Assembly: GCF_000818015.1 (NCBI RefSeq)
Contig: NZ_CP007511.1
Coordinates: forward strand, 1,164,001-1,228,000
DNA from: Stutzerimonas balearica DSM 6083
Lineage (GTDB): Bacteria > Pseudomonadota > Gammaproteobacteria > Pseudomonadales > Pseudomonadaceae
Length of the DNA stretch: 64,000 nt
Direction: 5' to 3'
The translations under genes were made by a program, and so were the position numbers. This document shows positions 1 to 64,000 of the stretch, piece after piece. Positions within the stretch are counted from its first letter, which is position 1. Every line of letters begins with the position of its first letter. The notes under the pieces were generated by a model, which saw only the letters and a program-made list of their open reading frames with translations, was not told the origin of the DNA and did not search any database.

Positions 1-168
1 GCGTGTCATGCGCAGGATGCGCTGGGCGTCGTCGCTGATGAGCTGGCGCGTCTTGTAGGCGCCGAAGATGATCTGCGCACAGCTCAAGGCAAGGCCGACG
101 GCCAATGCCGACAGCAGTACTACTCGCAGTAGCTTTCTTGACAGGCTGTTGCGCAGTTCCAACTTCAA
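1..168 (-). CDS. bifA: 5' end of BifA-like c-di-GMP phosphodiesterase (partial)
   Basis: Only the first 56 codons lie in the window; the gene runs off the left edge. The visible part is a basic start (KLELRNSLSRKLLR) followed by a hydrophobic segment at about residues 14-33, the N-terminal membrane anchor. This N-terminus and the position beside sodB match BifA, the inner-membrane EAL-type c-di-GMP phosphodiesterase of Pseudomonas that controls biofilm and swarming. The GGDEF and EAL domains are not visible. The likely start is TTG at 168, with AAGG 8 bases upstream; no ATG or GTG in frame fits better. The name rests on the N-terminus and neighbours only. Confidence 0.72.
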   Translation of the reverse strand, partial: MKLELRNSLSRKLLRVVLLSALAVGLALSCAQIIFGAYKTRQLISDDAQRILRMTR

Positions 169-370
169 GGGAGTGACCTTAATTTCCGCGCCTGTGCACA
201 GAGACGAGTATTGGCAGAGCGGTTCGTCTCGTCAAAAGCACGGCAATGGTTCGTATGGGAAAACCTCTTGTTGTTATGTGTTTGGCGCAAGGCGATACCC
301 GGGCAGGATGCAGGGTAAAGTTTTCTGTGACCAGTCCTGTTAGCGGCAATCAAGCGCTGGTTCTTAAACG

Positions 371-403
371 AAAAATGCCCGTTCTGACGAAACGGGCATT
401 TTT
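371..403. terminator. Rho-independent terminator after sodB
   Basis: A stem AAAAATGCCCGTT / AACGGGCATTTTT with a short loop is flanked by A and T runs on either side, so it could stop transcription in both directions. It lies just past the sodB stop codon and ends the sodB transcript, which runs leftward. Confidence 0.9.
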
Positions 404-436
404 CGGACGCTGGCGTCGCGGCGCGACGCCGAGGAC

Positions 437-1015
<579 letters not shown>

Positions 1016-1353
1016 GTTGTATCTCCTACTCAGGTGAGGATTGGATGCGGCAGCTTGGAAGACGAGGCGACGCCTGCGCGTCGACCGATCAAGCGGAAGT
1101 CTGTAGCTTCCTGGGCTCGTCCGGCGTTCCTTCGCTCGCCACACGGATTGCGCAATCTCTGGCCGTCACGGCGGCCGAACAGGCGGGCTGGAGCGCGGCG
1201 CTCCGACCCGCAGGCCAGGGATCATAGCACCCGACCTGCGGCAAAACCACGCGGCAACTGTATGGGAAACCAGCTGCAATCGGCAGCGCCGATAGCGATG
1301 CCGACTGCACCCAGCGTGGACCTCGGCCACCGGCAGACGTTCCCGCCGAAGCG
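1016..1353. other. Intergenic region, no gene seen
   Basis: This 338-base stretch lies between the sodB start and the stop of the LysE-type exporter, both on the minus strand. It must hold the sodB promoter. I see no convincing coding frame, repeat or RNA gene; the open frames have no protein-like features. Confidence 0.5.
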
Positions 1354-1965
1354 TCAGCCGGCGAAGGCCAGCTGCGCGGCGACCGCGAACATCATGCCGG
1401 CTACCCCCAGGTCGATCAGCCGCCAGGTCAGCGGCCGCGCCAACCAGGGCGCCAGCCAGGCGCCGCCGAGCGCGAGCATCGTGAACCAGGCCAGCGAGGC
1501 GCTGGCAGCTCCCGCGGTGTAGGCACCGGGCTCCGGCTGCTGCGCACCGAGCGAGCCGATCAGCAGCACCGTGTCGAGATAGACATGGGGATTGAGCAGG
1601 GTGACGGCCAGGGCTGTCAGCAGCACCGCGCGCAGCGAACGCGGCCGCGGCTCGTCGCCCTGTTGCAGGGCCTGTGGCCGCAGCGCACGCAGCAATGCCT
1701 GCAGGCCGTACCAGAGCAGGAATGCCACGCCGCCCCAGCGGGTCACGCTGAGCAGTGTCGGACTTTCGGCGAGCAGCGCGGCGAGCCCGAACACCCCCAG
1801 GCTGACGAGGACGGCATCGCAGAAGATGCACAGCACGGCCACAGGCAGGTGGTGCTCGCGGCGCAGGCTCTGCGCCAGGACGAAGGCATTCTGTGCCCCG
1901 ATCGCGACGATCAAGCCGGCGGTCACGGCCAGCCCGTTCAGATAACTGCTCCAGAGGGTTCCCAT
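1354..1965 (-). CDS. argO: LysE/ArgO-family amino acid exporter
   Basis: This 203-residue hydrophobic protein has about six membrane segments and the LysE signature near the start (GLIVAIGAQNAFVLAQ) with a later NPHVYLDTVLL motif, both typical of the ArgO/LysE branch that exports arginine or lysine. It is divergently transcribed from an ArgP-type LysR gene with about 93 bp between them, the usual pairing in which ArgP senses intracellular arginine or lysine and activates the exporter. The start at 1965 gives a first membrane helix directly after a short hydrophilic start. Substrate is inferred from family and context. Confidence 0.85.
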   Translation of the reverse strand: MGTLWSSYLNGLAVTAGLIVAIGAQNAFVLAQSLRREHHLPVAVLCIFCDAVLVSLGVFGLAALLAESPTLLSVTRWGGVAFLLWYGLQALLRALRPQALQQGDEPRPRSLRAVLLTALAVTLLNPHVYLDTVLLIGSLGAQQPEPGAYTAGAASASLAWFTMLALGGAWLAPWLARPLTWRLIDLGVAGMMFAVAAQLAFAG

Positions 1966-2058
1966 GATGAAGACCTTGCACGAAACGAAGGCTGGCAGTC
2001 TGGGTGGCGCCGCCGTATAAGAGAAACGAATATTCGTTAACCCTCATTAGGAAAGCTG

Positions 2059-2949
2059 ATGTTCGACTACAAGCTGCTCGCCGCGCTCGCGGCCGTTGTC
2101 GAGCAGGCCGGCTTCGAGCGTGCGGCCCAGGTCCTGGGCCTGTCCCAGTCGGCCGTTTCGCAGCGCATCAAGCTCCTGGAGGCGCGCGTCGGCCAGCCGG
2201 TGTTGCTGCGCTCGATGCCGCCCCGGCCGACCGAGCTGGGCCAGCGCCTGCTCAATCACGTGCAGCAGGTGCGATTGCTCGAGCGGGACCTGCAGAGCCA
2301 GGTCCCGGCGCTGGACGACAGCGACCTGCCCGAGCGGCTGCGCATCGCGCTGAACGCCGACAGCCTGGCGACCTGGTGGGCCGCAGCGGTCGCGCCGTTC
2401 TGCGCCGGGCATCGGGTGTTGCTCGACCACGTGGTCGAGGATCAGGCGGTCGGGCTCAAGCGCATGCGCGCCGGCGAGGTCGCCGCTTGCGTGTGTGCCG
2501 CCGAGCGGCCGCTGGCAGGCGCGCGCAGCCAGTATCTGGGGGCGATGCGTTACCGCGCACTGGCCAGCCCGGCGTTCATCGAACGGCACCTGGCAGGACG
2601 GCCCTCGGCCGAAGCCCTGGCCAAGGCGCCGGCCATCGTCTTCGGGCCGGATGATCGCCTGCAGCACCGCTACATCACGGCGGTGGGGGGCTCGGACGGC
2701 TTTATCCACCATCTCTGCCCGTCGTCGGAGGGCTTTGTCCGCATGCTGCAGAGCGGGCTGGGCTGGGGGCTCGTGCCGGAGCTGCAGGTGCGCGGCGAAC
2801 TTGAACGGGGCGAGCTGGTCGATGTGCTGTCCGGGCCGCCGATCGACGTTCCGCTGTACTGGCACCACTGGCGCAACGGCGGCGCCTTGCTGGACGAGCT
2901 GACCCGGCACCTGGTGCGCTGCGCTGGCAGCTGGCTGGTGCTCGGCTGA
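2059..2949 (+). CDS. argP: LysR-family regulator, ArgP (IciA)-like
   Basis: The 296-residue protein has an N-terminal winged helix-turn-helix (residues about 2-60, with AAQVLGLSQSAVSQRIKLLE) and a C-terminal effector domain, the standard LysR layout. The start MFDYKLLAALAAVVEQAGFERAA and overall length match ArgP/IciA/LysG, activators of LysE-type exporters in response to basic amino acids. It lies divergent from such an exporter, which supports the assignment. ATG at 2059 follows AGGAAAG. The intergenic space from 1966 to 2058 probably holds both promoters and the ArgP site. Confidence 0.9.
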   Translation: MFDYKLLAALAAVVEQAGFERAAQVLGLSQSAVSQRIKLLEARVGQPVLLRSMPPRPTELGQRLLNHVQQVRLLERDLQSQVPALDDSDLPERLRIALNADSLATWWAAAVAPFCAGHRVLLDHVVEDQAVGLKRMRAGEVAACVCAAERPLAGARSQYLGAMRYRALASPAFIERHLAGRPSAEALAKAPAIVFGPDDRLQHRYITAVGGSDGFIHHLCPSSEGFVRMLQSGLGWGLVPELQVRGELERGELVDVLSGPPIDVPLYWHHWRNGGALLDELTRHLVRCAGSWLVLG

Positions 2950-2956
2950 GCGCCGC

Positions 2957-3223
2957 TCAGGCCAGTACGCGCTGGCCGCGGTAGATGCGTACCGTACCGG
3001 CAGTTGCCGGCGGTTCGGCCGGGCGCGCCCTTGGGGCGCTGTCGGTGAGGCTGGCCAGCTGGCGGCCGAGTGCCTGGGTCTGCTCATCGGCCGAGTGCAG
3101 GCAGGCGGCAAGCATGGCTGCGATCGCATCGGGCTGGTTCAGGTGAATCTCGATCTGCTGCTCGTCGCGCAGTCGGCGCCGCAGTTGGCGCATGCAGTCG
3201 AGAACCGCTTTGTTCAGTTCCAT
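2957..3223 (-). CDS. Conserved small hypothetical protein
   Basis: An 88-residue protein starting MELNKAVLDCMRQLRRRLRDEQQ, predicted to be mostly helical and charged, with a proline/alanine-rich stretch (RARPAEPPATAGT) before the C-terminus. The ATG at 3223 is preceded by GGAGAAATAC, a good ribosome binding site; a longer frame upstream has no site and reads as noise. It converges on argP, with stop codons 7 bases apart. I recognise no domain. Position next to argP suggests a conserved Pseudomonas locus, but the function is unknown. Confidence 0.7.
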   Translation of the reverse strand: MELNKAVLDCMRQLRRRLRDEQQIEIHLNQPDAIAAMLAACLHSADEQTQALGRQLASLTDSAPRARPAEPPATAGTVRIYRGQRVLA

Positions 3224-3549
3224 GTATTTCTCCGTGGGCCCGGTGGGCCGACATCCCTGTCGAGGGTGCTGTCCGCTGGCAAGGTGGCTACAGCAAAGGG
3301 CGTACCAGCCGCGAGGGCTGCAAGGATCGGCGGCAGCACCGCGGTCGAAGCCGCGCGGCATGCGGCCTGGCCTGGCTGATGCTCCATAGCCCGGACGAGC
3401 GGGCTGTCGGTTGTACGCACCGCGATGAGCAATGCGGGCCTTGATCTGCCTTATCTCGGTGCAGGGCGAGGCGGCGGCCTCGGCACTGCCCGGGCCTTGA
3501 CTAACCGTTATACTGCGCGTCGATTTTTTCCGCGCGACGAAGGTATTCC

Positions 3550-4431
3550 ATGCGCAACGATGCTCACGATGAAGTGGACCCGATCACCAGCCTGACCGCC
3601 GCGCGAGAGCGCGAGACGCCCTATCCACCGCCGGCGCTCGAGCCGATGCCGCGCCCTGCCATGCAGGATGAGGGTTCGCGCAGTCGCCAGCGCCGCCGCG
3701 GCGCGAGCACCGCACCGCTGTGGGCTCTGGTGGTGGCGCTGTTGATCGGCCTGGCGGGGCTGGGCTGGTGGAGCAACCAGCGTATCGGGGCGCTGGAGTT
3801 GCAACTGGTGGCCACGCAGGAGAGCTTTGCGCGCATCAGCGAGGATGCGGTCGGACGCCTGCAGGACATCAGCGGCAAGGTCGTCGCCGCCGAGTCGAGC
3901 GTCACCACCGAGAGCGAAGCGGTGAAGCTGCGCATCAAGCAACTGGAAAATCAGATGGTCGAACTCGGCCGCAAGCAGCAGGCCTTTGCGACGGAGCAGC
4001 AGAGCCTGCTGGGGCGTCAGGGCAACCAGGACAAGCGCCTGGACGAGCAGGGTGCCAAGCTGGAGACGGCCGCCACCGGGCTGCGCAGCCAGCAGACCGA
4101 GCTGGCCCGCCAGGGCGATACGCTCAAGACGCTCGCCAGCGAACAGGCTTCGTTGAAAACGGCACTGGACGGGCAGACGAAACTCGCCGCAGCCGTCGAC
4201 GCGCTGCGCAAGGATGTCGAGGCTCTGCAGCAACGGGGCAATCCCAGCCAGGCGATCAGCCGGCTCGAGCAGGATCTGCTGGTACTGCGTAGCGAGCTGG
4301 ACAACCGGCCCGCCGCTGCGCAGGGCCCGACGACTGGCGAGTTCGACGCCTTCCGCGCGCAGATGACCCGCCACATCAACACCCTGCAGAGCCAGATCGC
4401 CAACCTGCAAGGCCAGATCGACGCCCGCTGA
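3550..4431 (+). CDS. Single-pass membrane protein with long coiled coil
   Basis: The 293-residue protein has a hydrophilic, proline-rich cytoplasmic start (1-50), one membrane helix (about 56-75, LWALVVALLIGLAGLGWW), then about 200 residues rich in Q, E, K, L and A with heptad-like spacing, predicted to be periplasmic coiled coil, ending in NLQGQIDAR. ATG at 3550 follows GAAGGTATTCC. No enzymatic motif is visible. Such bitopic coiled-coil proteins are often structural or partner-binding envelope proteins, but I cannot assign a role. Confidence 0.8.
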   Translation: MRNDAHDEVDPITSLTAARERETPYPPPALEPMPRPAMQDEGSRSRQRRRGASTAPLWALVVALLIGLAGLGWWSNQRIGALELQLVATQESFARISEDAVGRLQDISGKVVAAESSVTTESEAVKLRIKQLENQMVELGRKQQAFATEQQSLLGRQGNQDKRLDEQGAKLETAATGLRSQQTELARQGDTLKTLASEQASLKTALDGQTKLAAAVDALRKDVEALQQRGNPSQAISRLEQDLLVLRSELDNRPAAAQGPTTGEFDAFRAQMTRHINTLQSQIANLQGQIDAR

Positions 4432-4438
4432 GGCCGGT

Positions 4439-4462
4439 CGGGGCAGCCGGCAGGCTGCCCCG
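4439..4462. terminator. Terminator-like hairpin
   Basis: CGGGGCAGCC and GGCTGCCCCG form a near-perfect stem with a very short loop just after the coiled-coil gene. There is no T run, so it may be a weak or bidirectional terminator between converging transcripts. Confidence 0.5.
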
Positions 4463-4468
4463 ACTGGC

Positions 4469-4537
4469 TTACAGATCCCAGCTGATCGACAGGTTCAGGC
4501 CCTGATCACGGTTGTCGTTGCCGCGATAGAGCAGGTC
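4469..4537 (-). pseudogene. 3' remnant of a beta-barrel outer-membrane protein gene
   Basis: The minus strand reads LLYRGNDNRDQGLNLSISWDL followed by TAA at 4469-4471, with an in-frame stop immediately upstream at about 4540. Alternating hydrophobic residues and an aromatic close to the end look like the last beta strand of an outer-membrane barrel. Nothing upstream continues this frame, so I read it as the tail of a deleted gene. The remaining bases to 4758 hold no recognisable gene. The call is tentative because only 22 codons remain. Confidence 0.4.
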
Positions 4538-4758
4538 TCAGTCAGCGCACTCCAACATCCCGCGTTATCCCTTTTGTCAGTTGAGCGGACGGCAAATGCC
4601 GATCTTCTTGTCCTGGCTCAATGAAACGGCTGGTGGCTCCGTTACGATCGCACGCTGGCCGGATGCCATCATGCGAGACCCGTGTATGCGTAACAGGGAG
4701 TGTTACGAAATTGGCAAGGCCCCTTTGCGTTATTCCCTGCCGTGGGTAGAACAATAAA

Positions 4759-5964
4759 ATGACTTCGCTGAGCGATCTGCTGCGTACCAGTCTGGCCACC
4801 CTGCTGCCGGGTGAGCTCAAGACCTCCGAACTGCGCCACTTGCTGGTGCCGAACCGCCACCCGCTGCTGCTCTGCCAGCGGCGCGCGATGATGATCGTCG
4901 ACCGGGTACGGCTGTTCGCCTTTCTCTTCGCTGTGCTGACACCGCTGTGGTCGGTGATCGACCTGATGGTGTTCGATACCCAGCTGTGGCTGCGCCTGGC
5001 CGGATTCCGCCTGGCGGCCTGCCTGGCCTTCACCTCGCTGCTGGTGTTCTACCGGCCGAGCGGCAACCTGCTCGATGCGTATCGGGCCATTGCCATTCTG
5101 CTTGCCATTCCCACGGTGTTCTACATCGCCTCGCATACGTTGCTCGGCTCCTATCAGCTCGTGCAGTTCTCGGCGGTGGTCGGCGCCGGCTATGCCTTCC
5201 TGCCGTTCGTCCTGATGGCCGGGCTGACGATCTTTCCCCTGACGTTGCTCGAAAGCCTGCTGCTGGGTGTGGTGCTGCTGCTGGCACAGGCGCTGGCGGG
5301 TTACCTCAGCTGGGCGACGCTGAACTGGCCTTCGTTCGCCGGCGCGTTCTGGCTGCTGATCCTGATCGCCGGGGTGGCGAGCCTGGCCGGTATGAGCCAG
5401 CTCGCCTTCATGGTCGCGCTGGTACGCCAGGCCATCCGCGATCCGCTCACCGGCATCTTCTCGCGCGGCAGCGGTGAGGAGATTCTCAAGCTGCAATGGG
5501 ACTCGGCGCGGCGCAACAACAGCGCGCTGGCGCTGGCGTTCATCGATCTGGATCACTTCAAGGCGATCAACGATCGCTACGGTCATGAGGCCGGCGATGA
5601 GGTCCTGCGCGATGCCGCGCGCGCGCTGCTCGGCACGCTGCGCGGTTCGGACAGCCTGGTGCGCTGGGGCGGCGAGGAGTTTTTGCTGATCATGCCCGAG
5701 ACCGACATGCTCCAGGCCCAGCAGGCGTTGGCCCGGGTCATGCGCAGTGGGCTCGGCTTGCGCCCGGAAGGCACGCCGCTGACTGCGAGTATCGGCCTGG
5801 CCGAGCGACGCGCCGACCGCATCACCGATTGCCGCGAGCTGCTGGAGCTGGCCGACCGGCGCATGTACGAAGCCAAGCGCGCCGGGCGCAACTGCCTGCA
5901 GCCCGGCGGTCAGCCGCTGCTCGCTGCCGAGTCAGCCTGCCTGCAATCCGAACACGTGGCGTAG
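4759..5964 (+). CDS. Membrane diguanylate cyclase (GGDEF)
   Basis: The 401-residue protein has five or six membrane helices between residues 50 and 215 and a C-terminal GGDEF domain (about 220-385). The catalytic motif is GGEEF near residue 304, preceded five residues earlier by RGSD, an intact inhibitory I-site (RxxD), so the enzyme should make c-di-GMP from two GTP and be feedback-inhibited. The membrane part has no recognised sensory fold. ATG at 4759 lacks a strong ribosome site. The last 33 bases overlap the 3' end of pncB on the other strand. Confidence 0.9.
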
Positions 5965-7131
5965 GTAGCTGACGAAGGCCGGGTCGCGACACATGGTCTT
6001 GCCGGGCGAGTCGGAGATTTTCGCCACCGGCTGCCCGTTGCAGGCGGTCATCTTGATCACCATGTTCGTCGGCCGCACGCCGGGTACATCGCAGGTCAGG
6101 CCGGTGCCGATGCCAAAGCTCGGCCGGCAGCGCCCGGCCAGCGCGCGGTAGATCTGCAGGGCCTTGGCGAAGTCCAGGCCATCGGAAAACACCAACTGGC
6201 GGGTCCGTGGGTCGATCCCCAGCTTGTGGTAGTGGGCGATGGCCTTTTCCGCCCATTCCAGCGGGTCGCCGGAGTCGTGGCGCAGGCCATCGAAGAGCTT
6301 GGCGAAGAACAGGTCGAAATCGCGCAGGAAGGCGTCCATGGTGATGCAGTCGGTCAGCGCGATACCCAGCGCACCGCGGTATTCACGGACCCAGCAGTCC
6401 AGCGCGGCTCGCTGGCTGTCGATCAGCCGCGGGCCGAGCTGCTGGTGCGCCATGATCCACTCGTGGGCCATGGTGCCCATCGGCCGCAGCCCCAGCGTGC
6501 GCGCCAGATGGACGTTGCTGGTGCCGACGAAGTGCCCGGGAAACAGTCCTGGCAGTTCGGTGGCCACCATCTGCTGCACGGCGTGGGAAAAGCGTCGCCG
6601 GGTGCCGAAGTCGGCCAGTGTGAAGCCCGCCAGTTCCTCGGCGCTGGCCTGCTCGCGCAGCCAGTCGCACTTTTCCACCAGGCGGTCGCGCACCTGTTCG
6701 AGCCTGACGTGCGGGTAGGCGGCGCGATTGCGCACCTCGCTGATGATCGCCAGCAAGGGCACCTCGAACAGGATCACATGCAGCCACGGCCCGCGAATGT
6801 GGATGATCAGTTCGCCGCCCTGGGTTTCGATGCCCAGGTAGCGCAGGTCGAAGCGAAACAGGCCGAGGAAACGGATGAAGTCCGGCTGCATGTAGGGGAT
6901 ACGCTCGAGAAAGGCGAGCTCCTCAGGCTGCATGCTCAGGTCGGCCAGCCGCTCGATCTGCTCGGCGATGGCGCCCAGGTGGGGCGTCAGATCCTCATCC
7001 GAACGGCAGCGGAAGGCCCATTCGACTTCGGCATTGGGGTAGTGATGCAGCACGGCCTGCATCATCGTCAGCTTGTAGAAGTCGGTGTCGAGCAGGCTCG
7101 GCACGATCTGGTCGGAAAACGCGCTGGGCAT
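5932..7131 (-). CDS. pncB: Nicotinate phosphoribosyltransferase PncB
   Basis: The 399-residue protein is a full-length NAPRTase, forming nicotinate mononucleotide from nicotinate and PRPP in the NAD salvage pathway. The start ([20 protein letters not shown]), the region around the phosphorylated histidine ([13 protein letters not shown]) and the motif [15 protein letters not shown] are all typical. Its 3' end overlaps the converging diguanylate cyclase gene by 33 bp. The ATG at 7131 is preceded by GGAGGC close by. No other NAD genes are adjacent. Confidence 0.96.
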
Positions 7132-7173
7132 CGAAGCCTCCGTGCGGGAGTGAATGGCCGGCGCCGTCAGCGT

Positions 7174-7359
7174 TCAGCCGCCGCCGATGCCTTCGATGAC
7201 CTTGCCGGTTCCGCCGCAGGTTGCGCAAGTCGTACCGTTACAGGTGCCGCTGCCCTGGCAGGCGAGGCAAAGGTTTTCACCGCTTCCCGGCGTGCCCGGT
7301 GCGCTCTGGTCGCCCGGCTTGAGCAGTGCAGGAGGGGCGTTGCGAATTGTCTTCTGCAT
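7174..7359 (-). CDS. Small DnaJ-like zinc-knuckle protein
   Basis: A 61-residue protein whose C-terminal half carries two cysteine pairs in CxxCxGxG form (CLACQGSG and CATCGGTG), the motif of the DnaJ cysteine-rich zinc domain, linked by TCNGTT, and ending in a glycine tail. The first 28 residues are proline-rich. No J domain is present, so it is not a co-chaperone itself. It lies just upstream of pncB in the same direction. The start at 7359 has only a weak site (AAGG very close to ATG). Function unknown; zinc binding is inferred. Confidence 0.65.
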   Translation of the reverse strand: MQKTIRNAPPALLKPGDQSAPGTPGSGENLCLACQGSGTCNGTTCATCGGTGKVIEGIGGG

Positions 7360-7462
7360 GCCTTGATAGTGCTCGCCAAAGTTTCGCTTAAACGTGTCGA
7401 ATAATTAGCGCTTATAACTTGACTGCTTGCCGCTGCGCTAATTAAGGAAAGTGCGGCCATAA

Positions 7463-7504
7463 ATAAACATGGGGCAGGAGTCGATACTCATGCCCCATGT
7501 TTAT
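7463..7504 (-). terminator. Strong hairpin terminator after the KGG gene
   Basis: ATAAACATGGGGCA pairs perfectly with TGCCCCATGTTTAT over 14 bp, and the interior GAGT/ACTC can extend the stem. It begins ten bases after the stop codon of the KGG-repeat gene and is followed by T-rich sequence on the minus strand. Confidence 0.85.
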
Positions 7505-7513
7505 CAACAGGTG

Positions 7514-7690
7514 TTACTTGCTGCTGCTGCGACCGCCGCCGTGGCTGTTCTGGCCACCTTTGCGCCCGGCTTCGGACGCCTTTTCCCGGTCGTTGGCGAA
7601 GTTGCCGCCGCTGTTGTGGCCGCCCTTGCGCCCGGCTTCTGACGCTTTTTCGCGGTCGTTAGCGAAGTTGCCCGGATTGTTGTTAGCCAT
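7514..7690 (-). CDS. KGG-repeat stress-induced protein (YciG/GsiB-like)
   Basis: The 58-residue hydrophilic protein consists of two near-identical repeats, FANDREKASEAGRKGG, at residues 9-24 and 31-46, with a glycine/serine tail. This is the KGG motif of YciG, Con-10 and GsiB, small stress or stationary-phase hydrophilin-like proteins. The ATG at 7690 has GAGGAG 9 bases upstream; the longer open frame upstream is not protein-like. A strong terminator follows. Its upstream region ends at an IS copy at 7883, so distal promoter elements may have been displaced. Confidence 0.9.
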   Translation of the reverse strand: MANNNPGNFANDREKASEAGRKGGHNSGGNFANDREKASEAGRKGGQNSHGGGRSSSK

Positions 7691-7882
7691 GTCTTTTCTC
7701 CTCGATGGATAGAGAGACTTGCAGGGCCGGGAAGTGTTTCCCGGCCTACATGGAGTCAGAGCAAGCACCCTCACAGGAGTTTCACTACAAGCGCAGGCGG
7801 CAGACGAGTGGTTTTCCTTAGTTATCGTGCCGGTATGGCGCAATGCAATTGGATCTTCGAAGTTGCCTTTGCCTATATATAC

Positions 7883-9160
7883 GGGCACCTCGAATAACGC
7901 GAGGTTTTCAGTGAATCCGACCGCCAAATGATGGCCATGATCGAATTCGGTTCGATTTCTGCGGCGAATCAACGCTTTCCTGGGCGGTGTCGCCCCGTTT
8001 TTCTTCCGAATCGCCCTCTGCAGCGGCGATTCGGCCCACTCCGGGCGTCAGAAGGCCTTGATTCCCGCCTTCTGGAAGTACACCAGCCGCTTCAAGTTGT
8101 AGCAGGCCGCCATCATCGTCATCGCAAAGTTCGCGCGCCCCTGTCCGATGGTACGGATCAACTTGCCGCCCATCTGCTCGATGCTCGCGAACACGTGCTC
8201 CACTCGGGCACGCGTCTTGGCGATGCGGTGGTTGCGCCGTTGCTGACACTCGGAAAGGGGCTTGTTGCGGTACCCCTTCCTCTGGATCTGATTACGATAG
8301 CCGTGATCCTTGAGCCAGCCCTCCCGGTCTGCGCTGGTGTAGCCTCGGTCCGCATAGACATCGCGGCTCGTGTTGCTCCGGTCGATGAGCGCATCGAAGT
8401 GCTTGCTGTCATGGACGCTGGCCGTATCAGTCTCAACTTTGCGGATGATCTTGTACTTCTTGTCCACGTTGATCGAGAGCTTGTAACCGAAGTGGTTCTT
8501 GCCGTGCTTCTGCGTCCAGGTGGCATCCGTATCCTTCTGGCGCCGTTTGGCCGGCTTCCAGTCAGCCGGCATCGCGCCTTCCCTGACCAGCTTGTTCTCC
8601 TCACGGCTGTTACGTTGCTTGGGAGCAGGCACCAGCGTGGCATCGACGATTTGGCCGCCGCGGGCGATGAATCCGTGCCGGAGCAGTTGGGCCGTGACAC
8701 CGTCGAACAGGACCTTCGCGCCGGCGTCGCCGATGCGGTTCTCGAACGTCCACACGGTCGTTCGATCCGGAATATTGACCGCGCTGGCCAACCCGCAGAA
8801 TCGCTTGTAGCTCATCCGGTCAAGCAACTGGTACTCCATCTGTTCATCCGACAGGTTGTACAGCCGCTTCAATACCAGAATCCGCACCATCGTCTCGGTC
8901 GGATACGGCGGGCGACCGCCTTGCGGACTCACCGGACGCGGCGCTACCCGATCGACTTCCGCCGCAAGTGCCGCGAAATCGATGTACGACTCGATCTCGG
9001 CCAGCGGATCTCCAAGCGTGTCGATCTTCTTCCGATGATGTTCGTCAGCGAACAGGTCCGTCTTGATGGCAGTGCGCTTCTTCATGGCTGGTGTCAGAGA
9101 ACGAAATCAGGACAACGCAATTTTACCAATCGCAGGGGGCCGAGGTTTTTCGAAGTGCCC
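7883..9160 (-). mobile_element. IS5-family insertion sequence, copy 1
   Basis: A 1278-bp element with imperfect terminal inverted repeats: left end GGGCACCTCGAATAAC and right end, inverted, GGGCACTTCGAAAAAC. It holds one transposase gene. A 10-bp stem (8006-8015 with 8025-8034) lies just past the transposase stop. It differs from copy 2 (12483-13761) by three substitutions and one missing G in the run near the right end. I see no direct target duplication around this copy (left ATAC, right TTCA). Confidence 0.92.
8048..9085 (-). CDS. IS5-family DDE transposase, copy 1
   Basis: The 345-residue protein has the IS5/IS4-type DDE fold: an N-terminal DNA-binding part (residues 30-110, with DQMEYQLLDRMSYKRFCGL-like segment) and catalytic residues D148 (VDATLVPAP), D246 (YADRGY) and E296 (ARVEHVFA). 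Length and motif spacing are normal and there are no frameshifts, so it should be active. The protein is identical to that of copy 2; the single difference within the gene is silent. Confidence 0.95.
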   Translation of the reverse strand: MKKRTAIKTDLFADEHHRKKIDTLGDPLAEIESYIDFAALAAEVDRVAPRPVSPQGGRPPYPTETMVRILVLKRLYNLSDEQMEYQLLDRMSYKRFCGLASAVNIPDRTTVWTFENRIGDAGAKVLFDGVTAQLLRHGFIARGGQIVDATLVPAPKQRNSREENKLVREGAMPADWKPAKRRQKDTDATWTQKHGKNHFGYKLSINVDKKYKIIRKVETDTASVHDSKHFDALIDRSNTSRDVYADRGYTSADREGWLKDHGYRNQIQRKGYRNKPLSECQQRRNHRIAKTRARVEHVFASIEQMGGKLIRTIGQGRANFAMTMMAACYNLKRLVYFQKAGIKAF

Positions 9161-9170
9161 TTCACTTGTG

Positions 9171-9977
9171 TTACTCGGCGAAGATGGCCTTATAGAAACG
9201 CATAGCGCCATCCCAGGAGCGGGCGGCAGCCTCTTCGTCATAACCAACCGGCATGCCGAACTCCTCGGCGATCTTGTCGGCACCCGGGTTGGTAAATGAG
9301 TGCAGTACTCCGGGGAAACTCACCAGTGTCAAATCGACTTCGGCATCCTGCATCTCTTTGACCAGGCTCGCCACCTGATCCGAGGGGACCAGCTTGTCGG
9401 CACCGCCGGTATACACCTGGACCCTGGCTTTTACGGACCCGGGCTCAGCCTGGAGGGGGCTGCCGAGCGCACCGTGGAAGCTGACAACGCCGTCCAGATC
9501 AACACCCATGCGCGCCATGTTGAGAACAACGGCACCGCCAAAGCAGTAACCTTGTGCTGCAATTCGGGACGCATCAACACTTTCGTGGTTCTTCAGGATG
9601 TCCATCGCCTTCATGAAGCGTGCCTTAACCTGGTCCATGTCCCTGGTGGCTTCCTGCATGAATTTCTGGGCAGTATCAGGGTGGTCGGCTTGTTTGCCAG
9701 AGCCATACATATCCAGTGCAAACGCTGTATAGCCGGCGGAAGCAAGCCGTTCTGCCTGATTTCGCGCGAATTCATTGTGCCCCCACCATTCATGGACAAC
9801 CAGAACCCCCGGACGCTTCTGCCCGAATTCATCATCCCAGGCCATGTAGCCGGTGAAGGTCTCGTCGCCGACTTGATATTCGATGGTTCTGGTTTGCGTT
9901 TCTGCCAGTACCTGCGTACTTGCAACAGTGAGTGACAGCGTGGCTGCTGCCAGTGCTGTTTTCAGGGTGCTCATCAT
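9171..9977 (-). CDS. Exported dienelactone hydrolase family protein
   Basis: The 268-residue alpha/beta hydrolase has a signal peptide (residues 1-25, cleavage after VLA) and the dienelactone hydrolase triad C145 (GYCFGG), D194 (GGADKLVP) and H226 (GVLHSFT), with the conserved HEWWG at 62-66. Such enzymes hydrolyse dienelactones or related esters; the export signal suggests a periplasmic detoxifying role. AAAGGAG precedes the ATGATG start. It is the last gene of the cassette between the two IS copies and lies 144 bp after the TetR gene. The substrate is not known. Confidence 0.88.
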   Translation of the reverse strand: MMSTLKTALAAATLSLTVASTQVLAETQTRTIEYQVGDETFTGYMAWDDEFGQKRPGVLVVHEWWGHNEFARNQAERLASAGYTAFALDMYGSGKQADHPDTAQKFMQEATRDMDQVKARFMKAMDILKNHESVDASRIAAQGYCFGGAVVLNMARMGVDLDGVVSFHGALGSPLQAEPGSVKARVQVYTGGADKLVPSDQVASLVKEMQDAEVDLTLVSFPGVLHSFTNPGADKIAEEFGMPVGYDEEAAARSWDGAMRFYKAIFAE

Positions 9978-10030
9978 CTGTTTGCTCCTTTTCGCTCGTT
10001 ATGAGTCAATTTGCGTAACGATTATGTACG

Positions 10031-10044
10031 GGTAGATATCGACC
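10031..10044. promoter_or_regulatory. Candidate TetR operator upstream of the hydrolase gene
   Basis: GGTAGATATCGACC is a 14-bp palindrome with one mismatched pair around GATATC, about 55 bp upstream of the hydrolase start. It shares GGTAGATA with the operator-like site in front of the GST gene. Minus-strand TTGGTC and TAATCG 16 bp apart are possible -35/-10 boxes overlapping it. Inferred, no experimental basis. Confidence 0.4.
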
Positions 10045-10121
10045 AAAGCTCACAGGAAATGTCGCCGGGTGAGCGAACACGAATTTAATCGCTCGCTCAA
10101 AGCGCGATTCCTGTCCCGTCG

Positions 10122-10688
10122 TTACTGGCAGCGGGCGCGCAGCAGTCGTGTTGCGGCATCAAACACGGCGGGCTTTTCTTCTGTCCGCGCTGCGAGATGA
10201 GCACCTTCCAGTGTGGCCAGGGTGGCGTGCGCCTCATCGGTCGGATCCTGGATGGCCGAGATTGACCCATCCCTTTGCCCAAGTTCGAACGTGGCCATCA
10301 ACCACCGTAGGACCATTGCTCGGACATCGCCGACTTTGGCGATAACCGCATCGCACAGGCTTGCGCGACTGATTGAAAAGGCAACACACAGGCACACGGT
10401 CTGGCCATCATGCAGCGCCGAGCGATACAGGGCAATCAACGCCTCAAGGCGTGCGCCGGCGTTGGCATGAGCTACCTCTATCTCGGCCAGGCCATGCTGC
10501 AGGTGGGTCCGATAGCGCTCGATCAAGGCTTCGGAGAGTTTCGCCTTGGTGGGAAAATGATAATGGATGGAAGCCTTTCGAATGCCGATAGCCTCAGCCA
10601 GATCCGCATAGCTGAACCCGTCAAAGCCCCGTGACCGGACGCTGTGTTCGGCAAGATCCATCAGAGCGGTTCTGGTATCCCGATTCAT
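10122..10688 (-). CDS. TetR-family repressor of the IS-flanked cassette
   Basis: The protein (188 residues from ATG at 10688) has a TetR helix-turn-helix at about residues 5-50 (SYADLAEAIGIRKASIHYHFPTK) and a ligand domain containing a CxC pair (TVCLCVAF), possibly sensing thiol-reactive compounds. An ATG six bases further up is also possible, but AGGT spacing favours 10688. It lies within the cassette between the GST/cupin genes and the hydrolase gene, all on one strand, and probably represses them. A half-site TTACCTGTCTA lies directly before its start, suggesting autoregulation. Confidence 0.85.
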   Translation of the reverse strand: MNRDTRTALMDLAEHSVRSRGFDGFSYADLAEAIGIRKASIHYHFPTKAKLSEALIERYRTHLQHGLAEIEVAHANAGARLEALIALYRSALHDGQTVCLCVAFSISRASLCDAVIAKVGDVRAMVLRWLMATFELGQRDGSISAIQDPTDEAHATLATLEGAHLAARTEEKPAVFDAATRLLRARCQ

Positions 10689-10837
10689 GGTCATTTACCT
10701 GTCTATGTGGTTCGCTCTCGCCGTTTCCGGGCCTGAAGCCCCCCCCTTGGGCGTTAACCGAGAGGGGCTGCCTCATGCCCAGGAACTCTCTGCCTATATC
10801 GCGAGTGCACAGCCCCCGCCAACCCTGATCCGGGCTG

Positions 10838-11506
10838 CTATACAGACGGTGCCCTGGCAAATCGCAGATGCCCGGTCTTCATCCAGAGCTTCGCGCCGTC
10901 GCCCCCGGCCCGCGCGGACAGCCGTTGCCCTTCGGGCAGCCGCAACCAGTCATGCTTGCCCAGCACCACGCCGTCCACCGTGACCACGCCATTGATCACC
11001 AGCAGCTCGATCCCGCCACGTGCCCCCGAGGTGAGCGTCGCACCCGCCTCGAGTTGGCTATAGGTGACGATCTCACGGTCATCCTCATGCAGCCTGGCAG
11101 TGGCAACGCCATCCACCGGGGCGTCCAGTTCGGCTTCCATATTCTTGCTGAACTGTGCGCGGTCGACCAGATCGAACTGCCAGAGTTTTACAAAGATCGT
11201 GCATCCCTGGTCAGAGCCTGGCGTATGGGAAGTGGTCGGGGGATTGCGCACATAGGTGCCGGCCGGAAAGTCGCCGTGCTCGTCCTGGAACACGCCATCC
11301 AGGACGATGAACTCCTCACCCCCGGCATGACTATGCGCCGAGAAATGGCTGCCCGGCGCATAACGCACGATGGTCGTGGCGCGGGCCACTTCACCCCCGA
11401 TCCGGTCCAGCATGCGCCGTTCCACCCCTTTCATTGGCGAGGGTTGCCATTCAAGCTGCTCTGAATGCATGACAACCGGCTTAGAGAAATCCGCATTGAT
11501 CTCCAT
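10838..11506 (-). CDS. ChrR-type double cupin protein
   Basis: The 222-residue protein has two cupin folds. The first (about 50-105) has the metal motif [14 protein letters not shown] with a later histidine in TTSHTPGS; the second (about 135-215) is degenerate. This matches cupins related to the C-terminal domain of the anti-sigma factor ChrR, but the zinc anti-sigma domain is absent. A perfect AAAGGAGG lies before ATG at 11506. It follows the GST gene by 54 bp and is probably co-transcribed. The ChrR-like cupin and GST pair suggests a response to singlet oxygen or electrophiles; this is inference. Confidence 0.82.
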
Positions 11507-11560
11507 GAGATCGCCTCCTTTCACGTCTTCCACGCCTGTATTCAAGCCGAAGGACTCGGA

Positions 11561-12181
11561 TCACCCGGCAATCGACGGACGGGCTGCGATTTTTGCGCGC
11601 CAGGCCTGGAGATTGTTCAGGGACTCGGGGATTTCAATCTTGGCGAACTCCGCAAAACCCAGGCCGGCAAAGGCGGTGATGTCCGCGATCGAGAAGCTGT
11701 CGCCAGCAATAAACTCATTGTCCGCCAGAACGCGGTCCAGGTAGGCCATGGTTGCGCAGGCGACTTCCTTCTGCTTGTTGCCCCATTCAGGGCACTGCCA
11801 GGTCTCCAGAACCGGACCAAGCCCCGGGGTCGCGTGATGGAAATAGGCGCCCACCGCGTTCATCAGACCGTTCTCTGCGCGCAGATTCATCATCGAGATA
11901 CGAGCACGCTCCTTCGGGGTTGTGCCCATGAGTGACGGCCCCTCGAAAACGCCGTCGATATATTCCGTGATGGCGTTGCACTGGGCGATGCAGGTGCCGT
12001 CGTCTAGCTCCAGCAAGGGCACGGTGGCATCCGGGTTCTTTGTTCTGAATGCCTCGGAACGGTGCTCGCCGCCCATCACATCCACCGGGATGAATTCCAC
12101 CTGATTCGTTGCGCCTTTTTCTGCCAGGGCGATGCGAACGCGGAGCGGGTTTGGGAAGCCTTCGGTATCGTAGATTTTCAT
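11561..12181 (-). CDS. Glutathione S-transferase
   Basis: The 206-residue protein has an N-terminal thioredoxin-like domain (1-80, with NPLRVRIALAEKG and the glutathione-binding ATVPLLELDDGTCIAQCNAITEYI) and an all-helical C-terminal domain ending in LQAWRAKIAARPS. It likely conjugates or reduces electrophiles using glutathione. It is the first gene of the cassette operon, behind a promoter whose spacer contains a palindrome (12222-12237). Its sequence is less G+C-rich than neighbouring chromosomal genes, consistent with transfer. Confidence 0.9.
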   Translation of the reverse strand: MKIYDTEGFPNPLRVRIALAEKGATNQVEFIPVDVMGGEHRSEAFRTKNPDATVPLLELDDGTCIAQCNAITEYIDGVFEGPSLMGTTPKERARISMMNLRAENGLMNAVGAYFHHATPGLGPVLETWQCPEWGNKQKEVACATMAYLDRVLADNEFIAGDSFSIADITAFAGLGFAEFAKIEIPESLNNLQAWRAKIAARPSIAG

Positions 12182-12217
12182 GGAATTGACCTCTGTCGGG
12201 TTTAATAGACCAGAAGC

Positions 12218-12246
12218 ATATTACCTATCAGCAGGTAGATAAACAA
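12218..12246 (-). promoter_or_regulatory. GST promoter with operator in the spacer
   Basis: On the minus strand TTGTTT (12246-12241) and TAATAT (12223-12218) are 17 bp apart, a good sigma-70 promoter. The palindrome TACCTGCTGATAGGTA (12237-12222) fills the spacer and touches the -10 box, the classic position for a TetR-type repressor. The first gene starts 37 bp downstream. Confidence 0.7.
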
Positions 12247-12336
12247 GAGAAACAGCATGGTGCTTTGCCAGGACTACCTACAAAGAAGTTAGACATGCAT
12301 CGTAGTTTGGATAGGTTGGGCTATCTCTTGAGTGGA

Positions 12337-12482
12337 GATTATCTGAACGCCCCGCGCATGGCCCTGCGTGGCGACCGCAGCCACTTCATCTCGCTGGACA
12401 AGGTGATCCGCACCATGCGCCAGACCAGCGCCGACATGAAGAGCAAGTACAAGGAAACCGCCCGCGGCGGGCTGGCGGTGAA
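12337..12482 (+). pseudogene. 3' fragment of FMN-binding glutamate synthase family gene
   Basis: The frame reads [20 protein letters not shown], then a KVIRTMRQT helix and [12 protein letters not shown], the conserved C-terminal region of FMN-binding glutamate synthase-like proteins. It is cut by the left end of IS copy 2, just where the last few codons should follow. The upstream part of the gene is missing; bases 12250-12336 show no continuation. It is a passenger scrap marking an earlier IS insertion elsewhere. Confidence 0.6.
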
Positions 12483-13761
12483 GGGCACCTCGAATAACGC
12501 GAGGTTTTCAGTGAATCCGACCGCCAAATGATGGCCATGATCGAATTCGGTTCGATTTCTGCGGCGAATCACCGCTTTCCTGGGCGGTGTCGCCCCGTTT
12601 TTCTTCCGAATCGCCCTCTGCAGCGGCGATTCGGCCCACTCCGGGCGTCAGAAGGCCTTGATTCCCGCCTTCTGGAAGTACACCAGCCGCTTCAAGTTGT
12701 AGCAGGCCGCCATCATCGTCATCGCAAAGTTCGCGCGCCCCTGTCCGATGGTACGGATCAACTTGCCGCCCATCTGCTCGATGCTCGCGAACACGTGCTC
12801 CACTCGGGCACGCGTCTTGGCGATGCGGTGGTTGCGCCGTTGCTGACACTCGGAAAGGGGCTTGTTGCGGTACCCCTTCCTCTGGATCTGATTACGATAG
12901 CCGTGATCCTTGAGCCAGCCCTCCCGGTCTGCGCTGGTGTAGCCTCGGTCCGCATAGACATCGCGGCTCGTGTTGCTCCGGTCGATGAGCGCATCGAAGT
13001 GCTTGCTGTCATGGACGCTGGCCGTATCAGTCTCAACTTTGCGGATGATCTTGTACTTCTTGTCCACGTTGATCGAGAGCTTGTAACCGAAGTGGTTCTT
13101 GCCGTGCTTCTGCGTCCAGGTGGCATCCGTATCCTTCTGGCGCCGTTTGGCCGGCTTCCAGTCAGCCGGCATCGCGCCTTCCCTGACCAGCTTGTTCTCC
13201 TCACGGCTGTTACGTTGCTTGGGAGCAGGCACCAGCGTGGCATCGACGATTTGGCCGCCGCGGGCGATGAATCCGTGCCGGAGCAGTTGGGCCGTGACAC
13301 CGTCGAACAGGACCTTCGCGCCGGCGTCGCCGATGCGGTTCTCGAACGTCCACACGGTCGTTCGATCCGGAATATTGACCGCGCTGGCCAACCCGCAGAA
13401 TCGCTTGTAGCTCATCCGGTCAAGCAACTGGTACTCCATCTGTTCATCCGACAGGTTGTACAGCCGCTTCAATACCAGAATCCGCACCATCGTCTCGGTC
13501 GGATACGGCGGGCGACCGCCTTGCGGACTCACCGGACGCGGCGCTACCCGATCGACTTCCGCCGCAAGTGCCGCAAAATCGATGTACGACTCGATCTCGG
13601 CCAGCGGATCTCCAAGCGTGTCGATCTTCTTCCGATGATGTTCGTCAGCGAACAGGTCCGTCTTGATGGCAGTGCGCTTCTTCATGGCTGGTGTCAGAGA
13701 ACGAAATCAGGACAACGCAATTTTACCAATCGCAGGGGGGCCGAGGTTTTTCGAGGTGCCC
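12483..13761 (-). mobile_element. IS5-family insertion sequence, copy 2
   Basis: A 1279-bp copy of the element at 7883, same orientation, offset by exactly 4600 bp at the left end. The right end inverted repeat is GGGCACCTCGAAAAAC. Its left neighbour is a glutamate synthase fragment, its right neighbour a truncated pyruvate kinase gene, and no target duplication is seen (left TGAA, right TGTT), so the two flanks did not come from one insertion event. Confidence 0.92.
12648..13685 (-). CDS. IS5-family DDE transposase, copy 2
   Basis: Identical in protein sequence to the transposase at 8048-9085 (345 residues, D148/D246/E296). The reading frame is intact. A single silent base difference between the copies shows very recent duplication or gene conversion. 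Confidence 0.95.
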   Translation of the reverse strand: MKKRTAIKTDLFADEHHRKKIDTLGDPLAEIESYIDFAALAAEVDRVAPRPVSPQGGRPPYPTETMVRILVLKRLYNLSDEQMEYQLLDRMSYKRFCGLASAVNIPDRTTVWTFENRIGDAGAKVLFDGVTAQLLRHGFIARGGQIVDATLVPAPKQRNSREENKLVREGAMPADWKPAKRRQKDTDATWTQKHGKNHFGYKLSINVDKKYKIIRKVETDTASVHDSKHFDALIDRSNTSRDVYADRGYTSADREGWLKDHGYRNQIQRKGYRNKPLSECQQRRNHRIAKTRARVEHVFASIEQMGGKLIRTIGQGRANFAMTMMAACYNLKRLVYFQKAGIKAF

Positions 13762-14074
13762 TGTTGTCACCCGGCGTCTCGTCGAGATCCAGGCGGAAGG
13801 CCTGCCCGCGCGCCAGCTGCACCTTGCCCTCGGCGAAGCGGCCGACGCGCAGCTTGGGGCCCTGCAGATCCATGAGGATGCCGATCGGGCGGCCCAGTTC
13901 ACGTTTGACCTGGCGGATCCAGCCGAAACGCTCGGCGTGGTCGGCGTGCTCGCCATGGCTGAAATTCAGGCGGAACAGGTTCACGCCAGCTTCGACCAGC
14001 GCGCGCACATCGTCGGCGCAGCGGGTGGCCGGGCCGAGGGTGGCGAGGATCTTGACCTTCTTGTCGGGTGTCAT
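13762..14074 (-). pseudogene. pyk: 5' fragment of pyruvate kinase gene, cut by IS
   Basis: The first 104 codons of a pyruvate kinase remain: KVKILATLGPA, the substrate loop FRLNFSHG and MDLQGPKLRVG are clear. The frame then runs into the right end of IS copy 2. The B domain and the rest of the barrel with its catalytic lysine and metal ligands are missing, so no active enzyme can be made. It starts 20 bp after the ttuD stop, the normal end of Pseudomonas glyoxylate operons (gcl-hyi-glxR-ttuD-pyk). Another pyk elsewhere is expected. Confidence 0.92.
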
Positions 14075-14094
14075 GGCAGGCTCGCAGGAGCGCC

Positions 14095-15366
14095 TCAGGC
14101 GCTCGGTGGCAGGATCAGGATGGCGCGGAAATCGTTGACATTGGTGCGTGTCGGGCCGGTGACGATCAGGCTGTCCAGCGCGGCGAAGTAGCCATAGCCG
14201 TCGTTGTTGGCCAGTGCATCGGCCGCGCGCAGGCCCAGCGCCTCGGCGCGGGCGAAGCTGTCCGGGGTCATCAGCGCGCCGGCGTTGTCCTCCGAGCCGT
14301 CGATGCCATCGGTGTCGCCGGCCAGCGCGTAAACGCCGGGCAGGCCTTGCAGGGCTTCGGTCAGGCCGAGCAGGAACTCGGCGTTGCGCCCGCCGCGGCC
14401 GTTGCCGCGCACGGTGACGGTGGTCTCGCCGCCAGAGAGGATCACGCAGGGTGCGGCGATCGGCTGGCCGTGCAGCACCACCTGGCGGGCGATGCCGGCA
14501 TGCACCTTGGCCACCTCGCGCGCTTCGCCTTCCAGATCACCGAGGATCAGCGGGGTGATACCGGCGGCACGGGCCACCTCGGCTGCCGCATCGAGCGACT
14601 GCTGCGGCGTGGCGATCAGCTGGAAGTGGCTGCGCGAGAGCATCGGGTCGCCGGGCTTCAAGGTTTCCGAGCGCGGGTCCTCGAGCCAGGTGCGCACGTT
14701 GGCCGGCACCTCGATGTGGTAACGCTCGAGAATCGCCAGCGCCTCGGCCGACGTGGTCGGGTCGGCGACGGTGGGGCCGGAGGCGATCACCGTCGCTTCG
14801 TCGCCGGGCACGTCGGAAATCGCATAGGTGTACACGCTGGCCGGCCAGCAGGCCCTGGCCAGGCGCCCGCCCTTGATCGCCGAGAGGTGCTTGCGCACGC
14901 AATTCATCTCGCCGATGTGGGCGCCGGAGCGCAGCAGCGCCTTGTTGATCGCCTGCTTGTCGGCCAGCGAGATGCCTTCGGCCGGCAATGCCAGCAGCGA
15001 GGAGCCGCCGCCGGAGAGCAGGAAGATCACCCGGTCGCTTTCCTCGAGGTTGCTGACCAGGCCCAGTACGCGGCGGGCGACGCGCTCGCCGGCGTCGTCC
15101 GGCACCGGGTGCGCGGCCTCGACCACCTCGATGCGCCGGCAGTCGGCGTGGTGCTCGTAGCGGGTCACCACCAGCCCGGACAGCTCGCCCTCCCAAACCT
15201 TTTCGATGGCTTCGGCCATGGCCGCGGCCGCCTTGCCGGCGCCGATGACGATGGCGCGGCCGCTGCGGTCTTCGGGCAGATGGTCGGCCAGCACATGGCG
15301 CGGATGGGCGGCTTCGATGGCGCTGTCGAACAGCTGGCGCAGCAGGGCTTGGGGATCGATGGGCAT
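14095..15366 (-). CDS. ttuD: Glycerate 2-kinase (TtuD/GckA, MOFRL family)
   Basis: The 423-residue protein has the DUF4147 N-terminal domain (with VIGAGKAAAAMAEAIE and LLSGGGSSLL) and the MOFRL C-terminal domain (GGRNAEFLLGL, DTDGIDGSEDNAGA). It phosphorylates glycerate to 2-phosphoglycerate, the last step that delivers glyoxylate carbon to glycolysis. The gene is often labelled hydroxypyruvate reductase in Pseudomonas annotations; the domain content supports a kinase. ATG at 15366 follows AAGGAGCCAGAG. It is separated from glxR by 331 bp with a hairpin, so it may be partly independent. Confidence 0.9.
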   Translation of the reverse strand: MPIDPQALLRQLFDSAIEAAHPRHVLADHLPEDRSGRAIVIGAGKAAAAMAEAIEKVWEGELSGLVVTRYEHHADCRRIEVVEAAHPVPDDAGERVARRVLGLVSNLEESDRVIFLLSGGGSSLLALPAEGISLADKQAINKALLRSGAHIGEMNCVRKHLSAIKGGRLARACWPASVYTYAISDVPGDEATVIASGPTVADPTTSAEALAILERYHIEVPANVRTWLEDPRSETLKPGDPMLSRSHFQLIATPQQSLDAAAEVARAAGITPLILGDLEGEAREVAKVHAGIARQVVLHGQPIAAPCVILSGGETTVTVRGNGRGGRNAEFLLGLTEALQGLPGVYALAGDTDGIDGSEDNAGALMTPDSFARAEALGLRAADALANNDGYGYFAALDSLIVTGPTRTNVNDFRAILILPPSA

Positions 15367-15602
15367 CTCTGGCTCCTTGGTCTTTTCTTGCAGAGGGCCG
15401 ATTGCAGACCTTAACGCTCGGGCACGCAAGCGCTGAGGACTGAAATCGACCGCGCCCGGCATTCGAGCCGTGACATCTCCTGCCGGGCAGGTCGAGGTGC
15501 CACCCGGAGGTGGCGGATGAACCAGGCGCTGCGCAGGTTCCTGGTCGTGGGGGGACGCTGTGATTCCGGCCCCGCGCAGCGCTGGCTCAACCCTTTGAGC
15601 AC

Positions 15603-15621
15603 CGCGGCACCTTGTGCCGCG
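15603..15621. terminator. Hairpin in the glxR-ttuD gap
   Basis: CGCGGCAC CTT GTGCCGCG is a perfect 8-bp stem with a 3-base loop and no T run. The gap 15367-15697 holds no gene that I can support. The hairpin may attenuate or stabilise the operon message. Confidence 0.45.
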
Positions 15622-15697
15622 ACTACCACCGCCGGATGGATTGCTGTCTGTCTGAAGGCGGTCGTCGCAGATTCGGGTGCAGCGGGCTCGAAGCGGG

Positions 15698-16588
15698 TCA
15701 GTCCTTGCGGATCGAGAAGTTGGCCATGTGCTCCAGGCCCTTGATCAGCGCCGAGTGGTCCCAGCCGCTGCCGCCGATCGCCGCGCAGGTGCTGAATACC
15801 TGCTGGGCATTCGCGGTGTTGGGCAGGTTCAGGCCCAGCTCACGCGCGCCGTTGAGGGCGAGGTTGAGATCCTTCTGGTGCAGGGCGATGCGGAAGCCCG
15901 GATCAAAGGTGCCCTTGATCATGCGCTCGCCGTGTACCTCGAGGATCTTCGAGCCGGCGAAGCCGCCCATCAGCGCCTCGCGCACCTTGGCCGGATCAGC
16001 CCCATTCTTCGCGGCGAACAGCAGCGCCTCGGCGACCGCCTGGATGTTCAACGCGACGATGATCTGGTTGGCCACCTTGGCCGTCTGGCCGTCGCCACTC
16101 TCGCCGACGCGGGTGATGTTCTTGCCCATCGCCTGGAACAGCGGCAATGCACGTTCGAAGGCCGCTTCGCTGCCACCGACCATGATCGACAGGGTGGCGG
16201 CCTTGGCACCCACTTCGCCGCCGGATACCGGAGCGTCGAGGTACTCGGCGCCGGTGGCCTTGATCTTCTCGGCGAACTGCTTGGTGGCGGTAGGCGAGAT
16301 CGAGCTCATGTCGATCACCACCTTGCCGGCACCGACGCCGGCGGCCACGCCGTCGGCGCGGAACAGCACGTCTTCGACCTGCGGGGTGTCCGGCACCATG
16401 ACGATGATGAACTCGGCTTCCTGGGCGACTTCCTGCGGGTTGGCCAGGCCGATGGCGCCGGCTTCGGTCAGTTCGGCCGGGGCCTGATCGTGGTGCTGGG
16501 ACAGAAAGATCTGGTGGCCGGCTTTCTGCAGGTTGATTGCCATGGGCTTGCCCATGATGCCGGTGCCGATGAATCCGATTTTAGCCAT
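15698..16588 (-). CDS. glxR: Tartronate semialdehyde reductase GlxR
   Basis: The 296-residue protein is a beta-hydroxyacid dehydrogenase: the NAD(P) motif GFIGTGIMGKPMAINL opens the Rossmann domain, the substrate motif DAPVSGGEVGA follows, and the catalytic lysine is K171 in GQTAKVANQ. It reduces 2-hydroxy-3-oxopropionate (tartronate semialdehyde) to glycerate. It sits 64 bp after hyi in the gcl operon. ATG at 16588 follows GAGGAGAACACTC. Confidence 0.95.
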   Translation of the reverse strand: MAKIGFIGTGIMGKPMAINLQKAGHQIFLSQHHDQAPAELTEAGAIGLANPQEVAQEAEFIIVMVPDTPQVEDVLFRADGVAAGVGAGKVVIDMSSISPTATKQFAEKIKATGAEYLDAPVSGGEVGAKAATLSIMVGGSEAAFERALPLFQAMGKNITRVGESGDGQTAKVANQIIVALNIQAVAEALLFAAKNGADPAKVREALMGGFAGSKILEVHGERMIKGTFDPGFRIALHQKDLNLALNGARELGLNLPNTANAQQVFSTCAAIGGSGWDHSALIKGLEHMANFSIRKD

Positions 16589-16652
16589 GAGTGTTCTCCT
16601 CGATTCTGTAGGGGGCAGGCCGCGCAGCGGCCTGCGTTGCCGGGTGAGCGTG

Positions 16653-17435
<783 letters not shown>

Positions 17436-17513
17436 GGTTTTCTCCTGATCTGTAGGGATCACATTCGGTTCTGCATTGCGGTGGCGTGGTGGCCACCCTG
17501 GGTGTTGCGTTTG

Positions 17514-17601
17514 CGGTGGATATGCTTCGCGATATCCACTCTACGGTTGCACTGCGCTGGCGTGGCGTAGGGTGGATAACGCCGCTTGCGGCTTACCCAC
17601 C
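17514..17601. repeat. Inverted pair of GTAGGGTGGATA-type REP hairpins
   Basis: Two related hairpins lie in the gcl-hyi gap. The first (17514-17545) pairs GTGGATAT with ATATCCAC around GCTTCGCG and ends in CTCTACG; the second (17567-17601) runs GTAGGGTGGATAACGCCG to CGGCTTACCCACC. They are in opposite orientation, like a BIME, and belong to the repeat family seen at 44.2, 47.1 and 53.6 kb. Confidence 0.75.
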
Positions 17602-17614
17602 GTGTCGCATGGCT

Positions 17615-19396
<1,782 letters not shown>

Positions 19397-19594
19397 GGTT
19401 CTTCCTCCTGATTCTTGGAATCTGTTCACGATCTGCTGCGCGTCGGCCCTGCTGCGTTAGGAGCAGATCGCTAGCTCGCTGGATCGTGGCTGTCTTTTTA
19501 TTCGATAGTTTTTCTACGTGGCCCAAGCATGCCGCCCTGTATTCTGTGGCGGAATTGGCCGAGACTTCAGTTCTGTCGATATCAGGAGTATCGA

Positions 19595-20503
19595 ATGGAT
19601 CGCTATACGACCCTGCGCAGCTTCGTGCTGGTGGCCGACTGCGGCAGCTTCGCCGCCGCCGCGCACAAGGAGAACGTCACCCCGGTGGTCATGGGGCGGC
19701 GGCTGGATGCGCTGGAGCGGCATCTGGGCGTCAAGCTGATGCACCGCTCCACCCGCGGCCTGTCGCTGACCGATCTGGGCGAGCAGTATCTGGAGCGCGC
19801 CCGCGGGCTGCTCAAGGACTTCGATGAGGTGGACGCCAGCATCAGCCACGACCGCACCTCGGTCCGCGGCCACCTGGTGGTGTCGGCGCCGGCGGCATTC
19901 GGGCGGCGGCATATCGGCCCGCACGCACCGGCGTTCCAGGCGCGCTACCCGGACCTGCAACTGTCGTTCAACTTCACCGACAGCGTGGTCGACCTGGTGC
20001 GCCACGGTTACGACATGGGCATTCGCATCGGCGAGGTGACCGACCCCAACTATGTGGCGGTGCGGCTGTTCCCGAACAGGCGGGTGGTCTGCGGCTCGCC
20101 CGAGTACTTCGCCCGCCACGGTACGCCGACGACGCTGGAGGAACTGACCGAGCACAACTGCCTGGCTTTCAACCTGCAGGGCGGTCAGCAGCGCGGCTGG
20201 ACTTTTCTGCGCGACGGCCGGCAGGTGGCCATACGCGTGGCCGGCAATCTGGACTGCAATGACGGTGAGCTGTTGTTCGACTGGGTCAAGCAGGGCCTGG
20301 GCATCGGCTGGCGCTCGACCTGGGAGATCCAGACCGAGCTCAAGCGCGGCGAGCTGGTCACGGTACTCGACGAGTACGCATTGCCGGCCTACGACATCCA
20401 GGCCGTCTACCCGCAGCAGCGCTACCTGCCGGCCAAGGTGCGTTTCTTCATCGACTACCTGAAGGACATCTACAACGCACCGGGCTACTGGGAAGTGCGC
20501 TGA
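19595..20503 (+). CDS. LysR-family regulator, probably of the gcl operon
   Basis: The 302-residue protein has an N-terminal LysR helix-turn-helix (residues about 3-60, with SFAAAAHKENVTPVVMGRRLDALE) and the substrate-binding-like domain of the AaeR/PA-type clade (RGHLVVSAPAAFGRRHI). ATG at 19595 has AGGAG six bases upstream, so the longer open frame is rejected. It is divergent from gcl with 198 bp between starts; LysR regulators usually control the divergent operon. The effector could be glyoxylate or an allantoin product, but the sequence cannot show this. Confidence 0.88.
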   Translation: MDRYTTLRSFVLVADCGSFAAAAHKENVTPVVMGRRLDALERHLGVKLMHRSTRGLSLTDLGEQYLERARGLLKDFDEVDASISHDRTSVRGHLVVSAPAAFGRRHIGPHAPAFQARYPDLQLSFNFTDSVVDLVRHGYDMGIRIGEVTDPNYVAVRLFPNRRVVCGSPEYFARHGTPTTLEELTEHNCLAFNLQGGQQRGWTFLRDGRQVAIRVAGNLDCNDGELLFDWVKQGLGIGWRSTWEIQTELKRGELVTVLDEYALPAYDIQAVYPQQRYLPAKVRFFIDYLKDIYNAPGYWEVR

Positions 20504-20508
20504 GCGGC

Positions 20509-20919
20509 TCAGTTGCCGCGGTAGGTGGAGAAGCCGTAGGGGCTCGGCAGCAGCGGGATGTGATAGTGCTCGACGCTGCCATCGGCTTCGAAGATCACCG
20601 GAACTTCGGGGAAAAAGGTGCTGGCCTTCTGCGTGGCGAACCAGTCGCCGGTCTTGAAGGTGACGCGGTAGGTGCCTTTCTCCAGCGCCTTGCCTTCCGG
20701 GTAGAGCGCCGTGATCCGACCCTGCGCGTTGGTCTCGCCGCTGTTGAGTGATTTCCAGGTGTCACCCTGACGTTGTTCCAGGGTGACGCGCACGTCCGGC
20801 GAGGGCAGGCCGTTCTCCAGGTTCAGCACGTGCACGCTGAGTGGGTTGCCAGCTGCGAGGGTGAGACCGGACAGGCCGCTGAGCATCAAGCCGGCGGCGA
20901 TGGAACGTAGTGCTTTCAT
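20509..20919 (-). CDS. Periplasmic HIU hydrolase-like (transthyretin-fold) protein
   Basis: The 136-residue protein has a signal peptide (about 1-22, ending LTLAAG) and a complete transthyretin-like domain with SVHVLNLENGLPS, the central arginine in TYRVTF and the C-terminal HYHIPLLPSPYGFSTYRG. The last residue is N where 5-hydroxyisourate hydrolases normally end YRGS. It therefore probably hydrolyses 5-hydroxyisourate in the periplasm, like E. coli HiuH (YedX). It follows the HbpS-like gene by 16 bp and converges on the LysR gene. A second, cytosolic copy lies at 39915-40268. Confidence 0.88.
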   Translation of the reverse strand: MKALRSIAAGLMLSGLSGLTLAAGNPLSVHVLNLENGLPSPDVRVTLEQRQGDTWKSLNSGETNAQGRITALYPEGKALEKGTYRVTFKTGDWFATQKASTFFPEVPVIFEADGSVEHYHIPLLPSPYGFSTYRGN

Positions 20920-20935
20920 GGTGTTTTCCTTTTCT

Positions 20936-21439
20936 TCAGTGGGAGGAGGGCAGCAGTTTTTCGATGGCGGCCACGGCGCAGGCCTCGTCGTTCCTGGCAC
21001 CGCCGGCACCGGCCACGCCGATGGCACCGATCAGCTCGTCGCCGACTTTCAGCGGCACGCCACCGCCGAGCAGCAGCAGTTCGTCCAGGGTGTTGAGGTT
21101 GGCGGCATCCGGCGTGGCGGCGGCGCGCTCAGCGAACAGGCGGGTCGGTGTCTTGCTCGACAGCGCGGTGTAGGCCTTGCGCTGCGCCGCGAGGGTGTTG
21201 TGCGGGCCGACGTTGTCGTCGCGGCGCAGGGCAACCAGGTTGCCGCCGCGATCGACCACGGCGACCACCGCGGTGCGGTTCTGCGCATGGCAGGCGTCCA
21301 GAGTCTGCTGGATCAGGCCGTCGGCCAGCGCCAGCGAGACGTTCTGCTGGGTGATCGGTGTCGGCGTGGCGGCGTTGGCGCTCAGGGCCGGGGTAAGCAC
21401 TGCCAGGGCCAGCAGTGACAGTGTGGCGGCGATACGCAT
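20936..21439 (-). CDS. Exported HbpS/GlcG-family protein
   Basis: The 167-residue protein has a signal peptide (1-23, ending ANA) and a GlcG/HbpS (DUF336) domain: VVAVVDRGGNLVALRRDDN, KAYTALSSKTPT and GGGVPLKVGDELIGAIGVAG. Family members include Streptomyces HbpS, an extracellular heme-binding redox sensor that works with the SenS/SenR two-component system. Here it is divergent from a two-component system and forms an operon with a periplasmic transthyretin-fold protein. ATG at 21439 follows AAGGAAACCGAT. Heme binding and sensing are inferred. Confidence 0.85.
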   Translation of the reverse strand: MRIAATLSLLALAVLTPALSANAATPTPITQQNVSLALADGLIQQTLDACHAQNRTAVVAVVDRGGNLVALRRDDNVGPHNTLAAQRKAYTALSSKTPTRLFAERAAATPDAANLNTLDELLLLGGGVPLKVGDELIGAIGVAGAGGARNDEACAVAAIEKLLPSSH

Positions 21440-21480
21440 ATCGGTTTCCTTGGGTGGCTGAGCTTCGAGGCGCATGCTGC

Positions 21481-21529
21481 CGCCCGCCGCCCGCCGCCCG
21501 CCGCCCGCCGCCCGCCGCCCGCCGCCCGT
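21481..21529. repeat. Seven tandem copies of a 7-bp unit
   Basis: CGCCCGC is repeated seven times without interruption (the last copy ends in T). It lies between the divergent HbpS-like gene (start 21439) and the response regulator (start 21616), in the promoter zone. Such short tandem repeats are prone to slippage and may vary promoter spacing. Confidence 0.95.
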
Positions 21530-21615
21530 CAGAACCGTTGCCTGCGCATTACGCTTTTGTAATGGCTGACAAGTCCTTGGCCCCATAACCTATGCGCCAT
21601 CAATGAGGTAATCCG

Positions 21616-22290
21616 ATGCGAATTCTGGTGGTGGAGGACGAGGCCAAGACGGCCGACTACCTCAAGCGTGGGTTGGAGGAGTCCGGCTACCGGGTGGAGG
21701 TCGCGCGCAACGGCGTCGACGGCAAACACCTGATCGAGGAGGAAACGTTCGATCTGGTAATCCTCGACGTCATGCTGCCCGGGCTCGATGGCTGGCAGCT
21801 GGTGCAGGTGGTGCGCCAGCGCTCGGCGCACACGCCGGTGCTGTTCCTCACCGCCCGCGATGCGGTGGAAGACCGGGTGCGCGGGCTGGAACTGGGCGCC
21901 GACGACTACCTCATCAAACCCTTTTCCTACGCCGAGCTGCTGGCGCGGGTACGCACCCTGCTGCGGCGCGGCCCGCCGCGCGAGGTCGAACGTTTCCACG
22001 TCGCCGACCTGGAGCTGGACCTGCTGCGCCGCCGCGTCACCCGTCAGGGCGAGCGCATCAACCTGACCAACAAGGAGTTCGCCTTGCTGCACCTCTTGCT
22101 CAGCCGTCAGGGCGAGGTGCTGTCCCGCGCGCAGATCGCCTCGCAGGTCTGGCAGATGAATTTCGACAGCGACACCAACGTGGTCGACGTGGCGATCCGC
22201 CGGCTGCGCGCCAAGGTCGACGATCCCTATCCGCTCAAGCTCATCCACACCGTGCGCGGCATGGGCTACGTGCTGGACCTCTCGGCATGA
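21616..22290 (+). CDS. OmpR-family response regulator, CopR/HprR type
   Basis: The 224-residue protein has a receiver domain with the phosphorylated aspartate D51 ([10 protein letters not shown]), acidic pair E7/D8, T81 and the lysine in LIKPFSY, and a C-terminal OmpR winged helix ([13 protein letters not shown] ... VRGMGYVL). It is most like heavy-metal/redox regulators CopR, CusR and HprR (YedW). It overlaps the kinase gene by four bases (ATGA), so the pair is co-translated. Context (HIU hydrolase-like and HbpS-like genes across the shared promoter) points to oxidative or metal stress. Confidence 0.93.
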
Positions 22291-23645
22291 GTCTGTTGCC
22301 ACGCTCGCTCAGCCTGCGCCTGGCGCTGGCCTTCGCCCTCGTCGCGGTGGTGCTGCTCGGGGCCATCGGCCTCTACCTGTACCGCTCGCTGGCGCGCGAG
22401 ATCGTCTGGCGCGACGACCAGGCGCTGCTCGGCCGGCTGGAGCGCATGCAGGCACTGCTGGATGACAGCGCCAGCATCGACGCGCTGCGCCAGCGGCCGC
22501 AGCTCTACGAGAACATGCTGGGCAACCGCGACAGCCTGCTCTGGCTGCTGGATGCCCAGGGGCGCGCGCTGATCGAGATCAACCCGGCGCGGCTGCCCAT
22601 TCCGCCACTGCCGGCCGGCGACGCTGCGGCGCTGCAGGATATCGGCGAGGCGCGGCTGGCCTGGCGGCGGCTGCCGGGCGAGGCGGGGTTGACGCTGGTG
22701 GCCGGGCGCCTGCTAGCCGAGCGCGAACAGATGCTCGCGGCCTACCGTGTGAAGCTGTGGTGGGCGCTGAGCCTCGGTGCGCTGCTGGCGTCCGTGCTCG
22801 GCTGGCTGATCAGCCGGCGCGCGCTACGCCCGGTGCGCCAGCTGACGCGTCAGGCCCTGGCGATCAATGTGCAGCATCTGCACCTGCGCCTGGACGACTC
22901 GACCGTGCCGAACGAGCTGGAACCGCTACGCGTGGCGCTGAACCAGATGCTCGACCGGCTGGAACAGGGTTTCGCCCGGCTGTCGCGCTTCAGCGAGGAC
23001 CTGGCCCACGAGATGCGTACGCCATTGGGCAACCTCATGGGCCAGACCCAGCAACTGCTGCACCGTGCCCGCGCGGCGGAGGATTACCAGGCACTGCTGG
23101 CCTCCAATCAGGAGGAGTACGAGCGCCTGGCGCGGATGATCGACAACATGCTGTTTCTCGCCCGTGCCGAGCAGCCGGCGGCGGCCATCGAGCGGCAGCG
23201 CTTTGCACTGCCGGCACTGGTCGAGCAACTGTGCGACTACTTCGAAGGCGTCGCCGAAGAGCGCGGCATCCAGCTGCTCGACGAGACCGAGGGTGAGCTG
23301 TGCGGCGACCCCGAACTGATTCGCCGGGCGCTGGCAAACTTGCTGGCCAACGCGCTGCGCTACGGCGCGGCCGACAGCCCGGTGCGCATCGTCAGCGGCT
23401 CAGAGGACGGCTGGCGGATGGTCAGCGTGATCAATCTGGGGCCGGCGATTGCCGCCGAGCACCTGCCGCGGCTGTTCGACCGCTTTTACCGCTGCGATCC
23501 GTCACGCGCCGAGCCGGGTGATTCCGGCGGCCTGGGGCTGGCCATCGTGCGCTCGATCGCGCAGCTGCACGGCGGCGAGGTGGAGGTGAGCAGCGACGCG
23601 CAGGCCACCGTGTTCACCCTGCGCTTGCCGCTCGGTCCCGACTGA
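22287..23645 (+). CDS. Sensor histidine kinase, CopS/HprS type
   Basis: The 452-residue protein has TM1 (about 10-30), a periplasmic domain of about 130 residues, TM2 (about 160-180), a HAMP domain, and a kinase core with H241 in [16 protein letters not shown], an N box ([15 protein letters not shown]) and the G box [13 protein letters not shown]. It belongs to the heavy-metal sensor kinase group. The periplasmic part has no cysteine- or histidine-rich metal site. Partner of the upstream regulator by four-base overlap. Confidence 0.93.
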
Positions 23646-23721
23646 CGACATGGGGCGGACGGATGCGGGCCTGTGCGGTCACAGCTAAGGTGAACACTAT
23701 CGGCTGAGCAGCGAGGCGCTT

Positions 23722-24519
23722 GTGGACCGCTTGAAAATCGCCACCTTCAACATCAACGGCATCCGTGCGCGCCTGCCCAACCTGCTCGAGTGGCTGGCGC
23801 GCGAGCAGCCCGATGTGGTCTGCCTGCAGGAGCTCAAGGCGCAGGATGCCGACTTCCCCATCGATGACATCCGTGGCGCCGGCTACGGCGCCATCTGGCA
23901 CGGGCAAAAGTCCTGGAACGGCGTGGCCATTCTTGCCCGTGACAGCGAACCGCTGGAGATCCGCCGCGGCCTGCCCGGCGACCCGGACGACAGCCACAGC
24001 CGCTATCTGGAGGCCGCGGTGCACGGGGTGATCGTCGCCAGCCTCTATCTACCCAACGGCAACCCGCAGCCCGGGCCGAAGTTCGACTACAAGCTGGCCT
24101 GGTTCGAGCGGCTGATCGAGCACGCCGCCGGCTTGCTCGCCAGCGGGCATCCGGTGGTGCTGGCCGGCGACTACAACGTGGTGCCGACCGACGAGGACAT
24201 CTACAACCCGCGCTCCTGGCTGAAGGACGCGCTGCTGCAGCCGGAAAGCCGCGAATGTTTCGAGCGCCTGCTGGCGCAGGGCTGGACCGACGCGTTGCGC
24301 GCCAGATACCCGGACGAGCGCATCTACACCTTCTGGGACTACTTTCGACAGCACTGGCAGAAGAACTCCGGGCTGCGCATCGACCATCTGCTGCTCAGCC
24401 CGGACCTCGCGCCGCGCCTGCAGGACGCTGGCGTGGATCGCTGGGTGCGCGGGCAGGAACATGCCAGTGACCACGCGCCGACCTGGGTCTTACTCGAGGC
24501 TGCGCCAGGGAAACGATAG
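23722..24519 (+). CDS. xthA: Exodeoxyribonuclease III
   Basis: The 265-residue protein is an AP endonuclease/3'-5' exonuclease of the ExoIII family. Catalytic motifs are FNINGIRAR (N), CLQELKAQD (metal-binding E), GDYNVVPTDEDI (D and N), and SDHAPTWV (D-H pair). It acts at abasic sites in base excision repair. The GTG start at 23722 has GAGG five bases before it; a TTG three codons later is possible. It follows the kinase gene by 76 bp in the same direction. Confidence 0.95.
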   Translation: MDRLKIATFNINGIRARLPNLLEWLAREQPDVVCLQELKAQDADFPIDDIRGAGYGAIWHGQKSWNGVAILARDSEPLEIRRGLPGDPDDSHSRYLEAAVHGVIVASLYLPNGNPQPGPKFDYKLAWFERLIEHAAGLLASGHPVVLAGDYNVVPTDEDIYNPRSWLKDALLQPESRECFERLLAQGWTDALRARYPDERIYTFWDYFRQHWQKNSGLRIDHLLLSPDLAPRLQDAGVDRWVRGQEHASDHAPTWVLLEAAPGKR

Positions 24520-24619
24520 CGCCAAACGGGTGGTCTGAACTTCGAGGGTGCAGTGGCCCCTTGCAATCAGAAGCGCTACGTAAAGTGCCGACCCGTTCGA
24601 GGCAGCGCAGGAGGGAATC

Positions 24620-25858
24620 ATGGTGGGTGAGGAATCGAATCCGGAGGAGGCGACCGAGCGACGGGGGCCTTTCTCGGTGCTGGAGTTCGAGTCCAGCAAC
24701 ATGACCATAAGCGAGATGCTCGCAGAGGCCCTGCATGCGGTCAGGCTGCACCTGGATATGGATGTGGCCTTTATCGGCGAGTTTCGTGAAGGCCAGCGGA
24801 TCTTCCGCTATGTGGATGGCCGCGCCAGCCCGCTGCCGATCGCCGAGAACACCGGCAGCCCGCTGGACGAGACCTATTGCCAGCGTGTCGTCGACGGCCG
24901 CCTGCCCGAACTCATTCCCGATACCGGCCAGCTGCCGGCCAGCGCCTTTCCGCATACGCCTGGCGTGGTAGTCGGCGCACACCTCGGGGTGCCGATCCGT
25001 TTCAGCGACGGCAGCCTGTTCGGCACCTTCTGCTGCTTCAGCAGCCAGCCCGACCACACGCTGAACGTGCGTGACCTGCACACGCTGCGCCTGTTCGCCG
25101 GTTTCGCCGGCAAGTTGCTGCAACGCCAGACCAGCCGTGCGCGAGTGCAGCGAAGCAAGCTGGCGCGGATCGAAGAGACCTTGCGCTCGCAGGCCTACCA
25201 CGTGGTCTACCAGCCCATCGTCCAGCTCGAAGCCGGTACGGCACTGGGCTACGAGGCGCTCGCGCGCTTCAGCGGCGAACCGCTGCGCTCGCCGGACCGC
25301 TGGTTTCTCGAGGCCGGCGAGGTCGGCCTGCAGCGCGAGCTGGAGATCGCGCTGATCGTCGAGGCGCTCAAGGGGCTCGAGCAGTTGCCAGGCGACAGCT
25401 ATATCTCGCTCAACGTCTCGCCGGAGACCATCATCGGCGGCCAGCTGAGGCCGGTGCTGGAAGAGCAGCCGCTGGCGCGGCTGATGCTGGAGATCACCGA
25501 GCATGCCTGCATCTGCGACTACGAGCGGGTCGAGGAAGAACTGCGCCCGCTGCGCGAGCGCGGCCTGCGCCTGGCGGTCGACGATGCCGGTGCCGGCTAT
25601 GCGAGTTTCCGCCACATCCTCAGGCTGCGGCCGGACGTCATCAAGCTCGACGGCAGCCTGATCAATAACCTGGACGGCGACAGCAACTGCCGGGCGCTGG
25701 CGGCCGCGCTGATCCGCTTCGCCGCGGAAACCGGCAGCAAGGTAGTTGCCGAAGGGGTGGAAACCGAGGAGGAGCTGGCCGTGCTGCGCACGCTCGGCGT
25801 GAAAAAGGCCCAGGGTTATCTGCTCGGCCGCCCGGCGCCGCTGGGCGCGGCCAGCTAG
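24620..25858 (+). CDS. GAF-EAL cyclic-di-GMP phosphodiesterase
   Basis: The 412-residue cytosolic protein has an N-terminal GAF-like sensor domain (about 30-170, VVVGAHLGVPIRFSDGSLFGTFCCF) and a C-terminal EAL domain (about 180-405). Catalytic elements are present: GYEALARF, the metal ligands in LNVSPETI, LEITEHA and AVDDAGAG (DDFGTG variant), the lysine in KLDGSLI and AEGVET. It should hydrolyse c-di-GMP to pGpG. Its last four bases overlap the converging TetR gene. ATG at 24620 follows AGGAGGGAATC. Confidence 0.92.
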   Translation: MVGEESNPEEATERRGPFSVLEFESSNMTISEMLAEALHAVRLHLDMDVAFIGEFREGQRIFRYVDGRASPLPIAENTGSPLDETYCQRVVDGRLPELIPDTGQLPASAFPHTPGVVVGAHLGVPIRFSDGSLFGTFCCFSSQPDHTLNVRDLHTLRLFAGFAGKLLQRQTSRARVQRSKLARIEETLRSQAYHVVYQPIVQLEAGTALGYEALARFSGEPLRSPDRWFLEAGEVGLQRELEIALIVEALKGLEQLPGDSYISLNVSPETIIGGQLRPVLEEQPLARLMLEITEHACICDYERVEEELRPLRERGLRLAVDDAGAGYASFRHILRLRPDVIKLDGSLINNLDGDSNCRALAAALIRFAAETGSKVVAEGVETEEELAVLRTLGVKKAQGYLLGRPAPLGAAS

Positions 25859-26469
25859 GTGCGCTCGGTGACTTCGCAGCCCTTGAGCACCAGGCGGATG
25901 ATGGTTTCGGCCGCCGCCTCGTAGTCGCTGTCTTCGAGCGCCGCCTTGCCGGTCACGGTGGAAATCTGCCAGTCGAAGTCGGCGTAGGTCTGGGTGGCCG
26001 CCCAGATGCTGAACAGCAGGTGGTTGGGGTCGACCCTGGCCATCAGCCCGGCGTCGATCCAGCGCTGGATGCAGGCGATATTGTGCGCCGCCTGGGCGTT
26101 GAGCTGGGCCACGCGTTCCGGCGACAGATGCGGCGCCCCGTGCATGATCTCGCTGGCGAAGACCTTCGATGCGTAGGCGTGGTCGCGCGAGATGCGGATT
26201 TTCGTGCGGATGTAGGCGCGCAACACATCGCCCGGTTCGCCGGGCTCGTTGAACGGCGCGGATGCTTCGAGCAGCGGCTCGACGATGCTTTCCAGCACCT
26301 CTCGGTAGAGGTTTTCCTTGGACTTGAAGTAGTAGTAGACGTTGGGCTTGGGTAGCCCGGCGCGGGCCGCGATATCGCTCGTCTTGGTGGCGGCGAAGCC
26401 CTTCTCGGCGAATTCTTCGCTGGCGGCACGCAGGATCAGTTCTTTGTTGCGCTCACGAATGCTCGACAT
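25855..26469 (-). CDS. TetR-family regulator, RutR-like
   Basis: The 204-residue protein has a TetR helix-turn-helix (about 5-55, TKTSDIAARAGLPKPNVYYYFKSK) and a long C-terminal domain of the RutR/YcdC type (HAYASKVFASEIMHGAPHL, FSIWAATQTYADFDWQ). E. coli RutR binds uracil and controls pyrimidine and purine genes; a nucleobase ligand here would fit the purine setting but is inferred. ATG at 26469 is chosen because family similarity starts there; its ribosome site is weak. It is divergent from the chemoreceptor gene. Confidence 0.88.
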   Translation of the reverse strand: MSSIRERNKELILRAASEEFAEKGFAATKTSDIAARAGLPKPNVYYYFKSKENLYREVLESIVEPLLEASAPFNEPGEPGDVLRAYIRTKIRISRDHAYASKVFASEIMHGAPHLSPERVAQLNAQAAHNIACIQRWIDAGLMARVDPNHLLFSIWAATQTYADFDWQISTVTGKAALEDSDYEAAAETIIRLVLKGCEVTERT

Positions 26470-26641
26470 GCGGACCTGCTTGGCTGGCACCGCCCGGCCA
26501 GGCGGCGTTGCGCGGCATGCTAGCACCCGCTTCTTCGGCCTCTCAACCGCACCGCCGCTCGTCGGGCGCCGCGTCGGTCGGCGGTTCCGCTATCAAGTTC
26601 AGCGGCGGCAGGCCGCTAAGCCTGTTTGCCTGTACTGAAAA

Positions 26642-26674
26642 TTGTGTACAGTGATGGCCAAATGATGTGTACGA
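26642..26674. promoter_or_regulatory. Two GntR-box-like sites before the chemoreceptor gene
   Basis: TTGTGTACAG (26642-26651) matches TTGTATACAA at 8 of 10 positions; ATGTGTACGA (26665-26674) matches at 7. Both lie 25-57 bp upstream of the chemoreceptor start, in the divergent TetR/chemoreceptor gap. They suggest control by the GntR regulator at 43.5 kb. Confidence 0.45.
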
Positions 26675-26698
26675 AATTACCCGCACGAGGTTGCCTCC

Positions 26699-28630
26699 AT
26701 GCCGTTCTTCAAGCGCAGCATCCAGTGGCAGTTGATCCTCAGCATGGGCGCTGCCCTGCTGACGAGTCTGCTGATCGTCATTCTGGTCTACGCCTCTGCC
26801 GTCGAACGGCTGGCCGAGCGCTACCTGCTCGACGAGGCGTTGCCGGCCAACATCAACGCCATCGCGCATGACATCGAACGCACCCTGGCCGGCCCGATCA
26901 CCGCGACCGCGGCGATCGCCGGCAACACGCTGGTGCATGACTGGCTCGGCCAGGGCGAGGACCCGCAGCAGGCCGCCGCCATTGCCCGCTACCTGCACGG
27001 CGTCAAGACGCAGCAGAACGCACTGGCCACCTCCATCGCCGTGCTCGACAGCGGGCACTACTATTCCGACGCGGGGCTCAGCCGCACGCTGTCGCGCTCG
27101 GCAGCCGCCGACGCCTGGTTCTACAGCCTGGTCGACGGCAGTCAGGAGCGCCGGCTGGAGCTGGACATCGACAAGGCGACCCGCCAGCCGACGCTGTTCA
27201 TCAATCAGCGCATCAGCGCCGGCGGGCGTGTGCTCGGCGTCGCCGGGCTGGGCTACAGCCTGAGCAGCATGTCCGCGCTGATCGCCGACTTCCGCTTTGG
27301 CGAGCGCGGCGAGGTATACCTCGTCGGCAGTGACGGACAGGTCAAGATCCATCCGCAGAGCGAGCGCAACGGGCGTGCCGCGCTCACCGAGCTGACCGGC
27401 GCCGAGGCGGCCGGGCAACTGCAGTCCGGCAGCGGCGGGGTGGTGCGCTTCGAGCGCGACGGCGAGACCTTTCTGGCCATGGCCAAGCCGCTCGAAGGCC
27501 TCGGCTGGCAGCTGGTCGCCGAGGTGCCGGAGGCCGAGATCTTCGGCGAGGCACGGCGCACCCTGTGGACCACCAGCCTGATCGGCGCGGCCATTGGCCT
27601 GGCCTTTCTCGGCGTGATCGTGCTGCTGGCTCGCGGACTGGTACGGCCGATTCGGCAGGTCACGGCCGCGCTGGTCGAGATCGGCGGCGGTGGCGGTGAC
27701 CTGACCCGTCGGCTCGACGAGAGCCGGGCCGACGAGCTTGGCGACCTGGCGCGAGGGTTCAACCGCTTCATTGCCAGCCTGCGCGGGTTGATCGGCGACG
27801 TGCTGAAGACCGGCGAGCAGTTGCGCACGGCGGTCGGCCAGGTTGCGCGGGTGGTCGACGACACCGCGATGCGCGCCGGGCGACAGCACGAGATGACCGA
27901 CATGGTGGCTACCGCCGTGCACGAGATGGGCCTGACCGTGCAGGAGATCGCGCGCAATGCCAGCAACGCCGCGCAGGCGTCGCAGGGCGCGCGCAGCGAA
28001 GCGCTGGAGGCGCGCCAGGTGGTTGGCGAGTCCATTGCCCATATCGAGCGGATGTCCGGGCAGATCGGCCAGGCAGCCGGTTCGGTGACCGAGCTGGCGC
28101 AGCAGGTGGCTTCCATCGATCAGGTGCTGGCGGTGATTCGCAGCATTTCCGAGCAGACCAACCTGCTGGCGCTGAACGCGGCGATCGAAGCCGCCCGTGC
28201 CGGCGACATGGGCCGAGGGTTTGCCGTGGTCGCCGACGAGGTGCGGACCCTGGCCAGTCGCACCCAGGCCTCCACCGACGAGATCCAGCAGATGATCGCG
28301 CGGCTGAAGAGCGGTGCCGAGACCGCCGTCGGCGCCATGCACGCCGGCCAGGCGGCCACCGGCACCGGCGTGGCGGCCAGCCAGCGTACCGGGCAGTCGC
28401 TCGGCGCAATCACCGAGCAGGTCGAGTCGATCAGCGACATGAACACCCAAGTGGCTGCCGCGACCGAGGAGCAGAGCAGCGTGACCGAGGAGATCACCCG
28501 CAATGTGCAGGGTATCGCCGACCTGGCGCAGGCCACCGCGCGCGATGTTCAGGCCTGCCGCAGCGACTGTCAGGCGCTCTCGCAACTGGCCGTGGACCTG
28601 GGGCGGCAGATGGGAAGTTTCCGGTTGTAA
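26699..28630 (+). CDS. Methyl-accepting chemotaxis protein with dCache-type sensor
   Basis: The 643-residue protein has TM1 (about 10-32), a periplasmic domain of about 250 residues with the double-Cache look ([54 protein letters not shown]), TM2 (about 290-312), HAMP (about 313-365) and a signalling domain with the tip [20 protein letters not shown]. No C-terminal CheR/CheB pentapeptide is seen. The receptor lies beside purine genes and under GntR-box-like sites, so a purine ligand as for P. putida McpH is plausible but unproven. Confidence 0.92.
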
Positions 28631-29266
28631 GGGGCAGCGGCCGTGGCGCAGAACCTCCGTTTCTTGCGCGCCTGGTTTGGCCACTGCGGTTCGCGCAGCG
28701 TGATGGCGATTGGCGAGGCGCCTGCCGGCCTGGTGGAGCCTGGCGGGCGATGCGCGTTTTCCAATCGCCGACCCCATGTCGCTGGCTTCTTTCCGCGCGG
28801 GCTCCATTCGGCCTCCGAGGGGCCGTTGGCGTTGCCTGTCAGACCTTGCAAGGTGAGGTGAAGCCAAAACAGAGCGGAGCCTGGCGAAGTGCTCTGCTCG
28901 AACTTCTCGGTGACGCGGCCGCGCCCGCGCCAGAAGGCCGGGTGGTGCTGTGCACGGAAGACGTGAGGCGTGGAGGCCGAGCGAGTGACGATGGACGGCG
29001 CCGCGAGGCAAGGACGTCCCTTCGTGAAGGGGCCCCTGTGCAGCGCCGGAGCGGGCAATCGGGCCGTGAAATGGCGAGATCGTGCTGTCGGGCGTTTGCT
29101 CGTTTCGCGCCGGCCGGCGATCCGGAGCGATGCGCAAGTGGCTCGGCCGCAGAGCCGAGATCCGGGTTGGCAGCCCGCTCGGCACGCGTCCGATCCATCA
29201 GGCCGGCTGCGGCGCAACGCTCGCCGGTCCGCTACCCGTCTCGCTGCCACATCAGTCTTCAACCAC
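28631..29266. repeat. 636-bp gap with degenerate long intergenic repeat
   Basis: No gene is supported here. Part of it (about 28940-29080, with GGCGTGGAGGCCGAGCGAGTGACGA and CCTTCGTGAAGGGGCC) resembles the conserved middle of the long repeats at 40.4 and 55.7-56.7 kb, though much degenerated. Open frames on both strands are arginine/proline-rich noise. Confidence 0.5.
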
Positions 29267-29296
29267 AAAAAAGGGCGACCCGCGGGCCGCCCTTTT
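29267..29296 (-). terminator. Rho-independent terminator after the Tsx-like gene
   Basis: AAAAGGGCG and CGCCCTTTT form a stem around a GC-rich inner hairpin, followed on the minus strand by six Ts. It begins 16 bases after the stop codon of the porin gene. Confidence 0.88.
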
Positions 29297-29312
29297 CGGT
29301 GTTGCCGCAGAC

Positions 29313-30125
29313 TCAGAAATGCACCTTGACGATGGCGCTGAAGGTGTTCTGGTCGGTCTTGCCCACGAAGTTGCGGCTCACGAAGCCGCCATCCTCGATG
29401 CCGTACTTGTTGCTCCAGTAGTCGTACTCGATACCGACGTACAGCTGCTTCTCGCCCCAGTTCAGCGCCTTGCCCAGGTCGTACTTGATCTGCGGGGTGA
29501 AGTGGAAGTTGGCGTGGTATTCCTCGCCGCGCGAGTTGCGGTCGTTGTCCACCACCCAGTCGATGAAGCCGTCGATGAGGATGTCCGAGTTGCCCACCGG
29601 CAGGGTGTAGCCCCACACCGGGGTGATCTGCCAGACGCCATCGCCGGCGCGATCGCCGTCGGTGTTGCGGTTGTAGATGTTCAGCGAGAAGTAGTCGAAG
29701 CCCGGGATGTCGAGATCGAAGCCGGGGCCGATCAGGTAGCTCTCCACGTCGCCTTCGCCGAACTCGTAGGTCATGGCCAGCAAGACGTCCTTGACCGGAC
29801 CGACGCTCAGGTCGCGCTGGAAGATCTTGCCGAACGACAGGCGTGGGGAAAATTCGCCGTAGAAGCTGCTGTCGTCGTTGCCGTTGTCGTTGCCCTTGCC
29901 GTTGTAGTGGATCGAGTCGACGAAGAAGAAGGTGTCGCCGTACTTCCAGCCATTGACGTGTTCGAAGGTCACGGTCTGCTGGATCGGCGAGTCGATCTTG
30001 TAGTTGTGCCCGTACAGGTAGGTCAGGCTGTTGTTCTGCCAGTACAGCAGGCCTTCGGCCATCGCCGGCGCGGCCAGCGTGCTGCCCGCCAGGGCCAGAG
30101 CGAGGGGAGCGGTCTTCAGGTGCAT
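29313..30125 (-). CDS. Tsx-like nucleoside-specific channel porin
   Basis: The 270-residue protein has a signal peptide (about 1-22, ending PAMA) and a beta-barrel of the nucleoside-specific channel-forming (Tsx) family, opening GLLYWQNNSLTYLYGHNY and closing with VKVHF, the terminal phenylalanine typical of outer-membrane proteins. It should allow nucleosides or bases across the outer membrane, feeding the purine pathway encoded nearby. ATG at 30125 follows AGGAACC; the upstream 18 codons of open frame are not signal-like. A GntR-box palindrome lies 420 bp upstream. Confidence 0.88.
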   Translation of the reverse strand: MHLKTAPLALALAGSTLAAPAMAEGLLYWQNNSLTYLYGHNYKIDSPIQQTVTFEHVNGWKYGDTFFFVDSIHYNGKGNDNGNDDSSFYGEFSPRLSFGKIFQRDLSVGPVKDVLLAMTYEFGEGDVESYLIGPGFDLDIPGFDYFSLNIYNRNTDGDRAGDGVWQITPVWGYTLPVGNSDILIDGFIDWVVDNDRNSRGEEYHANFHFTPQIKYDLGKALNWGEKQLYVGIEYDYWSNKYGIEDGGFVSRNFVGKTDQNTFSAIVKVHF

Positions 30126-30560
30126 GGGGAGGTTCCTGTGGTTGCCAAGTGTCGTTTTTTGCCTCGCATTGTCTTGCAAGCGCAGCGAGGCGGGAAGCGT
30201 GCTGCGGCGTCAGCCCGGTGAACCTGCGTCGGTTCGGCTGAGGCATGGCGTCGCAGGCGACGGGCCGGTGGCGTCAGGCGGCTGAGGATTGTCCTGCAGC
30301 GCAGGCGGCGGACCGTGACGTCGGGCGGGCGCTGGACGGGCGAGCGAGGTTCGCGAAAGGGGCGACATGCGTCGGCTGGCAGGGATCTGCCAAGGGTGTG
30401 GAGTCATTGCTAAGCCTGCCAGTTGTTGTTGTGTGGTCGTGGGCTTGCGGGGCACGGCCACCGCTGCACGAGGCAGCGGCGCGGTGCCGATAACGTGCTG
30501 GACTATAGCAGGCTGTATTCAGCTATGCGAACAATTGAATTGCATTTTGTACACAATGAT
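30126..30560. other. Long leader of the Tsx-like gene with GntR-box palindrome
   Basis: This 435-base gap between the Tsx-like gene and the antiporter stop codon holds no supported gene. TTGTACACAA, a perfect palindrome of the GntR-box type, lies at 30547-30556. A minus-strand TATAGT (30508-30503) is a possible -10 box, which would give a leader near 370 bases. Several GC-rich hairpins are visible (for example around 30250 and 30460), but I recognise no known riboswitch. Confidence 0.45.
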
Positions 30561-32111
30561 TCAGGCGTCCGGCTGCAGTTCGCGCGCGACGTTCTCCGCC
30601 AGGCCCGTGCCGGCCTCGGTCATCGTCAGGTAGGTCCGATCTGCACCGGCAGCCTGGATGCGCTCGGCGATGTCTTCGTACATCGCATGCGAGACGATCA
30701 ACCCGGTGAAGCCGATGTCGCGCAGCTTGGTGGTCGAGATGATCTTTGCCTCGGCGTCGTTCATCGCCAGTACCACCGCCTTGACCTGGTTCATTTCCAG
30801 GGTCTGCCAGAACATCTGGTCCTCGGCGTCTGCGAAGAAGATATTGCGGCCTTCGGTGAGGTTGCGCTGGACCATCACCGGGTCCGAGTCGAGGCTGACC
30901 AGGCGGAAGCCCTTGCCTTGCAGGTGATCGTAGGCCGCGCGCCCGGTGCGCCCCATGCCCATCACCAGGATCTGCGCGGCGCCGAGCGACACCGGCTGCT
31001 CGTCCGGGTGGCGGATGTTGCGTTCCAGCGGGATCAGGCGGCGCGCCAGGCGATCGTAGAGCGGGTGCGAGAGGCGGTTGAGCTGCGCGGAAACGACGAA
31101 CGACAGCGCCACGGCGACTGCGAGCGGCGTCAGCCATTGCGGCAATACCACGCTGGCGACGATCAGGCCGAACTCGCTGTAGTTGGTCAGGCTCGTGGCG
31201 CTGAGAAAGGCGCTGCGCGCGCGCAGGCGGAAGCCCAGGAAGAGAAAGAAGAACAGCACGCCCTTGAGAGGCAGCAGCAGTGCGACGACGGCGGCGAAGA
31301 TCATCGCGTCGCTGTCGGGCAGGCCGCGGATGCCGATCTGCAGAAAGAAACCGACGAGAAAGACTTCCTTGATCGCCCACAGCGAGTTGGATAGCTCCGT
31401 GGCGCGCTTGTGCTTGGCCAGCATGGCGCCGAACGCCAGCGCACCGAGCTCGGAGCTCAGACCGACGCTTTCGAAGCCGACTCCGCCGACCACCAGCGCC
31501 AGCATCAGGCCGAGCAGCACCAGCAGCTCTTCGTGACCGGAATGGTCGAGCAGGCGGAACAGCAGCGGGCGCAGCAGGGGCAGCAGGAACACCAGCAGCG
31601 CCCAGGGCGAGGGGACCTGGCCGGCGGCCAGGCTCATGACCACCAGCGCGATGAGGTCCTGGATGATCAGCACGCCGATCGCGACCCGCCCGTGAAAGGC
31701 CTTCAGCTCCCGTTTGCCTTCCAGCACCTTGGCCGCCAGCACGGTGCTGGAAAACGACAGCGCGACGGCGATCAACAGGCTGTCGCGCCAGCTGGCATCG
31801 AAGATGAACACCACCGCCGGCAACACCAGCAGGCTGGAAATGGCGAAGTGCAGCAGGCTGCCGCCAATGACCTCGCGCCTGGCCAGGTTGCTGAGCTTGA
31901 GCTTGAGGCCGACGGTGAACAGCAACAGCAGCACGCCGAGGTGGGCCAGGTGCTGAAGGATCTCGCTGTCGTCCGGGCCGACGCCGATGCGCTCGCCGGC
32001 CGCGGCCAGGGCAAAGCCGGCGCCGAGGTAGCCGATCAGCGGCGGCAGGCCGATGGACCGGGCCACGAGGCCCAGAACGAACGCGAAGGCGATCCAGCTG
32101 GCTTCAATCAT
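30561..32111 (-). CDS. KefC-type cation:proton antiporter (CPA2) with TrkA-N domain
   Basis: The 516-residue protein has about 12 membrane helices (1-375) of the Na+/H+ exchanger superfamily and a C-terminal TrkA-N/RCK domain starting QILVMGMGRTGRAAYDHL, a Rossmann fold that binds NAD(H) or nucleotide. The RCK end has DAEAKIISTTKLRD. It is probably a potassium or sodium efflux antiporter in the inner membrane. Start ATG at 32111. It sits between the Tsx-like gene and the P-type ATPase on the same strand and has no obvious link to purines. Confidence 0.9.
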   Translation of the reverse strand: MIEASWIAFAFVLGLVARSIGLPPLIGYLGAGFALAAAGERIGVGPDDSEILQHLAHLGVLLLLFTVGLKLKLSNLARREVIGGSLLHFAISSLLVLPAVVFIFDASWRDSLLIAVALSFSSTVLAAKVLEGKRELKAFHGRVAIGVLIIQDLIALVVMSLAAGQVPSPWALLVFLLPLLRPLLFRLLDHSGHEELLVLLGLMLALVVGGVGFESVGLSSELGALAFGAMLAKHKRATELSNSLWAIKEVFLVGFFLQIGIRGLPDSDAMIFAAVVALLLPLKGVLFFFLFLGFRLRARSAFLSATSLTNYSEFGLIVASVVLPQWLTPLAVAVALSFVVSAQLNRLSHPLYDRLARRLIPLERNIRHPDEQPVSLGAAQILVMGMGRTGRAAYDHLQGKGFRLVSLDSDPVMVQRNLTEGRNIFFADAEDQMFWQTLEMNQVKAVVLAMNDAEAKIISTTKLRDIGFTGLIVSHAMYEDIAERIQAAGADRTYLTMTEAGTGLAENVARELQPDA

Positions 32112-32181
32112 CGAGGGGCTTCCGGGACGGGCGGGGCGCCGAATTGTAACGGCCGGACGCCGGTTGTCGAGTACGAGCGGC

Positions 32182-34935
32182 CTACCGGTCCGCCGCGTTC
32201 GGGCGCTGGCCGAGCCGACGGCCCAGCGACGTGCGGCGGATCACCAGTTTTTCCAGCTCGGCGACCAGCAGCACGAGCAACCCCGCGGCGAGCGCCTGCA
32301 GCCACTGCAGGAGCGTCAGGTCGACCGAACCGAACAGCGCCTGCATCGCTGGCGCGTGGGTGAACGCCAGCTGCAGCGGCAGGCACGCTGCGATCGACAG
32401 CAGCACGTAGGGGTTGGCGGTCAGCCCGCGGCGATTCAGCACCGAGGCAAAGATCGAGCGGCTGCTGACCAGGTAGAAGATCTCGGCCATCACCACGGCA
32501 TTGACCGCCAGGGTGCGTGCGGTCTGCACGTCGCCGCTGCGCTGCATTTCCCAGAGGAACACGCCCAGCGCGCCGATCATCATCAGCAACGAGACCATGA
32601 CCACGCGCCAGGCGAAGAAGCCGCTGAGCAAAGGCTCGCTCGGTGGCCGGGGCGGGCGCGTCATGATGCCCCGTTCGGCCGGCTCGAAGGCCAGCGCCAG
32701 CCCGAGCGTGCTGGAGGTGACCAGGTTGACCCACAGTACCTGTGCCGGGGTCATCGGCAGCGCCAGCTCGAAGAGGATCGCGGCGATCACCACCAGCGCC
32801 TCGCCGCCGTTGGTCGGCAGCGAGAACAGCACGAACTTCTTCAGGTTGTCGTACACCGCGCGGCCTTCGCGCACGGCTGCGGCGATGGTGGCGAAATTGT
32901 CATCGGTCAGCACCATGGCGGCGGCTTCCTTGGCCGCCTCGGTGCCCTTGAGGCCCATCGCCACGCCGACATCGGCGCGCTTGAGCGCCGGTGCATCGTT
33001 GACCCCGTCGCCGGTCATGGCGACCACTTCGCCGCTGGCCTGCAGGGCCTCGACCAGGCGCAGCTTGTGCTCGGGGCTGGCCCGGGCGAAGACGTCGACG
33101 TCGCGCACCACGCGACGCAGCTCGGCGTCCTCCATCAGCGCCACCTCGGCGCCGGTGATTGCCGCACTGCCATGGCCGATGTCCAGCTGCGCTCCGATCG
33201 CGCGGGCGGTTTCGGCGTGGTCGCCGGTGATCATCTTCACCTGGATGCCGGCGCGGTGGCATTCGTTGACGGCGGCAATGGCTTCCTCGCGCGGCGGGTC
33301 GATGATGCCGACCAGCGCCACGAGGCCGAAGCCGCCGTGCATATCGCTCGCCTGCAGATGCCCGCTTGCCGGTTCGGCACGCTTGCAGGCCAGGGCCAGC
33401 AGGCGCAGGCCGCGCGCGGCGATGTCGGTGGCCATGCGCCGCCAGTAGTCCGCGTCGAGCGGCTGCGCGCCGCTGTCACCGAGCTGGTGGTCGCACATCT
33501 CCATCAGCCGTTCCGGTGCGCCCTTGACGAACAGCCAGCAGGCGCCGTCGCTGTCGCGGTGCTGGCTGGCCATGAAGCGGTGCTGGGACTCGAAGGGAAT
33601 CGAGTCGAGGCGTGGCCAGGCGGCATCGGCAATGTGCTGGGTGAAGCCGACCTTGCCGCCGAGCACCAGCAGCGCGCCTTCGGTGGGGTCGCCGTCGACC
33701 TGCCAGTGGCCGTCGCGTTCGTGCAGCCGCGCATCGTTGCACAGCACGCCGATGCGAATCGCCAGCGCCAGGGACGGGTAGTGGTCCGGGTCGATGATGC
33801 GCCCGTCGAGGGTGCAGTCGCCAACCGGCGCGTAGCCCACGCCGCCGACCTCGAAGCGGTGCGCCGCGCAGACGACGCGTTGCACGGTCATCTCGTTGCG
33901 CGTCAGGGTGCCGGTCTTGTCCGAACAGATCACCGTGACCGAGCCGAGCGTCTCCACCGCCGGCAGGCGCCGGATGATGGCGTTGCGCTGGGCCATGCGC
34001 TGCACGCCGAGCGCCAGGGTAACGGTCATGATCGCCGGCAGGCCTTCGGGAATGGCGGCAGCCGCCAGGGCCACGACCATGAGAAACATGTCCTCGGCGC
34101 CGTGGCCGCGCCAGAGCGTGCCGAGGGCGAAGGTGAGGGCACAGACGGCGAGGATGACAAAGGCCAGCACGCGGCCGAAGCGGTCGACCTGGCGCAGCAG
34201 TGGCGTGGCCAGTTGGCGGATGTCGGTCAGCAGGCGATTGATCTGGCCGAGTTCGGTATCGCTGCCGGTGCCGACCACCAGGCCCGTCGCTTGGCCGTAC
34301 ACCACAAGGGTGCCGGAATAGGCCATGTCGTAGCGATCACCGAGCGGTGCGCTGGCGGCGACCGCCTCGATGTGTTTTTCCACCGGCAGCGATTCGCCGG
34401 TCAGCGCCGCCTCCTCGACACGCAGCTCCCTGACCGTGAGCAGGCGCAGGTCGGCCGGCACGCGGTCGCCGGAGGCCAGTAGCACACGGTCGCCGGGCAC
34501 CAGCTCGGCGGCGTCGATCTGTCGGCGGCTGCCGTCACGGATGACGGTGGCCTGGGTCGAGAGCATGCCGCGAATGGCATCCAGCGCCGCTTCGGCCTTG
34601 CCTTCCTGGATGAAGCCGATCACGGCATTGATCACCGCGGCCGCCAGCAGCACGGCGGCGTCCACCCAGTGCTCGAGCAGCGCGGTGATGACCGAGCTGG
34701 CGAGCATCACGTAGAGCAGGATGTTGTGGAACTGCGCGAGCAGGCGCATCAGCGGGCTGCGGGTCTTCGGCGGGGCGAGGCGGTTGGCGCCGTAGCGCTG
34801 CAGGCGTGCGCGCGCCTCGTTCTCGCTCAGGCCGCTTGGGCCGGTGTCCAGTCGCCGGGCGACTTCCTCGGTGGGCAGGCTGTGCCAATCGGTGCGTGGA
34901 GCGCGGCTTGCATCCTGGCTGGAGCGGTCTTTCAT
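32182..34935 (-). CDS. P2-type cation-transporting ATPase
   Basis: The 917-residue protein is a complete P-type ATPase of the P2 (SERCA/Na,K-like) group: N-terminal cation domain, actuator motif LTGESLPVEK, ion-site motif PEGLP (296-300), phosphorylated D339 in CSDKTGTLT, nucleotide-domain KGAPE, hinge MTGDGVNDAPALKRADVG, and C-terminal helices. It pumps a cation, perhaps calcium or another divalent or monovalent ion, at the cost of ATP. ATG at 34935. It lies 70 bp upstream of the KefC-type antiporter gene, which may form an ion homeostasis pair with it. Confidence 0.93.
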   Translation of the reverse strand: MKDRSSQDASRAPRTDWHSLPTEEVARRLDTGPSGLSENEARARLQRYGANRLAPPKTRSPLMRLLAQFHNILLYVMLASSVITALLEHWVDAAVLLAAAVINAVIGFIQEGKAEAALDAIRGMLSTQATVIRDGSRRQIDAAELVPGDRVLLASGDRVPADLRLLTVRELRVEEAALTGESLPVEKHIEAVAASAPLGDRYDMAYSGTLVVYGQATGLVVGTGSDTELGQINRLLTDIRQLATPLLRQVDRFGRVLAFVILAVCALTFALGTLWRGHGAEDMFLMVVALAAAAIPEGLPAIMTVTLALGVQRMAQRNAIIRRLPAVETLGSVTVICSDKTGTLTRNEMTVQRVVCAAHRFEVGGVGYAPVGDCTLDGRIIDPDHYPSLALAIRIGVLCNDARLHERDGHWQVDGDPTEGALLVLGGKVGFTQHIADAAWPRLDSIPFESQHRFMASQHRDSDGACWLFVKGAPERLMEMCDHQLGDSGAQPLDADYWRRMATDIAARGLRLLALACKRAEPASGHLQASDMHGGFGLVALVGIIDPPREEAIAAVNECHRAGIQVKMITGDHAETARAIGAQLDIGHGSAAITGAEVALMEDAELRRVVRDVDVFARASPEHKLRLVEALQASGEVVAMTGDGVNDAPALKRADVGVAMGLKGTEAAKEAAAMVLTDDNFATIAAAVREGRAVYDNLKKFVLFSLPTNGGEALVVIAAILFELALPMTPAQVLWVNLVTSSTLGLALAFEPAERGIMTRPPRPPSEPLLSGFFAWRVVMVSLLMMIGALGVFLWEMQRSGDVQTARTLAVNAVVMAEIFYLVSSRSIFASVLNRRGLTANPYVLLSIAACLPLQLAFTHAPAMQALFGSVDLTLLQWLQALAAGLLVLLVAELEKLVIRRTSLGRRLGQRPNAADR

Positions 34936-35092
34936 CGAGACACCCTGGGCGGCAACGGCGTGATCGCAGACGTCTCCAGCCTAGCCAAGCGTGACTGGCG
35001 ATGGCTGACTTCAGGCAAACCGGGGGCATTTTCGAGGCGGTGAATTTGTAACAGCCGACGAACGCGGCGGGGGGCGGGGTGCTGCGAGGGAG

Positions 35093-35115
35093 GCGCCGGG
35101 GCGTGACCCCGGCGC
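35093..35115 (-). terminator. Hairpin after puuD
   Basis: GCGCCGGGG CGTGA CCCCGGCGC is a perfect 9-bp stem with a 5-base loop, six bases after the puuD stop codon. It lacks a T run but is well placed to end the puuE-puuD operon. Confidence 0.65.
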
Positions 35116-35121
35116 TTGCGC

Positions 35122-36351
35122 TCAGTCGATGTGGGCGCCCGTGGCGATCCAGCTGGCGATGAGGTCACGCTCGTCCTGGGTCATCTGGGTGATGTTGCCC
35201 AGTGGCATGATCTGGCTGGCGACGCTCTGGGCGTGGATCTTCGCGGCCTGCTGGCGGATCTGCTCGGGCGTGTCGAACATCACCCCGGCCGGTGCGCTGG
35301 CGAACATCGGGCTGCTCGGCTTGGCCGAGTGGCAGACGGCGCAGCGCTCTTCGATGACCTTGTTGACCTCGGCAAAGCTCGGCGCCTGGCCTTGGGCCTC
35401 GACCGTGACGCTGGCCTGCTCCGGCGAGGTGGCGGCCAGGTTCGGCGCGCTGTTCGGGCGGTTCGGCGAGGTGACGAAGGCCAGGCAGATCATCCCCACC
35501 GCGGCGGCGGGCAATGCCCAGGCGAAGCGGTTGCTCTCGTGGCGGGTGTTGAAGAAGTGGCGCACCAGCACCGAGAGCGCGGCCAGGCCGGCGAGAATCA
35601 GCCAGTTGTACTGGCTGCCGTAGGTGCTCGGGAAGTGGTTGCTGATCATGATGAACAGCACCGGCAGGGTGAAGTAGTTGTTGTGCCGCGAGCGCAGCAG
35701 GCCCTTGGCCGGCAGCACCGGGTCGGGCGTGCGATTCTGCTCGATGGCGGCGACCAGGGCGCGCTGGGCCGGCATGATGATGCGGAACACGTTGCCGACC
35801 ATGATGGTGCCCATCAGCGCGCCGGTGTGGATGTAGGCCGCGCGGCCGCTGAAGATCTGCGAATAGCCCCAGCAGGCGGCGATCACCAGCACGAACAGCA
35901 CCAGGCCGAGCAGCGCGGGGGTCTTGCCCAGCGGCGAGTCGCACAGCAGGTCGTAGACGAACCAGCCGACGATCAGCGAGCCGAAGCCGATCGCCACGGC
36001 AGTGGCGGGCGCCAGCTCGCTGCCCGGTGCGATCAGGTACAGGCTCGGGTTGAGGTAGTAGACCACCAGCAGCAGGGCCACGCCCGACAGCCAGGTGGTG
36101 TAGGCCTCCCACTTGAACCAGTGCAGGTTCTCCGGCATCTGCGGCGGGGCGAGCTTGTATTTCTCCAGGTGGTAGATACCGCCACCGTGGATGGCCCAGA
36201 GGTCACCCGACAGCCCTTCGCGCGGATTGCTGCGGTTGAGGTTGTTCTCCAGCCAGACGAAATAGAAGGAGGCACCGATCCAGGCGATGCCGACGATCAT
36301 GTGTATCCAGCGAATTCCCAGGTTCAGCCATTCGGTCAGATGTGCGTCCAC
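35122..36351 (-). CDS. puuD: Urate hydroxylase PuuD
   Basis: The 409-residue protein has eight or so membrane helices in its first 290 residues (start AHLTEWLNLGIRWIHMIVGIAW, HNNYFTLPVLFIMISNHFP) and a C-terminal cytochrome c domain with CAVCH at 337-341 and the axial methionine in SQIMPLGN. This is the membrane-bound urate oxidase that makes 5-hydroxyisourate and passes electrons to the respiratory chain rather than producing hydrogen peroxide. It ends the operon puuE-uraD-alc-allA-puuD and is followed by a hairpin. Confidence 0.96.
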   Translation of the reverse strand: MDAHLTEWLNLGIRWIHMIVGIAWIGASFYFVWLENNLNRSNPREGLSGDLWAIHGGGIYHLEKYKLAPPQMPENLHWFKWEAYTTWLSGVALLLVVYYLNPSLYLIAPGSELAPATAVAIGFGSLIVGWFVYDLLCDSPLGKTPALLGLVLFVLVIAACWGYSQIFSGRAAYIHTGALMGTIMVGNVFRIIMPAQRALVAAIEQNRTPDPVLPAKGLLRSRHNNYFTLPVLFIMISNHFPSTYGSQYNWLILAGLAALSVLVRHFFNTRHESNRFAWALPAAAVGMICLAFVTSPNRPNSAPNLAATSPEQASVTVEAQGQAPSFAEVNKVIEERCAVCHSAKPSSPMFASAPAGVMFDTPEQIRQQAAKIHAQSVASQIMPLGNITQMTQDERDLIASWIATGAHID

Positions 36352-36434
36352 GTTGATTACCTCTTGTACGGCGGCTGCAGCTGCCGTCCTTTCTTCTTAT
36401 GGGTATCGGTCCGAGTCACCGCGCGCGGTTGGGC

Positions 36435-36947
36435 TCAGCGCGAAACCTGTTGGGGGTCGAGGAGGAGTTGCTGATCCTCCGTGAAGAAGTACTCGTCGCA
36501 GTTGTTGCCAGAACCGCTGCGATCGACCACCAGGAATTCATCCCGCTTTTCGATCGTCAGCACCGGGTGGTGCCAGACGCCGCGGTGGTAATTGACGCCC
36601 TGCCTGCCGTTGCTGCGGAAGGCGCGGACGTGGCCCGGTACAGGTGCATCGCCAAGTGGCGCGACCACGACCAGAAAGGGGTGGCCGAGCAGCGGCACGA
36701 AGGCCTGGCTGCCCAGCGGATGACGTTCCAGCATGCGGATGACCAGCGGCATTTCCAGCGCTTCGGCACTGAAGATGCTGATGATCGCCCTGTCCTCGGG
36801 TTCGGCCGTCTCGACCGTGGCCAGCTTGTGATAGCGGCGGGTCGAGCCGTTGTTGATCATGAAGAACTCGCTGCCTTCGGTCTCGATGACGTCGCCGAAG
36901 GGGGCGAAGGCTTCCTTGGTCAGTGGCTCGATGGTCAGGGTGCGCAT
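36435..36947 (-). CDS. allA: Ureidoglycolate lyase AllA
   Basis: The 170-residue cupin-like protein starts RTLTIEPLTKEAFAPFGDVIE and has the conserved core RAFRSNGRQGVNYHRGVWHHPVL and EFLVVDR. It cleaves ureidoglycolate to glyoxylate and urea, linking allantoin breakdown to the gcl operon at 14-19 kb. It is 83 bp upstream of puuD. Between it and alc is a CCCTCACCC-type repeat. Confidence 0.95.
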   Translation of the reverse strand: MRTLTIEPLTKEAFAPFGDVIETEGSEFFMINNGSTRRYHKLATVETAEPEDRAIISIFSAEALEMPLVIRMLERHPLGSQAFVPLLGHPFLVVVAPLGDAPVPGHVRAFRSNGRQGVNYHRGVWHHPVLTIEKRDEFLVVDRSGSGNNCDEYFFTEDQQLLLDPQQVSR

Positions 36948-36997
36948 GGTTTGCTCGTTCAGTTAGTGGATGCTTTTCATTATTCGCCGGGGCCGCC

Positions 36998-37101
36998 CCC
37001 TCACCCCGGCCCTCTCCCCAAGCGGGAGAGGGGGCACAAGGTTGAGCCCTGCGCCGCGCCAGTTCCCTCTCCCCTCTGGGGAGAGGGTCAGGGTGAGGGG
37101 A
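36998..37101. repeat. CCCTCACCC/GGGTGAGGG inverted repeat
   Basis: CCCCTCACCCCGGCCCTCTCCCC (36998 on) and, inverted, GGGGAGAGGGTCAGGGTGAGGGG (ending near 37101) frame a smaller hairpin around GCGGGAGAGG. This repeat family is widespread in gammaproteobacterial intergenic regions. It separates alc from allA within the operon. Confidence 0.85.
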
Positions 37102-37115
37102 TCCGATCCCGCTCC

Positions 37116-38111
37116 TTACTTCGCCACCTTGCCGAACAAGCGCAGCCGGCTGACGCCGCCGTCCGGGAAGATGTTCAGGCGCACGTGGGTCACCGGGCCG
37201 AGCTTGGCGATCTGCTCGACGAACTCGTGCTCGGCGTGCATGGAGAGCTTCTGGCTCGGCAGCAGTTCACGCCAGAACAGGCTCTGGGTCTCGATCTGGC
37301 TGTCGGTGCCGCCTTTGACGTAAGCCGCCTGGATCGAGCAGCTGTCCGGGTAGTTGCCCTTGAAGTGCAGGGTATCGACGACGATGCGCTCGATCTCGCC
37401 CGGGTGGCCGAGGGCGACGATCACCCAGTCATTGCCGGGGGTGCGACGGCGGGCGGTTTCCCAGCCGTCGCCCATGTTCTCGCCACGGTTGGGGTTGAGG
37501 ATGTTGCTCATGCGGCCGAAGTGCTCGTCGGAGCAGGCCAGCGCGCGGCCACCGTTGAGGGCGGCGGCGAGGTCGATCTGCTCGTTGTCGCCGATGCTGC
37601 TCCAGTCGCGGTACGGAATGCCGTGCACGCGCAGACGGGCGACGCCGCCGTCCGGGTAGATGTTGAAGCGCAGGTGGCTGACCGGCTTGTCGAAGGCGAT
37701 CTCGTGGTAGTGATGGCTGTTGCCCTTGAGCTCGACGGCCGGCAGGACTTCGGTCCAGACGGTGTCGTCGTTCGGATCGCCTTCAGCGACGAAGCAGGCT
37801 TCCAGCGAGGCCGACGGCGGGTAGTTGCCGGTGAAGTGGCTGGTGTCGATGTCCACGCCCTTGATCCAGCCCGGTACGCCGAGGCGGATCACCGCATGGT
37901 CGTAACCTTCGAAGCGCTTGCGGCGCGACTCCCAGCCGTCCATCCACTTGCCGTTGTCATCGAACACGCCCTCCTTCCATACGGCCGGCGTCGGCTGGAA
38001 CAGCCGGTTGACGTCGGCGAACCAGTCGTCAGTGACGGAAATGGCGCGGGTGCCCAGGCGGGCGTCGGCCAGGTTGACGTATTTCTCGAAGGGTACGGCG
38101 TAAGCTTTCAT
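37116..38111 (-). CDS. alc: Allantoicase
   Basis: The 331-residue protein contains two homologous allantoicase jelly-roll domains (about 20-170 and 190-325). Repeated motifs are visible: [11 protein letters not shown]...[27 protein letters not shown] in the first and [11 protein letters not shown]...[26 protein letters not shown] in the second. It hydrolyses allantoate to ureidoglycolate and urea. The gene follows uraD by 65 bp. The start [20 protein letters not shown] at 38111 is typical. Confidence 0.96.
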
Positions 38112-38176
38112 GGACTCGTCTGCCTTGGATGAGAAGCGGTTTCTGTCATTACTGCCTTTGTTGCGGTTGGTGCTCG

Positions 38177-38692
38177 TTACATCGCCTGCAGGCGGAACAG
38201 GGCGATCTTGTTGATTTCCGCCAACGCCCGGGTGAATTCCTGTTCGGGGCTGTTGTGGATGCGTTCTTCGAACGCGGCGAGGATCTGGTGCCGGTTGCTG
38301 CCCTTGACCGCCATGATGAAGGGGAAGCCGAACTTCGCCTTGTAGGCGTCATTCAGTTCGGTGAAGCGGGCGAACTCTTCTGGTGTGCATTCATGGATGC
38401 CGGCACCGGCCTGCTCGGAGGTGCTCGATGCGGTCAGCTCGCCGCGGATGGCGGCCTTGCCGGCGAGATCCGGGTGGGCGTTGACCAGCTTCAGCTGGGT
38501 GTCGTGGTCGGCGGCGAGCATCGCCTGGGACAGGCGGGTGTGCATCACCTCGACATAGTCCAGCGTCTCGTCGACGCCGGCGCCGTAGACCGTCTCGGCG
38601 ACCCAGGGCGAATGCTCGTAGACATCGGCGAAGGCGGCGACGAAGGCGTCGCGGTCAAGGGTCGAGGGCTTGATCGTCTTGAACGGGGTCAT
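38177..38692 (-). CDS. uraD: OHCU decarboxylase UraD
   Basis: The 171-residue protein has the family motif [11 protein letters not shown] with the catalytic histidine H73, and [10 protein letters not shown] followed by the C-terminal [10 protein letters not shown]. It converts 2-oxo-4-hydroxy-4-carboxy-5-ureidoimidazoline to S-allantoin. Its ATG shares one base with the puuE stop codon (TGATG), a sign of translational coupling. Confidence 0.96.
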
Positions 38693-39621
38693 CAGCTGCG
38701 CTCCGCGGTCATGGGGTGGGTGGCGTGCCAGTGGCGTGCGATGTCGACGCGGCGGGCGAACCAGACCTTTTCATGACCCTTCACGTAGTCGATGAAACGG
38801 GCCAGCGCGGCCATGCGCGCCGGGCGGCCGAGCAGCCGGCAGTGCATGCCGATCGAGAGCATCTTCGGCGCGCCTTCGCAGCCCTCGGCGTAGAGCACGT
38901 CGAAGGCGTCCTTCAGGTAGCTGTAGAAATCGTCGCCGGTGTTGAAGCCCTGCACCTGGGTGAAGCGCATGTCGTTGGTGTCCAGCGTGTAGGGGATCAC
39001 CAGGTGCGGCTTGACCGGCGCCGAGTCCGGGTCCCAGTAGGGCAGGTCGTCGTCATAGGTGTCGGAGTCGTAGAGGAAGCCGCCTTCCTCGCGCACCAGA
39101 CGCCGGGTGTTGGGGCTGGTGCGGCCGGTGTACCAGCCCAGCGGGCGCTCGCCGGTCAGCTCGGTGAGGATGCGGATGGCCTCGAGCATGTGCTCGCGCT
39201 CCTGGGCTTCGTCCATGTACTGGTAGTCGATCCAGCGATAACCGTGGCTGCAGATCTCGTGGCCGTCGGCAACCATCGCCTTGATGACCTCGGGGTGGCG
39301 CTGCGCGGCCATGGCCACGGCGAAGATCGTCAGCGGAATCTCGTGCTGCTTGAACAGCTTGAGCAGACGCCAGACGCCGGCGCGGCTGCCGTATTCGTAG
39401 AGCGATTCCATGCTCATGTGGCGCACGCCCTGCAGCGGTTGCGCGGAGACCATCTCCGACAGGAAGGCCTCGGATTCCTTGTCCCCGTGCAGCACACAGC
39501 GCTCGCCGCCTTCCTCGTAGTTGAGCACGAAGGACAGGGCGATACGGGCCTCGCCCGGCCACTGCGGGTGGGGCGGGTTGCTGGCGTAACCGATAAGGTC
39601 GCGTGGGTAGTCGGCGCTCAC
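38692..39621 (-). CDS. puuE: Allantoinase PuuE (polysaccharide deacetylase fold)
   Basis: The 309-residue protein is the metal-independent allantoinase PuuE, opening allantoin to allantoate. Typical motifs are RDLIGYASNPPHPQWPGEAR, LNYEEGGERCVLHGD, EICSHGYRWIDYQ and GWYTGRTSPNTRRL. The GTG start at 39621 has AGGAA eight bases upstream; an in-frame ATG at 39717 would lie upstream of the promoter described at 39672-39700 and is rejected. It heads the urate-to-glyoxylate operon and is divergent from hiuH. Confidence 0.95.
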   Translation of the reverse strand: MSADYPRDLIGYASNPPHPQWPGEARIALSFVLNYEEGGERCVLHGDKESEAFLSEMVSAQPLQGVRHMSMESLYEYGSRAGVWRLLKLFKQHEIPLTIFAVAMAAQRHPEVIKAMVADGHEICSHGYRWIDYQYMDEAQEREHMLEAIRILTELTGERPLGWYTGRTSPNTRRLVREEGGFLYDSDTYDDDLPYWDPDSAPVKPHLVIPYTLDTNDMRFTQVQGFNTGDDFYSYLKDAFDVLYAEGCEGAPKMLSIGMHCRLLGRPARMAALARFIDYVKGHEKVWFARRVDIARHWHATHPMTAERS

Positions 39622-39670
39622 GGCAGGGTTCCTATGTGGCGGGTCGCTTGGGTGCGACCGGATGGCTTGA

Positions 39671-39700
39671 TTGTATACAAAATGAAATGCGCTCTGTAAA
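39671..39700 (-). promoter_or_regulatory. puuE promoter with GntR-box over the -10
   Basis: Minus-strand TTTACA (39700-39695) and TATACA (39677-39672) are 17 bp apart. The perfect palindrome TTGTATACAA (39671-39680) covers the -10 box, so a bound repressor would block polymerase. The GTG start is about 50 bp downstream. Confidence 0.75.
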
Positions 39701-39828
39701 CCACTAAAGGGCTTCATTTCGTCTTTTAGCTACCGGCCCTGCCTCGCCTGCTTTTCCATCAAGCCCGTAAGGCGGGTGGTGTTCGCCTTGTAGTGAAGCA
39801 GGAAGCACGGCAGGCGTGGAAGTAATTT

Positions 39829-39885
39829 ATGTATACAAAAATATCGATTATTGTCTTGAGTATGGTCGGGCGCTTTGGCTATGCT
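39829..39885 (+). promoter_or_regulatory. hiuH promoter with GntR-box-like site
   Basis: ATGTATACAA (39829-39838, one mismatch from TTGTATACAA) lies 18 bp upstream of TTGAGT (39856-39861), which is 18 bp from TATGCT (39880-39885). The hiuH GTG is 30 bp further on. Confidence 0.6.
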
Positions 39886-39914
39886 CGGGCTATTACAAAC
39901 AAGCGGAGGTGCCC

Positions 39915-40268
39915 GTGGGACGTCTGACCACTCACGTACTCGATGCTGCTCACGGCTGTCCGGGCAGTGGTATCAAGGTGACGCTGTTTCGCGTCGAAGA
40001 TCAGCAGCTGACTGCCGTGGCGACGCGCGAGACCAACGCCGACGGCCGCTGCGACCAACCGCTGCTCGAGGGCGATGACTACCGCTCGGGCGTCTACCAG
40101 CTGCATTTCCAGGCGGGGGACTACTACCGCCGTCGCGGTGTGACACTCGGCGAGCCGGCGTTTCTCGATGAAGTGGTGCTCAGGTTCGGTATCGATGCCG
40201 GGCAGGATCATTACCATGTGCCGTTGCTGATTTCCCCCTATAGCTACTCGACCTATCGGGGCAGCTGA
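39915..40268 (+). CDS. uraH: 5-hydroxyisourate hydrolase (cytosolic)
   Basis: The 117-residue transthyretin-like enzyme has all signatures: GRLTTHVLDAAHGCPG with the active-site H7, the central arginine in RSGVYQLHF, DHYHVPLLISPYSY and the C-terminal YRGS. It hydrolyses 5-hydroxyisourate, the PuuD product, to OHCU for UraD. The GTG start has GGAGG five bases upstream; the open frame continues upstream through the promoter. It is divergent from puuE and has no signal peptide, unlike the homologue at 20509-20919. A terminator follows. Confidence 0.95.
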   Translation: MGRLTTHVLDAAHGCPGSGIKVTLFRVEDQQLTAVATRETNADGRCDQPLLEGDDYRSGVYQLHFQAGDYYRRRGVTLGEPAFLDEVVLRFGIDAGQDHYHVPLLISPYSYSTYRGS

Positions 40269-40305
40269 CCGGTTCCCTTCAGTGCAGACTCTCTGGAGTC
40301 CCTTT

Positions 40306-40328
40306 ACCCGCCTTATGGCGGGTTTTTT
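40306..40328 (+). terminator. Rho-independent terminator after hiuH
   Basis: ACCCGCC TTAT GGCGGGT followed by TTTTT is a perfect 7-bp stem with a T run, 37 bases after the stop codon. Confidence 0.92.
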
Positions 40329-40365
40329 ATGGGGAGTAATGTCGCCGGGAAAAACCAGGGGATGG

Positions 40366-41100
40366 AAAGCCGCGCAGCGTTTGGCTCCTGGGGCGGCGCG
40401 CACGCTTGTGTCTGGCAAGGCGCTTTCCTCGTCTCGGGCTACAGGTTGCGCCTCGCACGGCGCCTCACTTTTCTTTGCACGCGGATCGCCGCCCGGCGCA
40501 AAGAAAAGTAAGCAAAAGAAAGCGCGCCCCTTCATCCGGGTCCGGGAGCTACGCTCCCGGACTTCCCTCCTTCCGCCAGCACTCCGAGGACCGGCGTAAA
40601 GGGCCATCCCTGGCCCTTTATCGCGGGGACGCCTAGTTCTCTCGCGGCATCCATGCCGCTCGCTCCCCTGCGTGCTGGCCCCACTCGGCCGTCTGTAAGG
40701 GGAAGAGTGGTGTCGCCTGCTGGGCCGTGCATGAAAAAGCAAAGCGAAGCCAGCCGCTGCTCTTTCAGGCGACTCGGATCGGAACCCCCTTCAGGAGGCC
40801 GAACGCAGGCGTTGCGCAGGGGGACGCGAGGCATGGACGCCGAGCGAGTCACGAAGGGGCAGGGATGCCCCTTCGTGACGTGCCCCCGGAGCGGTGCCGG
40901 AGTGAGGGAAGTCTGGGCGCGCAGCGACCAGACCCGGATGTCGGGGTCGCCTTCTCTTTGGTTACTTTCTCTTGGCCAGACAAGAGAAAGTGACGCGCCG
41001 TGCAAGGCGCAACCTGTAGCTCGGGCCGAGGAAAGCGCCGTGCCGGACACAAACCTACACGTCACCGGTGGTGGAAAACGCTATGCAATTTTCCACCCTG
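40366..41100. repeat. Long structured intergenic repeat with 49-bp inverted ends
   Basis: No gene is supported between 40329 and 41123. Bases 40420-40468 (GCGCTTTCCTCG...GCGCCTCAC) recur inverted at 40990-41038 with 44 of 49 matches, framing a 619-bp element. Inside are hairpins, including CACGAAGGGGCA GGGA TGCCCCTTCGTG near 40850-40878. The interior matches the repeats at 55.7-56.7 kb. A REP-like hairpin GTGGAAAACGCTATGC..TTTTCCACC (about 41070-41098) follows. Confidence 0.8.
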
Positions 41101-41123
41101 CGGATCTCTTCGGCACCCGCCCC

Positions 41124-41750
41124 TCAGCGGCTGATCAATGAAGCCGCCCCCGCGCCGCCAAACAGCGCCGCGCTGGTGCGGTTGAACCACACGTGCCCGC
41201 GGCCGGTGCGCAGATAGCGCGCCGCCCCTTGCGCGCCCAGGCCATAGGCCAGCTTGCAGCAGAGGTCGAGCACCGCCCAGGTCAGGATCATCACCAGCAG
41301 CTGCGGCAGCAACGGCTGCCCGGCGCTGAGAAACTGCGGCAGGAAGGCGGCGAAGAAGAGGATGTCCTTCGGGTTGCTGCCGCCGAGAATGAACGCGCGG
41401 CCGAACAGCCGGCTGAAACGCGGAGCGAGGGCCGGGGGTTCGATTTCCCGCGCGGCCGGCGCCTGGCGGGCCTCCTGCCAGCTCTGCCAGGCCAGGTAGA
41501 ACAGGTACAGCGCACCGATCAGCTTGAGTGTGCTGAACAGCCTTTCCGAGGCCATCAGGATGGCGCCAAGGCCCAGCGCCGAGGCGCTGAGCAGGAGGAT
41601 CGAGGCCGTGACCCCGCCGAGGAACGCCGGCCATGAGCGGCGCACCCCGTAGTTCAGGCTGTTGCTGATCATCAACAGCGACAGCGGGCCGGGGATCAGG
41701 ATCACCACCAGCGCCGCACTCGCATACAACAACCAGGTTTCCAGACTCAT
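41124..41750 (-). CDS. LysE/RhtB-family exporter
   Basis: The 208-residue protein has six predicted membrane helices and the RhtB/LysE pattern: MSLETWLLYASAALVVILIPGPLSLLMI near the start and GGSNPKDILFFAAFLPQF in the middle. It probably exports amino acids or a related small metabolite; the substrate cannot be told. ATG at 41750 follows AGGAGGGTGTG. It is 64 bp after the NCS2 permease gene on the same strand, but a terminator lies between. Confidence 0.88.
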   Translation of the reverse strand: MSLETWLLYASAALVVILIPGPLSLLMISNSLNYGVRRSWPAFLGGVTASILLLSASALGLGAILMASERLFSTLKLIGALYLFYLAWQSWQEARQAPAAREIEPPALAPRFSRLFGRAFILGGSNPKDILFFAAFLPQFLSAGQPLLPQLLVMILTWAVLDLCCKLAYGLGAQGAARYLRTGRGHVWFNRTSAALFGGAGAASLISR

Positions 41751-41768
41751 CACACCCTCCTGACAAAT

Positions 41769-41797
41769 GAAAAAGCCCCGCCGCAATGCGACGGGGC
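41769..41797 (-). terminator. Rho-independent terminator after the NCS2 permease
   Basis: GCCCCG and CGGGGC pair around an 11-base inner segment (itself able to pair CCGC/GCGA loosely), followed on the minus strand by five Ts. It starts 18 bases after the permease stop. Confidence 0.8.
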
Positions 41798-41814
41798 GGC
41801 GATGCGCGCCTCGT

Positions 41815-43161
41815 TCAGAGGAACGCGAATTTGGCGATGAACACCACGCACAGCACGTACAGGCTCAGCGATACCTTGTCGCGCTGCCCGGTCAGCAGCT
41901 TCAGCGTGGCATAGGTGAGAAAGCCCAGGGCGATGCCGTTGGCGATGGAGAAGGTCAGCGGCATCATCACCACGGTGACGATCGCCGGGATGGTATCGGT
42001 ATGGTCCTTCCAGTCGATGTGGGCCATGCCGCTCATCATCAGCATGGCGACGTAGATCAGCGCGCCGGCGGTGGCGTACGCGGGGATCATGCCGGCCAGC
42101 GGGGCGAAGAACATCGCGGCGAGGAACAGCGCGCCGACGGTGATCGCGGTCAACCCGGTGCGGCCGCCGGCGGCGACGCCCGAGGCGCTTTCCACATAGC
42201 TGGTCACTGGCGGGCAACCGACGAAGGCGCCGACCACGCTGGAGGTGCTGTCGGCCTTCAGTGCCCGCGAGAGGTTCTGGATCCGGCCGTCCTCGTCTAC
42301 CAGGTTGGCCCGGTGGGCGACGCCCATCAGAGTGCCGGCGGTGTCGAACATGTTCACGAAGAGGAAGGCCAGGATCACGCTGATCATCGCCACGTCGAAG
42401 GCTCCGGCGATGTCCATGGCCAGCCAGGTCGGCGCCAGGCTCGGCGGCATCGACACCAGCCCGTTGTATTCGACCAGCCCCAGCGCCCAGCCGATGCCGG
42501 TGACGACCAGCATGGCCAGCAGGATCGCGCCGAACACGTTGCGGTGGCTGAGCACGGCGATCAGCAGGAAACAGATGCCGGCGAGCAGCGCAGAAGGTTC
42601 ACCGAAGGAGCCGAGCGTCAACAGGGTCGCCGGGCTGTCGACGACGATGCCGGCGGTCTTCAGGCCGATCAGCCCGAGAAACAGGCCGACCCCGGCGCCC
42701 ATGGCGAAGCGCAGGCTCATCGGGATGCTGTTGAGCAGCCATTCGCGGATCCGCGACAGGCTCATGAAGACGAACAGCACGCCGGAGATGAACACCGCAC
42801 CCAGCGCGATCTGCCAGCTGTAGCCCATCTCGCCGACTACGGTGTAAGTGAAGAAGGCATTCAGGCCCATGCCCGGCGCCAGCCCGACCGGCCAGTTGGC
42901 ATACAGCCCCATGAGAAAGCAGCCCAGCGCCGCGCCGATGCAGGTGGCGACAAAGGCGGCGCCATGATCGACGCCGGCATCGGCCATGATGTTCGGGTTG
43001 ACGAAGATGATGTAGGCCATGGTGACGAAGGTCGTCAGGCCGGCGAGCAGTTCGGTACGCACGCTGGTGCCGTGTTCGCTGAGCTTGAACAGGCGATCGA
43101 GCAGGCGCGGGGACGAGTGCGGCAGGGCAGCGCTCTGGTGCTGCGACTTGGTGCTTTGCAT
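41815..43161 (-). CDS. NCS2 purine permease, AzgA/AdeP-GhxP type
   Basis: The 448-residue protein has 12-14 membrane helices and the AzgA-branch motifs: TELLAGLTTFVTMAYIIFVNP, GLAPGMGLNAFFTYTVVG, the substrate-site LFVNMFDTAGTLMGVAHRA and the conserved PVTSYVESASGVAAGGRTGLT. Members import adenine, hypoxanthine or guanine with protons. It is divergent from the GntR gene, with a perfect TTGTATACAA 129 bp upstream of its start. Guanine or hypoxanthine uptake for guaD/xdh would fit; exact substrate unknown. Confidence 0.93.
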   Translation of the reverse strand: MQSTKSQHQSAALPHSSPRLLDRLFKLSEHGTSVRTELLAGLTTFVTMAYIIFVNPNIMADAGVDHGAAFVATCIGAALGCFLMGLYANWPVGLAPGMGLNAFFTYTVVGEMGYSWQIALGAVFISGVLFVFMSLSRIREWLLNSIPMSLRFAMGAGVGLFLGLIGLKTAGIVVDSPATLLTLGSFGEPSALLAGICFLLIAVLSHRNVFGAILLAMLVVTGIGWALGLVEYNGLVSMPPSLAPTWLAMDIAGAFDVAMISVILAFLFVNMFDTAGTLMGVAHRANLVDEDGRIQNLSRALKADSTSSVVGAFVGCPPVTSYVESASGVAAGGRTGLTAITVGALFLAAMFFAPLAGMIPAYATAGALIYVAMLMMSGMAHIDWKDHTDTIPAIVTVVMMPLTFSIANGIALGFLTYATLKLLTGQRDKVSLSLYVLCVVFIAKFAFL

Positions 43162-43289
43162 GGGTGTTCCTCATCGTTCTTGTTGTCGATCACCCGGAGC
43201 GGTGCTCCCGAGGGCTGGGTGACGTGCGCGCCCTTCGCTTCCTGGTTAGTTGACCAAGAGGTCAGAAAAGGCTCTCGGCGATTATGGAG

Positions 43290-43299
43290 TTGTATACAA
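43290..43299. promoter_or_regulatory. GntR-box palindrome between permease and gntR
   Basis: TTGTATACAA, a perfect 10-bp palindrome identical to the one on the puuE promoter. The divergent gap 43162-43501 holds no gene; it carries this site and a second one at 43390. Confidence 0.7.
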
Positions 43300-43389
43300 A
43301 AAATGCAAACAGATATCGGGCCATTGATCCTTTCGTTTGGCGTGAATAGCGCCATTCAAGGGCTGTGGAGGGTGAATGTGCATACGCGG

Positions 43390-43399
43390 TTGTGCACAA
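43390..43399. promoter_or_regulatory. Second GntR-box-like palindrome before gntR
   Basis: TTGTGCACAA, a perfect palindrome of the TTGTNNACAA type, exactly 100 bp from the first. It lies about 100 bp upstream of the gntR start and suggests autoregulation. Confidence 0.55.
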
Positions 43400-43501
43400 C
43401 AAAACAGAGGGTTGCGACAAAATTTCGCTTCGATCGGCTGCCGGTTCGTTCGCAGACACAGTAAAGTGATGACCTCTCGACCCCTCGGATGCGAGCCCTC
43501 G

Positions 43502-44245
43502 ATGAATGACCAGCTGCAGCCCCTGAAAAAGCCGACGCGCGCCACGAAGCGAACCGGGACGCAGGACGACATCGTCTACGCCCATATCTTCGATGCCATT
43601 CTCGAGCAGCGCCTGGCGCCGGGGACCAAGCTCAGCGAGGAGGCGCTCGGCGAGATCTTCGGCGTCAGCCGCACCATCATCCGGCGCGCCCTGTCGCGCC
43701 TGGCCCATGAGGGCGTGGTGTTGCTGCGGCCCAATCGCGGCGCGGTGGTCGCCAGCCCGAGTGTGGACGAGGCGCGGCAGATTTTCTTTGCTCGCCGCCT
43801 GGTGGAAAAGGCCATCACCGAGCTCGCCGTGCAGCATGCCACCACCGAGCAACTGGCCGAGCTGCGGCAGATGGTCGAGGACGAACGTGATTGCTTCGAT
43901 CGTGGTGATCGTGGCGCTGGTATCCGTCTGTCCGGCGAGTTCCACCTCAAGCTGGCCGAGGCGGCGAAGAACGCGCCGCTGGTGAGCTTCCAGCGCAGCC
44001 TGGTCTCACAGACCTCGCTGATCATCGCCCAGTACGAAGGCGGCAGTCGCTCGCACTGCTCCTACGACGAGCACAACGAGCTGATCGATGCCATCGCTGC
44101 GCGCGACAGCGACAAGGCGGTGCGCCTGATGATGCACCACATGGACCACATCGACAGCAAGCTCAACCTCGAGGAAGAGGGCGCTTCGGGCGACCTGCAC
44201 GCGGTGTTCTCCCACATCGTCGCGAAGAAAAAGACCCGCGCGTAG
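43502..44245 (+). CDS. GntR-family (FCD) regulator, probable purine pathway repressor
   Basis: The 247-residue protein has a GntR winged helix (about 20-85, LAPGTKLSEEALGEIFGVSRTIIRRALSRLAHEGVV) and an FCD ligand domain (about 95-230) with metal-type histidines in EFHLKLAEAA, HNELIDAI and MMHHMDHI. It resembles regulators of purine operons such as Klebsiella HpxS. Palindromes of type TTGTNNACAA before it and before puuE, hiuH and the permease are good candidate binding sites. The start is uncertain: ATG 43502 lacks a clear site, and ATG 43469 is possible. Confidence 0.88.
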   Translation: MNDQLQPLKKPTRATKRTGTQDDIVYAHIFDAILEQRLAPGTKLSEEALGEIFGVSRTIIRRALSRLAHEGVVLLRPNRGAVVASPSVDEARQIFFARRLVEKAITELAVQHATTEQLAELRQMVEDERDCFDRGDRGAGIRLSGEFHLKLAEAAKNAPLVSFQRSLVSQTSLIIAQYEGGSRSHCSYDEHNELIDAIAARDSDKAVRLMMHHMDHIDSKLNLEEEGASGDLHAVFSHIVAKKKTRA

Positions 44246-44767
44246 GGAGGATGGCCGCAGCCATCCACGTGGTTCGGTGGTCGGTCTGGCTTCGATATCC
44301 GGTTGATGCCCCCGCGTGGAAAACGGCGTTGCGGGTTTTCCACGCTACATCCGGCGCAAATCCGCCGATGGCGCGGCATCGTAGGGTGGATGGCGGCAGC
44401 CATCCACGCGGTTCGGTGGTCGGCCAGGCTTCGATATCCGGTTGATGCCCCCGCGTGGAAAACCGCTTTGCGGGTTTTCCACCCTACATCCTGCGCAAAC
44501 CCGCCGATGGCGCGGCGTCGTAGGGTGGATGGCCGAAGCCATCCACGCGGTTCGGTGGTCGGTCTGGCTTCGATATCCGGTTGATGCCCCCGAGTGGAAA
44601 ACCGCGTTGCGGGTTTTCCACCCTACATCCGGCGCAAATCCGCCGATGGCGCGGCATCGTAGGGTGGATGGCCGCAGCCATCCACGCGGTTCGGTGGTCG
44701 GTCTGGCTTCTATATCCGGCTGATGCGTCCGCGTGGAAAACCGCGTTGCGGGTTTTCCACCCTACGT
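44242..44767. repeat. Four tandem 139-bp repeats, each with two hairpins
   Basis: Units begin at 44242, 44381, 44520 and 44659, an exact 139-bp period; the last is shortened to about 109 bp. Each has a GTAGGGTGGATGGC..GCCATCCAC hairpin, a spacer (GGTTCGGTGGTCGG..TATCCGGTTGATGC) and a GTGGAAAACCGC..GCGGGTTTTCCACCCTAC hairpin. Units differ at only a few bases. It fills the gap between the gntR and guaD stop codons. Confidence 0.95.
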
Positions 44768-44777
44768 CCGGCTCGTG

Positions 44778-46082
44778 CTAACCCTTGCGGTGCACCGATT
44801 CGCCGGCGGCGAAGGTCTCCTTCACCGCGCGGTCGTCGCCGAGGATGGTCAGGGCGAAGAGTTTTTCTTCCAGGGGCCTGGCCTGGCGCAGGCGGTAGTC
44901 GATCAGCGGCGTGGCCTGGTAGTCGAGCACCACGAAGTCGGCGTCCTTGCCGGGCTGCAGGTTGCCGATCCGATCGTCCAGATAAAGCGCGCGGGCGCCG
45001 CCCAGGGTGGCGAGATACAGGGATTTGAAGGGGTCGAGCTTCTTGCCCTGCAGCTGCATCACCTTGTATGCCTCGTTCAGCGATTGCAGCTGCGAGAAGC
45101 TGGTGCCGGCGCCGACATCGGTGCCCAGGCCGACGCGCACGCCGAAGCCCTCGACCTTTTCCAGATCGAACAGCCCGCTGCCGAGGAACAGATTGGAGGT
45201 GGGGCAGAACGCCACTGCCGAGCCGGTCTCGCCCAGACGCTGGCATTCCTCGTCGCACAGGTGCACGCCGTGGGCGAATACCGAGCGCGCGCCGATCAGG
45301 CCGTGGTGGTCGTAAACATCCAGGTAGCCCTTACGCTCGGGGAACAGCGCACGCACCCATTCGATTTCCTTGCGATTCTCGGACAGGTGAGTGTGCATGT
45401 AGAGGTTCGGGTATTCCTTGAACAGCTGGCCGGCCAGGGCGAGCTGCTCCGGGGTGCTGGTTGGCGCGAAACGCGGGGTGACGGCGTAGTGCAGGCGGCC
45501 CTTGCCATGCCAGCGCTCGATCAATTCCTTGCTGTCGGCGTAGCCGGTTTCGGCGGTGTCGGTGAGGTAGTCCGGGGCGTTGCGGTCCATCAGCACCTTG
45601 CCCGCGATCATCCGCAGGTTGCGTTTTTCGCAGGCTTCGAAGAAGGCGTCCACCGACTCCTTGTGCACGCTGCCGAATACCAGCGCCGTGGTGGTGCCGT
45701 TGCGCAGCAGTTCGTTCAGGAAGACCTCGGCGACCTCGCCCGCGTGGGCCTTGTCGGCGAAGGCGCGTTCGGTGGGAAAGGTGTAGGTGTCAAGCCAGTC
45801 GAGCAGCTGCTCGCCATAGGAGGCGATCATGCCGGTCTGCGGGTAGTGGATGTGGGTGTCGACGAAGCCGGGGGTGATCAGGGCATTCGGGTATTCGACC
45901 ACCTCGGTGCCGGCCGCCAGCGTCGGCAGCAGCTCGGCGGCGGGGCCGATCTGCGCGACCTTGCCGTCGGCGACGACCAGCAGACCGTCCTCGAAGTACT
46001 CATGGGACCGCTCGATACCCACCTCGCGCGGGTCGGCGAGGCAGTGGAGCAGGGCGGCACGGTAGGCTTTGGCTTGAGGCAT
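44778..46082 (-). CDS. guaD: Guanine deaminase
   Basis: The 434-residue amidohydrolase converts guanine to xanthine. The zinc site is visible as PGFVDTHIHYPQ, a histidine in YMHTHLSEN, FAHGVHL and the aspartate in GLGTDVGAGTSF; the guanine deaminase signature SYGEQLLDWLDTYTFPTE is present. It lies downstream of xdhC in the same direction, with a REP pair between. Length is normal for bacterial GuaD. Confidence 0.96.
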   Translation of the reverse strand: MPQAKAYRAALLHCLADPREVGIERSHEYFEDGLLVVADGKVAQIGPAAELLPTLAAGTEVVEYPNALITPGFVDTHIHYPQTGMIASYGEQLLDWLDTYTFPTERAFADKAHAGEVAEVFLNELLRNGTTTALVFGSVHKESVDAFFEACEKRNLRMIAGKVLMDRNAPDYLTDTAETGYADSKELIERWHGKGRLHYAVTPRFAPTSTPEQLALAGQLFKEYPNLYMHTHLSENRKEIEWVRALFPERKGYLDVYDHHGLIGARSVFAHGVHLCDEECQRLGETGSAVAFCPTSNLFLGSGLFDLEKVEGFGVRVGLGTDVGAGTSFSQLQSLNEAYKVMQLQGKKLDPFKSLYLATLGGARALYLDDRIGNLQPGKDADFVVLDYQATPLIDYRLRQARPLEEKLFALTILGDDRAVKETFAAGESVHRKG

Positions 46083-46151
46083 GAAGATTTCTCGAAAGAT
46101 CGTTATGTGTTGGCTGTGCGGCAGGTCGTGGTATGCGCAAAGGCTTCACCT

Positions 46152-46206
46152 GTAGGAGCCAGCTCGCTGGCGAAGGGGGCCATTCGCGAGCAAGCTCGCT
46201 CCTACA
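46152..46206. repeat. Inverted pair of GTAGGAGC REP sequences
   Basis: TGTAGGAGCCAGCTCGCTGGCGAA and, inverted, TTCGCGAGCAAGCTCGCTCCTACAG make the classic Pseudomonas REP pair, between xdhC and guaD. Either may stabilise or end the xdh message. Confidence 0.9.
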
Positions 46207-46219
46207 GCGGCGTCGCGGT

Positions 46220-47068
46220 TCAACCTGCCTGCGAACGCCGTGATGCCGGCACGAGCATGGGTACCGGCTTTTCACCGTCGTCGGCTTTCTCACCAAAGCT
46301 GGCGTTGTAGGTGGCGATCACCTCGCCGGCGATGGACACGGCGATCTCCACCGGCAGCTTGCCCTTCACCTCGGCGATGCCCATCGGGCAGCGCATGCGC
46401 TGCACGGTCTCCGGCTGGAAGCCGCGGTCCCGCAGGCGGTGTTCGAACCTGGCGCGTTTGCTCTTGGAGCCGATCAGCCCGTAGTAGGTGAAATCGTTGC
46501 GCGAAAGGATCGCGGCGGTCAGTTCCAGGTCGAGCTGATGGTTGTGGGTCATGACGATGAAGTAGCTGCCGGCGGGCATGTTATCCACTTCCTCGACCAC
46601 ATCGTCGTTGACCACCTTTTCCACGCCGCGCGGAATCTCGGCGGGGAACTCGTTATCGCGCGAATCGATCCAGCGCACCTTGCACGGCAGGCTGGCCAGC
46701 AGCGGCACCAGCGCGCGCCCGACATGCCCGGCGCCGAACACGGCGATATGCGCCTGCGGCTGGCCCATGGGCTCGAACAGCAGCACCGTGGCACCACCGC
46801 AACACTGGCCGAGGCTGGCGCCGAGGGAGAAGCGCTCGAGGCGGGTGTCGCGGCTGCGGCTTTCCAGCATTTCGCGGGCGATCTCCTGGGCCTTGTACTC
46901 CAGGTGGCCGCCACCGATGGTGTCGTACAGGCGCTCACGGCTGACCACCATCTTCGAGCCGGCATTGCGCGGCGTGGAGCCGCGCTCCTCGATGATGGTC
47001 ACCAGCACGCTGGGTTCGCCTTTTTGTTGCAGCTCGGCGAGTGCTTCGATCCAGGACAGGTTGCTCAT
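46220..47068 (-). CDS. xdhC: Xanthine dehydrogenase accessory protein XdhC
   Basis: The 282-residue protein has the XdhC/CoxI layout: N-terminal region with SVLVTIIEERGSTPRNAGSKMVV and IGGGHLEYKAQEIA, then a Rossmann domain (AVFGAGHVGRALVPLLASLPCKVRWIDSRD) and YFIVMTHNHQLDLELTAAILSR. It binds and sulfurates the molybdenum cofactor and inserts it into XdhB. It follows xdhB by 100 bp containing REP-like hairpins. Confidence 0.95.
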   Translation of the reverse strand: MSNLSWIEALAELQQKGEPSVLVTIIEERGSTPRNAGSKMVVSRERLYDTIGGGHLEYKAQEIAREMLESRSRDTRLERFSLGASLGQCCGGATVLLFEPMGQPQAHIAVFGAGHVGRALVPLLASLPCKVRWIDSRDNEFPAEIPRGVEKVVNDDVVEEVDNMPAGSYFIVMTHNHQLDLELTAAILSRNDFTYYGLIGSKSKRARFEHRLRDRGFQPETVQRMRCPMGIAEVKGKLPVEIAVSIAGEVIATYNASFGEKADDGEKPVPMLVPASRRSQAG

Positions 47069-47081
47069 GGCTTGACTCTTC

Positions 47082-47164
47082 GTAGGGCGGAAAACCGCGA
47101 AGCGTTTTCCACCGGAACATTCGTAATGCGGCCGTGGTGGACAAGCAGAGCGTTGTCCACCCTA
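47082..47164. repeat. REP-like hairpin pair between xdhB and xdhC
   Basis: GTAGGGCGGAAAACCGCGAAGCG..TTTTCCACC (47082-47113) and GGTGGACAAGC..GTTGTCCACCCTAC (47135-47164) are two hairpins of the GTAGGGTGGA family in opposite order, inside the xdh operon. Confidence 0.75.
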
Positions 47165-47168
47165 CGGG

Positions 47169-49568
47169 TCAGTGCGCGGTTTCCACGGCGGGCTCCGTTG
47201 GGGACACCGCCGCCTGCTTCAACCTGCGCATCTGCTCCACGCCCCAGAGCACGCGTTCGGGGGTCGCCGGCGCGTCGATCTGCGGCTGCGCCTTGTAGTC
47301 TGCCAGGCTCGCCACCGCATCCTTGATCGCGCACCAGACCGAAATGCCGAGCATGAATGGCGGCTCGCCCACGGCCTTGGAGTGGAACACGGTGTCTTCG
47401 GGGTTCTTGCGGTTCTCCACCAGCTTGACCCGCAGATCCAGCGGCATGTCCGCCACCGCCGGGATCTTGTAGCTGGCCGGGCCGTTGGTCATCAGCTTGC
47501 CCTTGTCGTTCCAGACCAGCTCTTCCATGGTCAGCCAGCCGAGACCCTGGACGAAGCCGCCCTCGACCTGGCCGATGTCGATCGCCGGGTTCAGCGAGGC
47601 GCCCACGTCATGCAGGATGTCGCTGCGCAGCATCCTGTATTCGCCGGTCAGGGTATCGACGATCACTTCCGAGCAGGCCGCGCCATAGGCGAAGTAGTAG
47701 AACGGCCGCCCGCGCGCCTGACTGCGGTCGTAGTAGATCTTCGGCGTGCGGTAGAAGCCGGTGGACGACAGCGAGACCTGGCCGAAATAGGCCTGCTGGA
47801 TCAGCTCCTCGAAGCTGATGTACTGGTCACGCAGGCGCACCTGGCCGTTCTTGAACTCGACGTCTTCCTCGAAGATCTGCCACTTGCGTGCGGCGAACTC
47901 CACCAGCCGCTGCTTGATGGTCTGCGCCGCGTTCTGCGCCGCCTTGCCGTTGAGGTCGGCGCCGCTGGAGGCCGCCGTCGGCGAGGTGTTGGGCACCTTG
48001 TCGGTGTTGGTGGCGGTGATCTGGATGCGCTCGATATCCACCTGGAACACCTCGGCCACCACCTGGGCGACCTTGGTGTTCAGGCCCTGGCCCATCTCGG
48101 TGCCACCGTGGTTCAGGTGGATGCTGCCGTCGGTGTAGACGTGCACCAGCGCGCCGGCCTGGTTGAGGAAGCTGGCGGTGAAGCTGATGCCGAACTTCAC
48201 CGGCGTCAGCGCCAGGCCCTTCTTCAGGACCGGGCTCCTGGCATTGAACGCGCGGATCTCTTCGCGTCGCTTGGCGTAGTCGCTGCTGGCTTCCAGCTCG
48301 GCGGTCATCTCCTCGAGCATGTTGTGCTCGACGGTCTGGTAGTAGTGGGTGACGTTGCGCTCGGTCTTGCCGTAGTAGTTGCGCTTGCGCACCTCGAGCG
48401 GGTCCTTGCCCAGCTCGCGGGCCACGGCGTCCATGATCTCCTCGATGGCGACCATGCCCTGTGGGCCGCCGAAGCCGCGGTAGGCGGTGTTCGAGGCGAG
48501 GTTGGTCTTGCAGCGATGGCCATTGATGGTGGCGTCGCCGAGGTAGTAGGCGTTGTCGGAGTGGAACATGGCGCGGTCGACGATCGAGCCGGAAAGGTCC
48601 GGCGAGTAGCCGCAGTTACCGGCCAGATCGATCTCGATGCCGTGCAGCAGACCGTCATCGTCGAAGCCGACGTCGTACTCGACGTAGAACGGGTGGCGTT
48701 TGCCGGTCATGGTCATGTCTTCCATGCGCGGCAGGCGCATCTTGGTCGGCCGGCCGGTGAGGCGCGCGATCACCGCGCACAGGCATGCCGGGCCCGCGGC
48801 CTGGGTTTCCTTGCCGCCGAAACCGCCGCCCATGCGGCGCATGTCGATGACGATCTTGTTCATCGGCACGCCGAGCACTTCGGCCACCAGCTTCTGCACC
48901 TCGGTGGGGTTCTGCGTCGAGGTGTAGACGATCATGCCGCCGTCTTCGGTGGGCATCACCGAGGACACCTGGGTCTCGAGGTAGAAGTGTTCCTGCCCGC
49001 CGATGTGCAGCGAGCCGGTCAGCCGGCGCGGCGCGGCCGCCAGTGCGCTGGCCGAGTCGCCGCGCCGGTGGGTGTGGCTTTCCAGCACGAAATGCTTCTT
49101 GTGCAACGCCTCGACCACATCGAGCACCGGCTCCAGATCCTCATATTCGATGATCGCGGCCATGGCCGCCTGGCGTGCGGTTTCCAGGCTGTCGGCAGCC
49201 ACGGCGAGCACCGGCTGGCCGATGAACTCGACCTTGCCGTCGGCCAGCAGCGGGTCGCCGGGCATCACGGCGCCAATGTCCAGCTGGCCCGGCACGTCCT
49301 TCGCGGTGATGGCGATGGCCACCCCCGGAATCTGGTAGCAGGGCGCGGTGTCGATGCCGACGATGCGGGCATGGGCGCGCTCGCTCATGCGGGCATAGAC
49401 GTGCAGCTGGTTGGGGAATTCCAGGCGGTCGTCGACATACACCGCCTCGCCGGAGACGTGCTTGGGCGCGCTGTCGTGCTTGACGCTCTTGCCCACGCCA
49501 GTGACCAGGTCCGCAGTGAAGAGGGCGGCGATTTCTTCTTGAGTGCGTGCAAGGCTGTGGTTAGACAT
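47169..49568 (-). CDS. xdhB: Xanthine dehydrogenase large (molybdopterin) subunit
   Basis: The 799-residue protein carries the molybdenum cofactor and oxidises hypoxanthine and xanthine to urate. Visible are the N-terminal KHVSGEAVYVDD region, the cofactor motif GGGFGGKETQA, FRGFGGPQG-type loop (AYRGFGGPQGM), and the catalytic glutamate in SKAVGEPPFMLG near the C-terminus. The ATG at 49568 overlaps the xdhA stop by eight bases, so the subunits are translationally coupled. Length is normal for two-subunit bacterial enzymes. Confidence 0.97.
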   Translation of the reverse strand: MSNHSLARTQEEIAALFTADLVTGVGKSVKHDSAPKHVSGEAVYVDDRLEFPNQLHVYARMSERAHARIVGIDTAPCYQIPGVAIAITAKDVPGQLDIGAVMPGDPLLADGKVEFIGQPVLAVAADSLETARQAAMAAIIEYEDLEPVLDVVEALHKKHFVLESHTHRRGDSASALAAAPRRLTGSLHIGGQEHFYLETQVSSVMPTEDGGMIVYTSTQNPTEVQKLVAEVLGVPMNKIVIDMRRMGGGFGGKETQAAGPACLCAVIARLTGRPTKMRLPRMEDMTMTGKRHPFYVEYDVGFDDDGLLHGIEIDLAGNCGYSPDLSGSIVDRAMFHSDNAYYLGDATINGHRCKTNLASNTAYRGFGGPQGMVAIEEIMDAVARELGKDPLEVRKRNYYGKTERNVTHYYQTVEHNMLEEMTAELEASSDYAKRREEIRAFNARSPVLKKGLALTPVKFGISFTASFLNQAGALVHVYTDGSIHLNHGGTEMGQGLNTKVAQVVAEVFQVDIERIQITATNTDKVPNTSPTAASSGADLNGKAAQNAAQTIKQRLVEFAARKWQIFEEDVEFKNGQVRLRDQYISFEELIQQAYFGQVSLSSTGFYRTPKIYYDRSQARGRPFYYFAYGAACSEVIVDTLTGEYRMLRSDILHDVGASLNPAIDIGQVEGGFVQGLGWLTMEELVWNDKGKLMTNGPASYKIPAVADMPLDLRVKLVENRKNPEDTVFHSKAVGEPPFMLGISVWCAIKDAVASLADYKAQPQIDAPATPERVLWGVEQMRRLKQAAVSPTEPAVETAH

Positions 49569-51009
49569 AAGCGGTCACCCTCGTCTCGGTCGTCGGCGCT
49601 TGTTGTTCGAGGAAGCATTTGCGCAGCAGGTTCTGTGCGACCAGCAGGCGGTATTCGCGGCTGGCGCGGAAGTCGGTCAGCGGGGTGAAGTCCTCGGCCA
49701 GCGCATCGCAGGCGGCCTCCACGGTCTGCTGGTTCCACGGCGCGCCGGTCAGCGTCGCCTCGCAAGCCGCGGCGCGCTTGGGGATCGCCGCCATGCCGCC
49801 AAAGGCGACGCGGGCTTCGGCGATCACGCCGTCGGCGATCTTCAGGTCGAAGGCGGCACAGACAGCGGAAATGTCGTCGTCCAGGCGCTTGGATACCTTG
49901 TAGGCGCGGAACAGGCGATCCGCCGTCGCGCGCGGCACCCGCACCTTCTCGATGAACTCGCCGGGCTGGCGTGCGGTGACCTTGTAGTCGATGAAGAAAT
50001 CCTCGAGCGGCAGCGTGCGCACGTTGGCGCCGTGGCGCAGAACGATCTCGGCGCCGAGGGCGATCAGCAGCGGCGGCGAGTCGCCAATCGGCGAGGCGTT
50101 GCCGATGTTGCCGCCCAGCGTGCCCTGGTTGCGGATCTGCAAGGAGGCGAAGCGCTGCAGCAGCTCGCCGAAATCCGGGTACTCGGCGGCCAGTGCTGCG
50201 TAGCAGTCGGTCAGCGGTGCGGCGGCGCCGATTTCGATATGGCGGTCGGTGAGCTGGACCTGCTTCATCTCGGCGATCTGGCCGACGTGGATCATCACCG
50301 GCAGCGCGCGATGGAACTGGGTCACCTCCAGCGCCAGGTCGGTGCCGCCGGCGAGCAGTCGGGCTTCGGGGTTGGCGGCGTAGACCTCGGCCAGTTCGGC
50401 GACGGTCAGCGGCGACAGGCAACGCTTTTCGCCGTCGCTGAGCTCGGCCATTTCACGCGGGGCGATGGCCTTGAGCTGGGCGATGGTCTCGGCTTCGCGG
50501 GCATCGAACTGGTCCGGCTGCTTGCTGCAGCAGGCCTGCTCGGCCGCTTCGAGGATCGGCCGGTAGCCGGTGCAGCGACAGAGGTTGCCGGCCAGGGCTT
50601 CGTGCGTCTGGTGCGGGTCGTATTCGTTCACCGCGCCGGCGTTCTTCTGCAGGGCGAACAGGCTCATGACGAAGCCCGGCGTGCAGAAGCCGCATTGCGA
50701 ACCGTGGCAGTCGACCATCGCCTGCTGGACGCTGTGCAGCCGGCCCTGGTCCTTGAGGTCTTCGACGCTGATTAGCTGCTTGCCGTGCAGCGCGGAAACG
50801 AAGGTCAGGCACGAGTTGAGGGTGCGATAGCGCAGGCGGTCGCCCACCAGTTCGCCGACCACCACGGTACAGGCGCCACAGTCACCGGAGGCGCAGCCCT
50901 CCTTGGTTCCGGTCTTGCCACGATGCTCGCGCAGGTACTGCAGCACCGTGGTGTTGGGATCGAGCGCGCGCTCGCTGCGCAGTTCTCGATTGAGGAGAAA
51001 CTGGATCAA
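49561..51009 (-). CDS. xdhA: Xanthine dehydrogenase small (Fe-S/FAD) subunit
   Basis: The 482-residue protein has two [2Fe-2S] domains (GCASGDCGACTVVVGE; CGFCTPGFVMS and CRCTGYRP) and an FAD domain (LLAGGTDLAL, GTLGGNIGNASPIGD) with a C-terminal CO-dehydrogenase flavoprotein domain. It passes electrons from XdhB to NAD. A TTG at 51009 preceded by GGAGG (eight bases off) is chosen: the protein then starts (M)IQFLLNRELRSE like homologues, and the upstream frame runs into the promoter. Confidence 0.95.
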   Translation of the reverse strand: MIQFLLNRELRSERALDPNTTVLQYLREHRGKTGTKEGCASGDCGACTVVVGELVGDRLRYRTLNSCLTFVSALHGKQLISVEDLKDQGRLHSVQQAMVDCHGSQCGFCTPGFVMSLFALQKNAGAVNEYDPHQTHEALAGNLCRCTGYRPILEAAEQACCSKQPDQFDAREAETIAQLKAIAPREMAELSDGEKRCLSPLTVAELAEVYAANPEARLLAGGTDLALEVTQFHRALPVMIHVGQIAEMKQVQLTDRHIEIGAAAPLTDCYAALAAEYPDFGELLQRFASLQIRNQGTLGGNIGNASPIGDSPPLLIALGAEIVLRHGANVRTLPLEDFFIDYKVTARQPGEFIEKVRVPRATADRLFRAYKVSKRLDDDISAVCAAFDLKIADGVIAEARVAFGGMAAIPKRAAACEATLTGAPWNQQTVEAACDALAEDFTPLTDFRASREYRLLVAQNLLRKCFLEQQAPTTETRVTAYV

Positions 51010-51058
51010 GGTAGACCTCCGTTTTCTTGTTCTTGGCTCGGGTATCGCCTGAGCCGGG

Positions 51059-51110
51059 AACTTAGTCATATCTGACTTCGTGGTCAAGAAAAATTGACTC
51101 AAAAGTCAAT
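51059..51110 (-). promoter_or_regulatory. xdhA promoter with two TGACT inverted repeats
   Basis: Minus-strand TTGACC (51087-51082) and TAAGTT (51064-51059) are 17 bp apart. AGTCA TATC TGACT (51064-51077) lies in the spacer, and ATTGACT CAAA AGTCAAT (51093-51110) lies just upstream of the -35. The shared TGACT half-site suggests one dimeric regulator, different from the TTGTNNACAA sites of the urate operon. Confidence 0.6.
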
Positions 51111-51184
51111 GTGGCGGACGAGCGCACCTGACGGCGGTGCGCCACGCCCGCAGGCAGCGGTCCCCAGTCTCAAGTAAAGCCCGC

Positions 51185-52159
51185 TCAGACCGCTTCGGCG
51201 CTCGTCTGGCGACGGTAGGCATAGGTATCGGCGAAGCGCGAGAGCATGTAGGCCGCGCAGGTGGTGGCAGGGTAGCGCGGCGGGTTATCGGCTGCGTGAC
51301 AGCCGGGCAGGCAACTGATCTCGGTATCCGGATGCGGCTCGGCGAAGAACGGCATGGAGTAGCGGTCCACGCCCAGCGGGCTGATCACGCGATGGGGCGT
51401 CGACTTGTAACGGTCGTTGCTCCAGCGCGCCATCATGTCGCCGATGTTGACCACGTAGGTGCCCTCGATGGGCGGCGCGTCGATCCACTCGCCGCGGACG
51501 TTTCGTACCTGCAGCCCGCCGGCCTGGTCCTGATGGAGCAGGGTGACGCAGCCGTAGTCGGTGTGTGCGCCGGCGCCTTGTTGATCGGCGCTGGTGGCGG
51601 TCTGCCGGGGCGGGTAGTGGATCATGCGGAACACGCTGATCGGCTCGACGAAACGTTTATCGAAGAAGTCCCGCTCGAGGCCGAGCGCCAGAGCCAGCGC
51701 GCGCAGCAAGGTGCAGGCCAGCGCCTGCATGTCGCGGTAGTGCGCTTCCATCAGCTCGGCCCAGCCGTCGAGCCGGGCCGGGTGCCGGTTGGGCCCGCGC
51801 AGCGGTTTGCCGGCCAGTACCTCGGGATGGTCGGCAGGCATATGGAAACCCATGTCGAAGGTTTCCTTGAGGTCGCACGGCTGGGCCGGGTCGAGCTGCT
51901 CGGTGGCGATGGCACCGTAGCCGCGGTGGTGCGGGCTCTTGGTGATGTCGATCTCGAGCTTGATCTCGGCGGGCAGGGCGAAGAAGCGCCGGGCGTAGTC
52001 GTCGAGCCGGGCGATGCGTGCGGCGCTGATCGGGTGGCCCGTGATGTAGAAGAAGCCCCACTCGCGGCAGGCGCGGTCGATCGCCTCGGCAACGGCCAGA
52101 TGGCCGGCCTCGTCGGCGTGGTACAGCGGGGCGATGTCGATGATGGGCAGTGAGTTCAT
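51185..52159 (-). CDS. 2OG-Fe(II) oxygenase of the isopenicillin N synthase family
   Basis: The 324-residue protein has the DIOX_N start (LPIIDIAPLY, EWGFFYITGHPI) and the catalytic core with iron ligands H199 and D201 (GAHTDYG), H256 (STPHRV), and the 2-oxoglutarate motif RYS at 266-268. All residues for activity are present. It sits between xdhA and a BMP-type purine-binding protein gene on the same strand, so a purine or pyrimidine derivative is the likely substrate, but no known member tells which. ATG at 52159. Confidence 0.9.
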   Translation of the reverse strand: MNSLPIIDIAPLYHADEAGHLAVAEAIDRACREWGFFYITGHPISAARIARLDDYARRFFALPAEIKLEIDITKSPHHRGYGAIATEQLDPAQPCDLKETFDMGFHMPADHPEVLAGKPLRGPNRHPARLDGWAELMEAHYRDMQALACTLLRALALALGLERDFFDKRFVEPISVFRMIHYPPRQTATSADQQGAGAHTDYGCVTLLHQDQAGGLQVRNVRGEWIDAPPIEGTYVVNIGDMMARWSNDRYKSTPHRVISPLGVDRYSMPFFAEPHPDTEISCLPGCHAADNPPRYPATTCAAYMLSRFADTYAYRRQTSAEAV

Positions 52160-52299
52160 GGATGACTCCAGGGAACGGCGCCGCCGGTCTTCTCGTACCG
52201 GCGGCCTTCGAGGGCAATGCCCCCTGCGTGCGGTTCGCCAGGTGGCGGGACGGCTCGCGAGAGTTCGCAGTGCGCCGGCCGGACCGGCGCAGGTGACGC

Positions 52300-53382
52300 T
52301 TACTTCGGCATTTCAGCCTTCACGCCTTCGACGTAGTAATTCATCGAGGCGAGGTCCTTGATGCTGGCGGTTTCGCCCTCGGCGATGCGCACTTCGCCAG
52401 CCTGGTCCTTGATCGGGCCGGTGAACGGGTGGAACTCGCCGCTCTTGATGCGGGCGATGATCTGCTCGGCTTCGGACTTCACATCCGCGGGCACCAGATC
52501 GCTGATCGGCAGGCTGATGCTGTCCTGGGCCAGACCGCCCCAGAAGTCCTCGGATTTCCAGTTGCCGGCCATTACCGCTTCGGCGGACTTGGTGTAGTGC
52601 GGGCCCCAGTCGTTGACGATGGAAGTCAGCACGGCCTTCGGCCCGAAGTGCTGCATGTCCGAGGCGTAACCGACGGAATAGACGCCACGGCGCTCGGCGG
52701 CCTGGATCGGTGCCGGGCTGTCGGTGTGCTGGAAGATCACGTCCACGCCCTGGTCGATCAGCGCGTTGGCGGCATCGGCTTCCTTGCCCGGATCGAACCA
52801 GGTGTTGACCCACACCACCTTGATCTCGGTGCCGGGGTTGTACTTGTCCAGCGCCAGCTGGATCGCGTTGATGTCGCGGATCACTTCCGGAATCGGGAAG
52901 GAGGCGATGTAGCCGACCTTCTTGGTCTTGGTCATCTTCGCCGCGAGGAAGCCGCCGACGTAGCGGCCCTCATAGGAGCGGGTCAGGTAGGTGCCGACGT
53001 TCTTCGCTTGCTTGTAGCCGGTGGCGTGCTCGAAGGTGACCTTGGGGAATTGCTTGGCGACCTTGATCGTCGGGTTCATGTAGCCGAACGAGGTGGTGAA
53101 GATCAGGTCGTAGCCGCCCTTGGCCATGTTGCGGATGACCCGCTCGGCGTCGGCGCCTTCGGGTACGTTCTCGACGAAGCTGGTCTGTACCTTGTCGCCC
53201 AGTTTTTCTTCCATGTACTGGCGGCCCTGCTCGTGCTGGTAGGTCCAGCCATGGTCGCCGATCGGGCCGATATAGACGAAACCAACCTTCAGCGGGGCGG
53301 CGGCCGATGCGCTGAGGCTGGCCGTCAGGCCGATGGCTGCGGCGAGGGCGCGCAACAGGGTTTTTCGGGTGTGTTTCTGCAT
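52300..53382 (-). CDS. BMP-family ABC transporter substrate-binding protein
   Basis: The 360-residue protein has a signal peptide (about 1-27, ending ASA) and a BMP/PnrA-type periplasmic binding fold: GFVYIGPIGDHGWTYQHEQGRQYME, FTTSFGYMNPTIKVAKQFP, WVNTWFDPGKEADAANALIDQGVDVIFQHTDSPA. Members bind purine nucleosides or bases. The signal lacks a lipobox cysteine, so it is free in the periplasm. The matching ATPase and permeases are at 57.7-61.4 kb, separated by the deaminase gene and repeats. Confidence 0.93.
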   Translation of the reverse strand: MQKHTRKTLLRALAAAIGLTASLSASAAAPLKVGFVYIGPIGDHGWTYQHEQGRQYMEEKLGDKVQTSFVENVPEGADAERVIRNMAKGGYDLIFTTSFGYMNPTIKVAKQFPKVTFEHATGYKQAKNVGTYLTRSYEGRYVGGFLAAKMTKTKKVGYIASFPIPEVIRDINAIQLALDKYNPGTEIKVVWVNTWFDPGKEADAANALIDQGVDVIFQHTDSPAPIQAAERRGVYSVGYASDMQHFGPKAVLTSIVNDWGPHYTKSAEAVMAGNWKSEDFWGGLAQDSISLPISDLVPADVKSEAEQIIARIKSGEFHPFTGPIKDQAGEVRIAEGETASIKDLASMNYYVEGVKAEMPK

Positions 53383-53589
53383 GGGGGTGGCGCTCCTGAT
53401 GGCTTTGCTGGCAAAGCTCGTTTATGACTGGGAGCGCTGTAGCAAAAAGCTGACCAACCGGACAAAAATCGCTGGCGCGCGGCCAGGAATGGCGACTGCC
53501 CCGGACCCTCCGCCGCATGAGAGGTTCGCCTTGGTGCGTCAGGCTCCAGCCGTGCCCAGGGAGGGTGCGCAGGGTGGGCGTATGCCATG

Positions 53590-53944
53590 CATCCGCGTGG
53601 CTGGCTTCGGCCATCCACCCTACGGGCATGAACGTGTCACCCCGTAGGGTGGAAAACGCGCGAAGCGCTTTTCCACGCGGGACGTTTACGGATAGGCCTC
53701 GTCTGCTTGGCCGGATGTGGCATCCGCGTGGATGGCTTCGGCCATCCACCCTACGGACATGAGGGTGCCACCCCGTAGGGTGGAAAACGCGCAAAGCGCT
53801 TTTCCACGTGGGACGTTTACGGATAGGCCTTGTCTGCTTGGCAGGATGTGGCATCCGCGTGGATGGCTTCGGCCATCCACCCTACGGACATGAGGGTGCC
53901 ACCCCGTAGGGTGGAAAATGCGCGAAGCGCTTTTCCACGCGGGC
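53590..53944. repeat. Three tandem 131-bp repeats, each with two hairpins
   Basis: Units start at 53590, 53721 and 53852 (exact 131-bp period, last one shortened). Each has CATCCGCGTGGATGGCTTCGGCCATCCACCCTACGG, a short spacer, then CCCCGTAGGGTGGAAAACGCGCGAAGCGCTTTTCCACG. It fills most of the 569-bp gap between the deaminase and BMP genes; 53383-53589 shows nothing else. Confidence 0.93.
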
Positions 53945-53951
53945 CGCCGCT

Positions 53952-55307
53952 TCAGCCGGCGATCAGTTGCCGGGCCGCCTGGCTGTGCTCGGCGATCAGG
54001 GCGGCCACGTCGAGCCCTTCGATCTGGCCGTCGATCACCCGCCAGCGCCCGCCGACCATCACCCGGTCGGCCCGGTCGGCCGCGCACAGCAGCAGCGCGG
54101 CGATCGGGTCGTGGCTACCGGAGAAGCGCAGTTCGTCGAGCTTGAACAGGGCGAGATCGGCCTGCTTGCCGACCGCCAGTTTGCCGATGTCGCGGCGCCC
54201 GAGCAGGCGTGCCGAACCGCGGGTCGCCCAGCCGAGCACCTTCTCTGGCGTGATCTTCTCGGCGCCGTAGCGCAGGCGCCCGATGAACAGCGCCTGGCGC
54301 GCCTCGAGCATCATGTTCGAAGCATCGTTGGAGGCCGAGCCGTCGACGCCCAGGCCGATGATGGCGCCCTGGTCCTCGAGTTCCAGCGTGTGGCAGATGC
54401 CCGAGGCCAGGCGCATGTTGGAGCTCGGGCAATGACAGATGCCGACGCCGGCCGCCCCCAGGCGGTGGATCTCCACCTGGTTGAAGTGGATGCCGTGGGC
54501 CAGCCAGGTCCGCGGGCCGAGCCAGCCGACGCTCTGCAGGTAGTCCACGGTACGCATGCCGAAGCGCTGCGCGCAGAACTCCTGTTCGTCCAGCGTTTCG
54601 GCCAGGTGGGTATGCAGACGCACGTCGCGCGCCTCGGCCAGCTCCGCGCAGGCACGCATGATGTCGGTAGTCACCGAGAACGGCGAGCAGGGCGCCAGGG
54701 CGATCTGGATCTGCGCACCGTCGCCGCGCTCGTGGTAGCGGTCGATCAGCCGCTCGCTGTCGGCGAGGATGGTTTCGGCGTCCTGCACCACACTCTTGCA
54801 GGGCAGGCCGCCGTTTTCCTTGGACAGGTTCATCGAGCCGCGCGTCAGGGTCGCGCGCATGCCCATCGCGCGTACTGCCTCGACCTGGATGTCGATCGCT
54901 TCCTCGAGGCCGGCGGGGAACAGGTAGTGGTGGTCGGCGGCAGTGGTGCAGCCCGACAGCAGCAGCTCGGCCAGCGCCACCTGGCTCGCCAGCTCCAGCG
55001 CCCGCGGCGTCAGCCGCGCCCAGACCGGGTAGAGGGTCAGCAGCCAGTTGAACAAGGGCTCGTTGACCACCGGGCCCCAGGCGCGAGTGAGCGTCTGGTA
55101 GAAGTGGTGGTGGGTATTGACCAGCCCCGGCAGCACGACGTGCTCGCGGGCATCGAACGTCTCGCTCACCGGCTGCGCGGGCGAGGCCCCGGCGGCGAGC
55201 ATTTCGACGATGACGCCGTTCTCGACCACCAGCCCGCCGGGGGCGTGGGTGTCGTTGGCGGTGAACAGGGCAAGGGGATTCTTGATCCAGATACGGTCAG
55301 CAGGCAT
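53952..55307 (-). CDS. 8-oxoguanine deaminase (amidohydrolase)
   Basis: The 451-residue amidohydrolase has the zinc site PGLVNTHHHFYQTLTRAWGP, a histidine in RLHTHLAET, WLAHGIHFN and the aspartate in GLGVDGSASNDASNM. Its features match the Pseudomonas 8-oxoguanine deaminase group, which converts 8-oxoguanine directly to urate; cytosine or isoguanine deaminases are related, so substrate is likely rather than certain. It lies at the head of the gene run deaminase-BMP-oxygenase-xdh. ATG at 55307; AGGAGAAAG lies upstream. Confidence 0.88.
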   Translation of the reverse strand: MPADRIWIKNPLALFTANDTHAPGGLVVENGVIVEMLAAGASPAQPVSETFDAREHVVLPGLVNTHHHFYQTLTRAWGPVVNEPLFNWLLTLYPVWARLTPRALELASQVALAELLLSGCTTAADHHYLFPAGLEEAIDIQVEAVRAMGMRATLTRGSMNLSKENGGLPCKSVVQDAETILADSERLIDRYHERGDGAQIQIALAPCSPFSVTTDIMRACAELAEARDVRLHTHLAETLDEQEFCAQRFGMRTVDYLQSVGWLGPRTWLAHGIHFNQVEIHRLGAAGVGICHCPSSNMRLASGICHTLELEDQGAIIGLGVDGSASNDASNMMLEARQALFIGRLRYGAEKITPEKVLGWATRGSARLLGRRDIGKLAVGKQADLALFKLDELRFSGSHDPIAALLLCAADRADRVMVGGRWRVIDGQIEGLDVAALIAEHSQAARQLIAG

Positions 55308-55560
55308 GGCCGGCTTTCTCCTGAGGGTTGAGTTCAGAGTAGCCAGCTCAGTTATGCCCTGTCTGCTGATCCAGGGGGCGCGGGCAAGCCGTGCGCCGGG
55401 GAGGAAGATAAAGGGTTTGGGGTGGGTTTGTCACAGGGGGTTGAGTCTCTGCCCGCGAATGGTGGCGTGCGGTGTTTGCTCAGGGGGCGGCGCTTTCGCC
55501 CGGCATGGGCGATAGGACGTACCGGCTCGGGCGCCTCGTTTTATCTCGCCAGCAAGCTCT
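55308..55560. other. Intergenic, no gene seen
   Basis: This stretch upstream of the deaminase must hold its promoter. It contains G-rich tracts but no coding frame or clear box that I can support. It runs into the long repeat array. Confidence 0.4.
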
Positions 55561-55561
55561 C

Positions 55562-56790
55562 GTGGGGTGGAAAACCGCGGCGTTTTCCACCGGGGTGGCG
55601 CGTATCTGAGCGCCTGGCGTAGCGCTTTCCTCGGCGGGGACTACCGGTTGCGCCTCTTACGGCGCGTCACGTTCTCTTTTCTGGTCAGAAGAGCCGTAGG
55701 GTGGAAAACCGCGCAGCGTTTTCCACCGGGGTGGCGCGTATCTGAGCGCCTGGCGTAACGCTTTCCTCGGCGGGGACTACCGGTTGCGCCTCTCACGGCG
55801 CGTCACTTTTTCTTGTCTGGCCAAGAAAAAGTAACCAAAAAGAAGGCCACCCCTGCATTCGGGTCTGGTCGCTTTGCGACCAGACTCCCCTCACGCCGGC
55901 GCCGCTCCGGGGCACGTCACGAAGGGGCGTCCCTGCCCCTTCGTTCCTCGCTCGGCGTCCATGCCTCGCGTCCCCCTGCGCAACGCCTGCGTTCGGCCTC
56001 CTGAAGGGGTAGGGGGGGCGAGTCGCCTGAAGGAATGCGGCTGGCTTTGCTCGGTTTGCCTTTTTGCTCTTCGTTTTACTGCGCGGCCTGGCGGGCTGCA
56101 CCCGAGTCCACCTTCAGGAGGGTGAGAACCGTAGGGTGGAAAACCGCGCAGCGTTTTCCACCGGGGTGGCGTGTATCTGAGCGCCTGGCGTAACGCTTTC
56201 CTCGGCGGGGAGTACAGGTTGCGCCTCTCACGGCGCGTCACTTTTTCTTGTCTGGCCAAGAAAAAGTAACCAAACAGAAGGCCACCCCTGCATCCGGGTC
56301 TGGTCGCTATGCGACCAGACTCCCCTCACGCCGGCATTGCTCCGGGGGCACGTCACGAAGGGGCGTCCCTGCCCCTTCGTTCCTCGCTCGGCGTCCATGC
56401 CTCGCGTCCCCCTGCGCAACGCCGGCGTTCGGCCTCCTGAAGGGGGAGGGGGGGCCGAGTCGCCTGAAGGAATGCGGCTGGCTTTGCTCGGTTTGCTTTT
56501 GCCTTTCGCTTTACTGCACGGCCTGGCGGGCAGCACCCGACTCCCCCTTCAGGAGGGTGAGCGGAATCGTTGCGAAAGGGCTGAGGTGCCCCGCTTAAAG
56601 GGCCACGGATGGCCCTGTGAACCGACTCCCGGAGCGGCGATGAGCGAACGAACCCTGCGCGTGCAGGGCCGGATGCAGGGGGCGCTTTCCTCGTTGCAAC
56701 CTGTAGCACGCGCGAGGAAAGCGCGGCGTTAGTCATGAACCTGAATGCCGCCTGTGGTGGGAAACGCTGCGCGGTTTTCCACCCTCCGGC
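55562..56790. repeat. Tandem array of a 435-bp structured repeat
   Basis: A partial unit (from 55562) and two full units, starting GTAGGGTGGAAAACCGCGCAGCG at 55696 and 56131 (435-bp period), are followed by unique sequence and an inverted end (GCGCTTTCCTCG..CGAGGAAAGCGC near 56681-56724). Each unit has a REP-like hairpin, the 'GCTTTCCTCG..GGTTGCGCC..CGGCGCGTCAC' segment, hairpins such as ACGAAGGGGC GTCCCT GCCCCTTCGT, and a CTTCAGGAGG stretch. A last REP-like hairpin is at about 56752-56783. 56791-56948 shows nothing. Confidence 0.9.
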
Positions 56791-56948
56791 TCTCATCCAG
56801 CCCGCCGAAGACGAGTCGCCACGAGAGGCGCGACCCACAGCGCAGGCCGCGCGCATTGCCACAGCGCGCGGCCCCTCGCGCCACAGCACTGCCAGCACGC
56901 ACGGCCAACCCGGCATCGGCCGCGCCGTCAGCGCAGGCGCAGCGCGTC

Positions 56949-57629
56949 CTACCAGGCCAGTCGCTCCCCCTGGTAATCGATGTACCGATGCCCCCCTTGC
57001 CCGATCGCCTGGGTCACCTGCTGGACCATCCCGCGGGCGCTGGTCTCCACGTCCAGCGGTGCCTGGTCGCCGCCCATGTCGGTCTTCACCCAGCCCGGGT
57101 GCATCGACAGCACCGTCAGGCGGGTTTCGCCCAGCCCGGCGACGAAGGTGCGCGTCAGGTGATTGAGCGCCGCCTTGCTCGCCCCGTAGAGGTCCATGCC
57201 CATGCCGGGGCCGGTTTCGACGCTGCCGAGGATCGAACTCATGAACACGACCACGCCCTGCGCCGGGTCGACCAGCGGCAGCAGGCGTTCGGCCAGGCGT
57301 ACCGGGGCCACGGCGTTGGTGAAGAACAGCTCGCCGACTTCCGCCTGGCTCGCCGCGGTAGCCGGCTTGCCCTGCGGGCCGGCGATGCCGGCGTTGACGT
57401 AGAGCACATCCAGGCGGGTGCCGGCGAGGCGTTCGGCCAGGCGTTCGAGGCTGGCGGCATCGTCCATGTCCAGTGCCTCGATGCGCACGCCGCCCAGCGC
57501 ACGCAGCGCCTCGGCACGCGCCGGGTCGCGCACGGTGGCGATCACCTCCCAGCCTTCGCTGCTGAACTGCCGGGCCAGGCCCAGGCCGAGGCCGCGCGAG
57601 GCGCCGATGATGAGGACGGTTCGGGTCAT
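56949..57629 (-). CDS. Short-chain dehydrogenase/reductase
   Basis: The 226-residue protein has the classical SDR fold: TVLIIGASRGLGLGLARQF (cofactor glycine motif TGxxxGxG variant GASRGLG), NAG at VLYVNAGIAG, catalytic serine in MSSILGSV and YGASK (Tyr-Lys). It resembles CsgA-like/C-factor SDRs. ATG at 57629 follows AGGAGACCC. It is 71 bp downstream of the second permease gene on the same strand and may be co-transcribed; a substrate linked to the transporter cannot be inferred. Confidence 0.9.
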   Translation of the reverse strand: MTRTVLIIGASRGLGLGLARQFSSEGWEVIATVRDPARAEALRALGGVRIEALDMDDAASLERLAERLAGTRLDVLYVNAGIAGPQGKPATAASQAEVGELFFTNAVAPVRLAERLLPLVDPAQGVVVFMSSILGSVETGPGMGMDLYGASKAALNHLTRTFVAGLGETRLTVLSMHPGWVKTDMGGDQAPLDVETSARGMVQQVTQAIGQGGHRYIDYQGERLAW

Positions 57630-57700
57630 GCTGGGTCTCCTGAAAAAGGCTCGGTCAGGCAGTCTGGCCCAGCACCGCGGCTTTGGCGAGCCGGGTGCCG

Positions 57701-58627
57701 TCAGTGCCCGATCTTCCACGGCTGCCCAAGGGAGACCGGCGCGAACAGCCGCGTGCGGATCGCATCACGCGAGAGCAGCACCAGCACCAGGATGGTCGCC
57801 ACGTAGGGCAGCATCGCCAGCAGATTGCCCGGGATCGCCAGGCCGATGCCTTGCACGACCAGGTGCAGGATGCTCGCCAGGCCGAACAGATAGGCGCCGA
57901 GCAGCACGCGGCCGACGCGCCAGCTGGCGAACACCACCAGGGCGAGGGCGATCCAGCCACGCCCGGCGGTCATGTTTTCCGCCCACATCGGTGTATAGGC
58001 CAGCGACAGGTAGCCACCGGCGAGCCCTGCCATGGCGCCGCCGAACATCACCGCCAGGGTGCGCACGCGCAACACCGGCAGGCCCATGGCACTGGCGGCG
58101 TCCGGGTTTTCGCCGACGGCCTGGATGATCAGCCCGATACGGCTTCTGAGCAGCACCCAGGCGACCAGGGCGAAGAGTGCGAACGACAGGTACACGAGCA
58201 GGTCCTGGCCGAACAGCATGCGGCCGATCAGCGGCAGGTCGCCGAGCAGTGGAATGGCGATCGGCTCGAAGCCGGCCAGTGGTTTGCCGACCCAGGCGGC
58301 GCCGACGAACGACGACAGGCCGACGCCGAAAATGGTCAGCGCCAGGCCTGTGGCGACCTGATTGGCGGCCAGGCCGAGGGCGACAAAGGCGAACAGCAGC
58401 GACAGCAGCACGCCGGCCAGGCAGGCCATGAGCACGCCAAGCCAGAGGTTGCCGGTGGCGAAGGCGGCGATGAAACCGACCACCGCGCCGAACAGCATCA
58501 TGCCCTCCTGGCCGAGGTTGAGTACGCCGGTCTTCTCGCAGACCAGCTCGCCGAGTGCGACCAGCAGCAGTGGCGTGCCGGTGCGGATCATTGCGTAAAG
58601 GATGTTGGTCAGCAGGTCGAGATCCAT
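57701..58627 (-). CDS. ABC transporter permease (NupQ/BmpD type)
   Basis: The 308-residue protein has eight to ten membrane helices of the branched-chain/nucleoside permease family: GELVCEKTGVLNLGQEGMMLFGAVVG, the EAA-like QAVGENPDAASAMGLPVLRVR and AYTPMWAENMTAGRGWIALALV. It is the second permease of a BMP-type purine nucleoside ABC importer. ATG at 58627 follows AGGATTCCCC. It follows the first permease gene by 92 bp. Confidence 0.92.
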   Translation of the reverse strand: MDLDLLTNILYAMIRTGTPLLLVALGELVCEKTGVLNLGQEGMMLFGAVVGFIAAFATGNLWLGVLMACLAGVLLSLLFAFVALGLAANQVATGLALTIFGVGLSSFVGAAWVGKPLAGFEPIAIPLLGDLPLIGRMLFGQDLLVYLSFALFALVAWVLLRSRIGLIIQAVGENPDAASAMGLPVLRVRTLAVMFGGAMAGLAGGYLSLAYTPMWAENMTAGRGWIALALVVFASWRVGRVLLGAYLFGLASILHLVVQGIGLAIPGNLLAMLPYVATILVLVLLSRDAIRTRLFAPVSLGQPWKIGH

Positions 58628-58719
58628 GGGGAATCCTATGTGTGGGCCGTGGCAGGCGTGCGCTTGCTTGCGAAGCGGTAACAGCGGTCGCGTGCAGGGC
58701 CGCGCCCGCAGATTCGTGT

Positions 58720-59817
58720 TCAGGCCGGGGCCTCGGTGGCAATCGCGCGCTTCGTCCAACTCCACTTCAGCCGCGGCGTGTAGCGAATCAGCACGTCGCA
58801 GGCGAGCAGAAAGAACAGCACCATGCCCTGGAACAACTGGGTGATCGATTGCGGCAGGTTGGCCGCCATCTGCGCGTTCTCGCCGCCGAGGTAGAGCAGC
58901 GCCATCAGCAGGCTGGCGCAGACGATGCCGAGCGGGTTGAGCCGGCCGAGAAAGGCCACGGTGATCGCCGCATAGCCGTAGCCCGGTGACACCTGCGGCA
59001 CCAGCTGGCCGATCGGCCCGGTGACTTCGGCGACGCCGGCCAGCCCGGCGAGGCCGCCGCTGATCAGCAGCGCAATCCATACCAGCCTGCTGTCACGGAA
59101 GCCGACGAAGCCGGCGGCCTTGCGATCCAGGCCGAGCACCTTGATCTGGAAGCCGAGAAAGCTCCTGTGCAGCAGCACCCAGACCGCAACCAGCGCCAGC
59201 AGCGCAAACCAGAAACCGGCGTGTACGCGCAGCCCGTCGATCAGCTCGGGCAGGCGCGTGGCGTCGCCGAACATCGCCGACTCGGGGAAGTTGTAGCCGT
59301 CCGGGTCTTTCAGCGGCCCGTGCACGGCGAACAGCAAGAGATTCAGCGCGATGTAGTTGAGCATGATGCTGGTGAGGATCTCGTTGGCGTTGAAGGCCGT
59401 CTTCAGCCAGGCACAGAGGCCGGCCCAGGCGGCGCCGCCGAGAATGCCGAGCAGCAGCGTCAGCAGCAGCGCCAGGCGCGAATCCCAGTCGGTGATGTGC
59501 ACGGCCAGCGCACTGCCGGCCAGCGCGCCGATGAGCAGCTGGCCCTCGGCGCCGATGTTCCAGATGCGCGCCTGGTAGACCACCGCCAGGCCCAGCGCGC
59601 AGAGCAGGATCGGCAGCGCTTTGACCAGCAGTTCGGAAACCCCGTAAAGATCGCTGACCGGGTCGAGCAGCAGCACCTTGAGCGTTTGCAGCGGGGGGTG
59701 GCCGAGCAGGGCGAACAGCAGGGCGCCGCTGGCGAGCGTGAGCAGGGCGGCCAGCAGCGGGGAAAGCCAGAGCATGGCGCGGGACTCGGCCCCGCGCGGT
59801 TGAAGGGTGATGGGCAT
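58720..59817 (-). CDS. ABC transporter permease (NupP type)
   Basis: The 365-residue membrane protein has the motifs of the first BMP-system permease: YQARIWNIGAEGQLLIGALAGS, TAFNANEILTSIMLNYIALNLL, and KVLGLDRKAAGFVGFRDSRLV. It lies 11 bp after the ATPase gene, so the two are co-transcribed. The ATG at 59817 gives a normal N-terminal helix; the open frame upstream overlaps the ATPase gene and is rejected. Confidence 0.92.
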   Translation of the reverse strand: MPITLQPRGAESRAMLWLSPLLAALLTLASGALLFALLGHPPLQTLKVLLLDPVSDLYGVSELLVKALPILLCALGLAVVYQARIWNIGAEGQLLIGALAGSALAVHITDWDSRLALLLTLLLGILGGAAWAGLCAWLKTAFNANEILTSIMLNYIALNLLLFAVHGPLKDPDGYNFPESAMFGDATRLPELIDGLRVHAGFWFALLALVAVWVLLHRSFLGFQIKVLGLDRKAAGFVGFRDSRLVWIALLISGGLAGLAGVAEVTGPIGQLVPQVSPGYGYAAITVAFLGRLNPLGIVCASLLMALLYLGGENAQMAANLPQSITQLFQGMVLFFLLACDVLIRYTPRLKWSWTKRAIATEAPA

Positions 59818-59828
59818 GGCGGGGCTCG

Positions 59829-61376
59829 TCAGGCAGCGTTGAAAAGGGTGGGTTGGTCGAACTGGCCGGCCATCCAGCGCCCGACGTCGGCCGGCGTGCA
59901 GGCGCGTGTCGGGTGTTGCGGCGAAAGCCTGCCCTCGCACAGGGCGGCGAGGCGGTCGCTGATCTGGAACAGCTCGTCCAGATCCTCGGAGATCACCAGG
60001 ATCGCCGCGCCGGCATCGCGCAGCGCGATCAGCGCGCGATGGATCGCGGCCGCGGCGCCGGCATCCACGCCCCAGGTCGGGTGGGCGGCGATCAGCAGCC
60101 TGGGCTGCTGAAGGATCTCGCGGCCGAGGATGAACTTCTGCAGGTTGCCGCCCGACAGGCTGGCCGCGGGGGCGTCGGCGCCCGGCGTCTTTACCGCGAA
60201 CCGGCTGATCACCTGCTCGGCGAAGGCGCGCACCTGCGTGCGCTGGATCAGCCCGTGACGCAGCATGCCGGCCTGCTGGTAGGCGCTGAGCAGGCCGTTG
60301 TCGGCCAGGCTCATGCCCGGCACGGCGCCGTGTCCGAGGCGCTCGGCGGGGACGAACGCCAGCCCGTGGCGCCGACGCTGGTCGGGGCGCAGGTGGCCGA
60401 CCGGCTCGCCGAGAAAACGAATGCGTTCGGCATCCGTACCCTGCAGCCTGCGCTCGCCGCTGAGCAGGGCGAGCAGTTCGTCCTGACCGTTGCCGGCGAC
60501 CCCGGCGATGCCGACGATCTCGCCGGCGCAGACCTCCAGGTCGACGTCCTCGAGCGAGACGCCGAACGGATCGGCATTGGTCCAGGCCAGGCGCTCCAGG
60601 CGCAGGAAGGGCGCGCGCCCCTCGGCCTTGGGGTATTCGGCCTCAAGTCCTTCGGCGTCGCCGACCATCAGCCGGGCCAGCGCCAGGTCGCTGCACTGGC
60701 TCGGCACGCAGCTGCCGGAGACACGCCCGCCGCGCAGCACCGTGGCACGCCCGCAGAGCGCACGAACCTCGCCCAGCTTGTGGCTGATGAACAGCACGCT
60801 GCAGCCCTCGGCGGCCAGCCGTCGGAGCACGGCGAACAGCTCCTCGGCCTCTTGCGGGGTGAGCACCGAGGTCGGCTCGTCGAGAATCAGCAGGCGGATG
60901 TCCTGCATCAGGCAGCGCACGATCTCGACGCGCTGGCGTTCGCCGATCGACAGACTGTGCACCCGCCGCTGCGGCTCCAGCGGCATGCCGTAGCGTTGTG
61001 AAACCTCGCGGATTCGGGCTTCGAGCTGGCGCGGCGTACCGCCGTCGGGGCCCAGCGCGAGGGCGATGTTCTCGGCCACGGTCAGCGTCTCGAACAAGGA
61101 AAAATGCTGGAAGACCATGCCGATGCCGCGGGCGCGCGCCTGGGCCGGGTCGCGCATGCTCACCGGCTCGCCTTCCCAGACAATGCGCCCGGCGTCGGGC
61201 TGCACCACGCCATAGATGATCTTCATCAGGGTGCTCTTGCCGGCACCGTTCTCGCCGAGCAGGGCGTGGATCTCGCCGGGCTGGATCGTCAGGTCGATAC
61301 GGTCGTTGGCCAGGCAACCGGGGTATTGCTTGGTAATGCCGCGCAGGTCGAGGCGGGCGGTGGATGTGGCAGACAT
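59829..61376 (-). CDS. ABC transporter ATPase, two nucleotide-binding domains (NupO type)
   Basis: The 515-residue protein has two ABC domains. The first has Walker A GENGAGKST, signature LSIGERQRVEI and Walker B LLILDEPT. The second is degenerate, as usual for this family: GVAGNGQDEL in place of Walker A, signature LSGGNLQKF and LLIAAHPTWGVD. It powers import of purine nucleosides or bases with the two permeases and the BMP protein. ATG at 61376 is chosen where family similarity starts. Confidence 0.93.
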   Translation of the reverse strand: MSATSTARLDLRGITKQYPGCLANDRIDLTIQPGEIHALLGENGAGKSTLMKIIYGVVQPDAGRIVWEGEPVSMRDPAQARARGIGMVFQHFSLFETLTVAENIALALGPDGGTPRQLEARIREVSQRYGMPLEPQRRVHSLSIGERQRVEIVRCLMQDIRLLILDEPTSVLTPQEAEELFAVLRRLAAEGCSVLFISHKLGEVRALCGRATVLRGGRVSGSCVPSQCSDLALARLMVGDAEGLEAEYPKAEGRAPFLRLERLAWTNADPFGVSLEDVDLEVCAGEIVGIAGVAGNGQDELLALLSGERRLQGTDAERIRFLGEPVGHLRPDQRRRHGLAFVPAERLGHGAVPGMSLADNGLLSAYQQAGMLRHGLIQRTQVRAFAEQVISRFAVKTPGADAPAASLSGGNLQKFILGREILQQPRLLIAAHPTWGVDAGAAAAIHRALIALRDAGAAILVISEDLDELFQISDRLAALCEGRLSPQHPTRACTPADVGRWMAGQFDQPTLFNAA

Positions 61377-61532
61377 GGTCGGCGCTCGTGACAGAGGATG
61401 AGCCGACAAAAGCAAAAAGCTGGCCACAAGGTCAGGAAATCCCGGAGCAGGGGCACTCCGGCCTGGGCGGCGTGCAGGAGCGGACCGGCACTTGCCGCTG
61501 GCGTGCTGCCTGCTGGTGCGGGGCGCGGGGCG

Positions 61533-61557
61533 GCCCTGCACCCGGACGGTGCAGGGC
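61533..61557. terminator. Hairpin downstream of the methyltransferase gene
   Basis: GCCCTGCACC CGGAC GGTGCAGGGC is a perfect 10-bp stem with a 5-base loop, about 45 bases after the methyltransferase stop. No T run follows on either strand. Confidence 0.55.
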
Positions 61558-61602
61558 GTTCAGCGGCCGAGCAGCGGGCGGCCGCGCCTGCGCAGCGATG
61601 CC

Positions 61603-62436
61603 TCAGTCGCGGACGGCGACGACCTGCGCAAGCTCGATCCGCCCGTCTTCGAGGTTGCGCCGCTGGTTCTGTGCCATCGCCTGGAAATCGCTGCCCAGCA
61701 GCAGGTGAAAACCCAGCGGCGGCAGGCCTTCGCGCGCGATCCGTTCGGCCAGCGCGGTGAACCAGGCACGTGCGGTATCGGTGGTGTCGACCCAGTCGGC
61801 GATCCTGAAGCCGGCATCTTCGAGCAGGTGCCGCAGTTCGTTGGGCGGTACCAGGAAGCTGGTCTCCGGCGTGCGTGCCCAGGGCACGGGAAACAGCACC
61901 GGCCCGCCTGGGCCGGCGAGAATGTCGTAGATCGCCAGCGTGCCGCCGGGCCTCAGCACACGGTGCATCTCGCGGTACAGGCGCGGCTTGTCGGCGATGT
62001 TCATCGCCGCGTGCTCGCTCCAGACCACGTCGAAGGTGGCGTCTTCGAATGGCAGGGCGGTCGCGTCGCCCTGGCGGAACTGCACGAGATCGCCAAGCCC
62101 TACGGTTGCCGAAAGCAGGGTGGCGGCACGGCAGTACTCCTCGGTGAGATCGACGCCGATGACCCGGCAGCCGAACTCGTTGGCCAGGCAGCGCGCGGTG
62201 CCGCCAATGCCGCTGCCGACATCCAGCACCTGCTGTCCGGCGTGCAGCCCGGCCGCCCGGGCAAGTTCGAGCGTCGCCGCCCTCCCGCGGATGTGAAAGG
62301 CATCGACAGGCGCCAGGTCCTCGGGCTTCAGCCGATCCCTGTCCTTGCCTGCCTTTTCCAGTGCCGCGAGGATGGCATCGCCCAGGTCGGCGGCGCGGTA
62401 GTGCGCCTGGACGGCATCGTGGATCGGGTTCGACAT
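61603..62436 (-). CDS. SAM-dependent methyltransferase (class I)
   Basis: The 277-residue protein has the class I fold: motif I QQVLDVGSGIGGTARCLA (around residue 70), acidic loop VIGVDLTEEYCRAA, GDATALPFED, VVWSEHAAMNIADKPRLYREMHRVLRPGGTLAIYD. The layout is that of small-molecule or sterol/phospholipid-type methyltransferases; the substrate is unknown. ATG at 62436 follows GAGGAACCC. It is upstream of the ABC ATPase gene on the same strand but separated by a hairpin. Confidence 0.9.
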   Translation of the reverse strand: MSNPIHDAVQAHYRAADLGDAILAALEKAGKDRDRLKPEDLAPVDAFHIRGRAATLELARAAGLHAGQQVLDVGSGIGGTARCLANEFGCRVIGVDLTEEYCRAATLLSATVGLGDLVQFRQGDATALPFEDATFDVVWSEHAAMNIADKPRLYREMHRVLRPGGTLAIYDILAGPGGPVLFPVPWARTPETSFLVPPNELRHLLEDAGFRIADWVDTTDTARAWFTALAERIAREGLPPLGFHLLLGSDFQAMAQNQRRNLEDGRIELAQVVAVRD

Positions 62437-62597
62437 GGCCAGGGTTCCTCGCTGGCTGGCATGGCTATGAGCCGTTAAAGCGTAGCCTGGCGCGTCTATC
62501 ACAGCCGTGTCGAGCGCTTGGTGGCGGCGCCATTGAGGGTGCCGCTACGGCGGCTCGGCGAAGCGGCGGGCGCAGCCTTGCTTCGAATGCCGGCTGG

Positions 62598-63509
62598 TCA
62601 GTCGCGCCTGGCTTGCAGGCTCAGCGCGGTCACCGTGATCAGGATCAGCGTCGTGCCCAGTACCTGCGCGAGCTCCAGGCGCTCGCTCAGCACCAGCACG
62701 CCGAACAGCGCAGCGGTGACGGGTTCGACCATGGCCACCACGGAGGCTACCGCTGGGGCTGTGTGCTGGAGCCCCTGGAGGTAGAGCACGAACGACAGCC
62801 CGGCGCCCAGCACGCCGAGCGTCATGAACAGCGGCCAACTGGGGGCCGCCGGCACGGCGGCGATCTGTGCCGCGTCGGCGGGCCAGACGAGCAGCCCGAC
62901 GAGCACCGCGAAGGCTATCGCCAGGATCGCCTGTGGGCTGCCGTGTGGCGCGGCGTACTTGAAGCCGAAAATGAACACGGCATAGGACAACCCCGAAAGC
63001 AGGCCGGCCCCCGCGGCGATGGGCGTGACCTCTGCGGCGCCGGCCTCGTGGATCCCCGTGAGCAGCACGATGCCAAGCATGACCATGGCAATCGCGGCCC
63101 ATTTGCCGCGCGTGGGTCGCTCGAGCCGGCAGGCGAAGGAAACGAGGTAGACGAACACGGGAGCCGAGTACATCAGGGTCGCCGCCACCGCGACGCTGCC
63201 GTGCGCGATGCTCAGGAAATAGAACGAGAAGTTGCCGGCGACGCCGAGCCCGGCGACGACCGCCCAGCACCACAGGCGCCCGCTGGTCAGGCCGCTTCCG
63301 CCCGGACGCAGGGCAAGCCAGAGCAGGACCACCAGCAGGCCGATCGCGCCGCGGTAGAGCGAGACCACCAGCGGGCTCCAGCCTTGCGCCGTGAGCATGC
63401 CGCCCATGCCGCCCGACAGCCCCCAGCATAGCGCCGCCAGCACGACCAGCAGCGGCCCGCGGCTCGCCGAGGCGCTGCGTTCGGTGGCGGGTGAGTGCTG
63501 CGTCATCAT
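62598..63509 (-). CDS. EamA-family (DMT) transporter
   Basis: The 303-residue protein has ten predicted membrane helices in two EamA repeats (about 20-155 and 170-300), with ALCWGLSGGMGGML at the start and VAMVEPVTAALFGVLVLSERL near the end, typical of RhaT/EamA drug/metabolite exporters. Substrate unknown. Two adjacent ATGs (63509 and 63506) are possible; the ribosome site is weak (GGGGTTAC). The much longer open frame upstream is rejected because it is not hydrophobic. Confidence 0.9.
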   Translation of the reverse strand: MMTQHSPATERSASASRGPLLVVLAALCWGLSGGMGGMLTAQGWSPLVVSLYRGAIGLLVVLLWLALRPGGSGLTSGRLWCWAVVAGLGVAGNFSFYFLSIAHGSVAVAATLMYSAPVFVYLVSFACRLERPTRGKWAAIAMVMLGIVLLTGIHEAGAAEVTPIAAGAGLLSGLSYAVFIFGFKYAAPHGSPQAILAIAFAVLVGLLVWPADAAQIAAVPAAPSWPLFMTLGVLGAGLSFVLYLQGLQHTAPAVASVVAMVEPVTAALFGVLVLSERLELAQVLGTTLILITVTALSLQARRD

Positions 63510-63789
63510 GTAACCCCGTGTTTTCAGCTCAACTTCCCGGCGCAGCAGCGGCGGGGTGTTCTCTCTGAGTGGGGCCTGGCGTCCGTTCGGTTCCATGAAC
63601 GGCGGCCTGAGCCGCTGCGGCCGCTGGCGCCGCGGTGGCCACCTGGTGGTAAACCGGGCGCCTGTACCGGGATGGCCAGGCGCTCGATGAACTCGGCTTT
63701 CCGCCGCGCAACAAGCGGCAAGCATTGCCGCTTGGATCGTTGCCCGGGCTGTTTCATGATCAGCCTTTGCCTGTCGCCTGGTGGCCTGC

Positions 63790-64000
63790 ATGTCTCGATT
63801 TTCACGCCCCTCGGCGTCGGCGCTCGGGCGCTTCCTGCAGCTGGGCGGCACCGGGGCGCGGATCGCCGGGGCCTGCTCGTGCAACGCATTACGCCCGGGC
63901 GGGCGCGGGTCGACTGGGAACCGGTCGGCGCGTTGCTGGGCGATGCGCTCGGGCAGATGAAGGGGCCGGTCCTCAAGCTCGGCCAGCAGGCTTCGCAGTG
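63790..64000 (+). pseudogene. 5' end of ABC1/AarF-type kinase gene, apparent frameshift
   Basis: From ATG 63790 the frame reads MSRFSRPSASALGRFLQLGG then TGARIAG, like the N-terminus of ABC1 (AarF/UbiB-like) kinases. At the G run 63868-63871 similarity moves to another frame, which reads GLLVQRITPGRARVDWEP then VGALLGDALGQMKGPVLKLGQQASQ, the conserved KxGQ region of the family. One extra G would restore the frame. The gene continues beyond the window, so it may be a real pseudogene, a sequence error, or a phase-variable tract. 63510-63789 holds no gene. Confidence 0.6.

Follow-up and report, generated by a model that had tools for sequence, protein, structure and literature searches.

What is the role of the short palindrome that recurs among the purine genes of this locus, and how far does its reach extend? 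In the window, by which we mean the whole stretch of 64,000 nucleotides that was analysed, a motif scan finds TTGTNNACAA without mismatch at positions 30547, 39671, 43290 and 43390, and with a single mismatch at 26642 and 39829. These are the six perfect or near-perfect palindromes that an earlier note had listed, all of them present where it placed them; it had proposed that the FCD-GntR repressor encoded nearby uses them as operators. The features around the four sites at the urate genes are:

43502 to 44245, plus strand: FCD-family GntR regulator (Pfam domains in the extended frame 43376-44245; gene order shared with relatives)
43390 to 43399: putative operator TTGTGCACAA before gntR (predicted autoregulation)
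43281 to 43309, minus strand: TTTGCA, 17 bp, CATAAT, a promoter-like pair of hexamers belonging to the permease (9 of 12 positions match; shuffle mean 0.2)
43290 to 43299: putative permease operator TTGTATACAA, lying in the spacer between these hexamers
43250 to 43265: RutR-type palindrome TTGACC-N4-GGTCAG, conserved upstream of the permease
41815 to 43161, minus strand: nucleobase permease (Pfam Xan_ur_permease)
39915 to 40268, plus strand: hiuH, HIUase/transthyretin family (Pfam on 39816-40268)
39829 to 39838: putative operator ATGTATACAA before hiuH, one mismatch
39671 to 39680: putative operator TTGTATACAA before puuE, conserved in relatives
38692 to 39621, minus strand: puuE, polysaccharide-deacetylase family allantoinase (Pfam on 38692-39717; GTG start assigned by eye)

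Within the window alone, the density of matches with at most one mismatch is not striking (10 against 6.12 expected, with a standard deviation of 2.40; 10 of 100 shuffles reach 10). The genome-wide count that the earlier note had proposed gave no enrichment: the 4.38-Mb genome holds 14 distinct perfect TTGTNNACAA sites as against 22 for the backwards pattern, and because the unrefined motif is rarer than its control, we discarded this count as evidence. Four of the 14 sites lie in a 16.8-kb interval where 0.054 would be expected, but the corresponding binomial P of 2e-7 is optimistic, since the interval had been drawn round the sites.

It is positional conservation in relatives that decides, and because of it we hold the motif to be real. 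Among 80 loci in which the adjacent FCD-GntR gene has a relative (1,556,731 bases in all), the 400 bp upstream hold a perfect site for puuE in 45 of 45 cases, for the permease in 47 of 47 and for gntR in 79 of 80, the last becoming 80 of 80 when one mismatch is allowed. The enrichment at purine gene promoters of related species, by which the earlier note had proposed that its reading be checked, is evident in that 199 of 229 perfect sites fall within 58,566 bases, namely the 400-bp stretches in front of puuE, hiuH, permease and gntR, while backwards-control sites number 7 in the entire 1.56 Mb. Moreover, the sites come in pairs: every one of the 45 puuE-hiuH and 47 permease-gntR intergenic regions has two with at most one mismatch, while the backwards motif has no exact match there, and 31 of the former contain two exact copies. 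At the permease, the bases TTGC and CATAAT of the promoter-like hexamers are likewise each kept in at least 80% of 24 distinct relatives. Judged by eye, the puuE site could well lie over a -10 box, as the earlier note holds (TTTACA, 17 bp, TATACA), although the promoter scan gave no sigma-70 match there at its threshold.

In the relatives' loci, the nearest sites at purine genes have only AT, GT or GC as their central dinucleotide, and of the six sites with an RY centre in the present genome, five stand before purine genes; the informative consensus, as read from these sites, is TTGTRYACAA. Not all purine genes are covered. Perfect sites within 400 bp upstream were absent from guaD (0/69), xdhC (0/68) and xdhB (0/67) in the 80 loci, which places guaD and the xdh genes outside the predicted regulon. 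With one mismatch allowed, 12 of 68 xdhC loci have a match (shuffle mean 3.1 of 67 distinct), TTGTCCACCA in nine of them and TTGTGAACAC, GTGTTCACAA or TTGTGAGCAA in the others; as none of these combines an RY centre with symmetry, they were not counted as operators.

Which protein would read these sites? The product of 43502-44245 has the N-terminal GntR winged helix and the C-terminal FCD domain of the FCD subfamily (Pfam GntR 63.2 bits, cut-off 27; FCD 89.4 bits, cut-off 24.3), and across 119 genomes the motif co-occurs with it: TTGTRTACAA has 679 matches against 108 for the control in 52 genomes with the regulator, and 277 against 243 in 67 genomes without it. Most likely, the protein corresponds as ortholog to UgmR (PA1520) of Pseudomonas aeruginosa. 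Genes for puuE, hiuH, the permease, guaD and xdh lie nearby in the window and in relatives, matching the P. aeruginosa arrangement. That gene order is described in part in passages of PMC12694930, according to which UgmR represses the allantoin cluster and gcl and is relieved by urate (Xu et al. 2022, cited therein), with a UgmR site upstream of gcl. In the window, gcl (17624-19393, minus strand) has no upstream site with up to one mismatch. Since a known urate-relieved repressor is thus the most likely ortholog, the core of the regulon is not new. Of the two effectors that the earlier note had named, urate, and not allantoin, is the one reported for P. aeruginosa.

The sites at gntR, puuE and the permease, the co-occurrence and the UgmR report all support the neighbouring protein as the reader of the motif. 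We consider it probable that TTGTRYACAA is the operator of this FCD-GntR protein and that the protein jointly represses chemotaxis to purines, their uptake and the breakdown of urate. A narrower regulon would confine UgmR to puuE, hiuH, the permease and itself, and would explain the sites at the chemoreceptor and tsx as look-alikes or as belonging to another regulator, such as the RutR-like TetR protein; this we regard as unlikely, though it is the strongest competitor. The earlier note, too, had placed these two sites among its weakest links, yet both hold up. The tsx locus reads as follows:

30547 to 30556: putative operator TTGTACACAA of the former xanthine-permease/tsx operon
30403 to 30453, minus strand: remnant of the start of a lost NCS2 (pbuX-type) permease gene
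29313 to 30125, minus strand: Tsx-like nucleoside channel (Pfam Channel_Tsx)

Of 37 tsx-like genes, only 9 have an exact site in the 700 bp immediately before them (control, 1 exact), which would suit the narrower regulon. Comparison with same-genus loci nevertheless indicates that this is the promoter site of a xanthine-permease/tsx operon whose permease has been lost in the present genome: TTGTGCACAA stands exact, 141-145 bp before the permease of that operon, in 29 of 29 distinct loci. Against this, the backwards control is frequent in these 29 loci as well (4 exact matches, 17 with at most one mismatch), though at other places. The remnant matches the beginning of the S. kunmingensis permease (locus L191) at 86% over 51 bp. 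A second xanthine permease, encoded elsewhere in the genome, has a site with at most one mismatch in 28 of 29 cases, 12 of them exact. A riboswitch was also considered for the conserved permease/tsx leader and rejected: at gathering thresholds Rfam gave nothing for any of four sources, and up to E 1 nothing for 261 leader bases of locus L036.

The chemoreceptor is flanked by the following features:

25855 to 26526, minus strand: RutR-like TetR regulator, divergent from the chemoreceptor (profile searches)
26593 to 26619, plus strand: sigma-28 (FliA)-like promoter TCAAGTTC-N11-GCCGCTAA (13 of 16 consensus positions)
26642 to 26651: putative operator TTGTGTACAG, one mismatch
26665 to 26674: a second, weaker half-palindrome ATGTGTACGA with two mismatches, 23 bp further along
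26699 to 28630, plus strand: McpH-type chemoreceptor with dCache_1 domain and purine motif YRWFN

From residue 121 onwards the receptor carries the published purine-binding residues YRWFN, and the dCache_1PU pattern (Y, R/K, W, F and N/D in register) recurs in 28 of 30 orthologs in one set and 21 of 21 in another; the best solved relative of its sensor domain is McpH (PDB 8bmv, E 2.2e-73), the purine chemoreceptor of Pseudomonas putida (passages of PMC11245519 and PMC6363813). By this motif it is a predicted purine receptor of the dCache_1PU type. Its candidate operator is imperfect, and 24 of 61 distinct orthologous upstream regions lack a site, including all 11 of one genus (g9) whose genomes have the regulator; 6 further regulator-bearing genomes likewise lack it. 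These absences favour the narrower regulon, but the remaining 37 regions have a site with at most one mismatch against a shuffle mean of 4.5, the regulator is present in 23 of 23 genomes with a chemoreceptor site, and the site is absent from 4 of 4 usable receptors of regulator-less genomes. Judged by this distribution, the predicted UgmR control of the chemoreceptor would be lineage-dependent. GTNNAC pairs recur among the relatives at spacings of 12-13 or 21-25 bp. A promoter resembling the FliA consensus, given as TAAAGTTT-N11-GCCGATAA in the relevant part of PMC7286023, precedes the receptor in 39 of 61 regions (shuffle mean 0.88), and in 23 of the 37 site-bearing regions the site follows shortly downstream of it.

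Far less probable is that a different FCD-GntR protein with the same half-site binds here. In this genome, an FCD-GntR gene next to prpB is preceded by TTGTCGACAA, so the half-site TTGT/ACAA is probably common to several such regulators. Its centre is CG, however, in contrast to RY at the purine genes, the neighbouring gntR is itself invariably preceded by a site, and repression of the same cluster by UgmR is on record (passages of PMC12694930). Chance palindromes in AT-rich intergenic DNA, for which the modest window and genome counts might speak, can practically be dismissed, being contradicted already by the conservation test and by the scarcity of backwards sites.

How might the urate-sensing repressor work? 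Each palindrome would be occupied by one dimer. At the permease, the bound repressor would shut out RNA polymerase, because the operator sits between the -35-like and -10-like hexamers. Paired operators would serve puuE/hiuH and permease/gntR, autoregulation included, and repression would extend to the former xanthine-permease/tsx promoter, the second xanthine permease and the chemoreceptor, where the operator, starting about 20 bp downstream of the sigma-28-like -10, could affect promoter clearance or form a roadblock. As purines are oxidised to urate, which we take as the effector by analogy with P. aeruginosa, the repressor would be released and sensing, uptake and catabolism would go up jointly, suggesting that one urate-sensing repressor coordinates the finding, import and breakdown of purines. 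Whether a urate repressor over a flagellar-sigma promoter amounts to an AND gate, with the chemoreceptor made only during flagella building and under a urate signal, and whether the RutR-like protein adds a nucleobase-type input at permease promoters, we rate as an even chance. When up to 3 mismatches are allowed, the RutR-type palindrome is present in every one of 47 distinct regions upstream of the permease, against none for its backwards form and a shuffle mean of 5.8. Such a gate would couple chemotaxis to catabolism and would account for the purine induction of mcpH transcripts.

While the regulator is known from P. aeruginosa, the informative part lies in how far its operator extends, linking urate catabolism with a purine chemoreceptor, a Tsx-like channel and the promoters of two xanthine-type permeases. 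In P. putida, purines raise mcpH transcripts, and chemoreceptor genes can be induced by their own ligands (PMC6363813, in part); no regulator is named in the relevant passages of PMC11245519 and PMC6363813, and among the portions of the literature consulted we recognised no report of UgmR control of a chemoreceptor. With a repressor named and its operator defined, such ligand induction becomes directly testable in a laboratory strain. The comparison with the prp-linked operator further suggests that the two central bases may tell apart FCD-GntR proteins with a common half-site.

Compared with RutR, the TetR family pyrimidine regulator, the protein at 25855-26526 scores below both equivalog cut-offs (172.9 of 368 bits, TIGR03613; 151.7 of 230 bits, NF011584). 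With the UgmR regulon of P. aeruginosa, the present system shares an FCD-GntR repressor, the gene neighbourhood and the allantoin cluster as target, urate relief being reported there; it differs in that gcl is without a recognisable site and in that the operator also stands before a purine chemoreceptor, the permease/tsx promoter and a second xanthine permease. With P. putida McpH, the chemoreceptor has its sensor domain and the five purine-motif residues in common, but here a predicted operator of the UgmR type and a sigma-28-like promoter precede the gene.

Is TTGTNNACAA the operator of the FCD-GntR protein encoded beside it (43502-44245, plus strand), most likely an ortholog of UgmR (PA1520)? 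The interval is a purine module: the genes of a McpH-like chemoreceptor and of a Tsx-like channel, urate oxidase-type puuD, allantoicase, uraD, puuE, hiuH, a nucleobase permease gene and the FCD-GntR gene itself, after which come guanine deaminase, xdhC and xdhB. The six palindromes located by the earlier note, before the chemoreceptor (26642), tsx (30547), puuE (39671) and hiuH (39829) and twice between the permease and gntR (43290, 43390), are where it placed them, four being perfect and two carrying one mismatch. Their count within one mismatch in the window, 10 against 6.12 expected, proves little, and the genome-wide count suggested as a check went against enrichment of the unrefined motif, with 14 perfect sites against 22 for the reversed-motif control. 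The unusual feature is the crowding of four of the 14 into a 16.8-kb interval of the window.

The centres of the sites nearest the four core genes are AT, GT or GC only, which gives TTGTRYACAA. Six of the 14 perfect genome sites have such an RY centre, and five of these lie upstream of purine genes. Four are the window's, and the fifth stands about 70 bp before a permease that scores above the cut-off in the pbuX model for xanthine permeases. The sixth, the sole one away from purine genes, is flanked by the genes of a MATE transporter and a PdxB-like dehydrogenase (genome 1708425; fetched locus L005, 3001-3010). One of the eight non-RY sites, TTGTCGACAA, is located upstream of a further FCD-GntR gene, adjoining prpB (genome 1830598; fetched locus L006, 3001-3010), and has the half-sites of the purine operators around a different centre. 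TTGTCGACAA is also seen at similar positions, near 1233-2052, in nine fluorescent Pseudomonas loci (L054, L059, L065, L067, L068, L070, L071, L079 and L085).

Enrichment at purine promoters of related species, the other check suggested, was borne out upstream of puuE, hiuH, the permease and gntR. A search for relatives of the regulator confirmed at least 544, of which the best 80 loci were used; sites were sought up to 400 bp upstream, each gene being counted in loci holding its start plus at least 300 bp upstream. Among these best 80, TTGTNNACAA occurs perfectly before puuE in 45/45, hiuH in 45/45, the permease in 47/47 and gntR in 79/80 (80/80 with one mismatch allowed), and no perfect site was found in the same range before guaD (0/69), xdhC (0/68), xdhB (0/67) or puuD (0/44). 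Divergent genes share part of their upstream DNA, so whole intergenic regions were counted too: two sites within one mismatch are present in 45/45 puuE-hiuH regions (two exact in 31) and 47/47 permease-gntR regions (two exact in 40), with no exact reversed motif in either set. The 58.6 kb of upstream DNA hold 199 of the 229 perfect sites in 1.56 Mb, where the reversed motif totals 7. The 30 sites outside comprise 20 TTGTGCACAA, 9 TTGTCGACAA and 1 TTGTGAACAA; in the 11 TTGTGCACAA cases inspected, the site lies in a conserved xanthine-permease leader.

The motif also follows the regulator, called at E 1e-60 or better in 52 of 119 genomes of the family. These 52 contain 679 matches to TTGTRTACAA on both strands against 108 for the control, and the 67 others 277 against 243; the two groups differ in match density per Mb (Mann-Whitney P 1.4e-11, kinship ignored), and the motif outnumbers its own control in 51/52 and 35/67 genomes, respectively. 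Control matches per Mb differ in the opposite direction (0.37 versus 0.94), so base composition may explain part of the contrast.

At the permease, the site sits inside a promoter-like TTTGCA-17-CATAAT, whose TTGC and CATAAT reach at least 80% conservation across 24 distinct sequences. The proposed overlap of the puuE site with a -10 box is plausible by eye, but the promoter scan made no call there. The permease region holds a second palindrome, and a candidate binder is encoded near the chemoreceptor:

43250-43265: RutR-type palindrome TTGACC-N4-GGTCAA, between the predicted UgmR operator and the permease start
25855-26526: RutR-like TetR gene, divergent from the chemoreceptor

Within three mismatches, this palindrome occurs in 47/47 distinct permease upstream regions (reversed 0, shuffle mean 5.8), in 19/29 at a second xanthine permease (reversed 2, shuffle 2.4) and, weakly, in 27/61 at the chemoreceptor (reversed 9, shuffle 7.0). 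By resemblance, the TetR protein is a candidate to bind it. Two RutR-like matches 33 bp apart (8775-8823) recur letter-identical 4600 bp on, at 13375-13423, which hints at a repeated segment.

The tsx and chemoreceptor sites had been ranked as the weakest links, a judgement that the comparisons speak against, pointing to a wider predicted regulon. In one named S. kunmingensis genome the order, by reading, is Na/H exchanger, TTGTGCACAA, permease, tsx and TetR, and the orthologous permease of locus L032 exceeds the pbuX cut-off. The window aligns with the S. kunmingensis locus on both sides, with 203 bp in place of 1511, and also over:

30403-30453: 51-bp remnant of the permease start, aligned to S. 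kunmingensis

The L032 permease has no match at E 1e-150 in the window's genome and is matched in 42/56 genomes of the genus, four of these at just 61-62% identity; a 45%-identical permease is kept elsewhere in the window's genome, and neither strand of its fetched locus bears an exact site. With the permease lost and a remnant left, the 420 bp that separate the site from tsx, within 30126-30560, are a deletion scar, many relatives in the genus keeping a xanthine-type permease between operator and tsx. Before relatives of the lost permease, TTGTGCACAA stands at 141-145 bp in 29/29 distinct loci (best 30 of 46 matches); the reversed control gives 4 exact and 17 of 29 within one mismatch, at other positions, and shuffles a mean of 2.1 of 27. 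A direct search finds an exact site within 700 bp of 9/37 tsx-like genes (control 1), which fits a permease that in most cases separates site and tsx or is located elsewhere. At the second xanthine permease, 28/29 distinct loci bear a site, which is exact in 12; the control is never exact and comes within one mismatch in 3.

Among solved structures, McpH (8bmv, E 2.2e-73) is nearest to the chemoreceptor's sensor domain, whose residues Y-x7-R-x10-W-x26-F-x-N form YRWFN, a purine-motif variant listed in PMC11245519, from whose residue numbers the spacing was derived. The receptor is present in 46 genomes of the family, analysed in batches of 30 and 16. In the first, 23/30 have a site with at most one mismatch within 300 bp, 10 of them exact (control 3); in the second, 0/14 usable receptors have one (control 3), two being set aside as matching only from residue 58 or 88 (L167 in genome G103 and L168 in G035). 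By eye, the DNA before the L167 match resembles a transposase gene. A second set, the genomes of 40 of the 80 regulator loci, yielded receptors in 21 (22 matches, one partial match dropped), 18 of the 21 with a site, 8 exact (control 1). Pooled after removal of four duplicates, 37/61 carry a site, against a mean of 4.5 over 10 shuffles. A link between regulator and site is supported, since all 23 site-bearing genomes of the first batch possess the regulator and 4/4 usable receptors from regulator-lacking genomes are without a site; no universal rule follows, as the site is absent at all 11 receptors of one genus (g9) and six others whose genomes encode the regulator. Scored at 11/16 or better against the FliA consensus TAAAGTTT-N11-GCCGATAA, given in PMC7286023, 39/61 regions hold a FliA-like promoter (mean 0.88 in 50 base shuffles), among them 10/11 of the g9 receptors, which lack the operator. 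By manual tally, the predicted operator starts 19-49 bp after the -10 in 23/37 site-bearing regions; in the window these elements are:

26612-26619: FliA-like -10 of the chemoreceptor
26642-26651: predicted chemoreceptor operator

The proposal that the palindrome is the operator of an FCD-GntR purine repressor thus stands as a prediction from sequence, carried by conserved core sites and co-occurrence with the regulator; the motif is sharper (TTGTRYACAA), the regulator already known elsewhere and the predicted regulon wider. The core regulon is ordinary, and the part meriting experiment is the chemoreceptor with its sigma-28-like promoter. In P. putida, purines raise transcripts of their own receptor gene, according to PMC6363813, and a perfect site lies 195 bp upstream of the receptor in the P. 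putida genome of our set. In P. aeruginosa, as PMC12694930 describes, UgmR binds ahead of both the allantoin cluster and gcl and represses them, repression being relieved by urate, not allantoin. The window also contains:

17624-19393, minus strand: glyoxylate carboligase
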